DNA from: Proteiniphilum propionicum
GTDB lineage: Bacteria > Bacteroidota > Bacteroidia > Bacteroidales > Dysgonomonadaceae
NCBI RefSeq assembly: GCF_022267555.1
Contig: NZ_CP073586.1
Span: 2,533,501-2,597,500 of the forward strand
Reading direction: 5' to 3'
DNA length: 64,000 nt
The notes under the pieces: generated by a model
Database searches by the model: none
What the model was told of the DNA's origin: nothing
The model's input: the letters and a program-made list of their open reading frames with translations, nothing else
Position numbers and translations under genes: made by a program
Shown: in pieces, positions 1 through 64,000 of the stretch
Layout of the letters: every line of letters begins with the position of its first letter
How positions within the stretch are numbered: position 1 is the stretch's first letter

Positions 1-1
1 C

Positions 2-649
2 AATGATGTAAATGCTATGGATGTCATTCCCTATGAACCCGGCTCCTTCTATGTCTTCGACCGTGGCTACAATGACTTCAAACGCTTGTTTAAGATCAAC
101 GAGATTCGATCAATGTTTGTGGTGAGAGCCAAGAACAATCTGCAATGCAAGGCTGTAAGATGGAAAAGAAGGATGCCCAAAAACGTTCGCTCAGATTGTG
201 TGGTGATATTCACCGGATATATGAGCGAAAAGCATTACCCGAAACCCTTGCGAAAAATTGTCTTCTACGACGAAGATCAAGACCGGGAGTTCACGTTTCT
301 TACCAACGTTTTTAGCCTTGGCGCATTGCAAGTTGCACTTCTTTACAAGAACAGATGGCAGATTGAGCTGTTTTTCAAATGGATGAAACAGCATCTCAAT
401 ATCCAAAAATTCTGGGGTGTAACTGAGAATGCAGTCCGTATCCAGATATACTCAGCGATCACCACTTACTGTCTTGTGGCTATCGTACATCATGATTTGA
501 AACTCGAATGCACCGTCTATGAGATGCTTCAAATACTCAGCATGTCACTAACGGACAAGGCCAATTTAAAAGACTTGCTCAACAAATCTAACTTCAATAA
601 TGTCAATGAACGATGCGGTTCAAGTGAACCAAGTTTGTTTGTTTTTTAA
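2..649 (+). CDS. IS4-type transposase, C-terminal part
   Basis: The reading frame is open from the first bases, so the N-terminus lies outside the window. The visible part carries the end of a DDE transposase: a 'YVFDRGYNDF' segment with an Asp of the catalytic triad, then 'YKNRWQIELFFKWMKQ', which matches the Y-(2)-R-(3)-E-(6)-K signature of IS4-family enzymes and supplies the catalytic Glu. The final residues are polar and end at a TAA. The frame looks intact over the visible stretch. It is an insertion-sequence boundary for the sialic-acid locus that follows; whether the element is complete cannot be judged here. Confidence 0.85.
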   Translation, partial: NDVNAMDVIPYEPGSFYVFDRGYNDFKRLFKINEIRSMFVVRAKNNLQCKAVRWKRRMPKNVRSDCVVIFTGYMSEKHYPKPLRKIVFYDEDQDREFTFLTNVFSLGALQVALLYKNRWQIELFFKWMKQHLNIQKFWGVTENAVRIQIYSAITTYCLVAIVHHDLKLECTVYEMLQILSMSLTDKANLKDLLNKSNFNNVNERCGSSEPSLFVF

Positions 650-1131
650 TATTTATACAGTGCCAATTTTTTAGTGGACACTAGTGGTTTATTATATCTA
701 TTGCAGAATCTATAAGAGGGGTAATTTTATTTGCAACTGTGTATTTCTGATAGTGCCACTCTTTTCGGTTCAAACCGTGCCACTATAATTCATATTTTTT
801 CTACCTATTTGAAAGATCATTGACAAAGTTAATAATTTTATTCAGTTGTACTTATTTTTCCTTTTCTAAGTCTATGCGTAAAAGAAAGAAAAAATAAATT
901 ACATTTGTGAGTGAAGACATACAGCTCATTATGCAGTACTGTTTGCAGAGACTCCTCGGTACCGTTACGAGCGACGCAGTAGTACGATTACATCGACGTT
1001 ATCGGTTACTTTTACCTCTGGAAATAAATGAATGTAGTCTGCAATAAATTTCACCTCTCAATGCGTTAATAAAAGTTATATTATTGTTAAATATCAGGTT
1101 TTATAACAAATATTTAAAATATTCTTCATTT
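650..1131. other. intergenic region between IS4 tail and regulator
   Basis: No coding frame is convincing here. Two GTGCCACT words (about 752-759 and 777-784), separated by 'TCGGTTCAAACC', resemble repeated ends of a decayed insertion sequence. The rest is AT-rich. The regulator operator follows at its right edge. Confidence 0.4.
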
Positions 1132-1146
1132 ATTTGTCAGACAAAT
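1132..1146. promoter_or_regulatory. candidate GntR/FadR-type operator
   Basis: The 15-mer ATTTGTCAGACAAAT is a perfect palindrome around its central A. Its core TTGTCAGACAA fits the FadR-subfamily consensus TNGTNNNACNA exactly. It lies about 85 bp before the start of a FadR-type regulator, so autoregulation and control of the sialic-acid genes is the simplest reading. A TATATTTG box resembling the Bacteroidetes -7 element occurs at 1210-1217, very close to the start codon. No second copy of the operator was found before the downstream genes. Confidence 0.6.
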
Positions 1147-1231
1147 CAGATTAATAATATCTGTTGTGCATTTTTATCTGAAAACATCGCTCATTTTTAA
1201 GTGAGAAAATATATTTGAAAATAATCTTACG

Positions 1232-1972
1232 ATGGAAAGGCTTAGGATTCAAAACAATTCAACTACACTGGTAGATCAGGTCGAGGACAGGCTTTTGAAC
1301 TATTTCAAAGAGAAGGACTTGCAAAAAGGAGATGCTATTCCTAATGAAATGGAATTAACCGTCTCATTGGGGGTGTCGAGGAGTGTAGTACGGGAGGCAT
1401 TAAGCCGACTGAAGATGATGGGAATAGTGGAGACACGCACACGACGGGGCATGGTACTTTCCGAGCCTTCTATATTCGGCGGAATGAAACGTGCTGTTGA
1501 TCCGAGAATTCTAAGTGAAGATACCCTCTTTGATATTCTCGGATTTAGGATTGTTCTTGAAATAGGCATTTGTAGTGAAATATTCCGAAAAATTACTCCT
1601 GATGATATTGCAGATCTGGAAGAGATTGTGAATGTAGGAATCATGTATGAAAACAACGAATATGCTCCTTTTAGTGAATTTGCTTTTCACACAAAGCTTT
1701 ATAAAATAACTGGCAACAAAACTATCTCCGAATTCCAGAATATCATTCATCCTGTGATGACATTTGTGAAGGACAAATTTCAGGAGTTTCTGGCACCCAT
1801 TAATATCCGTTTAAAAGAGGAAGGGCGGATTGTAACCCATCAGGACTTGCTACAGTTACTAAAAGATGGAGACGAAGACAGGTATAGAAAGGCCTTGGAG
1901 GAGCATTTTGAGGTTTACAGAATTTTTATCAGTCAAAGAAATCAATATCACATTGCTCAGCAAAACGGTTGA
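1232..1972 (+). CDS. FadR/GntR-family regulator (FCD domain), NanR-like
   Basis: A 246-residue transcription regulator. Residues about 10-75 form the winged helix of GntR proteins ('VSRSVVREALSRLKMMGIVETRTRRG'-type helix 2/3 and wing). Residues about 95-240 form an all-helical FCD ligand-binding domain; His residues in 'FAFHTKLY', 'THQDLL' and 'EEHFEV' are placed as the metal-binding histidines of that family. Together with the adjacent lyase, SusC/D pair and sialidases it is most likely the sialic-acid responsive repressor of this locus, analogous in role to NanR. The ligand is inferred from neighbours only. A palindromic operator lies just upstream. Confidence 0.85.
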   Translation: MERLRIQNNSTTLVDQVEDRLLNYFKEKDLQKGDAIPNEMELTVSLGVSRSVVREALSRLKMMGIVETRTRRGMVLSEPSIFGGMKRAVDPRILSEDTLFDILGFRIVLEIGICSEIFRKITPDDIADLEEIVNVGIMYENNEYAPFSEFAFHTKLYKITGNKTISEFQNIIHPVMTFVKDKFQEFLAPINIRLKEEGRIVTHQDLLQLLKDGDEDRYRKALEEHFEVYRIFISQRNQYHIAQQNG

Positions 1973-2078
1973 TTTGATCGGTACAGTGCGATGTTGCTAT
2001 TTAAAGTGTTTATAAGGCTTTTTCATCCTTGTAATCATCAGCCGAACACAAAAAGTATATTTACCAATTAAAATATCT

Positions 2079-2990
2079 ATGAACAATTACAAAAAACTAA
2101 AAGGGCTAATTGCTGCAACCTTTACACCCGTTGATACTAACAGCGATATAAATTATTCTGTGATCAGAAAATATGCACAGCATATTAAAGATTCCGGAAT
2201 ATCGGGTGTATTTGTTTGCGGGACGACAGGAGAGTTTACTTCCCTCACCACTGTCGAAAGAAAACTGATCTTGGAGGAATGGATAAAACGTGGTGAAGGA
2301 GACTTTCAAATTATTGCCCATGTGGGCAGCAATAACCAGCGCGAGGCAATGGAGCTGGCACGTCATGCTGCAGTGAAAGGCGCAGATGGAATCGGATGTA
2401 TCGCCCCTTCTTTTTTCAAGCCTGAAAAAGTGAAGGATCTGATCGATTTCTTTACGCCCATTGCTTCTTCCGCTCCTCAATTGCCATTCTATTACTACAA
2501 CATGCCCTCCATGACCGGGGTAAACCTTTCGGTTGCACAATTTCTTCACGAAGGGAAAAAAACTATTCCCAACCTGGCCGGAGTGAAGTTTACACACAAC
2601 AACCTGATGGAAATGGGCGACTGTATTCAGCTGGATAACGGGGCATTTGAGGTGTTGCATGGCTTCGACGAGACACTGATTTGTGGATTAGCACTCGGAG
2701 CCGTAGCCGGTGTGGGAAGTACGTATAACTATATACCCGGCGTATATTTAAATATAATGAAAGCAATGAGAGACGGTGATATTGAGAAGGCACGTGCTTA
2801 TCAGATTCAGTCAGTTGAAACAGTAAAGGTCATCATTAAATATGGAGGAGGCGTAAGAGGTGGCAAAGCCATCATGAACCTTATCGGAATGGAATGCGGT
2901 GAGTGCCGTTCCCCCCTGGCCTCATTCAGTAAAGAGGAGTATGTTGCCCTCAGGAGCGACCTGGAGCAGATTGGTTGCCTGAAAAAATAG
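2079..2990 (+). CDS. nanA: N-acetylneuraminate lyase-type aldolase
   Basis: A 303-residue class I aldolase of the DapA/NAL superfamily, which cleaves N-acetylneuraminate to pyruvate and N-acetylmannosamine in the cytoplasm. Seen directly: GTTGE at residues 48-52 (pyruvate carboxylate loop), Tyr140 in 'YYYNMP' and the Schiff-base Lys170 in 'AGVKFTHNN'. The length fits the family. NAL is preferred over dihydrodipicolinate synthase because of the sialidases, transporter and regulator around it. The gene starts 106 bp after the regulator and ends 78 bp before the SusC gene, so it may share their transcript. An N-acetylmannosamine epimerase/kinase pair, needed to finish the pathway, is not in the window. 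Confidence 0.88.
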   Translation: MNNYKKLKGLIAATFTPVDTNSDINYSVIRKYAQHIKDSGISGVFVCGTTGEFTSLTTVERKLILEEWIKRGEGDFQIIAHVGSNNQREAMELARHAAVKGADGIGCIAPSFFKPEKVKDLIDFFTPIASSAPQLPFYYYNMPSMTGVNLSVAQFLHEGKKTIPNLAGVKFTHNNLMEMGDCIQLDNGAFEVLHGFDETLICGLALGAVAGVGSTYNYIPGVYLNIMKAMRDGDIEKARAYQIQSVETVKVIIKYGGGVRGGKAIMNLIGMECGECRSPLASFSKEEYVALRSDLEQIGCLKK

Positions 2991-3068
2991 AGAAAGGGGT
3001 ATGTCCTGCCAACAGTACCCCTTCCTGGAATAATTTTAAAACACAATTATCTTAAAATCATAACAAAG

Positions 3069-6000
3069 ATGAGAAAAAATTATCGATTTTTGGTCTTATT
3101 TGTTTTTATATTTACTTCACTGTCGCATCTTCTGGCACAGGATATATCCGTTTCGGGAGCAGTATACGACAATGAGGGAGAGACACTGCCTGGTGTTTCT
3201 GTCGTAGTCAAGGGTACTACCCAGGGAACAGTCACCGATATCGACGGTATCTTCCGGATCACCGTTCCGAAAGGATCCACCCTGCTGTTTTCCTTCGTGG
3301 GATTCAGAACTCAGGAGATCAACATCACGGAACCGAAGCAGCTGCGCGTTGAGATGCAGCTCTCCACTGTTGAGCTGGAGGAGTTTGTGGCAATCGCCTA
3401 CGGGAAACAGTCCCGTGCCCTGCTCACTCACTCCATTTCGAAAGTGGGGGAAGAAGAGTTCCTGAAGACACCGGGTCAAAATCCATTGTTACAACTTCAG
3501 GGCAAGGTGGCCGGCCTCTCGTTGCAGGTATCCAGCGGACAGCCCGGCGCCAACCCGCAGGTATTCATCCGTGGTGGTAGCTCCACTTCTCCCGAGGGTG
3601 ACGCCCCCCTGTTCATCATCGACGGTATCGTCTCCCAGGGCTTTAGGAATATCTCCGATATGAATCCTGCCGATATAGAGTCGGTAGAGGTGCTCAAGGA
3701 TGCGGCATCGACAGCCATCTATGGCTCCAGGGCTGCCAACGGGATCATCTTGATCAAAACAAAATCGGGGAGGAAAGGCAAGGCGAAGGTCAGCTTACGT
3801 TATACCTACGGCATCGAGATGCAGCCCGAGCGGATACCCCTGCTCAATGCCAGAGATTATATCTACCTCACCCGCAGCAATATCGCCAAGTTCAACCAGC
3901 CCGAACTCACCTACAACGGTAAGCAGGACCAGGCCAAGTTCCTCAGTGGCTCCTTCGGCATGTCCACTGGCAATCCCAGAAATGCGAAGAACACGCTCGA
4001 GTTCCTGGATGTGTACCTCGCCAACTACGGCCAGCAGTATGTGAGCGACCTGCTCGGAAACCAGGGATGGGAGACCATGCAGGATCCCGTCACCGGCCGC
4101 CAGCTGATCTTTCAGGACAACGACTTCCAGGATGCCACCTTCACCACCGGACAAAAGCAGGAGTACGACCTGAGCGTATCCGGCGGCAACGACAACGGCA
4201 ACTACTACATCGGCCTCCGCTACATGGACCAGGATGGGATCCTGCGGGGCACCAACTACAAGAACTACAGCGCCCTGTTCAACGGCGACTATAAGCTGAG
4301 CGACAAGTGGAGCCTCTCCACCAAGGCCAACCTGCAGGTGAGGGACGCCATCGGCGGCGGCAACACGGCCAACACCATCTCGCGCAGCATCCTCACACCC
4401 CCCACCTACCGTCTCTACTACGAAGACGGCACACCGGCACCCGGCGAAGGGATCTCCTCCTTCAGGAGCAGGCTCCATGAGATCTACTACAAGACACGCT
4501 ACGATGATGTGACTGTCTACAGGACGACCTTCCAGACGGCTGCCACCTGGGACATCCTGCCCGGGCTGGTCTTCTCCCCCTCCCTCTTCTACTTCGGCAC
4601 GGAGGGTATCGAGAACTATTTCCAGGCACACAACGAGACTACCGGCAACACCATCCGTCCGGCATCGGCCAATCACAACTACGACAGGCATCTCCAGGGC
4701 GATGCGCTGCTCTCCTACAACAAGAAACTGGGTGAAAACCACAACGTCTCCGCAGTTGCCGGCACCAGCTACACCCACGACTATAGCTACCGTTTCTCCG
4801 GCAGCGGCAGTGGCTCCATGATTGACCTGATACCCACGCTCAATGCGACGGCCGACAGCACCCAGCGGGTGAGCTCTACCAAGACCTACGAGGCCACACT
4901 CAGCTACTTCGGTCGCGTGAGCTACGACTACAAAGGCAAATACATGGCCTCTGCCAGCCTGCGCACCGACGGCTCGTCGCGCTTCGCGGAAGATAAGATG
5001 TGGGGCATCTTTCCCGGGGTGTCGGCAGGATGGAACATGCACCGGGAAGGTTTCTTCTCCTCTCTCGCCGAAGTGGTGAGCCGCTGGAAATGGCGCGCCA
5101 GCTGGGGACGTACCGGCAACAACAACCTGAGCGTGGCCAACTCACGCGGTGCCTATGCCATCACCGGCACCAACTACATGGGCAAGGTGGGGATACTCAA
5201 CACCACCCTGAAAAATTCGCAGCTGCGCTGGGAAACGACGGATTCCTACGACATCGGGGTTGACCTGGGCTTCTTCGACAACCGGCTGAATATCTTGCTC
5301 GACTATTACAACAAGCTGACACACGACCGTCTCTACGATGAGCCGCTTTGGTACTCCACCGGCTTCAGCTCCATCAAAAGCAACTACGGATCCATCCGCA
5401 ACAACGGCTTCGAGGTGGAGCTCAACGCCACACCCGTGCAAACAAAAGATTTCACCTGGGATCTGGGCCTCACCTTCTCCTACAACCAGAGCCTGGTGGA
5501 GAAACTGCCCTTCAACGGAGAGGATAAAAACAGGGTGGGCGGTAACTTCGTCTTTGATCCAACCACAGGAGAGGAGAAGAAAGTGGGCGGACTGGCTGAA
5601 GGAGAACGCTTCGGCGGCCGCTGGGCCTTTCACTACCTGGGCACCTACCAAACCGAGGAAGAAGCAGCCGGCGCCCCTACCGACCCCAACGCGCAGGGAA
5701 GAACCAAGCATGCGGGCGACTCACGCTTCGAGGATGTGAACGGTGACGGACGACTCGACTCGCGCGACATGGTCTTCATGGGTTATATCCGCCCCGACAA
5801 AACGGGAGGAATCACCAACACCCTCCGATTCAAGGGGTTCACCGTACGCGCCGTGATGGACTGGGCCATAGGCCATGTGATCGACAACGGCTTCAAGGGC
5901 CAGATCATGGGCAGCTCCCGCAACAACAACAACGCCATCCAGGAGGCGATGACCAACACCTGGCAGAGCGCCGGCGACGGCACCCGATATCCCAAGTATA

Positions 6001-6329
6001 CGGTGCAGAGCGACTACGACTACCAATACCGCAATCACATGCGCTGGGACAACCAGATCGGCAGCACGGCCCAGGGATCCACCAACAACAGCCTCTACTT
6101 CACTAAGGGCGACTATCTCGCCTTCAGGGAGGTATCACTGAGCTACCTGCTGCCCGCTTCACTCACCTCCCGGATGAATCTGGGAGAGGTGGAAATCTTC
6201 GCCGGAGCCTATAACCTGGGTTACCTGAAGAAGTATGAAGGGATGTTCCCCGAGATCTATAACGGTGTGGATTACGGCATCTATCCCCGCCCGAGACAAT
6301 ATAACATGGGTGCAAGAATCAATTTCTAA
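3069..6329 (+). CDS. SusC/RagA TonB-linked outer membrane transporter (NanO-like)
   Basis: A 1086-residue SusC-family receptor importing glycan products across the outer membrane. In order: signal peptide (about 1-23, ending 'LLAQ'), carboxypeptidase-D-like regulatory domain (about 26-100, 'GTVTDIDGIFRI'), a TonB-box-like segment 'LEEFVAIAYG', plug (about 120-235, 'VFIRGG', 'PLFIIDGI') and a long beta barrel ending in Phe. It pairs with the SusD gene 105 bp downstream. By context it should carry sialic acid, as NanO does in Bacteroides and Tannerella. Base composition turns clearly GC-rich soon after the start and stays so through the sialidases, unlike the flanks. Confidence 0.92.
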   Translation: MRKNYRFLVLFVFIFTSLSHLLAQDISVSGAVYDNEGETLPGVSVVVKGTTQGTVTDIDGIFRITVPKGSTLLFSFVGFRTQEINITEPKQLRVEMQLSTVELEEFVAIAYGKQSRALLTHSISKVGEEEFLKTPGQNPLLQLQGKVAGLSLQVSSGQPGANPQVFIRGGSSTSPEGDAPLFIIDGIVSQGFRNISDMNPADIESVEVLKDAASTAIYGSRAANGIILIKTKSGRKGKAKVSLRYTYGIEMQPERIPLLNARDYIYLTRSNIAKFNQPELTYNGKQDQAKFLSGSFGMSTGNPRNAKNTLEFLDVYLANYGQQYVSDLLGNQGWETMQDPVTGRQLIFQDNDFQDATFTTGQKQEYDLSVSGGNDNGNYYIGLRYMDQDGILRGTNYKNYSALFNGDYKLSDKWSLSTKANLQVRDAIGGGNTANTISRSILTPPTYRLYYEDGTPAPGEGISSFRSRLHEIYYKTRYDDVTVYRTTFQTAATWDILPGLVFSPSLFYFGTEGIENYFQAHNETTGNTIRPASANHNYDRHLQGDALLSYNKKLGENHNVSAVAGTSYTHDYSYRFSGSGSGSMIDLIPTLNATADSTQRVSSTKTYEATLSYFGRVSYDYKGKYMASASLRTDGSSRFAEDKMWGIFPGVSAGWNMHREGFFSSLAEVVSRWKWRASWGRTGNNNLSVANSRGAYAITGTNYMGKVGILNTTLKNSQLRWETTDSYDIGVDLGFFDNRLNILLDYYNKLTHDRLYDEPLWYSTGFSSIKSNYGSIRNNGFEVELNATPVQTKDFTWDLGLTFSYNQSLVEKLPFNGEDKNRVGGNFVFDPTTGEEKKVGGLAEGERFGGRWAFHYLGTYQTEEEAAGAPTDPNAQGRTKHAGDSRFEDVNGDGRLDSRDMVFMGYIRPDKTGGITNTLRFKGFTVRAVMDWAIGHVIDNGFKGQIMGSSRNNNNAIQEAMTNTWQSAGDGTRYPKYTVQSDYDYQYRNHMRWDNQIGSTAQGSTNNSLYFTKGDYLAFREVSLSYLLPASLTSRMNLGEVEIFAGAYNLGYLKKYEGMFPEIYNGVDYGIYPRPRQYNMGARINF

Positions 6330-6434
6330 CAATAAACAGCTACAGGATGAAACGGGTCTGCCGGTCAGCCACACACACCGTGTATGATCATCGCCCGTTG
6401 CCCGTGGCCAAAATGAAATAAAATAAACAGAATC

Positions 6435-7895
6435 ATGAAAAAGAGTATCAAATACATGCTTTTCGCAACGTCACTGCTCCTGCTGCATGCCTGCAACCTG
6501 CTCGAGGTGGACACCGTCTCCAGCATCACGGGCGATGATTACTGGAACTCGAAGGGCGACGCCGAGAGCTACCTGATGGGTATCTATACCCGTCTACGCG
6601 ATGTATCCAACGCCACGCTCCATTTTGAAGACAGGGGCGATGCCTTCACCACCGGCCTGGAGGGAGGCCCCTCCAACCTGTGGGCACAGAACCTCACTGC
6701 GCAGAACGGCTACAGCTGGCTCGACTACTACGCGGTGATCCATCACTGCAACCTGATGATCAAGAATGTGGAGACCATCCCTTTCGGTATTGAAGCGGAG
6801 AAGAATGCCATCCTCGCCGAGACCTATTTCATCCGCTCCATGATGTACTTCAACCTGGTGAGGGTATGGGGCGATGCTCCGATCGAGCTGGAGCCCACCG
6901 AGAGTGCCAGCAAACCCAAGCTGCCCCGGTCGCCCGCTACCGCGGTGCTGCAGCAAGCACTCGATGATGTGAACAAAGCCATCGAGCTCTTCCCAAAGGA
7001 AGGTTATGCCAATGGCAAGGGCCGTGCCTCCAAGCCGGCAGCATGGGCGCTAAAGGCCGACATACTCCTGTGGAAGGCCAAGGTGCTCGACGGAACCGAC
7101 CAGGACCTGCAGGAGGTGATCACCCTTGCCGACAAGGCTTCGGCAGGACTCTCCCTCGAAGAGGTCTTCGGCAACATCTACGCCACCAAAAAAGGCAAAG
7201 AGGTCATCTTCGCCATCCACTTCAATATCTTCGAGAAGGATGCCCAGTACAGCCAGAGCCTGAAGCCACGCGATGTGTTCGTGGAGAAGGCGGTCAACAA
7301 GGACGATATACCCTATGCCAAGGGTGGTGCCCGCAGCACCTATGCACCCAGCAACGAGCTGATGGCCCTCTTCGCGGTGAACGCGGCAGACGTGCGGCGA
7401 GACCAGTCCTACATCAGGGCGGTCGATGCGGCAGGCAACCTCATCGGCATCTTCGACAACAAGATGCGCGGGACCAAGACCGAGGGCGACCGTAGCTACG
7501 ACTCCGACATCGTGGTCTACCGCCTGGCCGAGATGTACCTCTTCAAGGCCGAGGCCTATGCAGCCCTCGACAGGATCCCCGAGGCAATCGCCGAGCTGGA
7601 GAAGGTGAGGAACAGGGCAAAGACCGGCCCCTACACCGGCGCCACCGACCGTCTCTCCGTGGAGAGGGAGATACTGGACGAGAGAGGCAGGGAGCTCTAC
7701 CTCGAGAGAAAGAGATGGCCCGACCTGCTGCGCTTCCACTTCGGCGGCACCATCGACGTGTATGAGGTGGTACCCAACCTCCGCAAGAAAGCCGACGAGG
7801 GAGTCACTGTCCCGCTCTACCTGGCCATACCGCTCAGAGAGCTCGACCTGAATCCCAACCTGATACAGACAGAAGGTTATGACACTGGCAACTGA
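6435..7895 (+). CDS. SusD/RagB surface glycan-binding lipoprotein (NanU-like)
   Basis: A 486-residue SusD-family lipoprotein that caps the SusC barrel and binds the glycan. A lipobox 'LLHAC' puts the mature Cys near residue 20. The N-terminal 'SSITGDDYW' segment, the TPR-like helices ('AETYFIRSMMYFNLVRVWGDAPI') and the C-terminal 'ERGRELYLERKRWPDLLRF' are standard for the family. It is directly downstream of its SusC partner. Sialic-acid specificity (NanU role) is inferred from the neighbouring sialidases and lyase. Confidence 0.92.
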   Translation: MKKSIKYMLFATSLLLLHACNLLEVDTVSSITGDDYWNSKGDAESYLMGIYTRLRDVSNATLHFEDRGDAFTTGLEGGPSNLWAQNLTAQNGYSWLDYYAVIHHCNLMIKNVETIPFGIEAEKNAILAETYFIRSMMYFNLVRVWGDAPIELEPTESASKPKLPRSPATAVLQQALDDVNKAIELFPKEGYANGKGRASKPAAWALKADILLWKAKVLDGTDQDLQEVITLADKASAGLSLEEVFGNIYATKKGKEVIFAIHFNIFEKDAQYSQSLKPRDVFVEKAVNKDDIPYAKGGARSTYAPSNELMALFAVNAADVRRDQSYIRAVDAAGNLIGIFDNKMRGTKTEGDRSYDSDIVVYRLAEMYLFKAEAYAALDRIPEAIAELEKVRNRAKTGPYTGATDRLSVEREILDERGRELYLERKRWPDLLRFHFGGTIDVYEVVPNLRKKADEGVTVPLYLAIPLRELDLNPNLIQTEGYDTGN

Positions 7896-7969
7896 TGACA
7901 TCAGCACACCGCTGTCCATGACTGTACATCCTCCTATTTTAGCACACCCTGATAAAAAAACAAGTAAGT

Positions 7970-9130
7970 ATGATATTTTACAGTAAGAAATGCTGGTTGA
8001 TCCTTTTCCTCCTCACGCCCATGCTCTTATCGGCCTGCGGCGACGGAGGGGGAGTGATCAACCCCGATCCCGACCCGAACCCCGATCCCGTACCCGTCTC
8101 TGAATTCAACTATGTATTCAGGCAGGCCACCGCCGGCTACGAAGTCTACCGCATCCCCGCCATCGTGAAGACCAACGGCGGCACACTCCTCGCCTTCGCC
8201 GAGGCACGCAAGCTGCGGAGCAACGGCGACACGGGTGATATCGACATGGTGGTGAAGCGGTCGTCCGACAACGGCAAGACCTGGAGCAGCCAGATCATGA
8301 TATGGGACGACGGGGCCAACACCTGCGGCAACCCCGTACCCATCGTCGACGACAAGGGAAGGGTGCACCTGCTGATGAGCTGGAACCACGGCGACGACAA
8401 GTGGAGCACCCTGGTGAATGCTACCGGAAAAGATACCCGCAGGGCCTACTACACCTGGTCCGACGATGAAGGGGTTACCTGGAGCGAGCCCGCGGAGATC
8501 ACCTCAGCCGTCAAGGATGTCTCCTGGGACTGGTACGGCACGGGCCCTGTACACGGCATCCAGCTGAAGAAAGGTGCGCACGCCGGACGACTGGTGGCAC
8601 CCTGTTACTTCACCCGCAGAGAGAACGGCAGGGTCGTCGACTACTCCCACGTGATCTACTCCGACGACTACGGCACCACCTGGAAGGCGGGCAGCCCTAC
8701 CCCAGCGGGTAGCGTGGGTGAATGCACTGTGGCTGAGCTGGCCGACGGCTCACTCCTCCTCAACATGCGTACCAGTGACGGCTTCTACCGCAAGCAGAGC
8801 CTGAGCAACGACGGCGGTCTCACCTGGTCCACCCCGGCAGTGGCTGCCGCCCAGCTCGATGCCAAGTGCCAGGGCAGCATCCTCACCATCGGCAGCACGC
8901 TGCTCCTCTCCAATGCGGCGGCAGCCACGCGTACCAACATGACCATCCGCCGGAGTGCCGACAACGGAGCCACCTGGAACGGCAGCTATGTTGTCTACAC
9001 CGGCAACTCCGGCTATTCCGACATGGTAGAGCTGGAGGGCGGCAAGGTGGCCATCCTCTATGAAGGCGGTAAAAACCGCTATACCGAAGGACTCGATTTC
9101 AAAATCATCCCTATCAGCGATATCAAATGA
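7970..9130 (+). CDS. exo-alpha-sialidase 1 (GH33), lipoprotein
   Basis: A 386-residue sialidase predicted to be surface-anchored. 'MLLSAC' is a lipobox, followed by a proline/aspartate linker. The six-bladed propeller shows the arginine motif 'YRIPAIV' and Asp-boxes (SxDxGxTW type) 'SSDNGKTW', 'SDDEGVTW', 'SDDYGTTW', 'SNDGGLTW' and 'SADNGATW'. The Glu of 'ECTVAEL', the Arg of 'LNMRTS' and the Tyr of 'GYSDMVEL' fit the catalytic Glu, a carboxylate-binding Arg and the nucleophile Tyr. Its stop overlaps the start of the next sialidase by 4 bp (ATGA), implying translational coupling. The two look like a tandem duplication. Confidence 0.93.
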   Translation: MIFYSKKCWLILFLLTPMLLSACGDGGGVINPDPDPNPDPVPVSEFNYVFRQATAGYEVYRIPAIVKTNGGTLLAFAEARKLRSNGDTGDIDMVVKRSSDNGKTWSSQIMIWDDGANTCGNPVPIVDDKGRVHLLMSWNHGDDKWSTLVNATGKDTRRAYYTWSDDEGVTWSEPAEITSAVKDVSWDWYGTGPVHGIQLKKGAHAGRLVAPCYFTRRENGRVVDYSHVIYSDDYGTTWKAGSPTPAGSVGECTVAELADGSLLLNMRTSDGFYRKQSLSNDGGLTWSTPAVAAAQLDAKCQGSILTIGSTLLLSNAAAATRTNMTIRRSADNGATWNGSYVVYTGNSGYSDMVELEGGKVAILYEGGKNRYTEGLDFKIIPISDIK

Positions 9131-10278
9131 GAAGCGACTATTCATCCATGCTCTTCCTCATCGGGTTGATGCTCTTCACGGCGTGCACGGCCGAGACACC
9201 ACCCATCGACAAGCCCGGTCCGGATCCTGACCCGGAAGAGACATCCGTCACGGCTCCCGATATCTTCCGCGCGGCCACGGAGGGCTACAGCTGCTTCCGC
9301 ATACCGGCCGTCAGCCGCACGAAGAAGAACACGCTGCTGGCCTTCGCCGAGGGCAGGAAAAGAAACTGTAAGGATGAGGGCGATATCGATCTGGTGCTGC
9401 GGCGCTCTGTCGACAATGGCAAGACGTGGAGCCCCCTCATCATGGTATGGGACGATGGTGGCAACACCTGCGGCAACCCCAGTCCGGTGGTCGATCCCGA
9501 AACCGGGAGAATACACCTGCTCATGACCTGGAACCTGGGAGAGGACAACATCGGGGCCATCAATGCCGGCACCAGCACCGACACTCGCCGGGTGTTCCAC
9601 AGCTGGTCCGACGATGACGGCCTCACCTGGACACGTCCGAAGGAGATCACCTCCTCGGTGAAAGACCTCTCCTGGGGATGGTATGCCACGGGCCCCTGCC
9701 ATGGCATCGTCCTGACCAAAGAACCCTACCGGGGAAGGATGGTCATACCCTGCGACTACATAGAGGTGGGTACAGGCCGGAAGCAGTACTCCCATGTCAT
9801 CTACTCCGACGACAAGGGGGAGACATGGCATATGGGTGGCAAATCGCTGGGCGGCAACGAATCTACCGTGGCGGAGCTCTCAGACGGACGCCTGGTTCTC
9901 AACATGCGGAACGCTAGCCCCTACCGTACGGTTGCCTTCAGCAGCGACGGCGGCGCAAGCTGGTCCCCGTCGCGGCAGGACTATGCGCTGATCGACCCCA
10001 CCTGCCAGGCGAGCATCCTCAACCACACGACCGACGGTGAGCACCTGCTCTTCTTTTCCAATGCCGCCAGCTCCAAAAGGGTGAATATGACCTTGCGGCG
10101 TAGCAGCGACGACGGCACCACCTGGCCGGCCTCCTACGTGGTACACAGCGGCCCTTCGGCCTACTCCGACATCGTGATGGTCTCCGACAGTGAGGTAGGC
10201 ATTCTCTATGAACGGGGAGTCAACAACCCTTACGAGAAGATCAGCTTCGAAAAAATCAACAAGGAACGAATAAAATAA
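9127..10278 (+). CDS. exo-alpha-sialidase 2 (GH33), lipoprotein
   Basis: A 383-residue paralogue of the preceding sialidase, starting inside its stop codon. Lipobox 'LFTAC', then a PDPDPE linker. Motifs seen: 'FRIPAV' (arginine motif), Asp-boxes 'SVDNGKTW', 'SDDDGLTW', 'SDDKGETW', 'SSDGGASW' and 'SSDDGTTW', Glu in 'ESTVAEL', Arg in 'LNMRNA' and Tyr in 'AYSDIVMV'. Both copies keep the full catalytic set, so both should be active. Different linkage preference (alpha-2,3, -2,6 or O-acetylated sialic acid) could explain keeping two, but the sequence does not say. Confidence 0.92.
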   Translation: MRSDYSSMLFLIGLMLFTACTAETPPIDKPGPDPDPEETSVTAPDIFRAATEGYSCFRIPAVSRTKKNTLLAFAEGRKRNCKDEGDIDLVLRRSVDNGKTWSPLIMVWDDGGNTCGNPSPVVDPETGRIHLLMTWNLGEDNIGAINAGTSTDTRRVFHSWSDDDGLTWTRPKEITSSVKDLSWGWYATGPCHGIVLTKEPYRGRMVIPCDYIEVGTGRKQYSHVIYSDDKGETWHMGGKSLGGNESTVAELSDGRLVLNMRNASPYRTVAFSSDGGASWSPSRQDYALIDPTCQASILNHTTDGEHLLFFSNAASSKRVNMTLRRSSDDGTTWPASYVVHSGPSAYSDIVMVSDSEVGILYERGVNNPYEKISFEKINKERIK

Positions 10279-10356
10279 CCGCAGGGCCGGGCATTGCAAC
10301 ATGACACACGTCTGTGCCCCGTCACCCGCATCATCATACAAAAAAAGACAAATCAT

Positions 10357-11925
10357 ATGAAGACAATCAAATTACTCTGTTTACTCGGTTGTGCCGTCAT
10401 CACCCTGATGGTTGCCTGCACCGATGAGGCAGCACAGGTGCTGACACCTGAGTTCAGCGCAGACGCCCAGGAGATCGTCGCCGGCGAAGAGGTCTCCTTC
10501 AGGGATGAATCGCTGGGGAACCCCAGCAAATGGAACTGGTATTTCGAGGGAGGATCGCCCGACAGCTCCATCCTCTTCAGCCCGAAGGTGAAGTACGAGA
10601 CACCCGGGACCTACAGCGTACGCCTTGTCGTGGGCAGAGGCAGCAACTCCCAGACCATCACGCGGGAGTCGTTCATCACGGTGAACCACCCGTCGGTGAT
10701 CACCGTCGACTTTACTGCCGACAAGACCATCGCCACCAACGAAGATGTCATCACCTTCACCGACCTCTCCGTGGGTTATCCCACCGAATGGCGCTGGGAG
10801 TTTACCCCTCTGGAGGGAGCGGTAATCACCAGCAGCGAGCAGCACCCTTCTCTCACCTTCGTGCCGGGGATTTACACCGTAAAGTTGACCGCCACGAACC
10901 CCAACACCTCATCGAGCAAGACAATGACAGACTACCTGACGGTGATCGACAAATATTCTGTTGCGGCCAACTTTGCTGCCCAGGCAAGAATGACCTATGC
11001 CGGCGGCAGCATCCATTTTCAGGATAACAGCTCCGGCAACGCCACAGGCTGGTCGTGGGCCTTCGAGGGAGGAACCCCCGCCACCTCGGGCGAGCAGAAC
11101 CCCGTCGTGACCTATGCCGCAGCGGGCCGGTACAAGGTGACACTCACCACCTCCAACGAGATCAACAGCTCTACCATCACCAAGGAGGCATATGTCTCGG
11201 TCATCCCCGCGGAAGAGCTGGTACTCTTCTATCCCTTCGACGGAAGCAGCGCCGATGCCGGTCCTCACGGACTCAACCCCGACATCATCAGCAAGGGTGA
11301 GGTGAATATCCTCTTCAATGCCGACACGCGGTATAGTGGTGTCAGCGCGGAAGGACGCACGGCAGCGCAGTTCATGAGCGCCGACGCCGGCAACTATGCC
11401 ATCCTGTCGGTACCGGAGACCAGTTATCTCGATTTCCAGACGTCCGACTTCACCGTCGCCTTCTGGGTCAAGGTGCCTCCCATCACGCGCAATCAGGCGG
11501 TATATCACCATGGCTCCGGCCCCGGTGCACGCCCCGACAACGAGAACCGTCAGAGCTGGTTCCGTTTCCAGCCGGCCAGTCCCTTTGCCCGCTTTGTCGT
11601 GGAGCAGAAGGGCAAAGCCGGTAACTGGGTCGAGTACAAGGATCAGTCGATGACCGACGGCCAGTGGCACCACTTTGTCTGCATCTACAAGGAGGTGGCA
11701 GGCCGCAAGGACGGCTACATGTACATCGACGGCGTACTGAAGGTGAGCAACCTGGGCAAGGACATCAAAACCATCGACGGAACGCCCTACTACATCGGCT
11801 GTAACTACAGGATCACCAGCGGGGCATTCAGCCCGGAGAACTTTTTGAACGGTTACCTCGATGATTACATTCTCTATAAAAGAGCGTTGAGCGATGAGGA
11901 AGCCAGAGACCTGTATAACTATTAA
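10357..11925 (+). CDS. lipoprotein with three PKD domains and a LamG domain
   Basis: The start at 10357 is chosen over an upstream in-frame ATG (10294) because it opens a clean lipoprotein signal ('MKTIKLLCLLGC', lipobox 'LMVAC'). The mature protein has three PKD-like beta-sandwiches (each with a 'W.W.F.GG' or 'WRWEF' core and a 'PG.Y.V.L' strand) and then a concanavalin/LamG-like domain ('LVLFYPFDGSSADAG', 'FTVAFWVKV', 'WHHFVCIYK', 'YIDGVL'). No catalytic residues are recognised. Placed between sialidase genes, it is probably a surface glycan-binding or scaffold protein of the locus. Length is 522 residues. Confidence 0.8.
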   Translation: MKTIKLLCLLGCAVITLMVACTDEAAQVLTPEFSADAQEIVAGEEVSFRDESLGNPSKWNWYFEGGSPDSSILFSPKVKYETPGTYSVRLVVGRGSNSQTITRESFITVNHPSVITVDFTADKTIATNEDVITFTDLSVGYPTEWRWEFTPLEGAVITSSEQHPSLTFVPGIYTVKLTATNPNTSSSKTMTDYLTVIDKYSVAANFAAQARMTYAGGSIHFQDNSSGNATGWSWAFEGGTPATSGEQNPVVTYAAAGRYKVTLTTSNEINSSTITKEAYVSVIPAEELVLFYPFDGSSADAGPHGLNPDIISKGEVNILFNADTRYSGVSAEGRTAAQFMSADAGNYAILSVPETSYLDFQTSDFTVAFWVKVPPITRNQAVYHHGSGPGARPDNENRQSWFRFQPASPFARFVVEQKGKAGNWVEYKDQSMTDGQWHHFVCIYKEVAGRKDGYMYIDGVLKVSNLGKDIKTIDGTPYYIGCNYRITSGAFSPENFLNGYLDDYILYKRALSDEEARDLYNY

Positions 11926-11937
11926 TCATACAGACAG

Positions 11938-13563
11938 ATGATCAGACAAGAAATCATACTGATAGCGGCATTGCTGCTGATTTCCTGCGGAACAACCGGA
12001 GAGGTGGGAGTTTCCCTCACCTCCCCGGTGCTTCCTGTGCTTACCGGAAAAGAGTTTAACCCGGTGCAGAAGATAGCATTGATACGGCAGCAGCCGGGCG
12101 ACTATACGCTGGAGAAGGTGGTGCTCTCGCTGAAGGGGACCACCGATATCGGCGATATCACGAAGGTGACGCTCTTCGGAGCCAACGAGAAAGGGCTTCC
12201 CGATACTGGGATCACGGTGGGCGAGGCAGTGCTGCAGGGCACTATGGCCACTTTTACCGATCACTTCCCCGTGACCGGAGACACACTCACCCTCTGGGTG
12301 ACCGTCACCCTGAAGGAGGAGATTGACCTCACCCACCGCATCGGCATACAGTGCAGCGAGATCGTCACCGACAAGGGCAGGCTACGCCTCCCCGACAGTG
12401 ACGCGCAGCCCCTGCGGACAGGTGTGACCCTTCGGCAACATGGACAGGACGGTGTACACACCTCACGCATACCCGGTCTGGCTACTTCAAAAAAAGGTAC
12501 GTTGTTGGCAATCTATGACGCACGCTACGAAAGTGCGCGCGACCTGCAGGGTCATATGGACATTGCCTTGAACCGGAGCTTCGATGGCGGACGTACTTGG
12601 GACCCCATGCAGGTGGTACTCGATAGGAAGGAGTGGGGCGGCATGCCGGAGAAATATAATGGGGTGAGCGATGCCTGTATCCTGGTGGATGATCGAACAG
12701 GAGACATTTATGTGGCCGGCCTGTGGATGCACGGATTGTTGGATGCGGAGACAGGGAAATGGGTTGAGGGTTTGACTGCCGACAGCACACGGTGGCTACA
12801 CCAATGGCGTGCGAAAGGTTCTCAGCCCGGCTTTGGTGTAAAGGAAACCTCCCAGTTCCTGATTACGAAAAGCAGCGACGATGGCCTCACCTGGAGCGAG
12901 CCAATCAACATCACCTCCGTAAAAAAGAAGGAGTGGTGGCTCTTTGCGCCGGCACCCGGACAGGGAATCACCATGACTGACGGCACGTTGGTTTTTCCAT
13001 CACAAGGTAGGGATGAAAATGGCACCTCATTCTCTAATATTACTTGGAGCAAAGATGGAGGAAAGACATGGAAAACAAGTAACCCGGCAACCAAAAATAC
13101 GACAGAGTGTGCCGTGGTTGAACTCCAAGACGGATCACTGATGCTGAATATGCGGGATAACCGCAACAGGGGCAATGAGGAGGTGAACGGCCGATCGGTG
13201 TTTGTTACCAGTGATCTGGGCGAGACTTGGAAAGAACACCCCACCTCCCGGAAAGCTCTTATAGAACCCACCTGCATGGCTAGTCTCCATACACATCGTT
13301 ATATGGAGGATGGTGTGAAAAAATCGTTGCTACTGTTTGTCAATCCGGCATCTACCTCAAAACGGAATAACATCACCCTGAAAGTGAGTTACGACGGTGG
13401 CAATACCTGGCCCGAAGAGAAACAGATCCTGCTTGATGAATACAGCGGACGTGGCTATTCCTGCATCACATCGGTGAACGACTCCACCCTTGGCATTCTG
13501 TATGAGAGCAGCCAGGCTGACATGGCCTTCCAGACGGTTTCTCTTAAAGAGATACAACCATGA
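11938..13563 (+). CDS. sialidase 3 (NanH-like GH33 with N-terminal binding domain)
   Basis: A 541-residue sialidase of the Bacteroides NanH type. Lipobox 'LLISC', then a beta-rich domain of about 130 residues like the carbohydrate-binding module of these enzymes, then the propeller. Seen: 'SRIPGLATS', 'LLAIYDARYES', Asp-boxes 'SFDGGRTW', 'SSDDGLTW', 'SKDGGKTW' and 'SYDGGNTW', Glu in 'TECAVVEL', Arg in 'LNMRDNR' and Tyr in 'GYSCITSV'. It differs in architecture from the two tandem sialidases, so the locus has two kinds of sialidase. Base composition falls back toward AT-rich in its second half. The next gene follows after 56 bp. Confidence 0.93.
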   Translation: MIRQEIILIAALLLISCGTTGEVGVSLTSPVLPVLTGKEFNPVQKIALIRQQPGDYTLEKVVLSLKGTTDIGDITKVTLFGANEKGLPDTGITVGEAVLQGTMATFTDHFPVTGDTLTLWVTVTLKEEIDLTHRIGIQCSEIVTDKGRLRLPDSDAQPLRTGVTLRQHGQDGVHTSRIPGLATSKKGTLLAIYDARYESARDLQGHMDIALNRSFDGGRTWDPMQVVLDRKEWGGMPEKYNGVSDACILVDDRTGDIYVAGLWMHGLLDAETGKWVEGLTADSTRWLHQWRAKGSQPGFGVKETSQFLITKSSDDGLTWSEPINITSVKKKEWWLFAPAPGQGITMTDGTLVFPSQGRDENGTSFSNITWSKDGGKTWKTSNPATKNTTECAVVELQDGSLMLNMRDNRNRGNEEVNGRSVFVTSDLGETWKEHPTSRKALIEPTCMASLHTHRYMEDGVKKSLLLFVNPASTSKRNNITLKVSYDGGNTWPEEKQILLDEYSGRGYSCITSVNDSTLGILYESSQADMAFQTVSLKEIQP

Positions 13564-13619
13564 TGCGTTCGAAGATTTACATTTTTTTATTCACCACAAA
13601 CTTCATATAAATTTACTGC

Positions 13620-16256
13620 ATGATCCGAAAGAAAATTTCACGTATCTATCTCCTTATATGGATGTGGTTATCCATATCTGTCACTTTCCTAAAAGCGGAT
13701 AATCTAAATACCCTTCACCAGATCAACTGTTTCTCCATGGAGACATTGGAAGATTCTACCCTGTGGGAGGGGCTGGCAGGTACTTTTTTCGGTAAACAGG
13801 AAAACCGGTTTATCATGGCTGGAGGATCCGCTTTCCCCGGAGGGAAACCATGGCAGGATGGAATCAAACATTTTTCGGATCAGGTATTTGTTTTTGAACA
13901 ACTCCCTGACGGGTATTTCAGCAAGGTCTATCAGGGAAATGACCTGCCTGTACCCTTGGCGGAAGGCTCCTATGCCACGCTTCCCGGAGGACTGCTCTGT
14001 GTGGGTGGACTTACCCCGGATGGCATCACCGGAAAATCCTGGTTGCTGGCATACTCCGGAAGCGGCATCACTGTCACAGAATATCCCTCGCTACCAGTGC
14101 CGGTAAAAAATTCCACAGCTACAGTCATAGGCTCAAAGGTTTATTTGGTTGGCGGCGAACTGGCCGACGGCACCTCAACCGACCAGTTTTTGGTGCTCGA
14201 CCTCTCCAATCCGACAAAAGGATGGGAAAAACTACCCAATTTTCCAGTACCGATTTCGGGAGCTACCCTTACTTCCCAGCAGGATGGGGAAGAGGTGGCT
14301 CTCTTCTCTTTTGGCGGAAGGGCCAGAAGAACTGCCGGAGAAGCCACAATCTTTTATGCATCTGTTTACCATTTCCGACCTTCACTCAACAGGTGGACCC
14401 AAAAAGGAGATATCCAGCACGATAAGGACACTTCAGTTTCTTTGGCAATGGCTACCGCCTCAGTTGTGGGTGGTTCACATGTGCTGCTCTACGGCGGTGA
14501 TACTGGCCATATTTTTAACCAGGTAGAGAAGGCTGTCCGGGAAGGCAATACAGCTAAAAGAGACAGTTTGTGGATACATCATACGGGATTTCATAACAAG
14601 ATATTGATCTACAATACCATCACCGATACATGGTTTGAAGCAGGAAAAACTGTTAATCCTCCCGTGGCTGTCACATCGGATGTATCCGACGGAAAGAATG
14701 TTTATATTGCCAGCGGGGAAATTCGCCCCGGAGTGCGTTCCCCCCTCATCACGCAGCTTTATTATACCTCACAACCCTCTTTCGGATGGATCAACTACCT
14801 GGTGCTTATCCTCTATTTTGGAGGAATGCTGCTGATGGGCTTCTACTTCATGAAACGAAATGAGAATACCGAGGATTTCTTCAAAGCGAGCGGACGCATT
14901 CCCTGGTGGGCCGCGGGAATCAGTATCTTTGCCACAACGCTGAGTGCTATTACATTCCTGTCGATACCTGCAAAGACTTATGCAACCGACTGGCGTATGC
15001 TTGTCTTTAATATCTGCATCATTCTCATTGTCCCGGTGGTCATTCGTTATTTTCTTCCTTTCTTTACCCGCTTCCGGTTGGGTACTGCTTACGAATACCT
15101 GGAGAAACGCTTCAACCGCACCACAAGATGGCTGGCTTCTGCCCTGTTTGTTGTCTTTATGGTGAGCCGCATTGCCATTGTGCTGTTTTTGCCGGCACTG
15201 GCACTGAATGCGGTGACAGGGTTCGATATTTATCTCTCTATCGTAGTCATGGGGTTGGTAACCATTATCTACAGTACTAGCGGCGGTATGGAGGCCGTTG
15301 TCTGGGGAGACGTCATACAGGGATTTATTCTTGTCTTTGGAGCACTTGCTGCATTTGTTTTGATGGTAATGGGTATCGATGGAGGCTTGGGAGAATTCTG
15401 GCATACTTCCATCGAGTTTCACAAATTCCGGACGTTCGATTTCCGGTTTGATTTTACACAGCCGGTATTCTGGGTCGTATTGATTGGCGGAGTGGCTAAT
15501 TCGCTCATCACCTACACCAGCGATCAGTCTATCGTACAACGTTATATGAGCACAAAAGATGAAAAATCCACTTCCCGCAGCATCTGGCTGAATGGTATCC
15601 TAAGTGTTCCGGTCACCATTTTGTTTTTTCTGATAGGAACCGGCCTTTTCGCATTCTATAAAGATAACCCCGCAAGCATGATGGTTACCAATCCCAATAT
15701 CGATTCGGTATTTCCGCAGTTTATCGTGTCGGAGATGCCGGTAGGGTTTGCCGGACTGCTCATTGCCGCCATTTTTGCCGCAGCCATGTCAACCCTTTCA
15801 TCCAACATCAACTCCTCTGCCGCCGTGCTCACATCCGATTTCTACCAGACCATTTTCCCGAAAAGTACTTTTTCATCACAACTGAAAATGGCCCGCTGGT
15901 CGGGCCTCCTCTGCGGATTACTGGGAATGGGTATGGCATTGATGCTGGCCACCTGGAACATCGCTTCTTTGTGGGACCAGTTCAACACGTTCCTGGGACT
16001 TCTCACTAGCGGAATGGGGGCCCTCTTTATCCTGGGAATATTCTTTCCCCGGGTGGGTGCAGGGGCAGCCCTTGTCGGCGTGATCACAGGGCTCTTCCTG
16101 CTACTGATCATCAAGGAGCATACTCCCTTGTCGTTTTTGCTGTACGGTTTTATCGGAGTGTCGGTAAGTATCCTGATTGCCTGGCTGTCAAGTTTTTTGT
16201 TACCCAACAAAAAGGAGATCAAAGAATACACCTGGAAGGGTATGCAGAAAGAATGA
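13620..16256 (+). CDS. fusion: NanM-like Kelch epimerase + sodium/solute symporter
   Basis: An 878-residue two-part protein. After a signal peptide (about 1-26), residues about 30-380 form Kelch-type repeats ('VYLVGGELADGTSTDQF', 'LYGGDTGH') resembling N-acetylneuraminate epimerase and the cyclically permuted mutarotase family. Residues about 385-870 hold some 13 membrane helices of the SSS family, with 'FFKASGRIPWWAAGIS', the helix-1 segment 'TLSAITFLSIPA' and the Na+-site helix 'AAAMSTLSSNINSS'. The design suggests periplasmic conversion of released alpha-sialic acid coupled to Na+-driven uptake. It is the only inner-membrane transporter in the locus. The frame is uninterrupted, so the fusion is real. 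Substrate is inferred from context. Confidence 0.88.
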   Translation: MIRKKISRIYLLIWMWLSISVTFLKADNLNTLHQINCFSMETLEDSTLWEGLAGTFFGKQENRFIMAGGSAFPGGKPWQDGIKHFSDQVFVFEQLPDGYFSKVYQGNDLPVPLAEGSYATLPGGLLCVGGLTPDGITGKSWLLAYSGSGITVTEYPSLPVPVKNSTATVIGSKVYLVGGELADGTSTDQFLVLDLSNPTKGWEKLPNFPVPISGATLTSQQDGEEVALFSFGGRARRTAGEATIFYASVYHFRPSLNRWTQKGDIQHDKDTSVSLAMATASVVGGSHVLLYGGDTGHIFNQVEKAVREGNTAKRDSLWIHHTGFHNKILIYNTITDTWFEAGKTVNPPVAVTSDVSDGKNVYIASGEIRPGVRSPLITQLYYTSQPSFGWINYLVLILYFGGMLLMGFYFMKRNENTEDFFKASGRIPWWAAGISIFATTLSAITFLSIPAKTYATDWRMLVFNICIILIVPVVIRYFLPFFTRFRLGTAYEYLEKRFNRTTRWLASALFVVFMVSRIAIVLFLPALALNAVTGFDIYLSIVVMGLVTIIYSTSGGMEAVVWGDVIQGFILVFGALAAFVLMVMGIDGGLGEFWHTSIEFHKFRTFDFRFDFTQPVFWVVLIGGVANSLITYTSDQSIVQRYMSTKDEKSTSRSIWLNGILSVPVTILFFLIGTGLFAFYKDNPASMMVTNPNIDSVFPQFIVSEMPVGFAGLLIAAIFAAAMSTLSSNINSSAAVLTSDFYQTIFPKSTFSSQLKMARWSGLLCGLLGMGMALMLATWNIASLWDQFNTFLGLLTSGMGALFILGIFFPRVGAGAALVGVITGLFLLLIIKEHTPLSFLLYGFIGVSVSILIAWLSSFLLPNKKEIKEYTWKGMQKE

Positions 16257-16394
16257 CATGCTACCCCTTTTTTAGGGACAAGATAACTTGATCTTTTCAA
16301 AGTGGCACAAATCAAACCGTTATATCCAGGTTGCAGACATTCCGGCAGGTTGAGCCCCTGTTATCCATTTAAAATATTACTTGTCTGGATGTAG

Positions 16395-16619
16395 TTATAG
16401 AGGGGTCAGTATTCCGGAATGGGGGGTCAGGATAAAACGGAATTTGCAAGCTATCTGTTTTTTGGTTTTATATCTGTACAAGCCCTGTAGCAGTGTCTTT
16501 TCAGATGACTTGAAACGGCTACGTAATTCTTCAAACGTAAAGGCATAACGTCCTTGGGATTGCAGTTCAACAAAGAATTGATCCCACTTATTACTTCTCT
16601 CCGATTCCAAATTGGCCAT
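16395..16619 (-). pseudogene. truncated AbiEi-like antitoxin N-terminus
   Basis: A 74-residue frame with a winged-helix start, 'LQSQGRYAFTFEELRSRF', and 'LLQGLYRYKTKKQIA', resembling the N-terminal domain of AbiEi-type antitoxin/transcription factors. Those run on to 'RKGFYVI'-like sequence and more than 150 further residues. Here the frame passes into unrelated DNA ('SGILTPL') containing tandem GGGGTCAG-like words, so it is a broken remnant next to mobile-element DNA. No AbiEii toxin partner is present. Confidence 0.45.
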
Positions 16620-17004
16620 AAATCACATTTGCAAAACACTACATAACCTGTAGTTGTTTGCAAATGTATGTAATTTATTTGGGATTTTTAGCTTTGGTAC
16701 ATAAAATATGAAAAATCTGAATTGAAATTTTTATCTTTGTAGTCGTAAATGCTATGTTACCCTGTGTGGTTTTTCAAATTCCTAAGCAAAACTTAAAATC
16801 GAGTCATTTGTATATCTTATGGTGTCTTCTTCTTTTGTAAGCACCCGAGCAACTACCTCTTGATTATTCCGGAGCATACGCACCCACGGATTTGATCTGA
16901 TTATTCATTCCGACAGTTACTGGATCTCCAGTAAATTGTTAGCGTATTATTAGAGTGCCTATAGGCATTTATTAGAGCATTATTAGATTTTGACTGGTGA
17001 TTCG

Positions 17005-17727
17005 CTAGTTTCCTTCGTTTTTCCAGTAATGCGGCAAGAGCTTCTTCAGGTTTTCATCATTCCCCGGTTTCTGGTAATATGGCATCTTGCCTATAACATC
17101 GATGAGCCACTCCCGCGGGTTCACGCCCTGCTCCTTGCATGAGGTCAACAGGGAGCAGATTATGGCCATGGGCAGTAACGGGAGAGGGGCGATGATCACA
17201 CCGGGTGTGCCATCAACCGTTGGTGTAGCATTATCTTTTAAACCGTACTTGGGGCGTACAAGCTCTTTCACGTACAGTTTCCCGGGTTCAAACTCAAGTG
17301 TACGGGTACGTTCCTCACCGACGCGCTTGTATTTGTCCAGATCAAGTTCTTCCGGTTCCAGCACAACCTCCACCACGGGCAGATCCTCCAACATCTTGCG
17401 GCTGGATCTCTCTTTCTTCCTTGTGCGCGTCTGCTCTTCTATCTGCTTTTCGGCAGCAGCACGGGCCGCTTCAATCTCGGCAAGCCTTTCCTCTTCGTCT
17501 GCAATCGTTTCAAACAGGGAGAGCTGGCCCGGATCCAGGTGCGAGAGTTTCTCGCTTTTACGTCCGTAGAACTGGCGGGTGAACCAGGCGATCTGTGCCG
17601 GCAGCTTATCCATCCGCTGCTGCATCCCTGTGAGCTGTCCGGATAGCTTCGCGTTAGCCTCGGTGAGCTGACGGATTTGTTCCGCCTGCGATTGTATGAG
17701 GAGCTCTACTGCTTGTATCTGGTCCAT
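17005..17727 (-). pseudogene. tnpC: IS66 TnpC with catalytic core deleted
   Basis: A 240-residue open frame joining only the two ends of IS66 TnpC. The N-terminal part has the leucine-zipper region ('AEQIRQLTEANAKLSGQL') and the 'FYGRKSEKL' segment, up to 'VIIAPLPLLPM'. The next residues, 'AIICSLLTSCKEQGVNPREW' and a 'LLPHYWKNEGN'-type end, are the normal C-terminus of the roughly 520-residue protein. The whole DDE catalytic core between them is missing, with the frame kept. It cannot catalyse transposition by itself, but it might bind DNA or partners. Confidence 0.85.
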
Positions 17728-17823
17728 TTACCGGGCTTTTATTCAGTCATAAAAATACTAAAAAAAACCTGATCTGGACAAGCTTTCAGGAGATTATTCT
17801 CACTCTTTTCCCGATTATTTTTA

Positions 17824-18183
17824 TCACCCGTGTCTCATCGCTTTGAGCCTCTTCAACCGGCTTCCCGGATCATCCCGTATCCCTTCCACCATCATCACCA
17901 GATCGCGCCACTGCATGGGATAGGAACGACTCTTTTCATCGTACGCGGGTATGCGGAAGGTACCCTCCTCGAGCCTTTTCATGTACAGAACCAACCCACC
18001 ATCTTCCGCATGCAAAAGCTTCATGGTTGTACGGTTTCGATTGATGAAGATGAAGACATCACCCATGCGGACCTCATATCCCATCAGGTTTTGAACCACA
18101 CCACAGAGCGAGTTCATCCCTTTTCGCATGTCTGTCTTTCCCGGACACAGGAAATAGCGCATGGTGTCATTCAGGCAGAACAT
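17824..18183 (-). CDS. tnpB: IS66 accessory protein TnpB
   Basis: A 119-residue IS66 Orf2 protein with the family hallmarks 'PGKTDMRKGMNSL', 'GDVFIFINRNRTTMKLLHAEDGG' and 'RLEEGTFRIP'. The length is normal and the frame intact. Its start overlaps the end of tnpA by 17 bp, the usual coupling in IS66 elements. Its exact function in transposition is unknown. Confidence 0.92.
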   Translation of the reverse strand: MFCLNDTMRYFLCPGKTDMRKGMNSLCGVVQNLMGYEVRMGDVFIFINRNRTTMKLLHAEDGGLVLYMKRLEEGTFRIPAYDEKSRSYPMQWRDLVMMVEGIRDDPGSRLKRLKAMRHG

Positions 18184-18565
18184 GGCGTGAGCAGATTTGA
18201 TTCAGTAAATTGATCGCGAGCTCTGCCTGAGCAGTGCCAATGAAACTAACCTGAATACCTCCCGGGAGCTTGATCCTGATCTCTCCCTGACTGCTGCGTG
18301 GTGATGAAGCCGGCGAGGATACAGGGGCTTTAACGGGAAGATTGATACTGATCGGTGCCAGCGTACTCGTGGGTGCCTCCGGTGCATGATTGTTATAGGG
18401 GCGGGTGAGTCCGAACTTGGTTTTCCAATAGTGGAAGCTGGAAACCGTATAGGACTCGTTCGCACAAAAATCCTTGATGCTTAACCCGCTCTTCTGTTGG
18501 CGTTCCAGTATCGCCAGGAATTCTTCTTTGCTTACAGGCTTCATAGAAAATACGTTTGCCGGCAA
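18167..18565 (-). CDS. tnpA: IS66 accessory protein TnpA
   Basis: A 132-residue IS66 Orf1 protein. The helix-turn-helix-like start ('KEEFLAILERQQKSGLSIKDFC', then 'SYTVSSFHYWKTKFGL') and a C-terminal region ending 'EIRIKLPGGIQVSFIG' are typical. Frame and length are intact. It is the first gene of the element, reading away from the right inverted repeat. Confidence 0.9.
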   Translation of the reverse strand: MPANVFSMKPVSKEEFLAILERQQKSGLSIKDFCANESYTVSSFHYWKTKFGLTRPYNNHAPEAPTSTLAPISINLPVKAPVSSPASSPRSSQGEIRIKLPGGIQVSFIGTAQAELAINLLNQICSRHVLPE

Positions 18566-19058
18566 AGATCGAAAAAAACCATTTACGCTAAAATGGGTAT
18601 TTTATCGGGGGCTTACGATTTTCCTATTTTCACTGTATTTTTAATTCCTGTTTACAGCCGGACGTCCGTTATTGGGACAATACATGGGATGGGGGGTGAG
18701 AGCTCTCTTTCAAACATCTCCCAATCAAATTTATTGGCCGGAATGAAAAACGGGTGCTTATAATTCAATATGCTTTCCAGTGAAAAGAACAACGAGTGTT
18801 GTGACCGGTCTTGTTGTTTTGACAGCATGATTTTCTGCAGGATTTATATCTCAAATGTAAGCTACCCCTTTTTAGGACAGTCTTTGATTAGACTGCTAAA
18901 TTAGTTATTTATGTATACAATGTTATGATGTCGGACAGATTTTTGATAAGCCACTCCCAATACGAGGCGATACAGCGGGCAAGACTGCCCGTAAGGGCAC
19001 TCGTCTTGGCCTTGACCGCTGTAGCGGCTCGTGTTACCTTTGCTTGTCAAAACATCTG

Positions 19059-19895
19059 TCATACTGCTTCCTTTCTTTTTATCAGTTCTTCCCTATATTC
19101 AAAGGGCGTCATGTTGTCCAACGACTCATGGGGCCGTTCTTCGTTGTAGTCTTTCCGCCAGGCTTCGGTCAGTTCCCTGACTTCAGATATGTTGCGGAAA
19201 ATATATCTATCAAGAACAGCTCTTCTGTAGCTTCCGTTGAAGCGTTCAATGTAACCGTTCTGAGTGGGTTTGCCAGGCTGAATATAAATGATGTTAATCT
19301 CATTGCCTTTGCACCAATCTTTGAACACCTGAGCGATAAACTCAGGGCCATTGTCGCAGCGTATGTTCTTTGGTTTGCCATTCAGCCATATGATCTTTTC
19401 CAGAACTTTAATGACCCGTTTTGCCGGCATGGACATCGATATCTCCTGCGCCACGGCAATCTTGCAGGCATCATCTATGATGTTAAGAACACGGAACTGT
19501 CTTCCGCACTCAATCCTGTCACTGATAAAATCAATAGACCAGGTAATATTGGGCTCTTCAGGCATAACCAGAGGGTTTTTAACCCTTGCAGGCAGACGTT
19601 TCTTCAATCGGCTTCGTTTCTCATAGTGCATTGCCTTGTACACCCTGTAAACCTTCTTGTGGTTCCATCCCTTACCCTCACGTCTCAGTCTTGAATAAAT
19701 CTTCCAGAAGCCATCACCGAACTCGGCGGCAGCACGGATTGCTTCTTCTACTTCGGTATCATCTTTCTTCTCTGTATAGTAGAAGTAGGAGCGATGGATC
19801 TCCATCAGCTTGCACGCCCGAGAGATGCTTATACCATATTCTTCCACTATCTCTCCTGCCAGTTCTTTCTTTACCTCGGGCTCTAGAGTTTTTTT
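19059..19895 (-). CDS. IS3 transposase OrfB (by -1 frameshift from OrfA)
   Basis: A retroviral-integrase-like DDE transposase. A helix-turn-helix/HTH_21 region ('SRACKLMEIHRSYFYYT', 'VYRVYKAMHYEKRSRL') precedes the rve core with catalytic Asp in 'WSIDFISD', Asp in 'RCDNGPEF' and Glu in 'NGYIERFNG'. The first internal ATG is at 19847, but the frame runs back to the run of eight A residues (minus strand, 19889-19896) at the end of orfA. A -1 slip there gives 'EKKTLEPEVKKELAG' and an OrfAB fusion, the standard expression mode of this family. Confidence 0.92.
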   Translation of the reverse strand, partial: KKTLEPEVKKELAGEIVEEYGISISRACKLMEIHRSYFYYTEKKDDTEVEEAIRAAAEFGDGFWKIYSRLRREGKGWNHKKVYRVYKAMHYEKRSRLKKRLPARVKNPLVMPEEPNITWSIDFISDRIECGRQFRVLNIIDDACKIAVAQEISMSMPAKRVIKVLEKIIWLNGKPKNIRCDNGPEFIAQVFKDWCKGNEINIIYIQPGKPTQNGYIERFNGSYRRAVLDRYIFRNISEVRELTEAWRKDYNEERPHESLDNMTPFEYREELIKRKEAV

Positions 19896-20149
19896 TCGAT
19901 AACCTCCTTCAGTATCTTGTTGTCAAGAGCAAGGTCAGCATACATCTGCTTCAACTTGCGGTTCTCATCTTCAAGCTCTTTGAGGCGTTTGACCTGACTC
20001 ACCTCCATCCCACTGTACTTGGACTTCCAATTATAAAGGGTCGCCCTGGATATGTTGTAGTCACGCGCTACAACTGAGGCATCCACTCCACTTTCAAGCT
20101 GATGGACTGCCTTTACCTTCTCTGACTCGCTGTGTACTGTCTTTTTCAT
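19883..20149 (-). CDS. IS3 OrfA (helix-turn-helix protein)
   Basis: A transposase-subunit start with 'SEKVKAVHQLESGVDASVVA' and 'RDYNISRATLYNWKSKYSGM' (HTH_Tnp_1), followed by a leucine zipper 'LKELEDENRKLKQMYADLAL'. The start at 20149 (MKKTVHSE) is chosen; an in-frame ATG 7 codons upstream is possible. The gene ends at the frameshift site that feeds OrfB. Confidence 0.9.
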   Translation of the reverse strand: MKKTVHSESEKVKAVHQLESGVDASVVARDYNISRATLYNWKSKYSGMEVSQVKRLKELEDENRKLKQMYADLALDNKILKEVIEKKL

Positions 20150-20313
20150 TGTTGTTCCTATGCCTAACAAAGTTAATATTATTGTCTAACTTGGAACTGT
20201 CCTATAAAAAGGGAAGGTTACACAAATATACGGAAACTTGAAAAATTAACCAAGGAAATATCTACTATCTTACTGTATTATAAATGATTGAATGCTTTTT
20301 AAGGGACGACTAA

Positions 20314-23300
20314 TTATTTGTTAGTGATTATATAAAATTCATTCCCTGTTCTCTTTAATAGCAAGTCAGTTGCGCCAAGTAATGACAATAATTCGGGACT
20401 GTTAGCCAATTTATTCTTTTCTATTCCCGGCTGAACAACAAATATATTAAACTCAATGTCGCAATAATTCGATAATAGCATATTTTGTATTATCAGTAAT
20501 TCATCATCACTACCTTTCTCAAAACGTGAAGGATTTCCTTGCCAGAGGCGATTACTATTTCTGCGGGTCATGTGGTTCAACAACTCCATTGCATTATGCT
20601 TCCAATGATAACTTCTTTGCGCTTGCCCACATACTTCATATAAATCTTTCAATCGTCCTCCGGGTTTTTCTTTGGATGAAAATTTACAATGGTATAATTC
20701 AAATATAAGTTTATTATGTTCTGATTCGTAACTTTTTATTGCGATGATGTCACTTGCTTCGTTTGAATCATCATCATCAAAAATAATATCATACTCAGGT
20801 TCTTCCTTCAATCGTTCAAGCACCCTATACTGTATCGAATCTTCCCGTTTAGTTTTTTTCTGCGATTCCTTAGTAATATCAATGCCATCCCAATTATAAG
20901 CTAATACCTTTTCAGTATCGAAAATTGGGGATTTGTAGTTGAATAAGAAAAATAAATCATTGTACATTTTTGAATTGTCCTGAAACCATATAGTAGGCGG
21001 ATACTCAAAGAATAAATCAATAATGTCCTTACTTTCTTTTCTTTGATTTACGATAATTGGATTGCCTTTGATGAGGGTATATTTATATCCTCGTCCATTC
21101 TTATCTTCATCTAATTCCAACTTATATGAAGATGCTTCACTTTCCGTGATAATGTCAAATTCAACAGTATTAGGGGTAGAGGTTACTAACTCAATGTTAT
21201 AGTCTATTAGCAAGTTAGAACCATAAACCGCCGATTGCGGGTCATAATAAAACTTCTCATTCCATTTGATTGATATTGGAACTTTTCCTTCGGGAAATTT
21301 AGATATTCTTTCGGGCTTTTGAATGAAGTCAAAAATGTTTTTTGTATCAATCGTTTCATCTAACAATTTAATTCCGGTCTTATCGCACCACTCACAATAA
21401 TCCGGTATAGATTTAACCAACTTTGTCCACACACGTCCCTTATTCGAACATCCAATGGTTATTTTTTCTCCGTCCTCATATCCTGTTCCAAATAAATTTG
21501 AACTATGCATTCCTTTCTCAATTTCGCTTAACCCTTTGACTATACCATTTCCGGCATACATTGTAAAACTAATTGGACCATCTAAATGCGATTTTAATCC
21601 AAGATTAAACAACTCTAACTGAAATACATTATGTAAAACCCTGTATATATCACCTTCATTGTATAAAGAAATATTCTTACCGACTAATGCTTCTGCAAGT
21701 TTATCATGGGTAGAACTATTATTCGAACTGTTTATATATAAAAGTTTCTGTTCGGGATTCAAATATGCAATATACAAGTCATATTCGGTATTAATCAGGT
21801 CATCGATTTTTCCCCAAGGGACTTTCTCCGTGTTACGTGCTATGATTATCTGTAAGTTCTTTTTATTATGTTCGACTGCAACCGTCTCATATTTTTTGTT
21901 TTTGAAATAATCAATATATTTTTCTGGATGCCAAGACACATTACTATCATATAATTTAAAGACAACAGTACTCATCGCAGGCGTAATATTCCGTATAGGG
22001 ATTTTGTAGGGTATCGGCACATCAGCAAAGTTTTTAAAGAAACTTTCTTCTTTAACGATATTTTCTATAATATCTTCATTTGATTGACTTATAATTTTAT
22101 CCCAATCCGAATCTTTACGATACAATTCTTTTAATACACCTTTAAAATTATTATCAACGATATTAGCAATTATAGTTGCGGGGCCAAGATTATTTCCTGT
22201 TGTTCTTGTAAATCTTCCGATAAACTGAAATGTTGTAGTTATGTTTTTGTGCATTTCGTGCATTGCACAGATTTTTAATTGAGGGAGGTCAAATCCTTCT
22301 CCAAGCATATCCACACAAACAATAATTCGATGTTGTTTTTCTTTGATTCCTTCAAGTATTTCTCGCTGTATTGTTTTCGATATGCCGCTATGAATAAACA
22401 CAGGGTAATACTCTGAATACTTTTTATATATCTGCTCGTAAACTTCTTCTGCTTTCTTTCTCTCATCAACACGCGCCATTAAGATATGGTCATATCCAAC
22501 TTCGAGGTCTCTCTTTAGTGTTTCAATAGCCTTTTCCGCAATCTTTTCATCGGCTGTTGCAGGATTGAAATCTACAATAGGGGTAAATATGATTTTTTCG
22601 TAATACTTATCTCTCTGTGCTAAAGATAAAGGATAATTATATATGGTTTCTCCTTCAATACGACCTCCATCATTTCTGAATGGAGTTGCAGTAAATAATA
22701 ATACAGGCTTTCCCGCCGCTTCGAAATTCAATTTTATCTCTTTCCATGTCTTTGCAGCGATATGATGTGCTTCATCTACAATCAAATTATTACATTGTTG
22801 AATAATTAGTTTGAAAATATCACTTTTCTCTGTTTTAAGAAGGTTTGTTAGGATTTGAGGGGTAGAAACAATCACATTGGCATCTAATATTTTCTCTGCA
22901 TCTTCAATCGTATCAATGGTTGTTTTAAGTACAGATACTTTAGGATAAAGAGCAGAATCAGCAACTATTTCAAATGGTTTAACTTTAAGAATACCCAATC
23001 CAATATATTTATTAGAAATTTGTGTCCGTAATGAATCTGTTGGGACAATAACTAATGTTCTTTCGTTTTGATTTGCAATTGATAGGCAGAGCATTGTTTC
23101 TGTTTTCCCCGTCCCTGTTGGCATAATGACCAATGCTGGTTTACTTGAAATGCTCCAGTGTGCTAAAATGGAATGTAATGCACCGATTTGTGGTGGACGT
23201 AGTCCATATTGTACTATTTCGCCCATCTCGCTTCGCTTCTCTTGTTTATAATGAAACCCATTATGCCAAGAGGAAACAATTTTTGAAACAGACGGATGTT

Positions 23301-23607
23301 TGCCAATAAGTAGTTTCTTTTTGCAGTTTTGTACCGTTTCTAAAGTTGTTTTTTGATTTTCATCCAATTGAAGATAAAATACAGCATCATAACCTTCTTT
23401 GGGATATTTGTCTTTATTCTTCGAGAGAAAATAGATAAATCCATGTATAGTACGAAACTCATAACCGGAAAAGGTATCACCTTCATACTTTTTAAGGATG
23501 CCTTTTTCTTTCCCTATGAAGTAGGTTTTTTTATTCTTTCCAACAGGAATAGATACTTTGACTGAAAAATCAATGGATACTTGCTCGTCTGGGAATAAAC
23601 TATACAT
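20314..23607 (-). CDS. SF2 helicase with C-terminal PD-(D/E)XK-like nuclease
   Basis: A 1097-residue protein. Residues about 130-520 form a superfamily 2 helicase like the restriction ResIII group: P-loop 'MPTGTGKTE' (162-170), 'VDEAHH', 'LFTATPF' and motif VI 'QFIGRFTRTTG'. The last quarter contains 'SNEASDIIAIKSYESEH' followed by 'LIFELYHCKFS', which fits the Asp and (E)xK elements of a PD-(D/E)XK nuclease. Such helicase-nuclease proteins are common in phage defence and restriction islands. A small conserved protein lies 227 bp upstream on the same strand. The upstream 227 bp (23608-23834) shows no gene. The specific system is not recognised. Confidence 0.75.
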   Translation of the reverse strand: MYSLFPDEQVSIDFSVKVSIPVGKNKKTYFIGKEKGILKKYEGDTFSGYEFRTIHGFIYFLSKNKDKYPKEGYDAVFYLQLDENQKTTLETVQNCKKKLLIGKHPSVSKIVSSWHNGFHYKQEKRSEMGEIVQYGLRPPQIGALHSILAHWSISSKPALVIMPTGTGKTETMLCLSIANQNERTLVIVPTDSLRTQISNKYIGLGILKVKPFEIVADSALYPKVSVLKTTIDTIEDAEKILDANVIVSTPQILTNLLKTEKSDIFKLIIQQCNNLIVDEAHHIAAKTWKEIKLNFEAAGKPVLLFTATPFRNDGGRIEGETIYNYPLSLAQRDKYYEKIIFTPIVDFNPATADEKIAEKAIETLKRDLEVGYDHILMARVDERKKAEEVYEQIYKKYSEYYPVFIHSGISKTIQREILEGIKEKQHRIIVCVDMLGEGFDLPQLKICAMHEMHKNITTTFQFIGRFTRTTGNNLGPATIIANIVDNNFKGVLKELYRKDSDWDKIISQSNEDIIENIVKEESFFKNFADVPIPYKIPIRNITPAMSTVVFKLYDSNVSWHPEKYIDYFKNKKYETVAVEHNKKNLQIIIARNTEKVPWGKIDDLINTEYDLYIAYLNPEQKLLYINSSNNSSTHDKLAEALVGKNISLYNEGDIYRVLHNVFQLELFNLGLKSHLDGPISFTMYAGNGIVKGLSEIEKGMHSSNLFGTGYEDGEKITIGCSNKGRVWTKLVKSIPDYCEWCDKTGIKLLDETIDTKNIFDFIQKPERISKFPEGKVPISIKWNEKFYYDPQSAVYGSNLLIDYNIELVTSTPNTVEFDIITESEASSYKLELDEDKNGRGYKYTLIKGNPIIVNQRKESKDIIDLFFEYPPTIWFQDNSKMYNDLFFLFNYKSPIFDTEKVLAYNWDGIDITKESQKKTKREDSIQYRVLERLKEEPEYDIIFDDDDSNEASDIIAIKSYESEHNKLIFELYHCKFSSKEKPGGRLKDLYEVCGQAQRSYHWKHNAMELLNHMTRRNSNRLWQGNPSRFEKGSDDELLIIQNMLLSNYCDIEFNIFVVQPGIEKNKLANSPELLSLLGATDLLLKRTGNEFYIITNK

Positions 23608-23834
23608 AACAACTTAATTTAGAAACTATTCATTCTTCAAAGTTAAGAATTTAACAGTTGATAAATAATTATTTGTACTTTATTTGTCAACGCTGTTTCA
23701 ACATGGTATCTTATGCCTGAAATAAGCATAGAAATTATTCCTCTTCTTCAATAAATGCAGTAAATGACTGTAACAGAATAAAATCTTGGACATTCATATA
23801 AAAAAAAGAAAAACAGACTGTTTTTTTCTCTTTT

Positions 23835-24068
23835 CTAAACAAGTAACTGATTCAAAATAATATTTAGCAGTTCTTTTGCGCTTTCCTTGCTTAATTGTAT
23901 AGACTGACTGACTTTGCCCTTAAGTTGTCGGTTAGTCGATCCATATGTGTCAATTTGTAGAATCTTATTCCCCTTAGAATCAGTAAAAATTGTATATGCG
24001 CCTTCAACCTCATCATGTACACTATTTCTCTGTTTCTCAATTTTCTCTAATTTCTTAATTAATGCCAT
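23835..24068 (-). CDS. small conserved protein, formyltransferase-like annotation family
   Basis: A 77-residue protein beginning 'MALIKKLEKIEKQRNSVHDE'. The start at 24068 is chosen because AGGAGA lies at the right distance; a longer frame to 24164 starts in unrelated sequence. 'VEGAYTIFTDSKGNKILQID' and 'TYGSTNRQLKGKVSQSIQLS' match small proteins that databases often label methionyl-tRNA formyltransferase, although they are far too short for that enzyme and have no shown activity. Relatives often lie near helicase or restriction genes, as here. The function is unknown. Confidence 0.65.
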   Translation of the reverse strand: MALIKKLEKIEKQRNSVHDEVEGAYTIFTDSKGNKILQIDTYGSTNRQLKGKVSQSIQLSKESAKELLNIILNQLLV

Positions 24069-24412
24069 AATTATTTCTCCTATTAATTTATGATCAAATG
24101 GGTGGGCGTTTGCGGAAGTGACGGAATAGAACTGAAAAAACCGAATGGTCACTGCCGAGATCAAAGTATTTTAGTTTGCTAAATTATAAAAAAAGCAGAC
24201 AAAAAACGGCTTTTGTCACTAAAAAACACTAAACATCCAGGATCAGTTTTACTCCGCCATTTTAGCAAATGCGGTATTGTTGTCAAAAGTGTTGTATCCT
24301 TAATTGCAAGAATTGCTACACTTCTGAATGCAGCCTACGACATGGTTTAAGTAAATTTAATTAGCAAATACAACTAAGTATCATTTATTAAGGGTCAAAA
24401 AGATAAGGGTAT
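24069..24412. other. intergenic stretch without recognised gene
   Basis: An AT-rich region between the small conserved gene and a decayed IS1182 tail. No convincing frame, repeat or structured element was recognised. Its right part (TATGTCAAAATTAAG and AATTGACACC near 24411-24436) probably belongs to the IS1182 end. Confidence 0.4.
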
Positions 24413-24419
24413 GTCAAAA

Positions 24420-24800
24420 TTAAGTAATTGACACCTCCTCTTTTTTATATTGAAGGCTATGGCAAAGAAGGCAAAGTTCATGGTGACCTTGTCGAGTCCG
24501 AAGTGGCGGAATCGATTGTATACCCTGTTTTACTTCATTTTGTCCGAATACGGCTTCTGTTTCTATGGGACGTTTGAGCGATGCTCAAGTCCCTCTTCAG
24601 CGGTCAGTTTCTCACGGGCTTTACGTTTATATTCCAAAAGTCTGTGGTTAACTTCGATTGTGCGATTCCCATTAGCCTTGAGGCATCCACTGTGGAGTGG
24701 GTATCCTTCGCACCGCTGCACCCGGTATCGGACATTCTGGTACCCATTAAAGCTAGGGTAGGGATCGAACGCCGAGCACCAACTGTATAAATGTTTCATA
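24420..24800 (-). pseudogene. IS1182-type transposase C-terminal remnant
   Basis: Minus-strand translation gives 'YRVQRCEGYPLHSGCLKANG', then 'NRTIEVNHRLLEYKRKAREK', 'LTAEEGLEHRSNVP', a stop, 'KQKPYSDKMK', a second stop and 'NRVYNRFRHFGLDKVTMNFA'. This is the Cys-rich end of IS1182-family DDE transposases, with two in-frame stops and no N-terminal half. It replaces whatever originally followed the HEPN gene. Confidence 0.75.
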
Positions 24801-24850
24801 AGAACATTTCTTTCCCCCATATTGCCAAACTGATGTTAGCAGATGTTTTT

Positions 24851-25546
24851 CTATGTCCAATAGTTTTCCCCCGATTCCTTTTTTATATGTGAATATACAA
24901 CTCTGTCTAAATAGTTAATTGCTTCGTTTATGTTTTTAAAATGTCTTTCAACGTCATTAAATGTAATTGTTGGAGCTCCTTGATGAGCTATGGATTCTCT
25001 TAAACTTAAAAATGATTCAATTGCAGTTGAGATGTTTTTTTTTGCCTTACGATGTAATTCATTTATAATATCCTTTATACCTAGTCGATTATATAGTATT
25101 TTCAAATTCTTAATTGAAGGATATTTGTTTGTTCCTATGATATTTGAAGGGTGAACTTGTGTTGAGAAAGCAATTGTGTCATCAAGAAGTTGATAAAATG
25201 AATTGTCTATTGCAATATTTTTTAGTAACACTTTCTCGTCAGAGCTATTGTAATAAGTTCGATAGTGATTCACTTGTTTGTCAAGCAACACTTTTGTCCG
25301 AATATTTTTAGGTATTTGTTGTAAGGTTGCACCATTTATCCGATAGCTGTAAATTAAGTCTTCAATTAAATTTTTGGTATAATCTTCAATACGAGCAGAA
25401 AGTAGAAAAATACAAGATTGATTTATTAATTGCTTATGGTCATAAGTTAGCGGTGATGATTTATAAGAAATCTTCTTAGCTAGTTTTAGTAATTTATTAG
25501 ATTCTGTTTCAAAATCTCTTCGTGCTCTACTTTTTGAGTATGACAT
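24851..25546 (-). CDS. HEPN-domain protein (MAE_28990-like), putative RNase
   Basis: A 231-residue all-helical protein. Near the C-terminus, 'LRESIAHQG' places Arg183 and His188 in the Rx4H motif of HEPN ribonucleases, and the overall pattern fits the MAE_28990/MAE_18760 HEPN group. It starts 2 nt after the DUF262 gene stop, so the two are co-translated. HEPN proteins of this kind are typically effectors restrained or targeted by a partner. A two-gene defence or toxin module with DUF262 is the likely role, inferred from family context. Confidence 0.75.
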   Translation of the reverse strand: MSYSKSRARRDFETESNKLLKLAKKISYKSSPLTYDHKQLINQSCIFLLSARIEDYTKNLIEDLIYSYRINGATLQQIPKNIRTKVLLDKQVNHYRTYYNSSDEKVLLKNIAIDNSFYQLLDDTIAFSTQVHPSNIIGTNKYPSIKNLKILYNRLGIKDIINELHRKAKKNISTAIESFLSLRESIAHQGAPTITFNDVERHFKNINEAINYLDRVVYSHIKKESGENYWT

Positions 25547-25548
25547 AA

Positions 25549-26643
25549 CTAAAATATTGTTTGAAGAAATTCAGTGTAATCCGTAATGCGTTTGGTTATT
25601 ACATTTTTGTCTGTTGTTGCTTTTGTAATGGTATTGTAAAAGTCAACGTTTTGTAAAAGAAGTTCAAGTTTATTAATTACTTCTGTTTTATTTATGGCTT
25701 TTATTTGCTGTAATGTTGGGTTAACAGTATTCATTGATAACATTTGAGCTTCATACAAAGCAGTGTTAGCTTTAAGTCTTTTTCGATTTTCGTCAAATGT
25801 TTTAAACGCAAAGTCGCCATATAAAAGATGACACTTATTCAAGTTAGAAGTAAAATTGTTTGCCAAATCTTTGACTTGATTTTCTGGCATAAAACGGTTG
25901 TCCTCTGCGTATTTATTTAAAAAAACAGACATCGGCTTTACATATTCAGCGTATCTTTCTACTAAAGTGAAATATCTTAGAATAAGTTCGTCCCCTTTCA
26001 TTCTATTGTCATTGCCTGTAGAAGTTAATTTCTTAAAAATTGAAGATTTTGCTAATTCTTCAATTTTAGTCATAAGAGTTCCATTGTAGATTCCGTGTCT
26101 TAATTCTTGTGGATTTAGTCTCACAGAGCCGGTATTCAAACGTTCAAAAACATCAAATTTAATTTGAGGATGTGTCTCTTTTAAAATAGCTATACACCGA
26201 ATAGTCCTGTTAATAATATGTCTTTGAAATCTTGGGTCTAATTCACTAAATGTTAATCCGTCTAATTCGGGGTAAGTTGATAAGCCTGTTAATGGGAATC
26301 CATTATTTAGGAATAAACTTATACTTGTCAATCTTTGATTTCCGTCAATAACGGAAAGCGTTTCATCACCATTTTGACTTAAATAAATTACTGGAATAGG
26401 GCATTGAATAATTAAAGATTCAATAAGTCTTGATGCTTGTGTTCTATTCCATACATAGCCTCTTTGAAAATTAGGTATTACTATATGTTCGTTATTAATA
26501 TAGTCGTTAATTGTAGAAACAGTAAAGTCGTAAGTTTCAGTAATTAGCTTTCTTTTTTCTGCAGGAATATTCAAAACCTCAACTTCAAATTCGTTGTTAT
26601 CAGGAAAAATTCTATTTGCTAAAAGTGTTGATTTATTGTTCAT
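25549..26643 (-). CDS. DUF262 (GmrS/ParB-like) protein
   Basis: A 364-residue protein with a DUF262 domain: 'IPNFQRGYVWNRTQASRLIE' (about 56-75) and the catalytic-loop motif 'VIDGNQRLTS' (98-107), as in GmrSD-type restriction proteins and ParB/Srx-fold NTPases. 'FERLNTGSVRLNPQELR' is another family hallmark. It has no DUF1574/HNH extension, unlike full GmrSD enzymes; the HEPN protein next to it probably serves as effector. An attI-like sequence lies directly before this gene, so the pair looks like a first cassette. Confidence 0.8.
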   Translation of the reverse strand: MNNKSTLLANRIFPDNNEFEVEVLNIPAEKRKLITETYDFTVSTINDYINNEHIVIPNFQRGYVWNRTQASRLIESLIIQCPIPVIYLSQNGDETLSVIDGNQRLTSISLFLNNGFPLTGLSTYPELDGLTFSELDPRFQRHIINRTIRCIAILKETHPQIKFDVFERLNTGSVRLNPQELRHGIYNGTLMTKIEELAKSSIFKKLTSTGNDNRMKGDELILRYFTLVERYAEYVKPMSVFLNKYAEDNRFMPENQVKDLANNFTSNLNKCHLLYGDFAFKTFDENRKRLKANTALYEAQMLSMNTVNPTLQQIKAINKTEVINKLELLLQNVDFYNTITKATTDKNVITKRITDYTEFLQTIF

Positions 26644-26662
26644 AGTGTAGTTGCTTTTAAAT

Positions 26663-26732
26663 ATTAGTCAACGTGTTTTTCACCCAATCAATATCCTTCT
26701 CCCCTAAATGCTAAATTTATAACATTCGTATA
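26663..26732 (-). other. attI-like site 1, before the DUF262 cassette
   Basis: Read on the minus strand, TATACGAATGTTATAAAT is followed by exactly 42 nt and then GTTGACTAAT, where the cassette opens. The attI-like copy at 56 kb has the same 18-mer, the same 42-nt spacing and the same AACAC before GTT. The 42 nt themselves have diverged. The matching cassette end (TTAGTCAAC) was not found; the IS1182 relic lies where it should be. Confidence 0.6.
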
Positions 26733-26734
26733 TC

Positions 26735-26890
26735 TTCATGCGCAATTGGGATTATTTACGAAGGTTTGTAGAATCTGGATAAATAATGGTGAAAAAAAGT
26801 GTGTTGCATAGGTATGCAGTATTTTAATTGCAAATATAACAATTATTTGGATAAAACAACGGTATTGTTTAAAAGTTATGAGTTTTCTTC
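26735..26890. repeat. diverged direct repeat, copy 1 (copy 2 at 33775-33915)
   Basis: About 140 bp matching 33775-33915 by eye, for example GTGTGTTGCATA and AAATATAACAATTATTTGGA in both. Each copy lies just outside an attI-like site and contains the candidate cassette promoter. Confidence 0.75.
26831..26859 (-). promoter_or_regulatory. candidate cassette promoter 1
   Basis: On the minus strand, TTG (26859-26857) and TATATTTG (26838-26831), 18 nt apart, fit the Bacteroidetes -33/-7 promoter. It points into attI-like site 1 and the DUF262 gene. The same box recurs in the homologous segment at 33858-33865. Confidence 0.5.
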
Positions 26891-26898
26891 CATGAGTA

Positions 26899-27239
26899 TA
26901 TTTTATTGATGTGTTTGTTGATGACAGTTCTTTCATGCTGAAAAAGCTCACCCATTTGTGCCCGCGTAAGCTAAACCGTCTCATCTTCCAGGCGTACTTC
27001 AAGTTTTGCCGTTTCATCCGGTTGATAAAGTATTATTTCTCCGTGTTGTTCCATATTCTGGATAAAGTATTCGTCGATTCTCACAACTTTGGTGTATACT
27101 CCTATTGTTGTCTCTTCATCAAGTTCTCGATGTTTTCCAATTGGGATACAGCTTGTTGGGTAATATTCAATTCAATGTCAATTACTTCTTGTTTAATGCC
27201 CTTGATTTCCCTGAATAGCTTTGCATTTTTACCTTGATG
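26899..27239 (-). pseudogene. XRE regulator fused to RhuM-like fragment, decayed
   Basis: Minus-strand translation gives 'GKNAKLFREIKGIKQEVIDI', then 'ELNITQQAVSQLENIENL', a helix-turn-helix of the XRE type. A frameshift follows, then 'NMEQHGEIILYQPDETAKLE', 'VRLEDETV', a stop (TAG in place of the expected Trp codon) and 'LTRAQMGELFQHERTVINKH', the N-terminus of RhuM-family proteins. The frameshift, the stop and the missing C-terminal part make it a pseudogene. Confidence 0.7.
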
Positions 27240-27251
27240 GACACTCTTTTT

Positions 27252-27726
27252 GTAAGTACCCCAGCAAGTACCTCTTGATTATTCCGGAGTATATGCACTC
27301 ACAGATTTGATCTGATTATTCATGTCTACAACTGCGGGAGCTCCAGTAAATTGTTAGAGTATTATTAGAGTGCCAATAGGTATTATTAGAGCATTATTAG
27401 ATTTTCACTGGAGATTCGCCAGTTTCCTCCTTTTCCCAGTAATTAAGCAAGAGCTTCTTCTGGTTTTTATCATTCCCCGGCTTCTGGTAATAAGGCATCT
27501 TGCCTACAACATCGATGAGCCACTTCCCCGGGTTCACCCTCTGCGCCTTGTATGAGGTCAACAAGGAGCTGTAAACAGGAGCAGATTATGGCCGTGTTCC
27601 CGGCTATCTCGTGGTTTTCACAGAACATGAGTTCTTTCGAGACAGGGCAATGGGTCGGATGGCATTTTCAGCCAGGTTGTTGTCGAGTTTCAGTCTTCCA
27701 TCCAGCAGGTAATTTTTCATGCCGCA
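27252..27726 (-). mobile_element. IS66 left-end remnant with tnpC fragments
   Basis: Starts with GTAAGTACCCCAGCA, the counterpart of the IS66 end at 16837, and matches 16837-17165 over more than 300 bp by eye (same region encoding the TnpC C-terminus: 'PREWLIDVI'-type sequence, 'YYQKPGND'). It continues with TnpC core fragments that the 17-kb copy has lost, and is then cut by the IS91-type element. No intact frame remains. Confidence 0.75.
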
Positions 27727-27820
27727 TGTTGAACTAAACCCGTATTCACGGGTATCTTTTAACAAAAGTACCTGATTCTTTATATATTCGATGATTTTTC
27801 ACCACAAAAAATGTCCGATT

Positions 27821-28720
27821 ATGAGAAAGAAATCAGGTTTTACTTTTGTCGAGCAGGCCATTGTGCTTGTTCCCGAGTTTAAGATGGTTGTCCACAAACT
27901 GGAACAACAGGTCACGTTACGGGGGCAGAGTCGGAGTACCTTACAAAACTACATCCGCCGGATTGCCCTTTTTGTCATTCATTTTGGCAAGCTTCCCGAG
28001 AAGATTGATCCCGAAGAGATCAATGAATACCTGGCTGCGTTGGCGCGTGATCCCCGATCGCCCTTGCGAAGCAGTTTTAAGCATATGGTGTACGGGCTGC
28101 GCTATTACTATTGCTTGTCGGGTATGAACCGTGAAGCCATCGCTCTGCCATCACTTAAAAAAGATTCGAAGCTGCCGGTGATACTGAACCGGCGAGAGCT
28201 GAAAGAGTTGTTTGCGGCACCCACGCTGCTCAAACAACGGATAGTGCTCACATTGATTTATTCTGCCGGATTGAGAGGCCAGGAGGTGATTAACCTGAAG
28301 ATCTCCGATATCGACTTTGAGCGCAAAACCATCCACATCCGCCAGAGCAAGTACAAGAAAGATCGTGTTGTTCCATTGGCTGACAGCATGGCTATTGGTC
28401 TAAAAAAGTACCTCAAAGCCGAAAACCCGCATGTCTAGTTGTTCAACGGAAAAGAACCTGACGGTCGATACAGCGTGCGCGGGCTCTCCCGGGTGATGCG
28501 TGAGAACCTCAAAAAGACATCCCATCACAAAAGAGGCAAACCTTCATTCACTGCGGCACTCGTATGCCACTCACCTGCTTGAACAGGGACTGAACATCGT
28601 AACCCTGAAAGAGCTGCTCGGCCATGCCGATATCACCACCACCATGATTTACCTTCACGTAGCTCAATGTCCACTCATTAAAACACACAGTCCACTCGAT
28701 TCCCTGTACAACTTCACCAC
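27821..28720 (+). pseudogene. tyrosine recombinase of the IS91-type element, broken
   Basis: A phage-integrase-type recombinase: SAM-like core-binding domain ('LRGQSRSTLQNYIRRIALFV'), then the catalytic domain with Arg in 'YSAGLRGQEVINL', 'HSLRHSYATHLLEQG', 'LLGHADITTTMIYLHV' (final Tyr nucleophile). An in-frame TAG at 28436 sits where 'HVWLFNG' would need Trp, and a frameshift near 28525 separates the R-H-R-H/Y part. All catalytic residues are encoded, but not in one frame. In intact relatives it accompanies the IS91 transposase. Confidence 0.8.
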
Positions 28721-28723
28721 AAA

Positions 28724-29813
28724 ATGAGAACAAGGTTTGAACTGCCCGATGTGGTTCGTCGGTTTGCTCCTTCGCTGCAGGACCGTGGAACGCTTACTCC
28801 GCTTCAAGAAAAGGTGTTTGCTAAAATTGCACTCTGTAGAACCGCCGCTCTTGGCGGACATGAGGAGGCGTGTGACAACTGCGGCACGATTCGTTATAGC
28901 TATAACAGTTGTGGCGACAGGGGCGACAGGCATTGTCCAAAATGCCAGGCAGCCAGACAAGCCTTCCGGATTGACGGGCTGGTGCAAGGCACTCTGCCCG
29001 TGAGGCATTATCATGTCGTTTTCACTGTGCCCGACCATTTAAATGTCCTTTGCCTGCATAATGGAAGGATGTTCTACAACCTGCTATTTTCGGCCGTATG
29101 GCACACCCTGAACAGTTTTGGATACTCGCACCATGGTGTCGGGACCGGAGCTATAGCCGTGCTCCATACTTGGGGACAGAACCTCTCACTACATCCGCAT
29201 ATCCATTGTCTCGTTCCGGCTGTCGGCTACTCCCTGGATGGCCGATGGAAAAACATCGGTCATGGGAGGAAGTTCTTTTATCCTGTTAATCAGATGAGCA
29301 GTGCGTTTAAATCTAAGTTCCTGGACAGCCTCAAAAGAGCTTTGCGCGAACAAAACCAGTTGATGCTCTTCAATGACCGGATTCAGCGTGCATATAGCAC
29401 TCCCTGGGTGGTCCATTATCACTGATGAAAAAGTAACCTTTATTGCCAGGGATTACCGACAAGGAGCGGCTAAAAAGTACATCACTTTCGGTGGTGTGGA
29501 GTTCCTGCGCAGATTTGCCCAGCACATCCTCCCACGCAGATTTGTAAAAATCCGACGTTACGGTATCTACAACCACACGGCAAAACGGAATTTGGGAATC
29601 AAGTTTAGGGTAGAAGATGAATCCGAAAGCGACAACAAGTCAAGATCCCGGAAAACGATTGAATCGAATATTGAACGTTTCGAAAGACTTACCGGCATCA
29701 ATCCCTGTCATTGTCCGGTGTGTAAAACGGGTCAGATGATTAGAATCAGAAGACTGCCTCCCATACGTTCTCCTCCAGGAACCACTTTCATACAGACTCA
29801 TCCCCAACTTTAA
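28724..29813 (+). pseudogene. IS91-type transposase lacking the catalytic Tyr region
   Basis: The first part (28724-29425) has the zinc-binding N-terminus ('ACDNCG', 'HCPKCQ'), 'RHYHVVFTVPDHLN' and the HUH motif in 'SLHPHIHCLVP'. After 'PWVVHYH' the frame stops. The second part (29420-29813, other frame) continues with 'TFIARDYRQG', 'FLRRFAQHILPRRFVKIRRY' and 'CPVCKTG'. Compared with intact IS91 proteins, the stretch expected to read like 'YLGQYTHR', with the catalytic tyrosine, is missing between the parts. It is therefore a deletion plus frameshift, not a simple one-base error. Confidence 0.8.
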
Positions 29814-30009
29814 CTATCAAAACCAAATGCGCCTAAAGGTGCACAGGGTAGGATGTGTCATTTAGTTAAGAATAAGCGATCACAGAACCTTTTCTTAATC
29901 CTGATTGATCCATAAAAACTGATTCCGGAAAGCACAAAAACCTGCAAAATATCAAAGATCGCTTGTCTATTTTTCCTTCAGAAAAACAAAAATATTCATT
30001 AAGTACATA

Positions 30010-30092
30010 GCACTAAAATAACGGTGGGTGTAGTTCAACACCGACTCCTCGCTGGGTCGTGCCGACCGCTCAGAGTCCTATTTATTATGTGC
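30010..30092 (-). other. attC-like site closing the ubiquitin-like operon cassette
   Basis: Minus strand: GCACATAAT at its start pairs with ATTTTAGTGC at its end. The cassette opens with GTTATGTG (32680-32673) and closes with CACATAAT, a complement with one mismatch. Inner hairpins GGTCG/CGACC and GGTGT/ACACC are visible. The next cassette would open with GTTATTTTAG but is replaced by the IS91-type element. It starts 8 bp after the DUF6527 stop. Confidence 0.6.
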
Positions 30093-30100
30093 TGACTTTT

Positions 30101-30526
30101 TTATCTTTTTGGTTTTTCATAATAATTTGGTTCTGCTATCCATGGTTCAATCCCGGTATTTCCGCACCATTCAATTACCCCATTTGCGACCCAGAAGTGA
30201 CTCAAACAACCTTTATTTTGCCATACTGAAGGATACAGAGTTGGTTTCCCTTCAATCGAATGTTCAAGTCGCCAATAAGGATTGTGATTTTTTTGTAAAG
30301 GCAATGAAATGACATTTTTGCATCCACATGGACAAATAAAAATTGCCCAATATGATTGATTACGGTAAACAACTTCAACAAAGTCTTTTTCTTTTAAAGA
30401 ATCTTCATTAGGAGTTTTGTCCATAATAATAATAGAATTAAAATATGACTCATCTTTTTTACTCGTTAAGAATTCATACTCAAGATGAAAAAGCTTTTTT
30501 ATAAACCTCTTAAACCATTTAATCAT
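30101..30526 (-). CDS. DUF6527-family protein of a ubiquitin-like pathway
   Basis: A 141-residue protein, last gene of the four-gene operon, overlapping the E1 gene by 8 bp. A basic, hydrophobic N-terminus is followed by 'AIFICPCGCKNVISLPL' (cysteine cluster that could bind metal), 'YWRLEHSIEGKPTLYPSVW' and 'GVIEWCGNTG'. This fits DUF6527 proteins, found repeatedly with bacterial E1/E2 genes. Its biochemical role is unknown; a metal-binding target-recognition or ligase-like part has been suggested for such components, but nothing here proves it. Confidence 0.7.
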   Translation of the reverse strand: MIKWFKRFIKKLFHLEYEFLTSKKDESYFNSIIIMDKTPNEDSLKEKDFVEVVYRNQSYWAIFICPCGCKNVISLPLQKNHNPYWRLEHSIEGKPTLYPSVWQNKGCLSHFWVANGVIEWCGNTGIEPWIAEPNYYEKPKR

Positions 30527-31979
30527 CTATTGGTTTTTTGCCATATTGAGGAGTGCCTAAACGATATTTCCCTTCTCCCTGTTTCAGAAGAAGGTGTTCT
30601 TTACAATAAATACATTCAGGAATATCTCTTGGAGTATTACTATGGATATTAAGGTGGATAAAATCAATCCAAATATTATCTTGTCTTAAATCCGAGGGTA
30701 AATCCCTGTAATTAGAAATCAGATTCATAAAAGTTGCAACAGCATTATTAGCCGTACCCCTTGTAAAAGCTCCAATTCCAGGAGATTGTACATTCGCACC
30801 AAAAATATAATAATGCTTTTTTAAGATTTCAGGGTCTAAATCCGCTAACTCTGGATTATCTTTTAATTTTTGTTCATCTGACAACATTTGGTCATTAATT
30901 ACATTTTGGCAACGTAAACATGAACCATATTCTGGAAGAATACAACTAACGCGACCTTTTTGAGTTCTTAAATAAGGATTACCGTCTTGGTCTTTATCAA
31001 CATTTCCAGAGAGCCCAACATCAATGTATACTTGGGAATAATAATATAATGCTTGGTTTAATAAATCTCTTCCGGCAACATCATCTGTACATCCAAAAAT
31101 AATATCTGCAGTTGATAATGCATCTAATGCTTCTGCTGATTCGTTAATATAATTTGGAATTGCAACTACTTTATTTTTTAGTCCTAAACATTTTATATAT
31201 CTCATAACGATATTTGCCTTGTTTAGCCCAATGTCACATTTGGAAAAACCACTTACTCGATTCAAGTTACTTTCAACTAATAAATCTCCATCAATTAATA
31301 TAAGTTCCCCAACTCCAGTTCTAGCTAATAAATTCGCAATTGGAGAACCTGTTCCGCCTAGTCCAATAATTGCAACTCTTAGAGATTGAAGTTTTGTATT
31401 AAATGGTTTTCCAAAAGCTTTTTCCTGTCTTTTCAGGCTTATCGGTAGTTCATCTGGCATTTTTATACCATAAAGGTCAAGACTTTCATTTAGGACTGAA
31501 ATATGTCTAATTCCTAGTATTATTTCTGGATTTATTCCTTGTCTTATCCTTCCAATCCAAATATTATTACATAGGATTAGTGAAATTAAATATGAACCCG
31601 GGGAATTGCATCCTGATAATCCATGGAGAATATTTTTCTCATTTATATCATCCTTTTCTGAAAAATAAAAATTACCATCAGGATGGTTATGAACAAATCC
31701 TAACTCTAAATTTTCATTTTCACAACGAAAATATAAATCAGGGAATTTTTTCATATTGATAGTAAATTGATTTAAAGTACTATCTATAATCCAATCTCCT
31801 TCCATTCTAATAATTTCCACGGATAAGAATCTGTCGGATTTTGGAAGTCCATCAACTTTGCGAGATATTCTTCTAAATAAAACGATTGCACCACGCTCAT
31901 GTCCATCTGGGTGTGTAGTCAACCATTCTTTTAGAATCTTATCATGACTACCAAGTAACGTTATCCTATGTTCATTCAT
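30519..31979 (-). CDS. JAB peptidase - E1 (ThiF) fusion
   Basis: A 486-residue protein joining two ubiquitin-pathway activities. Residues about 1-150 are a JAB/JAMM metallopeptidase: Glu28, 'FVHNHPDG' with His97 and His99, and Asp110 in 'SEKDD' are the expected zinc ligands. Residues about 195-480 are an E1-like ThiF/UBA adenylation domain with 'RVAIIGLGGTGSPIANLLAR' (201-220), 'LILIDGDLLVESNLNR' and two CxxC pairs ('CLRC', 'CIYC') for zinc. The JAB part would process or remove the modifier, the E1 part activate it. It overlaps the E2 gene by 4 bp. Confidence 0.9.
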   Translation of the reverse strand: MNEHRITLLGSHDKILKEWLTTHPDGHERGAIVLFRRISRKVDGLPKSDRFLSVEIIRMEGDWIIDSTLNQFTINMKKFPDLYFRCENENLELGFVHNHPDGNFYFSEKDDINEKNILHGLSGCNSPGSYLISLILCNNIWIGRIRQGINPEIILGIRHISVLNESLDLYGIKMPDELPISLKRQEKAFGKPFNTKLQSLRVAIIGLGGTGSPIANLLARTGVGELILIDGDLLVESNLNRVSGFSKCDIGLNKANIVMRYIKCLGLKNKVVAIPNYINESAEALDALSTADIIFGCTDDVAGRDLLNQALYYYSQVYIDVGLSGNVDKDQDGNPYLRTQKGRVSCILPEYGSCLRCQNVINDQMLSDEQKLKDNPELADLDPEILKKHYYIFGANVQSPGIGAFTRGTANNAVATFMNLISNYRDLPSDLRQDNIWIDFIHLNIHSNTPRDIPECIYCKEHLLLKQGEGKYRLGTPQYGKKPIDD

Positions 31980-32392
31980 CTTTGTGCATCAGGTTTTTTC
32001 AAAGCCCACTCAATCCGGCTTAATATTTTTTGAATATTATCAATTTTGGGTTTCCAAGTATCTGCTGTAAAATGCCTCGACCATCGACAAAATTCCTTCC
32101 CTTTATGTATCCGAGAATCTCCTTGTCCAAAAATAAATGCAGCTGGAATTTGTTTCTTATCTGCTCTTGTCAAAGGAGGATAAAACCAAAACATGTCATT
32201 TCCACTTGTGTTATAATTTGGAGGAATGACGACTAACACATCAACTTTTTCGATAGGTTGGTTGGCGTATTCGTATAGTCCGGGTTTTAACGGAAAATCC
32301 TTAATTACTAAAAATCTCGTTGCTTCATCCTCCTCAAATTCGAGTCCAGAGCTTGCAAGAATTTCGTAATCTTCATCAAATAACAAAGCCAT
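31976..32392 (-). CDS. E2-like conjugating enzyme (prokaryotic E2 family E)
   Basis: A 138-residue protein matching the pattern of bacterial E2 family E: 'EILASSGLEFEEDEATRFLV', 'FPLKPGLY', 'VDVLVVIPPNY', 'DMFWFYPPLTRAD' and 'FCRWSRHF'. Cys102 in the last motif is the only cysteine, hence the sole candidate for a thioester-forming residue. It sits between the ubiquitin-like gene (1-bp overlap) and the JAB-E1 gene (4-bp overlap), so translation is coupled. Conjugation activity is inferred from the family and operon. Confidence 0.8.
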   Translation of the reverse strand: MALLFDEDYEILASSGLEFEEDEATRFLVIKDFPLKPGLYEYANQPIEKVDVLVVIPPNYNTSGNDMFWFYPPLTRADKKQIPAAFIFGQGDSRIHKGKEFCRWSRHFTADTWKPKIDNIQKILSRIEWALKKPDAQR

Positions 32393-32628
32393 TAAATGCC
32401 GGGCGTTGAATTAGCAACTTGCGAGTAAAATTTTTCAATTCCCGGTTCATCTAAATCTATCTTCTGGTCATTTTCAACAAGCTCTCCGGGTTTGCCTTGC
32501 CTTTTTACAAATAAATCCATACTTGCCGGAATTCCTGGCGGAATTGCTCTAACTTCTGCACCTGTAATGAATTGATTTTCCCAATCATGCATTTCATTCT
32601 CGATTTTAAATTTAAATTTTTTGCTCAT
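32392..32628 (-). CDS. ubiquitin-like modifier (multiubiquitin-type domain)
   Basis: A 78-residue protein, first of the operon. 'FKFKIENEMHDWENQFITGA', 'EVRAIPPGIPASMDLFVKRQ' and 'DEPGIEKFYSQV' follow the beta-grasp pattern of bacterial multiubiquitin-type domains, here as a single domain. The C-terminus is 'NSTPGI', with no terminal Gly-Gly. The JAB domain encoded downstream could trim it, or a different C-terminal chemistry applies. No lysine target is suggested by the sequence. Confidence 0.75.
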   Translation of the reverse strand: MSKKFKFKIENEMHDWENQFITGAEVRAIPPGIPASMDLFVKRQGKPGELVENDQKIDLDEPGIEKFYSQVANSTPGI

Positions 32629-32672
32629 GATTTTTGTTTTTTAATTGTTAATACTTTTGTTTTTTAAGTTTA

Positions 32673-32806
32673 CACATAACGTGTTGCCGCTTGCCGTAGT
32701 GGGGGATTTCGGAGCCTAAACTATCAACAAGCACAAATGTTGATAGAAGTACTGCACTTGATTGAACTACGTCAGCCCCCATTGCGGTGAACGGCTGTTA
32801 TGGCAC
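32673..32806 (-). other. attC-like site closing the DUF3800 cassette
   Basis: Minus strand: GTGCCATAAC, A, then stem GCCG and GGGGG; on the far side CCCCC, CGGC, AACAC, then GTTATGTG. Outer arms pair imperfectly over about 30 bp. An inner 9-bp perfect hairpin CTATCAACA/TGTTGATAG has an 8-nt loop. GTGCCATAAC is the exact 10-bp complement of the cassette opening GTTATGGCAC at 33717-33708. The site begins 8 bp after the DUF3800 stop. Confidence 0.8.
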
Positions 32807-32813
32807 GTTTTTC

Positions 32814-33671
32814 TCATCCTGTCTTTGGTTTAAAATTATTCATTTGTCCAACCAACCAATTTCTCGTAGGGACACTTCTTGGAACTTCTCTAATTCCGTA
32901 ACCTTGAATTTCACCATTCCGTCCACGTCTTAAATTTGGATATACAGATTCATAGAACATTTTTACACCCCGAGAATAGTCATTGTCTATTGAAGCTTTT
33001 AGTATAGAACTGAATGCTCCTGAAATATAGTCTGCTAGTTGAATACCAACGGAATGATGAGAATTTTCAATGTTCAAACTGTCCTTTATGAATTTATAAC
33101 TTTCAATATAATCTCCATTTTCAAAAAGTTCATAGTAAAACTGTCGGAACATTTCGTTTTTTTCATTCCCAATTGGGTCAAAAAATAGAACGCCTAAATT
33201 CCCTTCGTCAACCTGTAATTCCATTTCTAGTCTTTGCATATGTTCTTGCAAATGAAAGGAAATCATTGATTTTTCATTGGTTGGGTATCGGTTTGAGTTC
33301 TTAGTGTAAGTCGCAATAATTTTTTTCTCATTTAATAAATTAATCAAAGCAAGTGACTCTTCAACAAAATCTATTAATACGTGATAGTCTATTTGTTCAA
33401 TGTGTTGCAGTCTAAAACGTTCAGGGATTTTTTTCTTGTTTTTCTGAAAACTTCTTAGGGTCCAAAGATTAGCCCACTTTATTTCTTTCGAAATAGAAAG
33501 TCCGTATTTCTTTTTTAATTCTCTAAAATTAAGGTTTAGCGTTTTCCATTCATTAGAGTTCATCAGTAAAGTTGTTCTGATATAGAATGGATGATTCCTT
33601 AACTGTATGTCAGTCAAATTGGGTTTGTAATCCCCGCATTCATCACTAAAACAGAAATAGGTGTCAGCCAT
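32814..33671 (-). CDS. DUF3800 family protein
   Basis: A 285-residue protein with 'FCFSDECGDYKP' (Asp10, Glu11) at the N-terminus, 'GVLFFDPIGNEKNEMFRQFY' in the middle and 'HSVGIQLADYISGAFSSIL' near the end. This acidic pattern is the RNase H-like fold of DUF3800 proteins, which recur in mobile elements and defence islands. It is the only gene of its cassette, lies 33 bp from the cassette opening and is preceded by attI-like site 2. Nuclease activity is plausible but unproven. Confidence 0.75.
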   Translation of the reverse strand: MADTYFCFSDECGDYKPNLTDIQLRNHPFYIRTTLLMNSNEWKTLNLNFRELKKKYGLSISKEIKWANLWTLRSFQKNKKKIPERFRLQHIEQIDYHVLIDFVEESLALINLLNEKKIIATYTKNSNRYPTNEKSMISFHLQEHMQRLEMELQVDEGNLGVLFFDPIGNEKNEMFRQFYYELFENGDYIESYKFIKDSLNIENSHHSVGIQLADYISGAFSSILKASIDNDYSRGVKMFYESVYPNLRRGRNGEIQGYGIREVPRSVPTRNWLVGQMNNFKPKTG

Positions 33672-33703
33672 GTAGTTAAATTTTATTGATTGTTGTCGTC
33701 TTT

Positions 33704-33765
33704 AAATGTGCCATAACATGTTGTTTACGCAATAAATACACAACTTTCGTAAATGCCTGATTTTC
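33704..33765 (-). other. attI-like site 2, before the DUF3800 cassette
   Basis: Plus strand GTGCCATAACATGTTGTTTA, then CGCAATAAATACACAACTTT and CGTAAA, matches the attI-like copies at 48.66 and 56.02 kb over about 50 bp, then diverges. The cassette opening GTTATGGCAC on the minus strand begins inside it. No recombinase relic is seen on its other side. Confidence 0.7.
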
Positions 33766-33774
33766 TATACAATC

Positions 33775-33915
33775 GGGGGTGTCTACGAAGGTTCTTTGAA
33801 TCGGGATAAATAATAGTGGAAACTTGTGTGTTGCATAAGTATCAGTATTTTAAATTACAAATATAACAATTATTTGGATAAAAAAACGGTATTGTTAAAA
33901 AGTTATTAGTTTTAT
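33775..33915. repeat. diverged direct repeat, copy 2, with cassette promoter box
   Basis: Counterpart of 26735-26890. On the minus strand TATATTTG (33865-33858) forms the same -7 box, pointing into the DUF3800 cassette. Confidence 0.65.
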
Positions 33916-34016
33916 TCGGCAAAGGCATTGGTGAGAGGGAGCTCTGCCACTAAAGCATACTCTTTTCTCTTTCGTAAAATAAGCCACCGGCCTATCTTAA
34001 AGAGGAGTCAGGAATT

Positions 34017-34454
34017 CTATTTCCTGTCCTCTAACAACTTCTCCAAAAGGGCGCTCTTCTCTTTTTCCAGTTCGAGCATCCGTTCGTAGAGGACTGTTTT
34101 TTCCTTACTCAGTTCGAGAATCTGTTCGATTGGATTATACGTATTTCCACAATTTTCATTTGTAGAGGCTATATTCCCCACACTTCCCTTTTCAAATGTA
34201 TTATTTTCGATGATATAAGTTACCGGATCTTCTTCCAATTCCTTGATCAGTTCGGGAGCCACGTTCAGGGCTTTGGCAAAACGTTCGATAACATCGTCAT
34301 TGAGGACCTTCCTCTGTTCATAGGTGGAAATCAGTGCCTGGCTAAGCCCCATTTCGGCGGCGAGTGCTTCCTGCTTGATGCCCAATGTATGACGGAAACG
34401 CTTGATAGCATGCCCGTGATGGGTGTTTTTTAATTTTTGTTCTTTTGTTTCCAT
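34017..34454 (-). CDS. XRE-family DNA-binding protein with coiled coil
   Basis: A 145-residue regulator. Residues about 14-75 are a helix-turn-helix of the XRE type ('GHAIKRFRHTLGIKQEALAA', 'EMGLSQALISTYEQRKVLND', 'VIERFAKALNVAPELI'). The C-terminal third is a charged coiled coil ('ILELSKEKTVLYERMLELEK'). No adjacent toxin gene is present. It is transcribed away from the SusC gene at 35174, with a 720-bp intergenic region between them. Confidence 0.88.
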   Translation of the reverse strand: METKEQKLKNTHHGHAIKRFRHTLGIKQEALAAEMGLSQALISTYEQRKVLNDDVIERFAKALNVAPELIKELEEDPVTYIIENNTFEKGSVGNIASTNENCGNTYNPIEQILELSKEKTVLYERMLELEKEKSALLEKLLEDRK

Positions 34455-35173
34455 ATATCTGTCTGGATATTATTTTATTACTACAAATATAGTCAAAAAA
34501 GGGGAGGTATTGATAATTATCAATACAAAATTGATAATTAACAATGGACTTCTTAGCATATGTTTCGTTAAATTTTGTTTTCTTTGAGTCATGAATCAAT
34601 AATTGTTAAATTTAAAAAACTAAGAATTATGGACCCATAACAGAATTTAAAATGAATTATTATCTTTGTGCCGTAAACTACGGTACGAAGTAATATAGCG
34701 CTTTTTTGGTCTTCTCACAGAATCCGCAAAATTCAAACACGAGACCAAAGAATGGAAGCGCCCTTAGCAATAAGGGCGTGGACATTGTTCTATTCTCGTG
34801 TGAAGGCCCTTGCGGAGCCTTGTGAGAGGGATAGCGACAATCGTCCGCGCCTCTTTTTTATATCCCCGCATATACATTAGAGCCACCCGAATAAGAAGCC
34901 GGATTACCGGCAGTCTTATTCCTTCATCAACAGAATATTCGTTTATTCTCCGCACTTACGATTGTCTAATACCGCCCGGGTTTCAGTTATCTGCAAACTC
35001 TCTTCTCTTTCAACCGGCTTTCGCCGGAAATACCCGTTTAGTTCAGGTTTCGCATGCTGTTGATCTGCCTGTAGAAATGAAGTTATCGGCCTGCAGTATG
35101 TAATTTACCATGACGTATAAAGACTTTACGGGATACATAATATCTAATAACTAATTTAAAACAAAATTCAAGA
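34455..35173 (+). promoter_or_regulatory. long leader before the second SusC gene, with GNRA hairpin
   Basis: Contains no convincing gene. A TATCTTTG box at 34661-34668 fits the Bacteroidetes -7 element and would give a leader of roughly 500 nt. Inside it, CGCCCTTA-GCAA-TAAGGGCG (34759-34778) forms a perfect 8-bp stem closed by a GNRA tetraloop, without the T-run of a terminator. This could be a structured 5' leader or a small RNA; no known riboswitch was recognised. Confidence 0.45.
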
Positions 35174-38100
35174 ATGAAACAAATGTTTTCAAGTGTAAAA
35201 AAAGGGATGTTTTTTCTCTTTATGTGGTCATTTTCCTTATGCCTGCTTGCCCAAAACATAACGGTAAGAGGCACGGTAACCGATACTTCGGGAGAACCGT
35301 TGATAGGCGTAACGGTGCAGGTGAAAGGAACATCCGTAGGCACAGTTACCGATATCGATGGCACTTTTATTCTTTCAAACGTCCCTTCCAACGCTACTTT
35401 AGAAATATCTTACGTGAGTATGGCTTCACAAAGTGTTGCTGTTAACGGAAGAACAACCCTCAATATCGTGTTACAGGAGGATGCGGAAACGCTCGATGAA
35501 GTGGTTGTTGTGGGCTATGGGGTACAGAAAAAGGAAACCCTCACAGGTGCCATTGCCCAGGTCAGAGGAGAGGAACTGGAAAACCGAATAACCTCTAACA
35601 TGACATCTGCATTACAAGGAGTTTTGGCTAACGTAAATGTCTCCATTAACAATCAAGGAGGCGAGCCCGGCTCGGTTCCCTCTATTAATATCCGTGGCTA
35701 TGGTTCTTTGTCGGGAAGCAATCCATTGGTAATTATTGATGGTGTTGAGTCTAAGTTGGAAAATATAAACCCGAATGACGTTGAATCTATTGCTGTCATG
35801 AAAGATGCTACCGCGACAGCTATTTTTGGTTCCAGGGCAGCTTTTGGAGTACTCAACATAAAAACGAAAAGGGGAAGGGATACCGCAGGAAAAATATCGG
35901 TCCGGCTTAATTCTACTTTCGGAATGAATGGCCCTGTTAATCTTCCTCAACCTGCTTCAGGTTATGAATGGTTGTACACATTGGATACAGCTTTTCACAA
36001 TGCAGGGTTAACCTCTCCCATAACAAGCGAAACGTTACAAAAAGCCAGGGAGAACCACGAAAATCCCGGTACACATCCTGCTATCACGGTTAATCCGACT
36101 AATCCTGATCGGTTTACCAGCTATTACGATGCTGTTGGTAACACTAACTGGTATCAGGTGTATTATAAACCGTGGGCACTTACGCAAAAACATGATATCA
36201 ACGTAAGCGGAGGAAGTCAAAAAGCTAACTATTTCATCTCAGGTGGTTTCTATAATGAAGATGGAATTTACAGAATTGGAGATGAGAAATTCCAACGGTA
36301 TAATTTCGTTGCGAATATTGATTCAAAAATCAGCAATTGGCTATCGTTACAATTCAACAACAGATACACACGGCGCGATATAGATACACCTCATAACTAC
36401 TCCGACATTGGGGACTTTCATCATTCAATTGCCAGAACCTGGTCGAATATGCCGGAAAAAGATCCAAACGGCAACTATTACGAAAGTTATCACTTGTTGT
36501 TATCACAAGCGGGCAGGAACAAAAGAAATCAAAATGAATTGTTGAATAGCGTCAATGTTATTCTTGAACCTCTTAAAGGCTGGAAAATTAACTTTGAAAC
36601 CAATATACGCCAGAATTTCAATAACCAGACCAACCATAAAAAAACGGTCTACAGTACATTGGCGGATGGTATAACTAAAAGCAGGAGCGGGGTTTCTTTT
36701 CCGAATTTTTATCTGGAAAACTGTTCCCGTGACTTTTACAACACCAACAATTTATACTCTAATTTTGATTTAAATATCGCAAAGCATAAAATTACTTTTA
36801 TGGGCGGTATGCAGAATGAATATTATTACCATACATCCGTAGAAGGTAGAAATAATGACTTGGTTACAGAATCAGTCCCGTCCTTAAGAACAGCTACGGG
36901 CCAAATTTATCTCTCCGGTTATAAAGGCCATTGGAGCACTTTAAGTTACTTTGGCCGGATAAACTACAATTTCAACGATAAGTTCTTATTCGAAGTACTT
37001 GGCAGATACAATGGTTCTTCCAGGTTTGCACCCGGATATAACTGGGGGTTTTTCCCCGCGTTCTCGGCAGGTTACGTAATCTCAAACAATGAATTTTGGG
37101 AGGATAACCTGGCATCTAAAGTCAGCTTTTTAAAGATTCGAGGTTCTATGGGTGAGGTGGGTAACCAGGACGTTGCAAATTATTTATACCTGCCGACAAT
37201 GGGTATAACTAAAAACCTCAACTGGATAATTAATGGCGCTCGTCCCATATACGTTAGAGCAGCCGGATTAATATCACCTGATGTGACCTGGGAAACGGTA
37301 CGGACAGCAAATATTGGATTTGACTCTTACTTTTTGAATAACAGGTTGAGCTTGATTTATGATTATTTCGTAAGGGAGACAAAAAATATGTTTGGCCCGG
37401 CAGAAAGCTTGCCGGCAACTTTAGGAGCATCTGCGCCAAAAAGAAATAATGCAGACCTCCAGACCAAAGGGTTTGAAATGCAAATAGCATGGCGTGATAA
37501 AATTGGTGATTTGGGATACAACATGGCTTTTAATCTTTCAGACAACCAGACAACAATTACCAGGTATAAAAATGACAATGGGGTACTGTCTGATTATTAT
37601 GTAGGACGTAAGATAGGGGAGATCTGGGGATATAATACCGTGGGTATCTATCAAAGCCAGGAAGAAGCTGATGCCGGCCCCGATCAAACATATTTTTTCT
37701 CACGGTGGGGTGAGGGGGACATCGAATACGCAGATTTAAATAAGGATGGAAAAATTAATCCCGGAAACAATACGTTAGACGATCATGGCGACTTGTCTAT
37801 TATTGGAAACTCAACTCCGCACTTTAGCTACGGTATTAATCTTGGACTTGACTGGAAGAATTTTGATCTAAGTGTTTTTTGTCAGGGTGTTGGCAAGCGT
37901 GATGCAGCACCGTCGGGTAATATGTTTTACGGAATAACAGGAGACGTATGGCAAAGCAGTGTTTTCGTTCAACATCTGGATTACTGGAGTTCGGAAAATC
38001 CGAACGCTTATTATCCAAAACCCTATTTAGGTACGAATGAACATTCAAAAAACATTCAGACTCAGACTCGTTTTCTGCAAAATGCAGCTTACTTCAGGTT

Positions 38101-38317
38101 GAAGAGTTTTCAATTTGGATATACACTCCCGGTAGAAAAAAAGATAAAATTCCCAATTGAGAAAATCAGATTTTTTATCACGGGTGAAAACTTATTTACA
38201 CTAACTAAAATGAATAAAACATTTGATCCTGAAACTGCATTTGTTGGGGCTTACGGATCGGGAAAAGCTTATCCCCTGAGAAGAACTTTTTCGTTTGGAT
38301 TAAATGTTGATTTATAA
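35174..38317 (+). CDS. SusC/RagA TonB-linked outer membrane transporter
   Basis: A 1047-residue SusC protein. Signal peptide to about residue 27 ('FSLCLLAQ'), carboxypeptidase-D-like domain ('GTVTDTSGEPLIGVTVQVKG'), TonB box 'LDEVVVVGYG', plug with 'SINIRGYGS' and 'PLVIIDGV', and a barrel ending 'FGLNVDL'. It is followed after 20 bp by its SusD partner and a DUF4091 hydrolase-like gene, forming a small polysaccharide-utilisation locus. Unlike the sialic-acid SusC it is AT-rich. The substrate is unknown. Confidence 0.92.
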   Translation: MKQMFSSVKKGMFFLFMWSFSLCLLAQNITVRGTVTDTSGEPLIGVTVQVKGTSVGTVTDIDGTFILSNVPSNATLEISYVSMASQSVAVNGRTTLNIVLQEDAETLDEVVVVGYGVQKKETLTGAIAQVRGEELENRITSNMTSALQGVLANVNVSINNQGGEPGSVPSINIRGYGSLSGSNPLVIIDGVESKLENINPNDVESIAVMKDATATAIFGSRAAFGVLNIKTKRGRDTAGKISVRLNSTFGMNGPVNLPQPASGYEWLYTLDTAFHNAGLTSPITSETLQKARENHENPGTHPAITVNPTNPDRFTSYYDAVGNTNWYQVYYKPWALTQKHDINVSGGSQKANYFISGGFYNEDGIYRIGDEKFQRYNFVANIDSKISNWLSLQFNNRYTRRDIDTPHNYSDIGDFHHSIARTWSNMPEKDPNGNYYESYHLLLSQAGRNKRNQNELLNSVNVILEPLKGWKINFETNIRQNFNNQTNHKKTVYSTLADGITKSRSGVSFPNFYLENCSRDFYNTNNLYSNFDLNIAKHKITFMGGMQNEYYYHTSVEGRNNDLVTESVPSLRTATGQIYLSGYKGHWSTLSYFGRINYNFNDKFLFEVLGRYNGSSRFAPGYNWGFFPAFSAGYVISNNEFWEDNLASKVSFLKIRGSMGEVGNQDVANYLYLPTMGITKNLNWIINGARPIYVRAAGLISPDVTWETVRTANIGFDSYFLNNRLSLIYDYFVRETKNMFGPAESLPATLGASAPKRNNADLQTKGFEMQIAWRDKIGDLGYNMAFNLSDNQTTITRYKNDNGVLSDYYVGRKIGEIWGYNTVGIYQSQEEADAGPDQTYFFSRWGEGDIEYADLNKDGKINPGNNTLDDHGDLSIIGNSTPHFSYGINLGLDWKNFDLSVFCQGVGKRDAAPSGNMFYGITGDVWQSSVFVQHLDYWSSENPNAYYPKPYLGTNEHSKNIQTQTRFLQNAAYFRLKSFQFGYTLPVEKKIKFPIEKIRFFITGENLFTLTKMNKTFDPETAFVGAYGSGKAYPLRRTFSFGLNVDL

Positions 38318-38337
38318 AATACAAAAGAATTACAAGT

Positions 38338-40113
38338 ATGAAAAAAATTATATATTTAATAGTATTCTCCTTTACGGTTCTCACAAGTTGTGATTTGGAT
38401 GATTACCTGAATAAAACACCGCTTGACTCCATTACAGATGTCGATTATTGGAAGTCTGCATCGGACCTGCAGCTATACGTTAATCAATTTTACACGATGC
38501 TGCCTCAATTTCCCAGCTGGGGAGGAGGATATCTGTGGGAAGATAACAACAGTGACAATATGGCAAGCCGCTTTTATGATAATCGTTTAGCCGGAACCAA
38601 CACGATTACGACAAATAACGGAAGTTGGGATTATTCACGAATCAGGAGCATCAATATCATGTTAAAAAAATACAAAGAGATGAGTGTTTCCGAGTCTGAA
38701 ATAGCTCCATATGTGGGTGAGGCATATTTCTTCAGAGCATTTGCATACTTTAATCTAGTAAGACAGTATGGGGATGTTCCGTATGTTTCGCAAGTGCTGA
38801 CCCCTGATTCAGAAGAACTTTTTGCAGCACGTACCCCCCGTAAAGAGGTTATCGACTACATTCTGGATGACCTTTCCCAGGCAATAGAAAAACTACCTCC
38901 TAAAGCAGCATCAACACGTAATCGCATCAATAAGGAGTCCGCTCTTTTATATAAATCGCGAGTGGCTCTTTATGAAGGAACATGGGAGAAGTATCATCAG
39001 GAAACTGTCTTTGGAGTGAAGGGTAGTAATGGACAGGAATACCTGGAAATCGCTGCCTCTGCGGCGAAGCAGCTGATGGACATGAATACCATAGAACTAT
39101 ACTCCACCGGCAATCCCGAAGTTGATTATGCTTCATTGTTTAACCGTGATGACCTAAGCGGTATAGGTGAGGTTTTACTCTCGAGGGATTATAATATTTC
39201 GCTGAACACAGTGCATAATCTTCAACGATATACAACGAGCGGCGCCGGAACGGGATTGACTAAATCGCTAATAGAGAGCTACCTGTGCGTGGACGGAAAG
39301 CCTATATCTTTAAGCCCGTTATATAGGGGTGACAAGTCATTGGAAATGGTAGTGGAGAATAGGGATCCACGATTAAGGCAAATGATTTATTGGAAAGAAG
39401 GGGAGCCCAGAAGAACCCAAAACGGAGTTTTAGTACCCGGATATGAATTTACCCGGCCTTACATAGATCAGGGCGGGGAAGGAGGAAACACTACGGGTTA
39501 TATGTTGAAAAAGGGGCTTGACACCGAATCAAAAGGACAACCGGAACAAAATGCATCGGAAACATCCATGCCTATCTTTCGCTATGCAGAGGCACTTTTA
39601 AATTATGCGGAAGCAAAAGCGGAGCTCGGGACTATAACACAAAACGATATAGATTTGACAATAAACAAAATTCGTTCAAGGTCAGCCATGCCGGATCTAA
39701 GTTTACACTCCATGGCGAACGATCCTGATTGGCAGTTTCCGGAACTTTCACCCATTATTAACGAGGTGCGTAGGGAAAGAAGAGTAGAACTGGCGTGTGA
39801 AGGATATAGGGCTGATGACCTGCTGAGATGGAGGGCGCATCATTTGATTGTTGGCAAACGTCCTCTTGGTTACTGGTTCGACAAGGACTTCTGGACGGGA
39901 GTTCAGGATAGTGAGGATAACTATGTAGATGGAGGCCCTTTGTTAATTCCTGGAAAAGATATTTTTGTGAATGAAGACGGCTACCTCGATCCGTATCAGA
40001 AAAATCTACCAAACGGGTTCGGATTCAAACCCGACAGGGATTATTTATATCCGGTTCCTCCTGCCCAAATATCACTGAACGGTGAGTTGACGCAAAACCC
40101 GGGTTGGGAGTGA
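38338..40113 (+). CDS. SusD/RagB glycan-binding lipoprotein
   Basis: A 591-residue SusD protein, longer than the 486-residue one of the first locus. Lipobox 'VLTSC' gives a mature Cys at about residue 18. 'LNKTPLDSITDVDYWKSASD', 'VGEAYFFRAFAYFNLVRQYG' and 'RRERRVELACEGYRADDLLR' are standard segments. It partners the SusC protein encoded 20 bp upstream. The ligand cannot be told from the sequence. Confidence 0.92.
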   Translation: MKKIIYLIVFSFTVLTSCDLDDYLNKTPLDSITDVDYWKSASDLQLYVNQFYTMLPQFPSWGGGYLWEDNNSDNMASRFYDNRLAGTNTITTNNGSWDYSRIRSINIMLKKYKEMSVSESEIAPYVGEAYFFRAFAYFNLVRQYGDVPYVSQVLTPDSEELFAARTPRKEVIDYILDDLSQAIEKLPPKAASTRNRINKESALLYKSRVALYEGTWEKYHQETVFGVKGSNGQEYLEIAASAAKQLMDMNTIELYSTGNPEVDYASLFNRDDLSGIGEVLLSRDYNISLNTVHNLQRYTTSGAGTGLTKSLIESYLCVDGKPISLSPLYRGDKSLEMVVENRDPRLRQMIYWKEGEPRRTQNGVLVPGYEFTRPYIDQGGEGGNTTGYMLKKGLDTESKGQPEQNASETSMPIFRYAEALLNYAEAKAELGTITQNDIDLTINKIRSRSAMPDLSLHSMANDPDWQFPELSPIINEVRRERRVELACEGYRADDLLRWRAHHLIVGKRPLGYWFDKDFWTGVQDSEDNYVDGGPLLIPGKDIFVNEDGYLDPYQKNLPNGFGFKPDRDYLYPVPPAQISLNGELTQNPGWE

Positions 40114-40147
40114 GTGATAAAGTTTTGTCTAATTTATTAAAAAATCG

Positions 40148-41887
40148 ATGAACATGACGTTGAAAAATAACACATCTTATCTGTCTAATTCAGTAAAAAG
40201 AACTTTTTTGAATGCAATCATTTTACTATTTGTGATTTGTTTCTCTGGTTTTAGTTGCGACAGTAAAGAGATTCAATTTGAATATGTTGACCCTATGGAG
40301 AAAATTCTTGCCGAAAGCAGTTTTTTCCCGGGTTCACAAGAAGCAATTAGTGAAGTGGTCCGAGGCGAACATGCCAGTCTACAGTTTGTTGTTCGCTCAC
40401 CCTATACAATAAACAACTTAAGGGTAACGGTTACCCGAGCATCACATAAAGACAAACTGCTCCCCGCATCGAAAGTAAGATTTGTTGGTTTTGTTAAAGT
40501 TGGGCGAAGTATCTGGGATTATTCCCGGGACAGAATCAATTCACCTTCTGGTTATTTTCCCGACCCGTTATTGGAAGAGGATGAGATTGATGTGAAATTT
40601 GGTAATTCACAGCCAATTTGGATCACTATACCCATCCCCTCGGATGCCAGCCCCGGACTGTATAGTGGTAAGGTGATAATTAATGGGAATATTGAAAACA
40701 AAGAATTTCATATCGAAAAGGACTATTCTGTCAGGGTTTATCCTGTAACAATTGATAAAACCAGTTTATGGATAACAAATTGGTTCACAATAGATGCGGC
40801 TCAACTTAAATGGATGAACCGGGGTAAAGATTTTGAATCTTTTTCTCCACAACATTGGGAGTATATCCGGAAACTGGCAAAAATGATGGCGGAATACAGA
40901 CAAAACTCGGCCAGAATTTCCCCACTGGATTTATCTGATTTTGCATTCATAAATGGGAAGTGGCAAGTAGATTTCAGCCGATTCGACAAGGTGGTGGAAA
41001 TTTTCATACAGGAAGGGGTTATAGGCAGGTTAGAAGGAGGGCACATCGGGACGAGAGAAGGTAATTGGGATTCACAGTTTGTGGTGAGGGTGCCTTCAGT
41101 GAATAGAAATGCCGAAAATAGGTTTGAAAAATTGCCATTATCCAATGAGCGGGCTCGGCAGTTTTACGTTGATTTTTTCACTTCTCTTAAACAACACCTG
41201 AAGGAAAAAGGGTGGGAGGGTAGTTATTTACAATATATTGCCGACGAACCTACGCCTACTAACGTACAAAGTTATGTGGAAATTGCACGGTTTGTCAAGC
41301 AAGTTTACCCGGAGATTAAAATTATTGAAGCTACACATAGCAAAGATCTGGAGGATATTGTGGACATATACGTGCCTCAACTGGATTTCATGAACAAGGA
41401 TTATGATTTTTACAATAACATCAATAAAAACAGTGAAGGGAAAGAAGCATGGTTTTATACATGCCTGTCTCCCAAGGGAGAATACGCCAATCGGTTTATC
41501 GAGTTGCCTTTACTTAAAACCCGGTATATACATTGGTTAAACTTCAAGTATAACATACCCGGTTATTTGCATTGGGGGCTCAATCAGTGGCGGACGGATC
41601 CCTGGGATGAACAAACTTCAATTAATTATGAAGGAGGAAATATCTTACCCGGAGGCGACTCCTGGATAATTTATCCAAAAGATGATAAACTTCTTAGTTC
41701 AATCCGGTTTGAAGCCATGCGTGATGGCATTGTGGATTATGAACTTTTCAAGATGCTCGAAAAGAAAGATCCAGAAGCGGCCCGTGATATCATTGATAAA
41801 GTGATTTACAGTTATACCAGATACGATAACAACATAGCTGCGTTCAGAGAGCACAGAAGAAAGTTGATGGAACTGTTATCTGAATGA
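40148..41887 (+). CDS. DUF4091 / GH123-like lipoprotein
   Basis: A 579-residue secreted protein. A hydrophobic stretch ends at 'FSGFSC' (lipobox-like). An N-terminal beta domain (about 40-200) precedes a (beta/alpha)8-like catalytic domain typical of DUF4091 and related to GH123, with the acidic pair in 'QYIADEPTPTNV' at the place where GH123 enzymes keep their Asp-Glu. 'GYLHWGLNQWRTDPWDEQTS' and 'RFEAMRDGIVDYELFKMLEK' are strong DUF4091 signatures. It is the likely enzyme of this locus; GH123 acts on beta-N-acetylgalactosaminides, but that specificity is not demonstrated here. Confidence 0.82.
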   Translation: MNMTLKNNTSYLSNSVKRTFLNAIILLFVICFSGFSCDSKEIQFEYVDPMEKILAESSFFPGSQEAISEVVRGEHASLQFVVRSPYTINNLRVTVTRASHKDKLLPASKVRFVGFVKVGRSIWDYSRDRINSPSGYFPDPLLEEDEIDVKFGNSQPIWITIPIPSDASPGLYSGKVIINGNIENKEFHIEKDYSVRVYPVTIDKTSLWITNWFTIDAAQLKWMNRGKDFESFSPQHWEYIRKLAKMMAEYRQNSARISPLDLSDFAFINGKWQVDFSRFDKVVEIFIQEGVIGRLEGGHIGTREGNWDSQFVVRVPSVNRNAENRFEKLPLSNERARQFYVDFFTSLKQHLKEKGWEGSYLQYIADEPTPTNVQSYVEIARFVKQVYPEIKIIEATHSKDLEDIVDIYVPQLDFMNKDYDFYNNINKNSEGKEAWFYTCLSPKGEYANRFIELPLLKTRYIHWLNFKYNIPGYLHWGLNQWRTDPWDEQTSINYEGGNILPGGDSWIIYPKDDKLLSSIRFEAMRDGIVDYELFKMLEKKDPEAARDIIDKVIYSYTRYDNNIAAFREHRRKLMELLSE

Positions 41888-41989
41888 ATAATCTAAATTG
41901 ATAATCATGAGGTGGGTATCGATTACCCGCTGCCTCCGGAATATCGTTTCGCTTTTTTCACCGGTAAGGGAAACCGGTAAAAGTTTGTT

Positions 41990-42023
41990 GAGGCTGCCTC
42001 TAAACAAGGGGCAGTCTCTTTTT
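41990..42023 (+). terminator. rho-independent terminator after the DUF4091 gene
   Basis: Stem GAGGCTGCC with GGGCAGTCTC, a short loop and then TTTTT. It lies about 100 bp after the last gene of the second SusC/D locus. A second hairpin, ACCGGT/ACCGGT, at about 41960-41978 precedes it. Confidence 0.75.
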
Positions 42024-42176
42024 GGGACTTGCCAACTTATTTGAGACAAAAAGTTAAGCGACATTTTTAATTGATTCTTTTTTAATGTTGTACTCCTCCC
42101 AGAATTCATAGATTGTAAAGTTACCCAGTGCTGATAAGCTTTTAATGATTAAATCTGACACAGTTTAATTTACACA

Positions 42177-42373
42177 ACCTTGTCGGATTAACAATGCTTT
42201 TACACTTTCCATATTGCTCAATACTACAAGTTGTTCCAACGTGGCGTAATCTCTTATATTTCCTGTTTTGTCGTGGTTATTGTCATATTCGTTAAACTGA
42301 TATAATCGGTGTTCTTTTGATTAATGACTGTAATTGAGGCTTCCTTGACTTGTAAAATTCTTCCTTTTGCCAT
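42177..42373 (-). pseudogene. KilA-N domain protein remnant
   Basis: Minus strand from ATG at 42373: 'MAKGRILQVKEASITVINQK', 'NTDYISLTNM' is the start of a KilA-N DNA-binding protein. In another frame 'GNIRDYATLEQLVVLSNMES', 'VKALLIRQG' follows, a segment from the far C-terminal part of such proteins. An internal deletion has joined the ends out of frame. Confidence 0.65.
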
Positions 42374-42432
42374 AAATATTCAGAATAAACCACAAATTTA
42401 TAAAAAAGAAAAAATAACGGTTGTTTATCCGA

Positions 42433-42945
42433 TTACTTTCCCTTTAATTTTTTCTTGTGCTTTTTTATTTTCTTTATCGCCCAATCGTAATGACTTGAAG
42501 TTGCCGAAACGCAGTAAGCTTCCAAACTCGTTGTGCCTGTCCAATCAAAAAATTTATTGGTAAAAAGTTGCTCGTTGGTAAATGTGTCAATCAAACTCAT
42601 TACATCTGTGTGATTTTTTTGCTAAACAGTTATTGCTTGCAGATAGGGCGTAGTTTGGTGCTTTTCCCAAAATTCAACATTCATTTGTGGATATGTCTTC
42701 CAATTGTAAGGTTTGGGCAGGAAACTAATTTTATTTCCTGATAAGTTCGATTTTACCCAATTTAATAAAAGTTGATGCCATTCGTGCAAATGCACTAAAA
42801 CGTCTCTAATGTTTTTGTCTCTATCTTCAAACTGAAAAGATATTTCCTGTACTTCCGTTGTCAATGAGTTGATTAGAGCAAATAGTTTCTTAAAGTTTTC
42901 TTCGCTTTGCTCAATAAGTTGTTGTTTGGTGGTTGGTCGTGCCAT
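42433..42945 (-). pseudogene. ClbS/DfsB-family protein with in-frame stop
   Basis: Starts 'MARPTTKQQLIEQSEENFKK' and contains 'DRDKNIRDVLVHLHEWHQLL' and 'FLPKPYNWKTYPQMN', clear marks of the ClbS/DfsB four-helix family (DUF1706). After 'YLQAITV' comes TAG (42622-42624). The same frame then continues with 'QKNHTDVMSLIDTFTNEQLF', 'DWTGTTSLEAYCVSATSSHY' and 'DWAIKKIKK' to a TAA at 42433. So the full family length is encoded but interrupted by one amber codon. Members protect against DNA-damaging small molecules; this copy is probably dead. Confidence 0.75.
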
Positions 42946-42959
42946 TTTGTTGTTGTTTT

Positions 42960-43176
42960 ATGGCTTATTATTAATGAGCGGGTGTTTTGCTATGTCGCCT
43001 GAAAAGCGAGGAGCAGAGCATAGGATGGAGGTATGAAAAGTTGCCGATTGCGGAGCTGCGTTCTTATCCGCCGTTATCGTTGTATAATTAATTGTTTTGA
43101 GTTTTGCATTTGAGCGTGCCGGAACGCATAGTGGAGGCAACGCCTGGCAATTGCTTATGAGCGCGTGTTATAGGGC
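42960..43176 (-). other. attC-like region closing the ICMT cassette, rearranged
   Basis: Minus strand GCCCTATAAC (43176-43167) is the exact 10-bp complement of the ICMT cassette opening GTTATAGGGC. Behind it the expected single hairpin is not clear. ATGAGCGCGTGTT and ATGAGCGGGTGTT repeat in direct orientation at the two edges. A module GTCGCCTGAAAAGCGAGGAG (about 42994-43013) with a TCGCC/GGCGA-type hairpin recurs at about 43799. It may be two partial sites fused by deletion. Confidence 0.55.
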
Positions 43177-43226
43177 GTTATATTTTCTTAATCTTGTTAT
43201 TGTTCTATAATTTGATATAAATTAAT

Positions 43227-43688
43227 TCATTTTTTTATCGATGGAAAGAAAAAACCACTTCTCTTTAAATATTCATCCCATTGTTTTCCAAACTTTTTAG
43301 ATAAAGTTTTTTCTTCAAGTTTTGCTCTATATATTTCACTTGGTAGAAAAAAAATAAATACAGCAATAATACCGATCCAACTTTTAAGAATTATTGGGAT
43401 TCCTAATAATGCAATTGTCATTCCTAAATATACTGGATGTCGTATGTATTTATATGGACCAGTTTTGATTAAAAGTTCATTTTCTGGTTCAATACCCCCG
43501 AAAAAGCCTTTTTTTAAATGCCAAGCAGCCCAAATTACAATGATCATACCCAAATAAACAATTATTAATCCTAATATTTTCTTATTTAAAATGTCAGGAA
43601 GAATAAAGCTAAATTTAGTTAGATAGCTAATGTAGAAAACAACAATTGCTGTTATTACATTTAATATCGTAGGTAAAATCAATTTCAT
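43227..43688 (-). CDS. isoprenylcysteine carboxylmethyltransferase-family protein
   Basis: A 153-residue integral membrane protein with four or five helices. The SAM-binding C-terminal pattern 'LLIKTGPYKYIRHPVYLGMT' and 'RAKLEEKTLSKKFGKQWDEY' is the ICMT/PEMT family signature. Members methylate diverse small or lipid substrates; nothing here shows which. It is the single gene of a cassette whose two ends match over 10 bp. Confidence 0.85.
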   Translation of the reverse strand: MKLILPTILNVITAIVVFYISYLTKFSFILPDILNKKILGLIIVYLGMIIVIWAAWHLKKGFFGGIEPENELLIKTGPYKYIRHPVYLGMTIALLGIPIILKSWIGIIAVFIFFLPSEIYRAKLEEKTLSKKFGKQWDEYLKRSGFFFPSIKK

Positions 43689-43708
43689 GCTGTATTATGT
43701 TTTATAAT

Positions 43709-43880
43709 GCCCTATAACGGATGGAGGATTTACGAGGTTACAGGAATGGGATACATCCACTATTTCCCGTAATCTCGTAAATCCTGTGTTCTGCGATGTC
43801 GCCTGAAAGGCGAGGAGCAGAGCATAGGATGAAATCCTCCATCCGTTCTCCCGACGAGCCGAAGGCGATGTCGGGAGAAC
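43709..43880 (-). other. mini-cassette 1 with attC-like hairpin
   Basis: Minus strand opens GTTCTCCCGAC (43880) and after 14 nt closes GTCGGGAGAAC (43845): an 11-bp perfect match with no room for a gene. Its attC-like hairpin follows: AACGGATGGAGGATTT pairs with AAATCCTCCATCCGTT, enclosing a 16-bp inner stem with one mismatch (GGATTTACGAGATTAC-type arm). It ends at GTTATAGGGC, opening the ICMT cassette. Confidence 0.75.
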
Positions 43881-44004
43881 GGTCGGCGGTATGCGCCGTA
43901 GGGGATTACGGGGCAGTTTCTTGTCCACCTACAAGAAAGTTTGAGTGGGCTACAATACTTGAATATTCTCTAAAACCCTTATGGCATATACACTTTGTTG
44001 TGCG
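43870..44004 (-). other. attC-like site closing the zinc-hook ATPase cassette
   Basis: Minus strand starts CGCACAAC (44004-43997), exact complement of the cassette opening GTTGTGCG at 46639. Arms GTATATGCCATAAGGG and CCCCTACGGCGCATAC pair imperfectly. The far side ends CCGACC-GTTCTCCC, where mini-cassette 1 opens. It begins 25 bp after the ATPase stop. Confidence 0.75.
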
Positions 44005-44029
44005 TTCGTGCTTCTGTTTCAATCCCATG

Positions 44030-46585
44030 TCATGTAAATTGGCTTCTTATCTTTTTAAATTCTTCAAAGTCCGTTTTTAATTCCTCAATAGTTGGTGTCG
44101 TATGAATTTCTTCAGGGCTGCTATGACCGGCAATAGAAACACAGCACTTTTCATATATATCATTCAACTTTCCTTTATAAGCATCAATTTTGCTTCCGTC
44201 CACACGTAGTAGAGAAGGAAATGCTACTCCTTTCTTATAACGCTTAATAGTCTTTCTAAATAAATCGTCTTCAACAGTTATTTCAATTGCTGAACGTAAA
44301 TGTCCATATCCTTCCGCAGCCAGTTTTGCTTCGTCTTGTCCGTCGGGTTTTGTTTGAAGTACAAGATTTAGTTTTTTAATGTAGTATGAATAAGAGTTAA
44401 CTTCTTCAACCTCGTCCAAGATTCCTGTTATTCCAAAATTTTCTTTAACTCTATGAAATAAGAATGAAACGCCTGCTTGCCTGTGATGCTCAAGTTCGGA
44501 CTGCTGAATAAAACTATGAAGCATCAGAATGCTATGGGTAAAAACAATAACTTGGCGCTGCTTTGACAATTCAATAAGGCGTTTAACTACCTCATCAATA
44601 ATTTTGTGGTCAAGTGAATTTACTGGGTCGTCAAAAACTATAGGGGCTTTTGTATTGTCAAGTTGCAATTCGGTAAGAAATTCAGCTAAGGCAATTGCTT
44701 TTTGTTCTCCTTCACTTAAAATATCTGCCAAAGCATGGCTGCTAATTTTTTGATAAACTACTGAATTGCCTCGGTCAGTTCCAAAATTTAAATCAACTTT
44801 CAAATGCGGTTTTCGTAAAGCAATTAGTTCCTTCTTGAATTTATCTTCAAAGTCCTGCCTCACTAATTCTTCTCTTGCGGATGAAGTTTTACGGCTGATT
44901 GAATTTGTATTGAAACTGGATGAATTGGCATTAAGAGTATTGACAACCTTGTGATTTGCGATTGCCGTTCTTACTTCTGCAACTTTCCCTGAAATAAATT
45001 TTCTGTCTTTCAATTCTGCAATTTCTTTTTTCAAAGTTGCTTCCAGTGTTGCAAGGTTTGCAAATGCTTCTGATTTTTGAGTTAAGGAGTTATTGACTGC
45101 TGTTCGCTTATCAGTTAGGAATTTAATCGCAGTTTGATAATCAAAAGTGAATGTTGAACCCTGTGCAATTATATTTGTGGTGAAAGTTGTTTTTAAGGAA
45201 TCCAAATTGGCATTGTAATTGGTAATTTCTTTCGGCTGAACTGGCGCTTGGTTTTCATTTGTGCCGAAAGTGTTTTGGTGGAAAGTAAGGTTGGTATCAA
45301 CTTGAGAAACAAGTTGAATCAACCCTACCTTGTTCTTTTTTAATGCCGCAAGGTTTTCTTGTGTCTTATCGTTTAGAAGTGTTCTGTAACTTTTCAATAA
45401 TTCTTTTGCTGAATCATCAAGCGGTTGCAAACAGTAAACGCAAGTGTCGCCTTCTTGTGGATAATCAGGCTTGTCAATTATTTTGATGTAACTTTCTGCT
45501 GCCTGAATAAAGGAGTTGAACTCGGGTGTTTGATAAAATTCAATTCCTCTTTCATCGGCTATGTCTTTTAATCCTGTTTGCGTTTTGCTTTCTAAATCGG
45601 AAATCTGCTTGTTTATTGCAAGAAGTGCTTGCCAGTTTGCATCATTGAGTTGTGTTTTAGCTGTCTCAATTTTTCCAATGATTGAATCAAGTTCTGCAAT
45701 CTGACTACTCAATGTTTGAATCTGAGATTGAAGCAATGCCTTATTCAAAGAAGCAAGTTCGGTTTCCTTTAGCGAAAGTGCTTTCCCATGTGCAGGTGTG
45801 TATTCAGAAAGCTCGGTTAGTTTTTGTTCGGTTGAAGTTGCAGAAAGTGTTGAAATGAAAGTGTGCAGTGGTGTTCCTGGTGTCAGGTTGTCAAGCCAAA
45901 GCAATGTTGTTGGATGTGCTGCAATTTTTTTTTGCAACAATTGATTGAGTGCATTCAGTTCAGCACTTACAAGGTGAAAAAAATGAAAACCGATTGGAGA
46001 AACAATTAAACTTCTGTCGCTTATTGAGAACTGAACACAACTGCTATTGAAAACAGAAATATTTTCAAGTTCGGAATCGTTGTTTGCTCCGTTCCATGTA
46101 AAAGTTTGAGGAGTCCCGTTTGATTTGAAATTGATTATTGCTGACTGTGGTTCGGATGCTTCGTAGACATTTGAAAGAATTGTCTTGTTGTTGTCGTAAC
46201 TAAAACCAAGTGTTTTCAGGACTCTGCTGTAGCCTGTTTTGCCTGTTCCGTTTTCTCCGTAAATGACTGTGATGTTCTTTGCAAAGTTGACGGTCTGATT
46301 TTTTGCAAGTCGATTTACTCCTGTAATTGCAGAAAGCGAATCGAGTTCAATCATCTTTTCTGTTGGTATGTAAGTTGGTTTTGTAACTGTCAAGGCAGGC
46401 AAACCTGTATGAAGATTGATTGATTGGAGAAAGTAATTGAAAACTGTTTCTCTGTCAGTTGTTGAAAGGGAACTTTCTGTCGTTACAATTTTGCTGATAA
46501 GGAGTTTGCTCCAATCAGCATGATTTTCTGTCCATTCCCAGAGGAAATCTACAATTGCTTTTCTATTTGGAGTTGTTGATGCCAT
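44030..46585 (-). CDS. AAA/SMC-like ATPase with zinc hook (AAA_13, RloC/PrrC-like)
   Basis: An 851-residue ATPase. P-loop 'VIYGENGTGKTGYSRVL' (108-124), a long coiled coil split by 'DTCVYCLQPL' (a CxxC hook as in Rad50 and RloC), then the signature 'LSEGEQKAIALAEFL' and Walker B 'APIVFDDPVNSLDH', with 'VIVFTHSI' after it. The C-terminal about 120 residues ('YGHLRSAIEITVEDDLF', 'EKCCVSIAGHSSPEE') form a separate domain seen in AAA_13 proteins; an anticodon-nuclease or HEPN-like activity is possible but no motif is certain. Defence is the usual role. Single-gene cassette. Confidence 0.8.
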   Translation of the reverse strand: MASTTPNRKAIVDFLWEWTENHADWSKLLISKIVTTESSLSTTDRETVFNYFLQSINLHTGLPALTVTKPTYIPTEKMIELDSLSAITGVNRLAKNQTVNFAKNITVIYGENGTGKTGYSRVLKTLGFSYDNNKTILSNVYEASEPQSAIINFKSNGTPQTFTWNGANNDSELENISVFNSSCVQFSISDRSLIVSPIGFHFFHLVSAELNALNQLLQKKIAAHPTTLLWLDNLTPGTPLHTFISTLSATSTEQKLTELSEYTPAHGKALSLKETELASLNKALLQSQIQTLSSQIAELDSIIGKIETAKTQLNDANWQALLAINKQISDLESKTQTGLKDIADERGIEFYQTPEFNSFIQAAESYIKIIDKPDYPQEGDTCVYCLQPLDDSAKELLKSYRTLLNDKTQENLAALKKNKVGLIQLVSQVDTNLTFHQNTFGTNENQAPVQPKEITNYNANLDSLKTTFTTNIIAQGSTFTFDYQTAIKFLTDKRTAVNNSLTQKSEAFANLATLEATLKKEIAELKDRKFISGKVAEVRTAIANHKVVNTLNANSSSFNTNSISRKTSSAREELVRQDFEDKFKKELIALRKPHLKVDLNFGTDRGNSVVYQKISSHALADILSEGEQKAIALAEFLTELQLDNTKAPIVFDDPVNSLDHKIIDEVVKRLIELSKQRQVIVFTHSILMLHSFIQQSELEHHRQAGVSFLFHRVKENFGITGILDEVEEVNSYSYYIKKLNLVLQTKPDGQDEAKLAAEGYGHLRSAIEITVEDDLFRKTIKRYKKGVAFPSLLRVDGSKIDAYKGKLNDIYEKCCVSIAGHSSPEEIHTTPTIEELKTDFEEFKKIRSQFT

Positions 46586-46631
46586 TTTTATTCAGTCAAT
46601 TATAATGGTGTCTGTATTCGTTTTAGCATGT

Positions 46632-46711
46632 CGCACAACGTCTCGTGAATTCCCGAAGTCTGGTTACTATCTGCATATTATCTCAGATTTTGGGAATTCA
46701 CTGTTATCGGA
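46632..46711 (-). other. attC-like site closing the OLD nuclease cassette
   Basis: The clearest of the set, 80 bp. Minus strand: TCCGATAAC, A, stem GTGAATTCCC...AATCTG; far arm CAGACTTCGGGAATTCAC, spacer GAGAC, then GTTGTGCG. TCCGATAAC is the exact 9-bp complement of the cassette opening GTTATCGGA at 48664. The spacer is 1 nt on the AAC side and 5 nt on the GTT side. Confidence 0.85.
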
Positions 46712-46786
46712 TGGATGAGGCCTCCCGAAGTCAGAGTGCGACAGGACGTCGCACCCTTATACATTACTATCTACATAGGTTTTACA

Positions 46787-48538
46787 TTACTCAAGTTCGG
46801 TAATATTCGACCATCTGATACAGTTTTCAGGAGGTTGTTTTTCAATATCCAAAAGAGAATCAAATAATTGTTTGATTTTTTGTCTAAAAATCTCATCCTC
46901 TTTCAATTTTGTTACTGTATAATACGGTTTATCTTTGCTAACCTCTGTATCATAAAGAGCCTTTTCAAAATTAGTTTTACAGGCGATAACATTAATTTTA
47001 TTTCCACTGGAACTGGCTGTCGTTGCATTTATAATATTGCTGTTGATTGTCCATGCTGGGTTAGCGTTCCCATTTGCTATTGTTTGAGTATCCGTATCGT
47101 GTAATATTGCGTAACTTGTTGAAAACTGGTTAAGAATCTTAACCACTGCAGGAATTATCGCTTTACCTCGAGCCCTTATAATATGTACATCATCATATTC
47201 TGCAGGATACAGCATCTTTAAGAATGAAAATGCTGTATATTCAGTATCTCCTTCGACTACAATAATCCTTCCCCCAAAGAAGAATTCGTGTAAATAAGGG
47301 TCACATACATTCAACAATTTCAGATTTTCTTTTTCATCCAAACTCAAACTTACTCGTTCAGGTCTGTATAATGTCGTACTTCGTACCTCGTCATCAGAAT
47401 TTCTATCAACTCTAATAATTGTAGTATTATCATATGAAAGATCTATAAAAATTGGCGAGTGAGTTGTGACCATAACTTGCCAGTTTCTTGTTTTTGGTAA
47501 ATCATAAAGAACATTTCTAGCATCTCTAATTGCTGTTGGATGTAAACAAATCTCAGGTTCATCCAATAAAAGAACATGGGGTCTTTCGGTACTATCCTTT
47601 CCATTTTCTGCAACGTATTTTAATGCTGTCCACAATAGTGTTCTTCTCGCACCGCTACCTTGAACTGCAACCTTTGACATATACCCACCTGCTGGTCCCA
47701 TATATAAATCGGGAGACTCTTTAAAAGGTGAGTATGTCTTATCAATATTTGTTTCAGGTTTAGCATCAAGCTTGATAACATAGTTTTGAAATACTTCTCC
47801 TAAGTATTCGGAAATACTATCTTCTATTTTTGCAACATCTTCCTGAATAGATGAGGATACTGTTTTTTGAAATTCTGCTATTTGGTCAATTAAAATCTCA
47901 TAATCTGTTTTTTCTGTTGTATTTTCAGGACTTTTAATAGCTTTCAATCTATCTTTTATTATACTGGATAATAATGCAGTGATTTCATTAGCTTGAGATT
48001 CGGGAGATGCAAATGCATCAATTCTATGAGGTTTTGGTCTATATGCATTTGCAACATTTGCAGCACCCCAAGGAACCTCGTCTGCCCAGTCCCCGATCTG
48101 TACGTCAAATCCCCTTCTCTTTGGATCAACATTTGGGCTAGTCCATGTCCACTTTTCACGTATCAGCATTTCTCCGTTCGGTAAAGGCTTAATCCAACGG
48201 TCTCCTGGCTTATTTTCTGAGATAATAGTATGTACTTCTATTTCCGGAAGTGCTTCTGTATTTACAATATTATTGGGAAAGTCGTCAAGAAGTAACCTTC
48301 CGGCTGTAGAGCCTGTATTCATTGCTACTTCATATGCTCTTAGAATTGAACTTTTACCACAATTATTGGCACCAACTAAAACAACAATATCATCTAAATC
48401 AATTTCTATGGGACTTTTTCCTATTGTCCTAAAGTTTTTGATAATCAGTTTACATAACCTCGGCCGTGGATTATCTGCATTTTCTGGTAATAAGGATACC
48501 TCCTGCACAGTCGTCTTTGATGAACTCCCCTTAGCCAT
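46787..48538 (-). CDS. OLD-family ATPase/TOPRIM endonuclease
   Basis: A 583-residue protein. ATPase part: 'VVLVGANNCGKSSIL' (P-loop about 56-63), 'GSGARRTLLWTAL' signature region and Walker B 'HVLLLDEPEICLHP', then 'VMVTTHSPIFIDLS'. C-terminal TOPRIM nuclease: 'RIIVVEGDTEYTAFSFL' (metal-binding Glu) and 'YAILHDTDTQT' (DxD). This is the class 1 OLD layout shared with GajA and other defence nucleases; no UvrD-like GajB partner follows, so a stand-alone OLD system is more likely than Gabija. Single gene of a cassette with matched ends, adjacent to attI-like site 3. Confidence 0.87.
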   Translation of the reverse strand: MAKGSSSKTTVQEVSLLPENADNPRPRLCKLIIKNFRTIGKSPIEIDLDDIVVLVGANNCGKSSILRAYEVAMNTGSTAGRLLLDDFPNNIVNTEALPEIEVHTIISENKPGDRWIKPLPNGEMLIREKWTWTSPNVDPKRRGFDVQIGDWADEVPWGAANVANAYRPKPHRIDAFASPESQANEITALLSSIIKDRLKAIKSPENTTEKTDYEILIDQIAEFQKTVSSSIQEDVAKIEDSISEYLGEVFQNYVIKLDAKPETNIDKTYSPFKESPDLYMGPAGGYMSKVAVQGSGARRTLLWTALKYVAENGKDSTERPHVLLLDEPEICLHPTAIRDARNVLYDLPKTRNWQVMVTTHSPIFIDLSYDNTTIIRVDRNSDDEVRSTTLYRPERVSLSLDEKENLKLLNVCDPYLHEFFFGGRIIVVEGDTEYTAFSFLKMLYPAEYDDVHIIRARGKAIIPAVVKILNQFSTSYAILHDTDTQTIANGNANPAWTINSNIINATTASSSGNKINVIACKTNFEKALYDTEVSKDKPYYTVTKLKEDEIFRQKIKQLFDSLLDIEKQPPENCIRWSNITELE

Positions 48539-48655
48539 ACCATAAACCTCCCTTTTCTAATGTATTTCTTTTCATTATCATCATACTTATATAATTGGAC
48601 ATTCCTTAAACGTCCTTTTTGTCCGCCGCAGGACGCGGCGACCCCGCCTCATCTT

Positions 48656-48957
48656 TCCGATAACGTGTTGTTTACGCAATAAATATACAACTTTCGTAAA
48701 TACCAGATTTAAAACATTCGTATACAAAGATTGGTATGAAATATTTTGCATTTATATTGTAATGATTGTTAGGTTGTTATGTTTTGTATGATTATTTTAT
48801 ATTTTTGCATATACGAATGTTCCATAAAATAGAAAGCGATGAAAATAATCTATTTGTTGAATGAATTTGAGCGGAAAATGATCGTGTAACGATACAGTTA
48901 CAACTCCTTTCAGAACTATAATTAACAAGCAATCAGTAAATTTGCTAATTAGGGTCT
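48656..48957 (+). repeat. attI-like site 3 with recombinase promoter and relic
   Basis: About 300 bp, closely matching 56019-56320. In order on +: cassette core TCCGATAAC, GTGTTGTTTACGCAATAAAT, AACATTCGTATA (48713-48724), an AT-rich stretch with a TATTTTTGC-like -7 box, TATACGAATGTT (48810-48821, exact complement of the first 12-mer), then the relic gene at 48839. Cassettes lie to its left on the minus strand; the recombinase reads to the right, as intI does relative to attI in integrons. Confidence 0.75.
48839..48955 (+). pseudogene. tyrosine-recombinase N-terminus, relic A
   Basis: Reads 'MKIIYLLNEFERKMIV', stop, 'RYSYNSFQNYN', stop, 'QAISKFAN', stop. Ignoring stops, this resembles the SAM-like core-binding start of tyrosine recombinases ('RYS..(S/T)I.NY...I..F'). 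Only about 38 codons remain before unrelated transposase debris. The first two stops sit at the same codons as in relic B at 56203. Confidence 0.55.
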
Positions 48958-48973
48958 GCTTATTAATTACCAA

Positions 48974-49250
48974 TCAAGCACAAAAATTCAAATGTAGCCT
49001 GATTGGATAAATATTTATATTTCTCACTTTCATCTGGTTCAGTAGTAACGAGACAAAGTAAGGCAAGGGAATAGCCCTCATGTGCCTGATCAGGTTCATC
49101 ACAAAAATGATAGCCCCTATCCAACTGTTTGACGTCGAGGATAGTCTGGCGCGGATATCATTCAACAGATCCAGTTCGGTGAGGTACTTGATATCAGCGT
49201 CACAGACTGTTGCATCCAATTGAAGCCTTCCCTTGTTCCATGGATGCGGA
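48974..49250 (-). pseudogene. transposase fragment (IS1182/IS5-like)
   Basis: Minus-strand translation 'GRLQLDATVCDADIKYLTEL', 'DLLNDIR' resembles the segment around the first catalytic Asp of IS1182/IS5-type transposases. The frame then shifts and no catalytic core follows. It is cut to a fragment on both sides. Confidence 0.6.
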
Positions 49251-49293
49251 TCAGTACCCTACTTAGAGAGATACTGGCAAAAGTATCTTATTT

Positions 49294-49791
49294 TTAAAAC
49301 GTTTCTCCCAACTCTCTAAACATTTGTATAGTTGAAATATACTGGATTTTAAAATGAATGCATGGTTCAGGTATCTTGATTTTATTTTTTCTGTTTGGCT
49401 GACTAACCTCATGTGTTACCATAACACAATTATGTTTCATGGCATATGCTATTAACCAAGGATCTGCTAAATCTGTCGCCAAGAATTCATCTTTGGCATT
49501 TTGTTTAAAATGTTGATTGGATTGTACCCACAACGCTATCTCTGCATACTTGTCAACACATGATGAAGTGTTCACGAAAAAATCAGACTTTATATCGTTA
49601 ACACACCATAAAGCCAATTTATCAGGTGTTGAAGTATTACAAATTTCTTTTTTTACTTTATCTATACTACAAATCAACTCCCTATCAGACAAGTCAATTA
49701 ATTTATTCCAAAAACCTGGAACCACATCAAAAGGATAATACATTCGATGAGCTTGAATTAAAACGTTACTATCTAACAGGTATTTTTTCAC
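49294..49791 (-). CDS. DUF4411 PIN-like protein, putative toxin
   Basis: A 165-residue PIN-fold protein: 'YLLDSNVLIQAHRMYYPFDV' (Asp7), 'IDKVKKEI' (Glu) and 'ATDLADPWLIAYAMKHNCVM' (Asp) give the acidic nuclease site, and the pattern is that of DUF4411. It begins at the last base of the upstream ImmA/IrrE gene, a tight pair. DUF4411 with a COG2856 metallopeptidase is a recurrent toxin-antitoxin-like arrangement, so an RNase toxin is the likely role. Confidence 0.82.
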   Translation of the reverse strand: MKKYLLDSNVLIQAHRMYYPFDVVPGFWNKLIDLSDRELICSIDKVKKEICNTSTPDKLALWCVNDIKSDFFVNTSSCVDKYAEIALWVQSNQHFKQNAKDEFLATDLADPWLIAYAMKHNCVMVTHEVSQPNRKNKIKIPEPCIHFKIQYISTIQMFRELGETF

Positions 49792-50951
49792 TAATACAGA
49801 TGTTCTGTGATAAATTTGTTATACGTGTCGCCTTTCATGTTTGTCAATTTATAAGCATCGCGATACAAGAGTTTATTTTCTTTTACGGCGTTATCTACAA
49901 AAACAGCAAACCTTACACTTACTCGTTTTCTTGCAGTTGCATAGAAATCACCTCCGGAACCCTGCTTCTCCTTTCTTTGCTTAAAATCGCTCATATAATT
50001 ATTGTAAAACCTAAGAAAATCGCTCAAGTTGATCAATTTTAAATCCAACGCCCTTCTATATATTACAATAGGACTTACTTTAAACATCTTACTCAGAGAC
50101 TTGAAATCTTGAGTTAATTCCCATTTTTGCAAAAAACATTCCTTTGGAACTAAGAATTCGGCAGCTACTTTATCACACAAAATCTCCATAGGATTATTTG
50201 CAGGCAACAATTGCTGGTTATCGAACCCGGCACTTTCTCCTATCCATACATGTGCTAATTCGTGTATTAATGTAAACATCTGTGCAGCCTTAGCATCCGC
50301 AGCATTGATAAATAGAAAAGGAGCCTTCTTATTTACTAAAACAAAGCCACGGCATTCGTTAACATCAATTACTCTATGGGTATTGGCTCCAACAATTCCG
50401 TTAAACGTAACAATAATACCAGCCTCTTCAATCTTACTTGTCAAATGGTTTAAAGCTTGCTCCCAGTTTTCGTATAGCTCGGCCCAATCCTCTTCAAGTT
50501 GAAGAACCTCTCTTATGTCGCTAACTATGCTACTTGCATTATCCTTAACACTAAACTTCCCCACAAAATTCAAATCAGAAAAATCCAGTTCTTCCAGGTA
50601 TTCAGTTAACCAATCTTGCCTATCCTTTATAAGTTGTATGGCATGAAATACGTTTAAACTCACTTTTTCTGTTTGCGCTTTCTGACCGGTTCTGAAGAAT
50701 GGTAAAGGAATGGTTTCTACAGGAGGGTTATCAAGAAACATATACCCAAAAGGCACATGCACTTTGTGAGTAAAATTTTCAAGTTGTTTTAGCGTGGGAT
50801 ATTTTTCTCCTTTTGTCCAACTTTCTACGTCAGGATTATGAGCATAGAATTCTTCCAGACTATTACCATTTCTAATAATTGCCCACTCAATAACATCTCT
50901 GTTAATATTTTTAATTCTTTTACTCACTGCACAAATATATTCAATTAACAA
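49791..50951 (-). CDS. ImmA/IrrE-family metallopeptidase with N-terminal HTH-like region
   Basis: A 386-residue protein. The N-terminal about 70 residues ('VIEWAIIRNGNSLEEFYA', 'WTKGEKYPTLKQLENFTHKV', 'FGYMFLDNPP') resemble an XRE-like helix-turn-helix. The COG2856 metallopeptidase domain has 'FTLIHELAHVWIGES' with the HExxH zinc motif at His230-Glu231 and His234. 'CDKVAAEFLVPKE' is the usual following helix. It overlaps the DUF4411 gene by 1 bp and probably acts as its antitoxin or regulator. Confidence 0.85.
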   Translation of the reverse strand: MLIEYICAVSKRIKNINRDVIEWAIIRNGNSLEEFYAHNPDVESWTKGEKYPTLKQLENFTHKVHVPFGYMFLDNPPVETIPLPFFRTGQKAQTEKVSLNVFHAIQLIKDRQDWLTEYLEELDFSDLNFVGKFSVKDNASSIVSDIREVLQLEEDWAELYENWEQALNHLTSKIEEAGIIVTFNGIVGANTHRVIDVNECRGFVLVNKKAPFLFINAADAKAAQMFTLIHELAHVWIGESAGFDNQQLLPANNPMEILCDKVAAEFLVPKECFLQKWELTQDFKSLSKMFKVSPIVIYRRALDLKLINLSDFLRFYNNYMSDFKQRKEKQGSGGDFYATARKRVSVRFAVFVDNAVKENKLLYRDAYKLTNMKGDTYNKFITEHLY

Positions 50952-51234
50952 TCGATATCAAAATATAGACTTTACTTTAACTCGAAAGCACCTTTTAATT
51001 CTCTCTATGACAAAACATTTACCCACAAAAAAAACGATCATTACTATCGTGTTCAAGTCAATACTAAGTGTGGTTATGTTTGATTAAAAAACTTCATGGC
51101 TCTTGCTTGTTTTTATTTAAATTTTCATACATTTGCAAAATGATAAGTGGTTAGTTAATAAAACGTTCCTATGATTAAAACGAGAAAAGTGGCTACGTAA
51201 TAAAACGGTAACAATAATTAAAAAAACGAATATC
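50952..51234 (+). promoter_or_regulatory. intergenic region with promoter for the lipoprotein gene
   Basis: TACATTTG at 51128-51135 with TTG 18 nt upstream fits the Bacteroidetes -33/-7 promoter, giving a leader of about 95 nt for the gene at 51235. The leader holds two similar AATAAAACG...AATTAAAA-type segments. No other gene was seen. Confidence 0.5.
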
Positions 51235-51687
51235 ATGAAAAAGAAATACTTATGGTTCTTAATGGTATTACTCCTGTTGATGGGAGGGTTCAGCTTAAGT
51301 GGTTGCAGCAAAGACAACGTAGACAGTGAAGATGACGAACAGCTAGGAGCTTCCCGGCCAAACCCCAACATGTTAAGCGATTTATCACGTCCCGGTGCCT
51401 TTATAAATTGGACCTTGTGGGAGAGTCACTCGTTATTTGGTTATACCATGAAAATTGAGTTCGACTATAAGGAGTGTACATACACTCTTCAGAAAAGTGG
51501 ATCAGACAACACCATCGCCAAATACACATACAGCTTCAAATATACCACCATTACCCTTACATCTATTAATGATGATAAAGAAGTAATTACCGGAACAATT
51601 GTCAGCTATCCATTTAAAGCCGACGATATCACGTTTAAGAACTCTAAAAATGAAACAGTCTGGATGCAGATGACACGAAAAAAATAA
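51235..51687 (+). CDS. small lipoprotein of unknown function
   Basis: A 150-residue predicted lipoprotein: 'MKKKYLWFLMVLLLLMGGFS' then lipobox 'LSGC'. The mature part has an acidic stretch ('DSEDDEQ') and alternating beta strands ('YTMKIEFDYKECTYTLQ', 'YTYSFKYTTITLTSI'), consistent with a small beta-sandwich. No family is recognised with confidence. It stands alone on the plus strand between the toxin pair and an IS30 element. Confidence 0.7.
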   Translation: MKKKYLWFLMVLLLLMGGFSLSGCSKDNVDSEDDEQLGASRPNPNMLSDLSRPGAFINWTLWESHSLFGYTMKIEFDYKECTYTLQKSGSDNTIAKYTYSFKYTTITLTSINDDKEVITGTIVSYPFKADDITFKNSKNETVWMQMTRKK

Positions 51688-51853
51688 CCTGTGTCTCACT
51701 TATGTTATTCGTGTAGTGCGCTTACCCGGCGAGGTGAACAATCGCGTCCACAGCCGGAACTTTTCCCAGTTCATTCCAACCGATGATCCATTTCACACCA
51801 CTAAGTTCAAGATAGAAGTGCAAAAGATTTGATTACATTACACTTCTTATCTT

Positions 51854-51913
51854 AATTGTTTTTTTCAAAAATCCCCTTTCAAAAGTGCTTAAGGGGTTTT
51901 GAAAAAAACAATT
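51854..51913. terminator. long hairpin just upstream of the IS30 transposase
   Basis: AATTGTTTTTTTCAAAAA...CCCCTT pairs with AAGGGG...TTTTGAAAAAAACAATT over about 23 bp with one extra base and a 12-nt loop. A- and T-runs on both sides would allow termination in both directions. It lies between the presumed left end of the IS30 element and its gene, so it may shield the transposase from read-through. Confidence 0.65.
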
Positions 51914-51974
51914 AGTCAATCAGCAACATAAAAAAATAAAAAAGGAGACCGAAGTCTCCCTAAAATTAACTATT

Positions 51975-52934
51975 ATGTTGCTTATGAAAAAATACAAACA
52001 GTTAACTTCAGAACAAAGATATGCTATTTATTTAGGCTTACAAAACGGAACAAGCAAGTCTGAAATAGCCAAGCAGATAAAGGTAAATATTTCTACGGTT
52101 TATAGGGAATTAAGCCGTAACAAAAACAAAACTGGAGGCTACTCATGGCGTTTGGCACAAGAGATGGCCCAAGAGCGCAAAGAACGTTTACCGGGCAATA
52201 GATCGACATCGGAGTGGATTAAACAGAAAATAATCCGTCTCATTCGCAAAGATTGGTCGCCCAAACAAATCAGCGGATATCTCGCAAAATATGATCAAAT
52301 ATCTATCTCTCACGAGACTATTTATCAATGGATCAGGCAAGATAAGAAATCGGGAGGAAACCTTTACAAGCACTGCCGCCACAAGCTCAAATACAGAAAA
52401 AGACCCGTAGGTTCTGCCACTAACATACCCAACAGAAAAAGTATTCGCCAAAGGCCAAAAGAGGCCGACGGAAGCCGGTTTGGAGATTTTGAAATGGACA
52501 CCATAATAGGAAACGGACAAAAGGAAATAATACTGACAATGACAGAAAGAAATACAAACTTTATAATGATGAGAAAACTGCCTATGGGCAAAGACTCTAA
52601 GCAGGTTTGCAAGGAAGTCATTGCTATGTTGCTGCCTTATAAGGACAAACTGAAAACCATTACAACAGATAACGGATCCGAGTTTGCAGCACACGAACTG
52701 ATAACAAAAAAGTTGAAAGTACCGGTATATTTCACTGATCCTTATTCATCGTGGCAAAAAGGAGCTGTTGAAAATGCCAATAAATTAATCCGGCAATACA
52801 TCCCAAAAGGAGCAACATTTAAAGATTATTCCGATGAGAAAGTAAAAGAAATACAGCATAAACTAAACAGAAGACCAAGAGAAAAATTAGACTTTAGCAA
52901 TCCTAAAATAGAGTTTTACAAAAATTATTACTAA
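51975..52934 (+). CDS. IS30-family transposase
   Basis: A 319-residue intact transposase. N-terminal HTH_38 'QLTSEQRYAIYLGLQNGTSK' and 'IKVNISTVYRELSRNK', then the rve core with Asp in 'FEMDTIIGNG', Asp in 'TTDNGSEFA' and Glu in 'GAVENANKLIRQYIPKG'. The end 'LNRRPREKLDFSNPKIEFY' is standard. A second ATG three codons downstream (51984) is equally possible. AAGTGCAA at about 51816 and TTGCACTT at about 52936 may belong to its inverted repeats, but the ends are not secure. Confidence 0.93.
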   Translation: MLLMKKYKQLTSEQRYAIYLGLQNGTSKSEIAKQIKVNISTVYRELSRNKNKTGGYSWRLAQEMAQERKERLPGNRSTSEWIKQKIIRLIRKDWSPKQISGYLAKYDQISISHETIYQWIRQDKKSGGNLYKHCRHKLKYRKRPVGSATNIPNRKSIRQRPKEADGSRFGDFEMDTIIGNGQKEIILTMTERNTNFIMMRKLPMGKDSKQVCKEVIAMLLPYKDKLKTITTDNGSEFAAHELITKKLKVPVYFTDPYSSWQKGAVENANKLIRQYIPKGATFKDYSDEKVKEIQHKLNRRPREKLDFSNPKIEFYKNYY

Positions 52935-53169
52935 ATTGCACTTGCTGGTTGACTCTAGGACCCTCCTTTTCCGGTTGATGTATATCCAGTCCAAACAATT
53001 TATGATTCTTGCTCCAACTATTCGTGAAGTTAGTACCAACAAAGCCGTTAATGCCGGTGATAAATATCCTCATCAAATGTATTTCCCGGCATTGCTCCTA
53101 ATTTTTTTCAAAGTTGGGATATTTTTGTACAGAAGTAGAGGCTTGCGGTTTCTTTTTACACTGAAAGCT
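52935..53169. other. region between IS30 gene and mini-cassette 2
   Basis: Includes the right end of the IS30 element, then about 200 bp without a convincing gene, carrying the start of whatever cassette followed mini-cassette 2 (minus-strand opening GTTAGCTTTC). Its matching end was not found. Confidence 0.4.
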
Positions 53170-53230
53170 AACGGATGGATGAAATCCTCCATCCGTTCTC
53201 CCGACGAGCCGAAGGCGATGTCGGGAGAAC
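53170..53230 (-). other. mini-cassette 2 with shortened attC-like hairpin
   Basis: The same 36-bp unit as mini-cassette 1 (GTTCTCCCGAC, 14 nt, GTCGGGAGAAC), followed by a short hairpin AACGGATGGA/TCCATCCGTT instead of the 127-bp version at 43.7 kb. The difference fits a deletion between GGATGGA and GGATGAAA. The next cassette would open with GTTAGC. Confidence 0.7.
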
Positions 53231-53356
53231 GTACTGCAATATGAAACGATGGGGAGTGCGAGCTCCGTCACTGTCAGCCGACACGAAAACTCTATGCGGC
53301 GCTTTATGTTTATATAACCTGTTAAACCCCATTGTTTTATATTGCTTGTTGGCGGT
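53220..53356 (-). other. attC-like site closing the small lipoprotein cassette
   Basis: Minus strand ACCGCCAAC (53356-53348) is the exact 9-bp complement of the cassette opening GTTGGCGGT at 54019. Arms GCAATATAAAACAATGGGG and CCCCATCGTTTCATATTGC match at 17 of 19. Spacer AGTAC precedes GTTCTCCC. Confidence 0.85.
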
Positions 53357-53368
53357 TCGTTGTTTTTT

Positions 53369-53962
53369 TTATCTTGTCATTGTATTATAATCAAATCCTT
53401 GTAAATAGGATATTTTCCAAGTCCCATCAGTCTTTTTTGCTTTTACTTTATAATCAAAGTCTTTACTCCAATCAGAATCTCCCCAAGTCCAGGTTAATAC
53501 TGCATTGTCATTGTCTATGCTTATGAATTTAACTACAATCTTATCCCAAGGATTGTCATAAGGTATATCCTGACAGTTACACCAAGGGTCTGCTCCTGCA
53601 TAGGGAGGCATATCCCCGTCCATAAAAGAGATTTCCTTGTTTTTAATCTTTTTATCAATTGCCTTTACAATCTTGCCGTAATTTTCAACAAATTCTTTAT
53701 CAAACAATTTAGTCTTGGTGAATTTATCTAATTCCGTTTGCAGTACTTTTAAATCCATACCTATCGCTAGACTATCATTTGGATTAAATATCGGTTCAAA
53801 TCCATTTAATACGCCATTTTTATCATGCCATTTTAATACCTTAATCACTAAATTTTTAATTTGTGTTTTATCTTCTGTTACTGAGTCAGCCTTTGTTCCA
53901 GTCTGTCCACAAGAATAACAAATCAATCCGATAAGTAAAATTGTCAAATTAATATATCTCAT
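53369..53962 (-). CDS. small lipoprotein, DUF3828-like
   Basis: A 197-residue predicted lipoprotein: signal 'INLTILLIGLICYSC' with the lipobox Cys. 'VIKVLKWHDKNG' near the start and 'YDNPWDKIVVKFISIDNDNA', 'YKVKAKKTDGTWKISYLQGF' near the end follow the pattern of DUF3828 proteins. Its function is unknown. It is the only gene of a cassette with 9-bp matched ends. Confidence 0.75.
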   Translation of the reverse strand: MRYINLTILLIGLICYSCGQTGTKADSVTEDKTQIKNLVIKVLKWHDKNGVLNGFEPIFNPNDSLAIGMDLKVLQTELDKFTKTKLFDKEFVENYGKIVKAIDKKIKNKEISFMDGDMPPYAGADPWCNCQDIPYDNPWDKIVVKFISIDNDNAVLTWTWGDSDWSKDFDYKVKAKKTDGTWKISYLQGFDYNTMTR

Positions 53963-54010
53963 AATCCTATTTTTTAATCACTTTAAGGTGTCAAGTGTCT
54001 TTTTACAATG

Positions 54011-54146
54011 ACCGCCAACGGTTTATGGTATGGTGTCGTGCGGGAGTACGAGGCGATTTCCTATCAGTTTACACCGACCTTTTTTACGAGCTGCAAACGC
54101 TCGCAAACCTTTGAAACCCGCATGCACTATACCATGTGTTATGGGC
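54011..54146 (-). other. attC-like site closing the reverse-transcriptase cassette
   Basis: Minus strand GCCCATAAC (54146-54138) is the exact 9-bp complement of the cassette opening GTTATGGGC at 56027. Arms CATGGTATAGTGCATGCGGG and CCCGCACGACACCATACCAT pair well; spacer AAACC precedes GTTGGCGGT. An inner GAGCGTTTGCAGCTC hairpin is present. The site starts 8 bp after the stop codon. Confidence 0.85.
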
Positions 54147-54153
54147 TGGCTTT

Positions 54154-55989
54154 TCATAGTTCAAATCCTGATATAAATATGTCAAATGGTTCGCCTGTCT
54201 GATTGTTATCAGTTTTTTCTACTTGTTCATTTTCTTTTGATTGTTGGTCTTCCTGTTGAACTGCTTGTCCGCCTGAGTATGTCTCAATTGGTTTTTCCTC
54301 CTTAGGTTTATATGTTTTAAGCTGTTTTGTTTGTTTGTAGAATTCTACATTTTTGTCCTTTAAGATTTTGAAGAATAAGTTCTTGTCAAGCAGATTTGCT
54401 TCTGCCGGAGTTAGCCAACCTTTTTTTACTCCTTCGTAAGCTAACAGCCAATTTTCAGTCATTAAGATGTCGTCTTTTAATTCTGCTTCAATATCACTTA
54501 CTCTTGGATGTCCATTTACTAAAGTCGTGTTTTTGATTAAGTCCAACAGAATTAAGTTTGAAATGCTGTCTCTTGTATCAATAATATTATTTGCAGATTG
54601 CTCTTCTATTTCTATCTCAAATGTTTTTGCAATCCATAATGCCCAAGCCATTTCAAAGTTATGTCTAACAGGACAATGCTCTTTAATAGTAACATTTATA
54701 AGTCTTTTTAATTTTTTTTTGGAGTCTGCATCAAGGTATGATTTGTAAGTGATGAATATTCTTGTGAGAATATCAAGAATGGCAGGTTCTATAAGAGCAG
54801 TTTTCACCAACAGGTCTTCAAATACTTTCCAACTTTTTTTCTGAATGACAATAGTTGAGAACTCGAAAATTCTTAGAGAGTATTTAAAAATCCAATCAGT
54901 CTTCTTCGGATTACGTTCTGCAAATGCCCAAATTAAACTGAAGTAATGTTTAATACTATTTGTCTGATTTGTTTTTTTGAAGTCAAAGGTGTGAAGAGTT
55001 GTGGTAAATTCATCTTCAAATGCAAATGGGAACTCACGTATTTTTACTTTTGCTTCATTAATTTCTAATTGAAATTCAGATAATATTAATTGCAAACCTT
55101 TTAAAACTTTGTCAGCTTCGTCCTTAGATGAAACATACAAATAAAAATCATCATAATATCTGCAAGCCTTTAGGTCTAATGAACTTAAACGAGTTTTTAA
55201 AATATTGTCAATGCGACAAGCAACTACTTCAGCAATAATATGAGATGTGTCTGGTCCAATTGGAATTCCTATTGATTGTCTTTCTTGACAAGCTCTTAAT
55301 GCTATATCAACACTTTCAGCATATTTGTAAAGTTGAGCATCTGTGTCTCCGCTTGCAATTAATGCATCAAGATTATCTTTTTCTTTAAAATAGTGTTTTG
55401 CCTTGTCCTTACCTAATAATGCCCAAGCGATAGAATGAGTATAAATTGTTGGATAGAATTTAGAAATATCAACTCTAACTTCAATTAATTTATCAATTGA
55501 TGTTTTAAGCAGGGAATTTCTGAATTCAGCAACACTTTTGCTAAATGTTGAAACAGACCTTTTGTCTATTGCTGATTCAGGTATTGGATAACTTTGAGAA
55601 TACTCAGAAAGTCTAAATACTGCTTCGTAATCTGTCCAACGAGAAACTATCTTTTCTGATAATATTGAAAAGTGTTTCGGATTTGGTATCTGTAAAAAGC
55701 GTCTAGATAATTTACCTTTTGAAATCGAGTAAACAGTTGCTTTTGAAGCATTGTATTTTGAAACAAAGTCTGCTCTGTGTGCTTTTTTTCTATCTTTAAA
55801 TTGTTGGGGTGTTTCGCCTGGGGTTTGAGTTAATACAAAAGTCCCAGAATTTATTTGAGTGTTGTTTTCAAAAACAGTTGTCCAACTTGCAAGTGTCGCT
55901 GCAATGTCTGCCGATAAATCAGACGTGTCAAAAGGTGGCGGTAATTCCTTTGGAAAATATCCTCTTTCTATTAAGTCTTTTAATGTCAT
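54154..55989 (-). CDS. defence-type reverse transcriptase (UG/Abi class)
   Basis: A 611-residue protein. The RT palm shows 'VRVDISKFYPTIYTHSI' (Asp174), 'QSIGIPIGPDTSHIIAE' and 'CRYYDDFYLYV' with the YxDD-type site at 278-281. 'GIPIGPDTS' is typical of Abi-like and unknown-group RTs and not of group II introns or retrons; no maturase domain or msr/msd RNA is seen. The C-terminal half (about 330-560) is helical, as in these RTs, and ends in a low-complexity Gln/Glu tail. The exact DRT class could not be assigned. Sole gene of a cassette, 33 bp from its opening and next to attI-like site 4. Confidence 0.85.
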   Translation of the reverse strand: MTLKDLIERGYFPKELPPPFDTSDLSADIAATLASWTTVFENNTQINSGTFVLTQTPGETPQQFKDRKKAHRADFVSKYNASKATVYSISKGKLSRRFLQIPNPKHFSILSEKIVSRWTDYEAVFRLSEYSQSYPIPESAIDKRSVSTFSKSVAEFRNSLLKTSIDKLIEVRVDISKFYPTIYTHSIAWALLGKDKAKHYFKEKDNLDALIASGDTDAQLYKYAESVDIALRACQERQSIGIPIGPDTSHIIAEVVACRIDNILKTRLSSLDLKACRYYDDFYLYVSSKDEADKVLKGLQLILSEFQLEINEAKVKIREFPFAFEDEFTTTLHTFDFKKTNQTNSIKHYFSLIWAFAERNPKKTDWIFKYSLRIFEFSTIVIQKKSWKVFEDLLVKTALIEPAILDILTRIFITYKSYLDADSKKKLKRLINVTIKEHCPVRHNFEMAWALWIAKTFEIEIEEQSANNIIDTRDSISNLILLDLIKNTTLVNGHPRVSDIEAELKDDILMTENWLLAYEGVKKGWLTPAEANLLDKNLFFKILKDKNVEFYKQTKQLKTYKPKEEKPIETYSGGQAVQQEDQQSKENEQVEKTDNNQTGEPFDIFISGFEL

Positions 55990-56018
55990 TTCGTTTCTTG
56001 ATTGTCGTTTTTAAGCTT

Positions 56019-56320
56019 GCCCATAACGTGTTGTTTACGCAATAAATATACAACTTTCGTAAACACCCGATTTATAACATTCGTATACAAAGACCGGTAT
56101 GAAATATTTTGCATTTATATTGTATTGTTTGTTAGGTTGTTATGTTTTATTATGATTATTTTGTATTTTTGCATATACGAATGTTTTACAAAATCGAAAG
56201 CGATGAAAATAACCTATTTGCTGAATGAATTTGAGCGGAAAATGATCGTGTAACGATACAGTTCCAGCTCCATTCAGAACTACAATTAACAAGCAATCAG
56301 TAAATTTGCAAATTACAACG
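56019..56320 (+). repeat. attI-like site 4 with recombinase promoter and relic
   Basis: Counterpart of 48656-48957. On +: GCCCATAAC, GTGTTGTTTACGCAATAAAT, AACATTCGTATA (56076-56087), a TATTTTTGC-like -7 box, TATACGAATGTT (56174-56185), then the relic gene at 56203. The reverse-transcriptase cassette opens on the minus strand at 56027. The layout attI between a divergent recombinase gene and the first cassette matches integrons. Confidence 0.75.
56203..56319 (+). pseudogene. tyrosine-recombinase N-terminus, relic B
   Basis: Reads 'MKITYLLNEFERKMIV', stop, 'RYSSSSIQNYN', stop, 'QAISKFANY'. Read through the stops, 'RYSSSSIQNYNxQAISKFANY' is a good match to the core-binding domain start of tyrosine recombinases. 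It is cut after 39 codons by an IS3 transposase fragment. Both stops are shared with relic A. Confidence 0.6.
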
Positions 56321-56480
56321 ATTCAAGATAGATCTTCTCATATTTGATGTTCTTCCGGAATCTCTCGATGAAGATATTATCAATTGCACATCCCTTATCG
56401 TCCATGTTGAACTTTAAATCCGGGTACGATGCAAGTAAGGATAAATGGGCGGTCTCTTTTTGTTTTTCGTGTCTTGCATA
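56321..56480 (-). pseudogene. IS3-type transposase C-terminal fragment
   Basis: Minus-strand translation 'MDDKGCAIDNIFIERFRKNI' followed by 'KYEKIYLESL' is the segment with the catalytic Glu of IS3-group transposases. No other part of the element remains. It has replaced the 3' part of both the recombinase relic and the neighbouring cassette. Confidence 0.75.
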
Positions 56481-56930
56481 TTATTGTTTCATAAATGAGG
56501 ACCAATGTGTGTGAACAATCTTCCATTGTCCATTTGGCTCAAGTCTATACACTTCGGTACAGCTCCATTTGGAAATGTTGTAAGCTTTGTAAGAATGTAG
56601 GGTAAAAGTCAAAACGGCCATATTATTAACGGCAGTGACTTTCGGATTAAGCATTTCGTATTTCGATACATTTATTTGCCCTTTTATTGGCTCGTAATAT
56701 TTTTTAAGGCTATCGAGTCCGTTTAGCCGCCGTTCTAAAGAAGGGTCAAAATAAGTTGCGTCTTCAGCTGAAAGGTCAAGATATCCGCTTGGGTCACCCT
56801 GATTCCACTTTTCTAGCGCTCTTTTCTCCAAAGCAATAATTGTCTCGGAAATGTCTGTGTTCACTGTTTGCGAAAAACTCATATTTGCAAGAATTAATAA
56901 TGTTAGTAAAATAATTTGTCTCATCTTCAT
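56481..56930 (-). CDS. secreted SnoaL/DUF4440-like protein
   Basis: About 149 residues from the chosen start (MKMRQIIL); a longer frame to 56972 lacks a sensible N-terminus. A signal peptide ('IILLTLLILANMSFSQ') precedes a nuclear-transport-factor-2 fold: 'ALEKRALEKWNQGDPSGYLD' , 'DATYFDP' and 'WSCTEVYRLEPNGQWKIVHT' are the usual strands and helices. Substrate and reaction are unknown. It probably was a cassette gene: an attC-like site lies upstream (57045-57104), opening GTTTAACGG, but its matching end has been lost to the IS3 fragment. Confidence 0.75.
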   Translation of the reverse strand: MKMRQIILLTLLILANMSFSQTVNTDISETIIALEKRALEKWNQGDPSGYLDLSAEDATYFDPSLERRLNGLDSLKKYYEPIKGQINVSKYEMLNPKVTAVNNMAVLTFTLHSYKAYNISKWSCTEVYRLEPNGQWKIVHTHWSSFMKQ

Positions 56931-57044
56931 AAGGTTATGTTTATAAATTGCAAATCTGTAAGTAAAAATCAAGGAATAAATGACGTTTTTTTAAAGTTTG
57001 ACTGCTTGAAAAACCTGACTGTTTGCGGTGTTCTTATTAATGTT

Positions 57045-57104
57045 GCCGTTAAACGGTCTCGTGTATGATACGTAACGAATATATTACACTTTATAGTTGC
57101 TTTC
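57045..57104 (-). other. short attC-like site before the SnoaL-like gene
   Basis: Minus strand GAAAGCAAC, TATAAA, stem GTGTAATATA, loop, TATCATACAC, spacer GAGACC, then GTTTAACGG. About 60 bp. It would close a cassette holding the Fic fragment; that cassette's opening is cut away by the IS91-type end, so the match cannot be tested. Confidence 0.55.
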
Positions 57105-57118
57105 GATAACTGCCGGCA

Positions 57119-57466
57119 TTATCGATTAAACCGAACAGTAATTTTTCGTGTGCGGAAAGAAAACTTTTTTTCCGAATTCGATTTGTACTTCGAAAGATTA
57201 TCGTAAACTTCTATCGCATTTTTTACTTCGAGAATATCTTTTCGCGGACCACCTACTCGCTTATTTTCAATAATTGCTGTTATTTGCTCTTCAGCCAAAG
57301 TATTTCCTTCAATTTGCAACGACGAATGGATTGTTTTTATCCTATTCTGTTTCCTTGATTGAGGACTTTGCTTGTCCAAATATTTAGCATTCACTTCTAC
57401 TGTTTTTTCGGAAACAGAAGTGGTTCGCTTCAAAATATCAGGTGTTATTTTGTATGGAGGCGTCAT
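57119..57466 (-). pseudogene. Fic-family protein N-terminus, frameshifted
   Basis: 'IKTIHSSLQIEGNTLAEEQI' and 'ENKRVGGPRKDILEVKNAIE' are the Fic_N region, including the (S/T)xxxE(G/N) inhibitory motif. After 'SNSEKKF' the frame goes wrong, while the next frame continues with 'AHEKLLFGLIDNAGSYRKQ', as expected in Fic proteins. The catalytic HPFxxGNG motif is absent. It is a truncated pseudogene. Confidence 0.75.
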
Positions 57467-57551
57467 GCATTTATGATAGTATCATTTGATAGTATTAAAG
57501 ATAACAGTTTTTCCTCAATCCTCAATCCTCAAATTCAATTACGTCTAACAG

Positions 57552-57660
57552 TTGTTGAACTAAACCTGCATACGTGGGTAGTTTTTGACAAAAGTACCTG
57601 ATTCTTTATATATTCGATGATTTTTCACCACAAAAAATGTCAGAATATGAGAAAAATCTT
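57552..57660 (+). repeat. second copy of the IS91-type left end
   Basis: TTGAACTAAACC, then after a short variable part ACAAAAGTACCTGATTCTTT and TTTTTCACCACAAAAAATGT repeat the left end at 27729-27815. The recombinase and transposase genes do not follow. The 57661-57956 stretch that comes next shows no recognised gene. Confidence 0.7.
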
Positions 57661-57956
57661 AACTACTCAGGTACCCTTTTCCTGACCAATGATAAAGAAT
57701 TTCGCAGGGTTGTTGACATCCTGTTGTAACTTTTTTTGAATTTTTCCTCATGCTGCTATCCCTATATTGAAATTGTTATATATCAGCTTATTGATGGCTA
57801 TTTGGAAGGCATTGTCGGCCTTTAGAAATTTCAGAAATGGCCCTCCGAAAGAAGGGGCACGGGTCTCTCCAAAATGCCCAGGGCAGCCTTTAATGCGCTG
57901 ATGCACAAATCGATAAATTTGCGCAGATCCATAATTTTTTCCCTCTTTGTGGATGG

Positions 57957-58283
57957 ATGAAAAAGGACTTTACTACAGGACTTGGAAAGAGTGTCGAAGC
58001 AGACCGGGCAAAGCTCTCCCGGCGGCACAGGCAGGTACTTCGGGAACCCGGACTTTCCGAAGATCCTAACTTCAAAGAACTGCCAGAGTGGCTAATGGTG
58101 CAGGCGAAGACGAAGGCCAACGGAGCCCTTGTTAAGACCCTATTGAAAGTCAGCGGGTGCTTCCGCTCCGAGGAAGGAGCTGGGAACTATGCCACCGTTG
58201 CCTCCGTCATCCAAATGGCGACGGGGAACGGACAGAACCCCTTTGAGGTCCTTCGGGTTATTGCAACCCTTGCGCAAGCGTAG
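57957..58283 (+). pseudogene. IS66-like transposase C-terminal fragment
   Basis: A 108-residue frame ending 'VSGCFRSEEGAGNYATVASV' and 'NPFEVLRVIATLAQA', like the C-terminus of IS66-type transposases of the 'FRSEEGA' group. No catalytic part lies upstream. It differs in composition (GC-rich) from its surroundings. Confidence 0.55.
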
Positions 58284-58328
58284 TTTCGAGTATAGCATAG
58301 TTATTGACTAATAGTCAGGACTCTCTGT

Positions 58329-60482
58329 CTATGACCGGAGTACCTTAGTAGTTACTAATTTTGTATTGGCAATAAATTGGAATGTCCCTTCAAAATCGAA
58401 AGTCTTTTGTTTGATCAAGGCCACTTTATATTTTTCAGGAAGGTGCTTTCCCCATTTCGGAATATGAATAAGATGAGGTGTCTCTTCTAAACTACTGTAC
58501 AAAAGGGAATCTAAATCATCCTTTAACAGCAACAAGGAGTGCCAGATAGCAAGAGAATTAGATTCATCCATGTCTGATAACTCCATAGAGCATCCGTTAT
58601 TCGTGATCAAAGCAGAAATATTACGTTTAGACATCAAGTACCTCAAGGTCTCTGTTACTTTTGTTCCCGCGAACAGATGAATTATCGAGCGATTATTCAT
58701 ACATAGTAGCGGTCGCTCGGTGGTTGGATTCTGAATACTCATGGGCCTGAAATCTTTACGCAACTCTTTCAAGGCTTGGTTGGATTTCTCGTCCAGCACC
58801 GAAAACTCCTCATCGGAAAAAAGGATCCTAAACATTTCCCCATGAATGAGTGGATGCACGTTCACCCCGCTGCCGATAAAAGTGGGCTTTTTCCCGTCCA
58901 GAGCAGGGACAACAAAAATTTTCCCCGCTTCTGTATCCACTTCCACTATTTTCCATATTTTGGCGGCCAAAAGTATATTATTATCCGATTGCACCTGGGG
59001 CGTAAAGGGCAGGTTGCCGATCACTTTGGAGTTATGGACGACATTAAAATTAATTTCCCGCTCAAACGTGCTAAAAAACTCCCTGTTATTGACAATCCTC
59101 TCTCCCTCGATCCCAACAATCAATTCATGGCCAATCTTTTCAATAAAATCGATTCCAATAAAATAATCTATTATTTCGGCAATTTCAGATCGCTGTATAT
59201 TCCTGAAGGCAAAGTTTGAGGATAATTTTTCGATTAGAACCCGATAATCTATCCCGTTATGCCCTTTAATAATGGAAAGGGCCTGATGAGCAAGGATATC
59301 GTATGGCCGTTCAACAATATCCGGCGACTCGATGCAATCCTTTTCATACAAGCTCCAACAGGCAAGCGCCTGGAGCATCGACCAAGGAGAAGTCGCGTAG
59401 AGCGTTAAGTTGCTCTCTTCTTCATTTTTTCGTCCACTTCGTCCGGCTCGTTGAATAAGCGAAGAAACGCTGTGAGTAGCATCCACCTGAATAATCTCAT
59501 CCACCGACCCAATATCTATACCAAGCTCCAGGGTAGAAGTGCAAGAAATTGAGAAATTCTCTCGCTGGCTATTTTTGGCGAAAAACTCCACATATTCCCT
59601 GATTCCCTTATCTATCGAAGAGTGATGAGCAAAGAAGTTCCCGTGCCCCCCCACTCGTTCTGAAATCTTTTTCAATTTTACCGCAACCTCTTCAACACGT
59701 CCCCGGCTGTTAGGAAATATAAGGGTTTTATTGGCATGCACGTGCCGATAGATATCTTTGATAAGATCTGGTGGCAATTCTGTCTCATCTTTCCCGTCAA
59801 AATAACGAAATTCGGTGTGCAAGGGCTTTTTACTCCTATCGAGCAGCACTTTTGTCCTTGCTTCATTGCCCGTGATCTTTTTCGCTTCGTCATAATCTCC
59901 TATGGTTGCGGATAATCCAATAATCCGGAACGGCGTGCCATTCTTTTCCTGGAGCCTGTAGAGAATTGACTTTAATTGAATACCTCTGTCCGTTCCAATG
60001 AAAGAGTGAATCTCATCGATTACCACAAATTTGAGGTTCGAAAAAAGATACGTCACGTTATACGGTTTTGTAACGAACATCGCTTCCAGGGATTCCGGTG
60101 TAATAAGCACGATACCCCGCGGCTCTTTCAGTATTCGGTCCTTGGCAGCTCGATTGGCTTCTCCGTGCCATTTAGTGACCGGCACATCCATATACTTGCA
60201 TAGATCTTCCACCCGTGCAAACTGATCGTTGATCAAAGCGATCAGGGGAGAGATATACAGGACTTGAATTCCCTCGGATGAAAAATCAACGGAAGAAAGA
60301 ATAGGTAAAAAAGCTGCCTCCGTTTTTCCAGAAGCCGTTCTGGCCGCCAGAATATAATTATCGTTATCCCCCAGAATATATCGTATCGCGCTATGTTGGA
60401 TGGGCCGAAGCTTCGTCCACCGTTTTTCATGAATATAACGCCTGATTGGCTCCGATAGTAAAGAAAAAGCATCCGCTGCCAT
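58329..60482 (-). CDS. Lhr-like DEAD/DEAH helicase (BrxHI-like)
   Basis: A 717-residue superfamily 2 helicase. 'ILAARTASGKTEAAFLP' (P-loop, Lys53), 'VVIDEIHSFIGTDRG' (DEIH), 'GLSATIGD', 'STLELGIDIG' and 'LIQRAGRSGR' are motifs I, II, III, V and VI in Lhr-like form. The C-terminal about 250 residues are a helicase-associated region without a nuclease motif. It overlaps the ATPase gene by one base and is the last gene of the operon. Similar helicases accompany BrxD-type ATPases in BREX type 2 and in TerB-linked systems. Confidence 0.88.
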   Translation of the reverse strand: MAADAFSLLSEPIRRYIHEKRWTKLRPIQHSAIRYILGDNDNYILAARTASGKTEAAFLPILSSVDFSSEGIQVLYISPLIALINDQFARVEDLCKYMDVPVTKWHGEANRAAKDRILKEPRGIVLITPESLEAMFVTKPYNVTYLFSNLKFVVIDEIHSFIGTDRGIQLKSILYRLQEKNGTPFRIIGLSATIGDYDEAKKITGNEARTKVLLDRSKKPLHTEFRYFDGKDETELPPDLIKDIYRHVHANKTLIFPNSRGRVEEVAVKLKKISERVGGHGNFFAHHSSIDKGIREYVEFFAKNSQRENFSISCTSTLELGIDIGSVDEIIQVDATHSVSSLIQRAGRSGRKNEEESNLTLYATSPWSMLQALACWSLYEKDCIESPDIVERPYDILAHQALSIIKGHNGIDYRVLIEKLSSNFAFRNIQRSEIAEIIDYFIGIDFIEKIGHELIVGIEGERIVNNREFFSTFEREINFNVVHNSKVIGNLPFTPQVQSDNNILLAAKIWKIVEVDTEAGKIFVVPALDGKKPTFIGSGVNVHPLIHGEMFRILFSDEEFSVLDEKSNQALKELRKDFRPMSIQNPTTERPLLCMNNRSIIHLFAGTKVTETLRYLMSKRNISALITNNGCSMELSDMDESNSLAIWHSLLLLKDDLDSLLYSSLEETPHLIHIPKWGKHLPEKYKVALIKQKTFDFEGTFQFIANTKLVTTKVLRS

Positions 60483-61795
60483 TACAAAACCTCTATAATG
60501 TCAAGCACATCATCTGCCGGCCGTTCATCTTTTATCTCAATGCCGCCCACAAGTTTTTTAAAAGTAACCCCTGGATTTTGCCGAAGCGTGCTTAATATAT
60601 TCAGAAAACCACGTATCACCTCTCTTGGAAGTAAAAACTCCGACGCGCCAGGCTTATTATACATCTCCTCCATGAAAAACCGGATATCCCTTTCGCTTAG
60701 GTCGATATTTGTTTTATAGTTGAAATCGAAAATACCCTTGAGGTTTTTCAGCAGCACGAATATTTCATTATGATTGATAGGAGTAAGCTTGATAACCGGC
60801 TGTGCAAGGTCTTTCATTCCATCCACCGCATACTTATTGGGCTCTAGCCTTGTTTTCAATGCGTTGTAGCAATACAACCCTCTTCGTTCGTTCTCTAGAA
60901 ACTCCCTTGTTCCGGCAATATTGAAGAACATGTTGGAAACTTTTCCCTGGTAGCAATCGTTATAGATCGCAAGCAGTTTCTCGTAATTTTTTTCCCTTGT
61001 CAGCGAGTTCGAAATCTTGTAAAGATTTACTGCTTCATCCAGGTTAATCATAAAACCACTGTATCCCATGGAGACGAATAACTTTGTGAAATTCTTCAGC
61101 ATATCATAATAATTCTGGTCGTTAATGATCTCCCTCACTCCCAGATCCTGGCGGGCTTCGGTTTTTGTTCGGTATTCTCCCTTCAACCAGCGCAGCGCAT
61201 TACGTCGCAAATAATCGTCCCCCTGTATATACCCCTCGTAATATTTCATCACGATCACTCCAAAATCATATCCGCCAACTTCTGTTATCTCGTTGATTGT
61301 TTTGAAAATATTCTGTTGTATCAACGGCAAATATTGTTCGTTTCGGATTTCAGTCAGCGAGACATCAGACTCTTTCGCCGTGAATTCCATCACCTGCTCA
61401 ATCCATTTTTCGAGCAACGAGGGAAGCGCACCGCCATCGGGCTTCGTGTTAATAGAAATATTATCGATTATGGCTGAATAGAGAGCCACCGCTTTGCCGT
61501 CGTACGAGTACAAACGGTTATCGGGGGTGAAATCAGCTCCCGCCACCACGAATTTCTTTTTTAAGGCAACCGATTTAATAAGGTGAAACATGAACGATTT
61601 TCCGGAACCGAAATCCCCGATCCAAAACTTCATCACGTTATGCCCGTTTTTCACATCCTCAAGCGCATCCATTACAGCAGCAATCTCATCGTCTCGTCCA
61701 ACAGCAATATGTTGAACCCCCGATCTCGGCACAATTCCGCCTATTAAAGAGTTGATAATTTCAGTAGCTTCCTTAGGTTTAACTTTGATTCCCAT
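60482..61795 (-). CDS. BrxD-like P-loop ATPase (DUF2791-type)
   Basis: A 437-residue ATPase. 'RSGVQHIAVGRDDEIAAVMD' and the P-loop 'FWIGDFGSGKSFMFHLIK' (58-75), then 'YSGFMINLDEAVNLYK' as Walker B region and 'FNIAGTREFLENERRG' as sensor. This is the pattern of BREX-type BrxD/DUF2791 ATPases. It overlaps the TerB-C gene by 17 bp and the helicase gene by 1 bp, so the three are translationally coupled and likely form one complex. No PglX, PglZ or BrxC is present. Confidence 0.83.
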   Translation of the reverse strand: MGIKVKPKEATEIINSLIGGIVPRSGVQHIAVGRDDEIAAVMDALEDVKNGHNVMKFWIGDFGSGKSFMFHLIKSVALKKKFVVAGADFTPDNRLYSYDGKAVALYSAIIDNISINTKPDGGALPSLLEKWIEQVMEFTAKESDVSLTEIRNEQYLPLIQQNIFKTINEITEVGGYDFGVIVMKYYEGYIQGDDYLRRNALRWLKGEYRTKTEARQDLGVREIINDQNYYDMLKNFTKLFVSMGYSGFMINLDEAVNLYKISNSLTREKNYEKLLAIYNDCYQGKVSNMFFNIAGTREFLENERRGLYCYNALKTRLEPNKYAVDGMKDLAQPVIKLTPINHNEIFVLLKNLKGIFDFNYKTNIDLSERDIRFFMEEMYNKPGASEFLLPREVIRGFLNILSTLRQNPGVTFKKLVGGIEIKDERPADDVLDIIEVL

Positions 61796-63695
61796 ATATT
61801 ATTGTTTTTAAGTAGTCATCCGAAACAACAAAGCAATCCTCGTCGTCTTCAATCAGGACATCATCCAGCGTTTCATAGCACAGATCGTTGATTTTTTCAA
61901 TCAACCCGTTTGCCATGAATCCCTTCGATTTGGCAAAATCCTCTACTTCTGTTTTTGTCATGCAGTAGTCACTCTGTTTAAAAAGACCCAATAATTCTAA
62001 CTGATGCCCGTCCAATAAATGATGCGCCGATTGCAAATTGTTTACTACCGGCATTTTCTCTACTACCTCCTCTTCATCCTCTTCCTCATCCATCACTTCA
62101 TTTAGCAATTGCACCGTTTCCGAATGGAGTCTCGTTATCTTCTCAATCTCCTTCTTATCCAAGTTGATTTTTCTGCGTACCGGCAGGTACAAATCATGGA
62201 TAGCCTCATACGCTTTTTCCCGGTCCTTATCTTTTTTATACTGGTTAACGATATCTTCAAACAGGCTCTGAAGCCCCTCCTTCCTGAACAGTTTTTTACA
62301 GGTACATTTAGGCAAAGGCTTCTCTTCGTCATTGAAAAAGTGGTGATATACATCAATATACTGCAAATAGACTTTCAAAGCCGCAACATTGTTGATCCCG
62401 GCAAGCAATTTTGCGGCATCAAAAAGTAAATGCTGTACACCCGGATTTTCTTTGTTTATTTTCGTGAGCCTGTGGATGTTTTGTAAATAATATTGCACAT
62501 CCATGTTTTGATTGAAAGCAGCTTTAACCTCCTCGTGGACAATTCTCCAGCGAGTTCTGTAAACAGTGTTAACTTCCGTTTCTTCCTCATCGGTAAACTC
62601 GGGTAGCTTCTTCGCAAGGGGATCAATAAGTGGTCCCACCAGTTCCAATAACCCGGTTATCTCCTTTTTACTTCGTTCGTTATGCTCGTACGTGAAAATG
62701 TCAACACTCCTGTTTAGTTCATACCTTTCATAAAGTTTATTGCGACAAAGCCTGAAGATACAATTCTTCACCATTCTTACCTTTTCTTCTATCGTCAGGT
62801 CGTGATAGGTAAACACCGATTGGCTATGATCATACGCGCCATTTTGACTTTTGAAATTAAATGAAATGGCTGTATTGTATATTAATTGTTCCTTCACATC
62901 TTTCATCACCTCGCGAAATAATTCCACCTGTCTGATCTTCATAAACTCGAAACCCGAGCACATAGAATCCCATTTCGATTCAAAATAATCAAAGAGAATC
63001 TGCTCTGACTTAGAAAGTCTCAATTTTTCTGAATATCTATCTGAAAAGCTCCATTCTCTTGAATGAGGGAACTGCTCCATGATATCCTCGATGCTCGTCT
63101 CTCCATTCGTGCAAACTTTCTTCCATTGTCCCGATTTCTTTGCCCTTTGTATCAGTTTTAGCTCTGCATAAGGTTTCGTTACCGGGTAATGCTCTATAAG
63201 TGCCTGCATCTGTGTAGTGAGTCGCGTAAGATCCGGTTGGTTGTCATATTCATCCAGGAAATCAAACATCAAGGTAAACGCATAATTTTCATTTTCGTCC
63301 AGACTAAGATACTCCCCTGATATAAAACTGTTTTTGAACCTCTTGTAGAACGCTTTGACCCTCGCGCTGGCATATTCTAAAGAACGGGTAGAGTAGATAT
63401 ATTCCTTTGACCAATAGGGCACATAATCACAATTAAATATCTCACTGTCTTGATCGGTTGAAGGAGGAATCCTGATAGATTCTCCAGAAATATCGATCAC
63501 AGAATCATCTCTTTTATCATCCCTTTCAAGCCAGTTGCTTTCGCGTGACACGCGTGACGCATTTCCTTTCTTGGTCGATGTTTGTGCAATAACCGAGATA
63601 ATCCAGACAATTGACGTGATGAGTATACTTACCCAGAACGGAACTCCAACCACTAATAAAACTACCATCCCTACTATTGCCCAAAACCATATCAT
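61779..63695 (-). CDS. membrane-anchored TerB-N/TerB-C protein
   Basis: The start at 63695 is chosen (MIWFWAIVGMVVLL): it opens directly into a double membrane segment (about 2-37); the frame extends to 63752 without a better start. A basic/polar linker follows, then a TerB-N-like region ('CDYVPYWSKEYIYSTRSLEY'), a long helical part and, at the C-terminus, a TerB-C domain ('YCMTKTEVEDFAKSKGFMAN', 'GLIEKINDLCYETLDDVLIE'). First gene of the operon. Such TerB proteins with a helicase and an ATPase have been described as DNA-processing stress or defence systems; here the membrane anchor would place the complex at the inner membrane. Confidence 0.8.
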   Translation of the reverse strand: MIWFWAIVGMVVLLVVGVPFWVSILITSIVWIISVIAQTSTKKGNASRVSRESNWLERDDKRDDSVIDISGESIRIPPSTDQDSEIFNCDYVPYWSKEYIYSTRSLEYASARVKAFYKRFKNSFISGEYLSLDENENYAFTLMFDFLDEYDNQPDLTRLTTQMQALIEHYPVTKPYAELKLIQRAKKSGQWKKVCTNGETSIEDIMEQFPHSREWSFSDRYSEKLRLSKSEQILFDYFESKWDSMCSGFEFMKIRQVELFREVMKDVKEQLIYNTAISFNFKSQNGAYDHSQSVFTYHDLTIEEKVRMVKNCIFRLCRNKLYERYELNRSVDIFTYEHNERSKKEITGLLELVGPLIDPLAKKLPEFTDEEETEVNTVYRTRWRIVHEEVKAAFNQNMDVQYYLQNIHRLTKINKENPGVQHLLFDAAKLLAGINNVAALKVYLQYIDVYHHFFNDEEKPLPKCTCKKLFRKEGLQSLFEDIVNQYKKDKDREKAYEAIHDLYLPVRRKINLDKKEIEKITRLHSETVQLLNEVMDEEEDEEEVVEKMPVVNNLQSAHHLLDGHQLELLGLFKQSDYCMTKTEVEDFAKSKGFMANGLIEKINDLCYETLDDVLIEDDEDCFVVSDDYLKTIIYGNQS

Positions 63696-63757
63696 GCTAT
63701 TAATTTTTAACAAATACCCTTTTACTGCATTGAAATGCACAAAGATAAACATTTAAA

Positions 63758-64000
63758 ATGTATCATCAAGATTGGTCATATTCTAATCGTCAGTTAAACG
63801 AAAATGCTTTTGTAATACCGTTATTGAATGCACCTGGATATGACGTGTTCAATCCAATGGGAGTAATGCCCGAGTTCACCTGTGATATCGGCACAAAAAA
63901 GGGGGAAAGATAGACTACGCAACATTGAAAGACGGCAAACCTATTATGCTCATCGAGTTTAAGCAAAGGGCAAATCAACTAACAACAATTCAGGAAAATG
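63758..64000 (+). pseudogene. HsdR_N-type restriction endonuclease start, frameshifted, partial
   Basis: Begins 63 bp from the TerB-C start, on the opposite strand. 'NENAFVIPLLNAPGYDVFNP', 'MGVMPEFTCDIGTKKG' is followed, after a one-base shift in the run of five G at 63901-63905, by 'IDYATLKDGKPIMLIEFKQR'. This is the PD-(D/E)XK nuclease domain of type I restriction HsdR_N proteins (catalytic Asp in 'IDYA', 'EFK'). The frameshift lies in a homopolymer, so it may be a sequencing error. The gene runs off the window. Confidence 0.75.

Follow-up and report, generated by a model that had tools for sequence, protein, structure and literature searches.

Surveys have picked out integron integrases through the domain specific to IntI (PMC2426708, PMC9668308), and an integrase family lacking this insertion would therefore be passed over. 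In the excerpts consulted, the domain is called defining, or necessary for cassette capture (PMC9668308, PMC7790495), and acquisition of I2 is proposed to have opened single-strand recombination, with the lack of intermediates noted (eLife 2020, PMC7790495). Integrons in Bacteroidota have been reported before (PMC8618304, from its excerpted text), though rarely; the excerpt of the IntegronFinder 2.0 paper (PMC9024848) mentions a single complete one from Bacteroidetes, found in Salinibacter. Reverse-oriented integrons are described from Treponema and others in part of PMC9668308. The excerpts found in the open-licence PMC literature searched (preprints being outside its scope) hold no recognisable description of the system treated here, which does not prove absence.

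We analysed a window of 64 kb of Proteiniphilum propionicum (NZ_CP073586.1), meaning the whole stretch of DNA under study, and found three arrays in it, each a leader followed by cassettes. An earlier note had proposed a divergent integron class in a Bacteroidales genome, and that claim proved essentially right, supported by the complementarity of cassette ends, covariance-model arrays and GTT junctions. Judged from sequence, the arrays very probably represent a chromosomal integron type with a Xer-like tyrosine recombinase that lacks the IntI insertion (I2, or additional domain). As in canonical integrons, an integrase adjoins an attI-like junction, cassettes open with GTT and close with AAC, their own ends are complementary, the sites are imperfect hairpins, the genes lie mostly in one orientation, and arrays without an integrase occur alongside. 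Unlike in canonical integrons, the integrase has no insertion and scores below the IntI cut-off, the site model matches nothing in most IntI genomes that lack this integrase, and the core is GTTR. The system would thus be an integron by anatomy and not by the standard integrase definition, and on this evidence it is widespread.

All features below are on the minus strand, and each end pair is given as the first G of the opening followed by the lower end of the closing. The first array starts with leader copy 1 (56028..56320), which holds the inverted repeat ACATTCGTATA..TATACGAATGT and a putative attI ending ..TTGCGTAAACAACAC^GTT. Next comes a reverse transcriptase cassette (54138..56027; gene 54154-55989, Drt6/Drt4-like), which opens GTTATGGGC and closes GCCCATAAC (56027/54138); its attC-like hairpin (54011..54146) scores 108.9 bits (E 1.7e-23) with model R1, of whose training set it is a member. 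A lipoprotein-like cassette follows (53348..54019; opens GTTGGCGGT, closes ACCGCCAAC; 54019/53348), the label of its gene (53369-53962) being given by eye, with no Pfam match; its attC-like hairpin (53222..53356) is also a covariance model match and a training-set member. The array goes on with copy 1 of a mini-cassette without a gene (53195..53230; 53230/53195) and a shortened hairpin up to the GTT at 53172.

The second array begins with leader copy 2 (48665..48950), which is attI-like, has an inferred promoter region and shares 92% identity with copy 1 across 275-300 bp. It leads into an OLD-like nuclease cassette (46703..48664; gene 46787-48538; opens GTTATCGGA, closes TCCGATAAC; 48664/46703), whose short attC-like hairpin (46631..46711; fold z -2.83) reaches 33.5 bits (E 4.7e-5) with model R2 though it is outside the training set. 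The AAA ATPase cassette (43997..46639; opens GTTGTGCG, closes CGCACAAC; 46639/43997) carries a gene (44030-46585) that is PADLOC candidate PDC-S06 (1289.9 bits), and ends in an attC-like hairpin (43872..44005; R1 115.8 bits, a training-set member). Copy 2 of the gene-less mini-cassette (43845..43880; 43880/43845) has a long attC-like hairpin (43710..43853) with a fold z of -8.25, equalled in stability by 0 of 200 shuffles, and a partial R2 match (43710-43796). Last is an ICMT/PEMT methyltransferase cassette (43167..43718; gene 43227-43688; opens GTTATAGGGC, closes GCCCTATAAC; 43718/43167), for which no hairpin of its own is recognisable, the stretch after it folding no better than shuffles (z 0.37).

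Leader copy 3 (33718..33920) is diverged, matching copy 1 only over the last ~53 bp (91%). Behind it lie a DUF3800 cassette (32797..33717; gene 32814-33671; opens GTTATGGCAC, closes GTGCCATAAC; 33717/32797), with an attC-like hairpin (32672..32805) that matches the covariance model as a member of its training set, and a Prok-E2/ThiF E1-like cassette (30085..32680; genes 31976-32392, 30519-31979 and 30101-30526). The seven opening and closing pairs claimed earlier are all found verbatim on the minus strand; the pair around the E2-E1 genes, GTTATGTG/CACATAAt (32680/30085), is an eighth and weaker one, the final base of its closing core being T, not C. An IS91-like element, recognised by eye, follows this cassette at the expected hairpin position, and several insertion-sequence remnants (IS30-, IS66-, IS91- and IS3-like, also by eye) are scattered through the region. 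Defence models gave a strong match for 4 of the 9 window proteins scanned; no Rfam family reached its gathering threshold.

Complementarity of cassette ends was counted across genomes on 132 sites (38 of 40 and 93 of 102 covariance-model matches, the 11 weakest being excluded, plus the OLD site added by hand), which give 79 consecutive pairs, 76 of them with GTT and AAC at the expected positions. A cassette's own two ends were complementary over at least 7 bp in 54 of these 76, as expected of an integron's circular cassette. Three controls gave 4.5% (5,548 pairs drawn across loci), 9 of 152 (ends paired between cassettes that share a locus) and 9 of 126 (both cores within a single integrated site). 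The core is therefore specific to the cassette and matched to its own other end, as had been claimed against a single repeat family. Complementarity fell below 7 bp in 22 of the 76, some of them because an intervening site was probably missed. An automatic walk from opening to closing, which called false closings where insertion elements interrupt an array (e.g. L015 and L048), did not enter the counts. GTT is present in 107-108 of 108 sites, and a purine takes the fourth position in 103 of 108 but the fifth in only 52 of 109, so the core is GTTR and does not follow the consensus GTTRRRY/RYYYAAC, much as the earlier note had said. Cassettes have a median length of 853 bp (56 cassettes), with the longest frame on the strand of the site in 44 of 54.

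Four hairpins of the window, out of five sites singled out beforehand, and six further hairpins served as seed for a covariance model, which finds the same type of hairpin, with different genes in between, in many Bacteroidota genomes. The sites have the plan of attC arrays, in the order AAC, hairpin, GTT, the stems being paired and the spacer unpaired. Covariation scored 0.746, against 0.18 for shuffled and 0.06-0.10 for slid alignments, the alignment being one fitted to the model. Changes on both sides were seen in all 16 pairs, where shuffles average 14.8 by the same count; in 10 sites aligned with MAFFT, 12 of the 16 pairs show double changes. The bottom strand folds more stably in 96 of 132 sites and the top strand in 32. 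An A/C mismatch in the top strand is nearly invariant (A in 110 of 110 opposite C in 107 of 110), and it becomes T/G on the bottom strand. A small-scale negative control with R2, limited to 100 kb of E. coli K-12, gave 0 matches at E 1.

The leader copies in the window end at 56028, 48665 and 33718. They are absent from the list of the earlier note, which also missed the integrase (outside the window), its lack of the IntI insertion, and how widely the system occurs. A further copy of the leader, ~65 kb beyond the window, stands divergent to a gene for a 280-aa tyrosine recombinase; copy 1 is 93% identical over 246 bp to this integrase-abutting leader (C1:2467399-2467644), and by eye includes a remnant of the integrase 5′ end. 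A degenerate fourth leader-like stretch (26670..26890, minus strand) ends AAAAACAC^GTT and is 85% identical to copy 3 over 149 bp and 76% to copy 1 over 63 bp; it has no closing partner, TTAGTCAAC being absent from the minus strand of the window. A cassette promoter may lie in the leader. For the cassette nearest the integrase in the organism's own genome, the best end pair seen by eye is GTTGC/GCAAC; insertion elements come after this cassette, with R2 sites ~8 kb beyond it.

Conservation of the leader breaks off at GTT, and the sequence beyond is mostly different between genomes, a pattern (conserved up to the crossover, variable after) like that of attI. The mean majority fraction drops from 0.89 before GTT to 0.50 after it in 16 leaders, which were picked by a motif with GTT as its own end, three of its variants having been written by eye. 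Among 13 upstream regions read, the own genome included, 11 have the leader motif ending at GTT, with the family gene abutting in all 11; of the other two, L054 has GAT for GTT and L059 shows no motif. In 32 of 33 loci the closing core of the first site has a complement of 9-10 bp in a GTT word, which lies 39-124 bp past the integrase stop in 27 of them. The integrase gene thus adjoins the first recombination site, as in integrons.

The recombinase was aligned with 11 orthologues (61-89% identical). The IntI-specific insertion is missing: 94 of 94 family proteins (excluding L053 and L070, and with two pairs sharing a contig) have 0-1 residues where 20 of 20 IntI fill 42 alignment columns, columns that include neighbours of the published ~20-residue domain. 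With the curated IntI model TIGR02249 the protein scores 227.9 bits, below the cut-off of 265, and with NF040815 (XerA-type) 232.5 bits, above the cut-off of 220. The NCBI product name of NF040815 is 'site-specific tyrosine recombinase/integron integrase', so the curators may have had a hint. Its best solved relative is XerA 5hxy (E 1.3e-42), followed by IntI4 2a3v (E 5.3e-41). The family resembles XerA-type and XerC/D proteins in size (mostly 270-282 aa), in having no insertion and in its closest structure, and differs in being a separate family that adjoins arrays of hairpin sites. One full family integrase was found in the genome; its four other tyrosine recombinases fall outside the family in a quick tree, which also places IntI, weakly, among the insertion-less members. 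Another tyrosine recombinase of the genome could nevertheless be the true enzyme, or the missing domain could mean a different reaction.

Across Bacteroidota, covariance-model arrays adjoin relatives of this integrase. Among 137 site matches around integrases, 120 are downstream on the same strand, 11 upstream on the opposite strand and 6 elsewhere; where at least 1.5 kb of downstream sequence was available, a site stood at the expected place in 37 of 49 loci, with none there in 12. Loci of the Bacteroidales clade have leader and integrase divergent, the classical layout. In most loci of the distant clade the array follows the integrase gene downstream, on its strand, as in reverse-oriented integrons, from which they differ in integrase family.

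Three alternatives were weighed and ranked low. The best of them, to which we give little probability, is that the cassettes are ordinary ones once captured by a canonical IntI (CALIN) and that the Xer-like recombinase beside the leader is unrelated. The hairpins do follow the canonical plan, and canonical IntI is frequent in other parts of the phylum (above cut-off in 105 of 395 genomes), but only 1 of these 105 is labelled as the window's class, and a search of the own genome with the curated IntI model gave none above cut-off. In that class the hairpin model matches at least 216 of 295 genomes: at least 138 of 146 with the integrase (8 had no site match among the candidates scored, whose number per genome was capped in both surveys) versus at least 78 of 149 without a recognised one. 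The sites track the insertion-less integrase, which speaks against this alternative; the matches in genomes without it speak in its favour. Of the 19 IntI-bearing genomes, the 6 with a family integrase all have sites, within 5 kb of it in 4; of the 13 lacking it 9 have none, against this alternative, and 4 do, in its favour. G105, an IntI genome, has four clustered site matches ending 3.8 kb from its canonical IntI, but in two others (G137 and G143) the 12-15 kb around IntI hold no significant R2 match (best E 0.06). The attI-like junction next to the family integrase in 32 of 33 loci also argues against this explanation.

Still less probable is that host XerC/XerD recombine dif-like repeats, the arrays being Xer-dependent modules (pdif-like or IMEX-like) and the 280-aa protein a mere relative. 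The NF040815 score would fit, as would the many clade-B junctions that lie, by eye, within dif-like imperfect palindromes. The sites of pdif modules are near-identical short repeats. Those found here diverge in sequence, keep their pairing by covariation and have cassette-specific cores, and the family gene abuts every leader with the motif in the upstream regions read.

The proposal that cassettes would turn up elsewhere with a junction at GTT held at one end: 1,925 bp of the AAA cassette (46640-44716 in the window) have an 86% identical counterpart in L220, from another genome, which starts at GTT behind a different neighbour, but only this first 1.9 kb is common and the remainder is not. 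The mini-cassette element occurs twice in the same locus. Gene and palindrome, a possible fixed unit, do not stay together: the hairpin of the reverse transcriptase cassette is found in three genomes (L221, L222 and L223; 89-91% identity over 123-128 bp) with other flanks and other cores, and that of the AAA cassette is 84% identical over 122 bp to a hairpin (L052:2348-2481) that adjoins other sequence. We therefore consider it hardly credible that small transposon-like elements or terminators, spread by an insertion sequence, account for the gene-plus-hairpin units, despite the insertion-sequence remnants in the region and the strong hairpin of the mini-cassette, the core moreover being dictated by a cassette's own opposite end and not by a family consensus.

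Under the integron reading, the integrase would excise circular cassettes between two hairpin sites and insert them at the attI of the leader, with crossover within or next to G^TT; crossover there is proposed to set both cassette ends back to back, hence their complementarity. The form recognised is probably the folded bottom strand, because pairing is kept despite sequence change, the bottom strand mostly folds better, and the A/C mismatch becomes T/G on it. The genome's five attI-like sites would then be served in trans by the only complete family integrase identified there. Since 4 of the 9 proteins scanned match defence models strongly, the likely use of the system, on sequence grounds, is capture, storage and turnover of accessory genes.

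More tentatively, a large integron branch may have been overlooked across Bacteroidota, in which insertion-less integrases recombine folded single-stranded attC hairpins, I2 being a later specialisation and not the founding innovation; the nearly invariant G/T mispair of the bottom strand would then stand in for the extrahelical bases that I2 reads. The insertion-less enzymes may be intermediates towards I2-bearing IntI or an independent solution, and the system, if real, makes the question of I2 origin directly testable. An enzyme without the supposedly essential part, with many relatives across the phylum, suggests that a major route of gene sharing in Bacteroidota seems to have been overlooked. 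If this is true, cassette exchange would be common in a main bacterial phylum, and a reservoir of accessory genes, several of them defence-like, would be readable by a simple model.

Three arrays begin on the minus strand of the window, each behind a similar leader, an attI-like stretch ending at GTT. Array order is GTT, a gene start soon after, a gene end shortly ahead of AAC, an imperfect hairpin and the next GTT, with 63–118 bp of hairpin between the cores at the five sites delimited. Array 1 (from 56027, minus strand) carries a reverse transcriptase (RT, Drt6/Drt4-like), a lipoprotein-like gene, a mini-cassette and an epimerase-like fragment, whose cassette starts at 53172 and is disrupted by an IS30-like transposase (51975–52934; both identified by eye). 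Array 2 (from 48664, minus strand) carries an OLD-like nuclease, an AAA ATPase (PADLOC defence candidate PDC-S06), a mini-cassette and an ICMT-like methyltransferase, and array 3 (from 33717, minus strand) DUF3800 and E2/E1-like genes, then an IS91-like element (27740–30080, type by eye) with a broken tyrosine recombinase. The mini-cassettes (53195–53230 and 43845–43880) are gene-less, 36 bp long and each followed by its own hairpin; two copies are in the window and two in locus L220, and the unit may be a terminator or a spacer cassette. In the stretch separating arrays 1 and 2 lies a two-gene module (49294–50951; peptidase-like and PIN-like, by eye) that looks like a toxin–antitoxin pair and not a cassette; similar DNA was found in some relatives.

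Ten hand-picked sites, four from the window, align well; their RNAalifold consensus has 16 pairs, 12 with compensatory double changes. The covariance model built from them, R1, gave at E 1 40 matches in 27 sources and 102 in 72 sources, including arrays beside integrases of only 42–50% identity in Winogradskyella, Flavobacterium, Aquimarina, Cecembia, Runella and other genera. For a second model, R2 (110 sites), the covariation score was 0.746, against 0.180 when shuffled and no more than 0.097 with slid structures, in an alignment that leans towards the model because it was fitted to it. Alignment position 30 is A in 110/110 sites and the opposite base C in 107, a top-strand mismatch that would possibly become G-T on the complementary strand. 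Of 132 sites, 96 fold more stably in the bottom strand, 32 in the top strand and four equally well in both.

Those 132 sites are 38 of the 40 and 93 of the 102 R1 matches, plus the OLD site added by hand, and consecutive sites delimit 79 cassettes, 76 with GTT and AAC as expected. The seven pairs of opening and closing cores listed in the earlier note are all in the sequence at the places it gave. In 54 of the 76 cassettes the two ends pair with each other over at least seven bases, as against 4.5% of 5,548 cross-locus pairs, 9/152 pairings with another cassette from that locus and 9/126 pairings between the cores within a single integrated site; circularisation predicts such pairing, as the note stated. 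Among these 54, 44 have their longest open frame on the strand of the site; in the remaining ten it is on the opposite strand (six, five of them without a frame above 250 nt) or shorter than 150 nt (four). In a cargo scan of 44 cassettes from these arrays (alignment A7), the matches listed include superoxide dismutase, short-chain dehydrogenase, NADAR, a rifampin ADP-ribosyltransferase family member and several defence-candidate families.

G753, a genome of the same family, shares the opening 1,925 bp of the AAA cassette at 86% identity. Homology starts at window position 46640, one base ahead of GTT, and the preceding site is the mini-cassette's in G753 and the OLD cassette's in the window; the final stretch of the cassette is absent from the match, where a transposase-like frame comes next. 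The RT hairpin recurs at 89–91% across 123–128 bp in three genomes belonging to other families, where flanks and cores differ (neighbouring genes were read in L221 only).

With the leader ahead of the RT gene as query against the window's own genome (a single contig of 3,906,720 bases), copies were found within the window and at 2467399–2467644 of the contig, about 65 kb to its left. The latter overlaps the 5′ end of an oppositely read gene for a 280-aa tyrosine recombinase, a divergent arrangement that is the classical integron layout. No protein of this genome exceeds the cut-off of the model for canonical integron integrases (IntI, TIGR02249): the 280-aa protein scores 227.9 against 265, with model positions 179–237 unmatched, and clears the 220-bit cut-off of the XerA-type model NF040815 with 232.5 bits. 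By sequence its closest solved structures are XerA (5hxy) and IntI4 (2a3v). Across 101 genomes (own and 100 relatives), 37 have matches at E 1e-45, and identity above 50% is confined to the window's family (f1); eleven orthologues, aligned with the protein of the own genome, are 61–89% identical.

A leader motif ending at GTT and divergent from the integrase is present in 11 of 13 upstream regions, own included (three variants, in L048, L057 and L058, were written by eye); in L054 the leader is recognisable with GAT for GTT, and L059 has no leader motif. Over 16 motif-bearing leaders the mean majority fraction is 0.89 across the 36 bases preceding GTT and 0.50 at bases 4–30 from its start; five are from the own genome (the integrase locus, three in the window and L017), GTT belonged to the motif used for searching, and the set is without L064 and L065, which that motif missed. 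Sequences after the leader GTT are mostly unlike each other, except for a common insertion-element end in L050 and L053. This end, GTTGAACTAAACC, is that of the window's IS91-like element and falls exactly at the attI GTT, so the element may target integron sites. A pattern search found attI-like sites in 14 of the 101 genomes, five in the own genome and four in the complete genome G059; the reversed pattern, as control, gave zero matches in the 101. L017 (1397957–1403103 of the contig) is a further own-genome array; it has hairpin sites and opens in leader-like sequence. The leader has an inverted repeat, TATAACATTCGTATA/TATACGAATGTTTTA, at window 56073–56188; this repeat and further ACGAAWGTT repeats, seen by eye in orthologues, are possibly integrase arm sites or an operator.

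We aligned 16 close and 78 distant members of the recombinase's family, 20 IntI and five other own-genome recombinases (L053 and L070 were excluded in advance; L058/L066 and L062/L071 each represent one contig counted twice). Insertion columns hold 0–1 residues in 94/94 family proteins, 0–7 in the five others and 42 in 20/20 IntI. R138, K163, R230, H253 and Y262 are invariant and H227 nearly so among 25 aligned proteins; we take these residues to be the active site. A quick tree of 75 rows unites the IntI in a single clade (100% SH-aLRT) with a long branch, whose placement among family members is weak (81–88%) and made unsure by long branches; four other own-genome recombinases fall outside the family. 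We infer that the 42 columns, wider than the published domain of about 20 residues, contain the IntI-specific I2 domain. Two papers describe I2 as needed for cassette capture and conferring single-strand recombination (PMC7790495, PMC9668308), and an early survey picked integrases by it (PMC2426708).

Distant loci were picked by integrase alone, 80 being kept of at least 571 matches. R2 matches occur in 42 of the 80; of 137 matches, 120 share the integrase's strand and lie downstream of it, 11 are on the opposite strand upstream and six elsewhere, and 37 of 49 loci with at least 1.5 kb downstream have sites at either expected place. Between integrase stop and site, a GTT word pairing over 9–10 bp with the first site's closing core is present in 32/33 loci that have a first site downstream (39–124 bp past the stop in 27/32), often with a dif-like imperfect palindrome ahead, by eye. 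From this placement, attI is 3′ of the integrase in most of the distant clade, as opposed to 5′ in the Bacteroidales clade.

Among 295 genomes from the same class as the window, presumably Bacteroidia, R2 matches at least 216 (E 0.001) and the integrase profile at least 168 (E 1e-55), with a limited number of candidates scored per genome in each search. Integrase E-values are bimodal, and at 1e-78, a threshold chosen after inspecting them, sites occur in 138/146 genomes with integrase versus 78/149 without (odds ratio 15.7); the figures are 151/168 versus 65/127 at 1e-55 and 129/134 versus 87/161 at 1e-90. Canonical IntI exceeds its cut-off in 105/395 phylum genomes, one of the 105 labelled as the same class. 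R2 matches 10 of 19 IntI genomes tested; the insertion-less integrase (E 1e-60) is in 6/10 of these and 0/9 R2-negative ones, within 5 kb of sites in four of the six. Contrary to a clean split, 4/10 lack it, and in G105 a cluster of four matches (1203834–1206509) ends 3.8 kb from a canonical IntI. R2 had zero matches in 100 kb of E. coli K-12, and nothing below E 0.06 around IntI of G137 and G143. Family integrases also occur in L099, L103 and L108, on contigs titled Neomarinimicrobiota and one titled Saccharospirillaceae; contamination is a possible source.

In a search of open-licence PMC papers we recognised no account of the system. From its sequence we take it as an integron in every anatomical respect tested save the strict core consensus. 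By analogy with canonical integrons, cassette excision and insertion, strand choice and resolution would proceed as they do there. We read these loci as integron arrays that would be driven by an integrase without the domain by which integron integrases have been defined.
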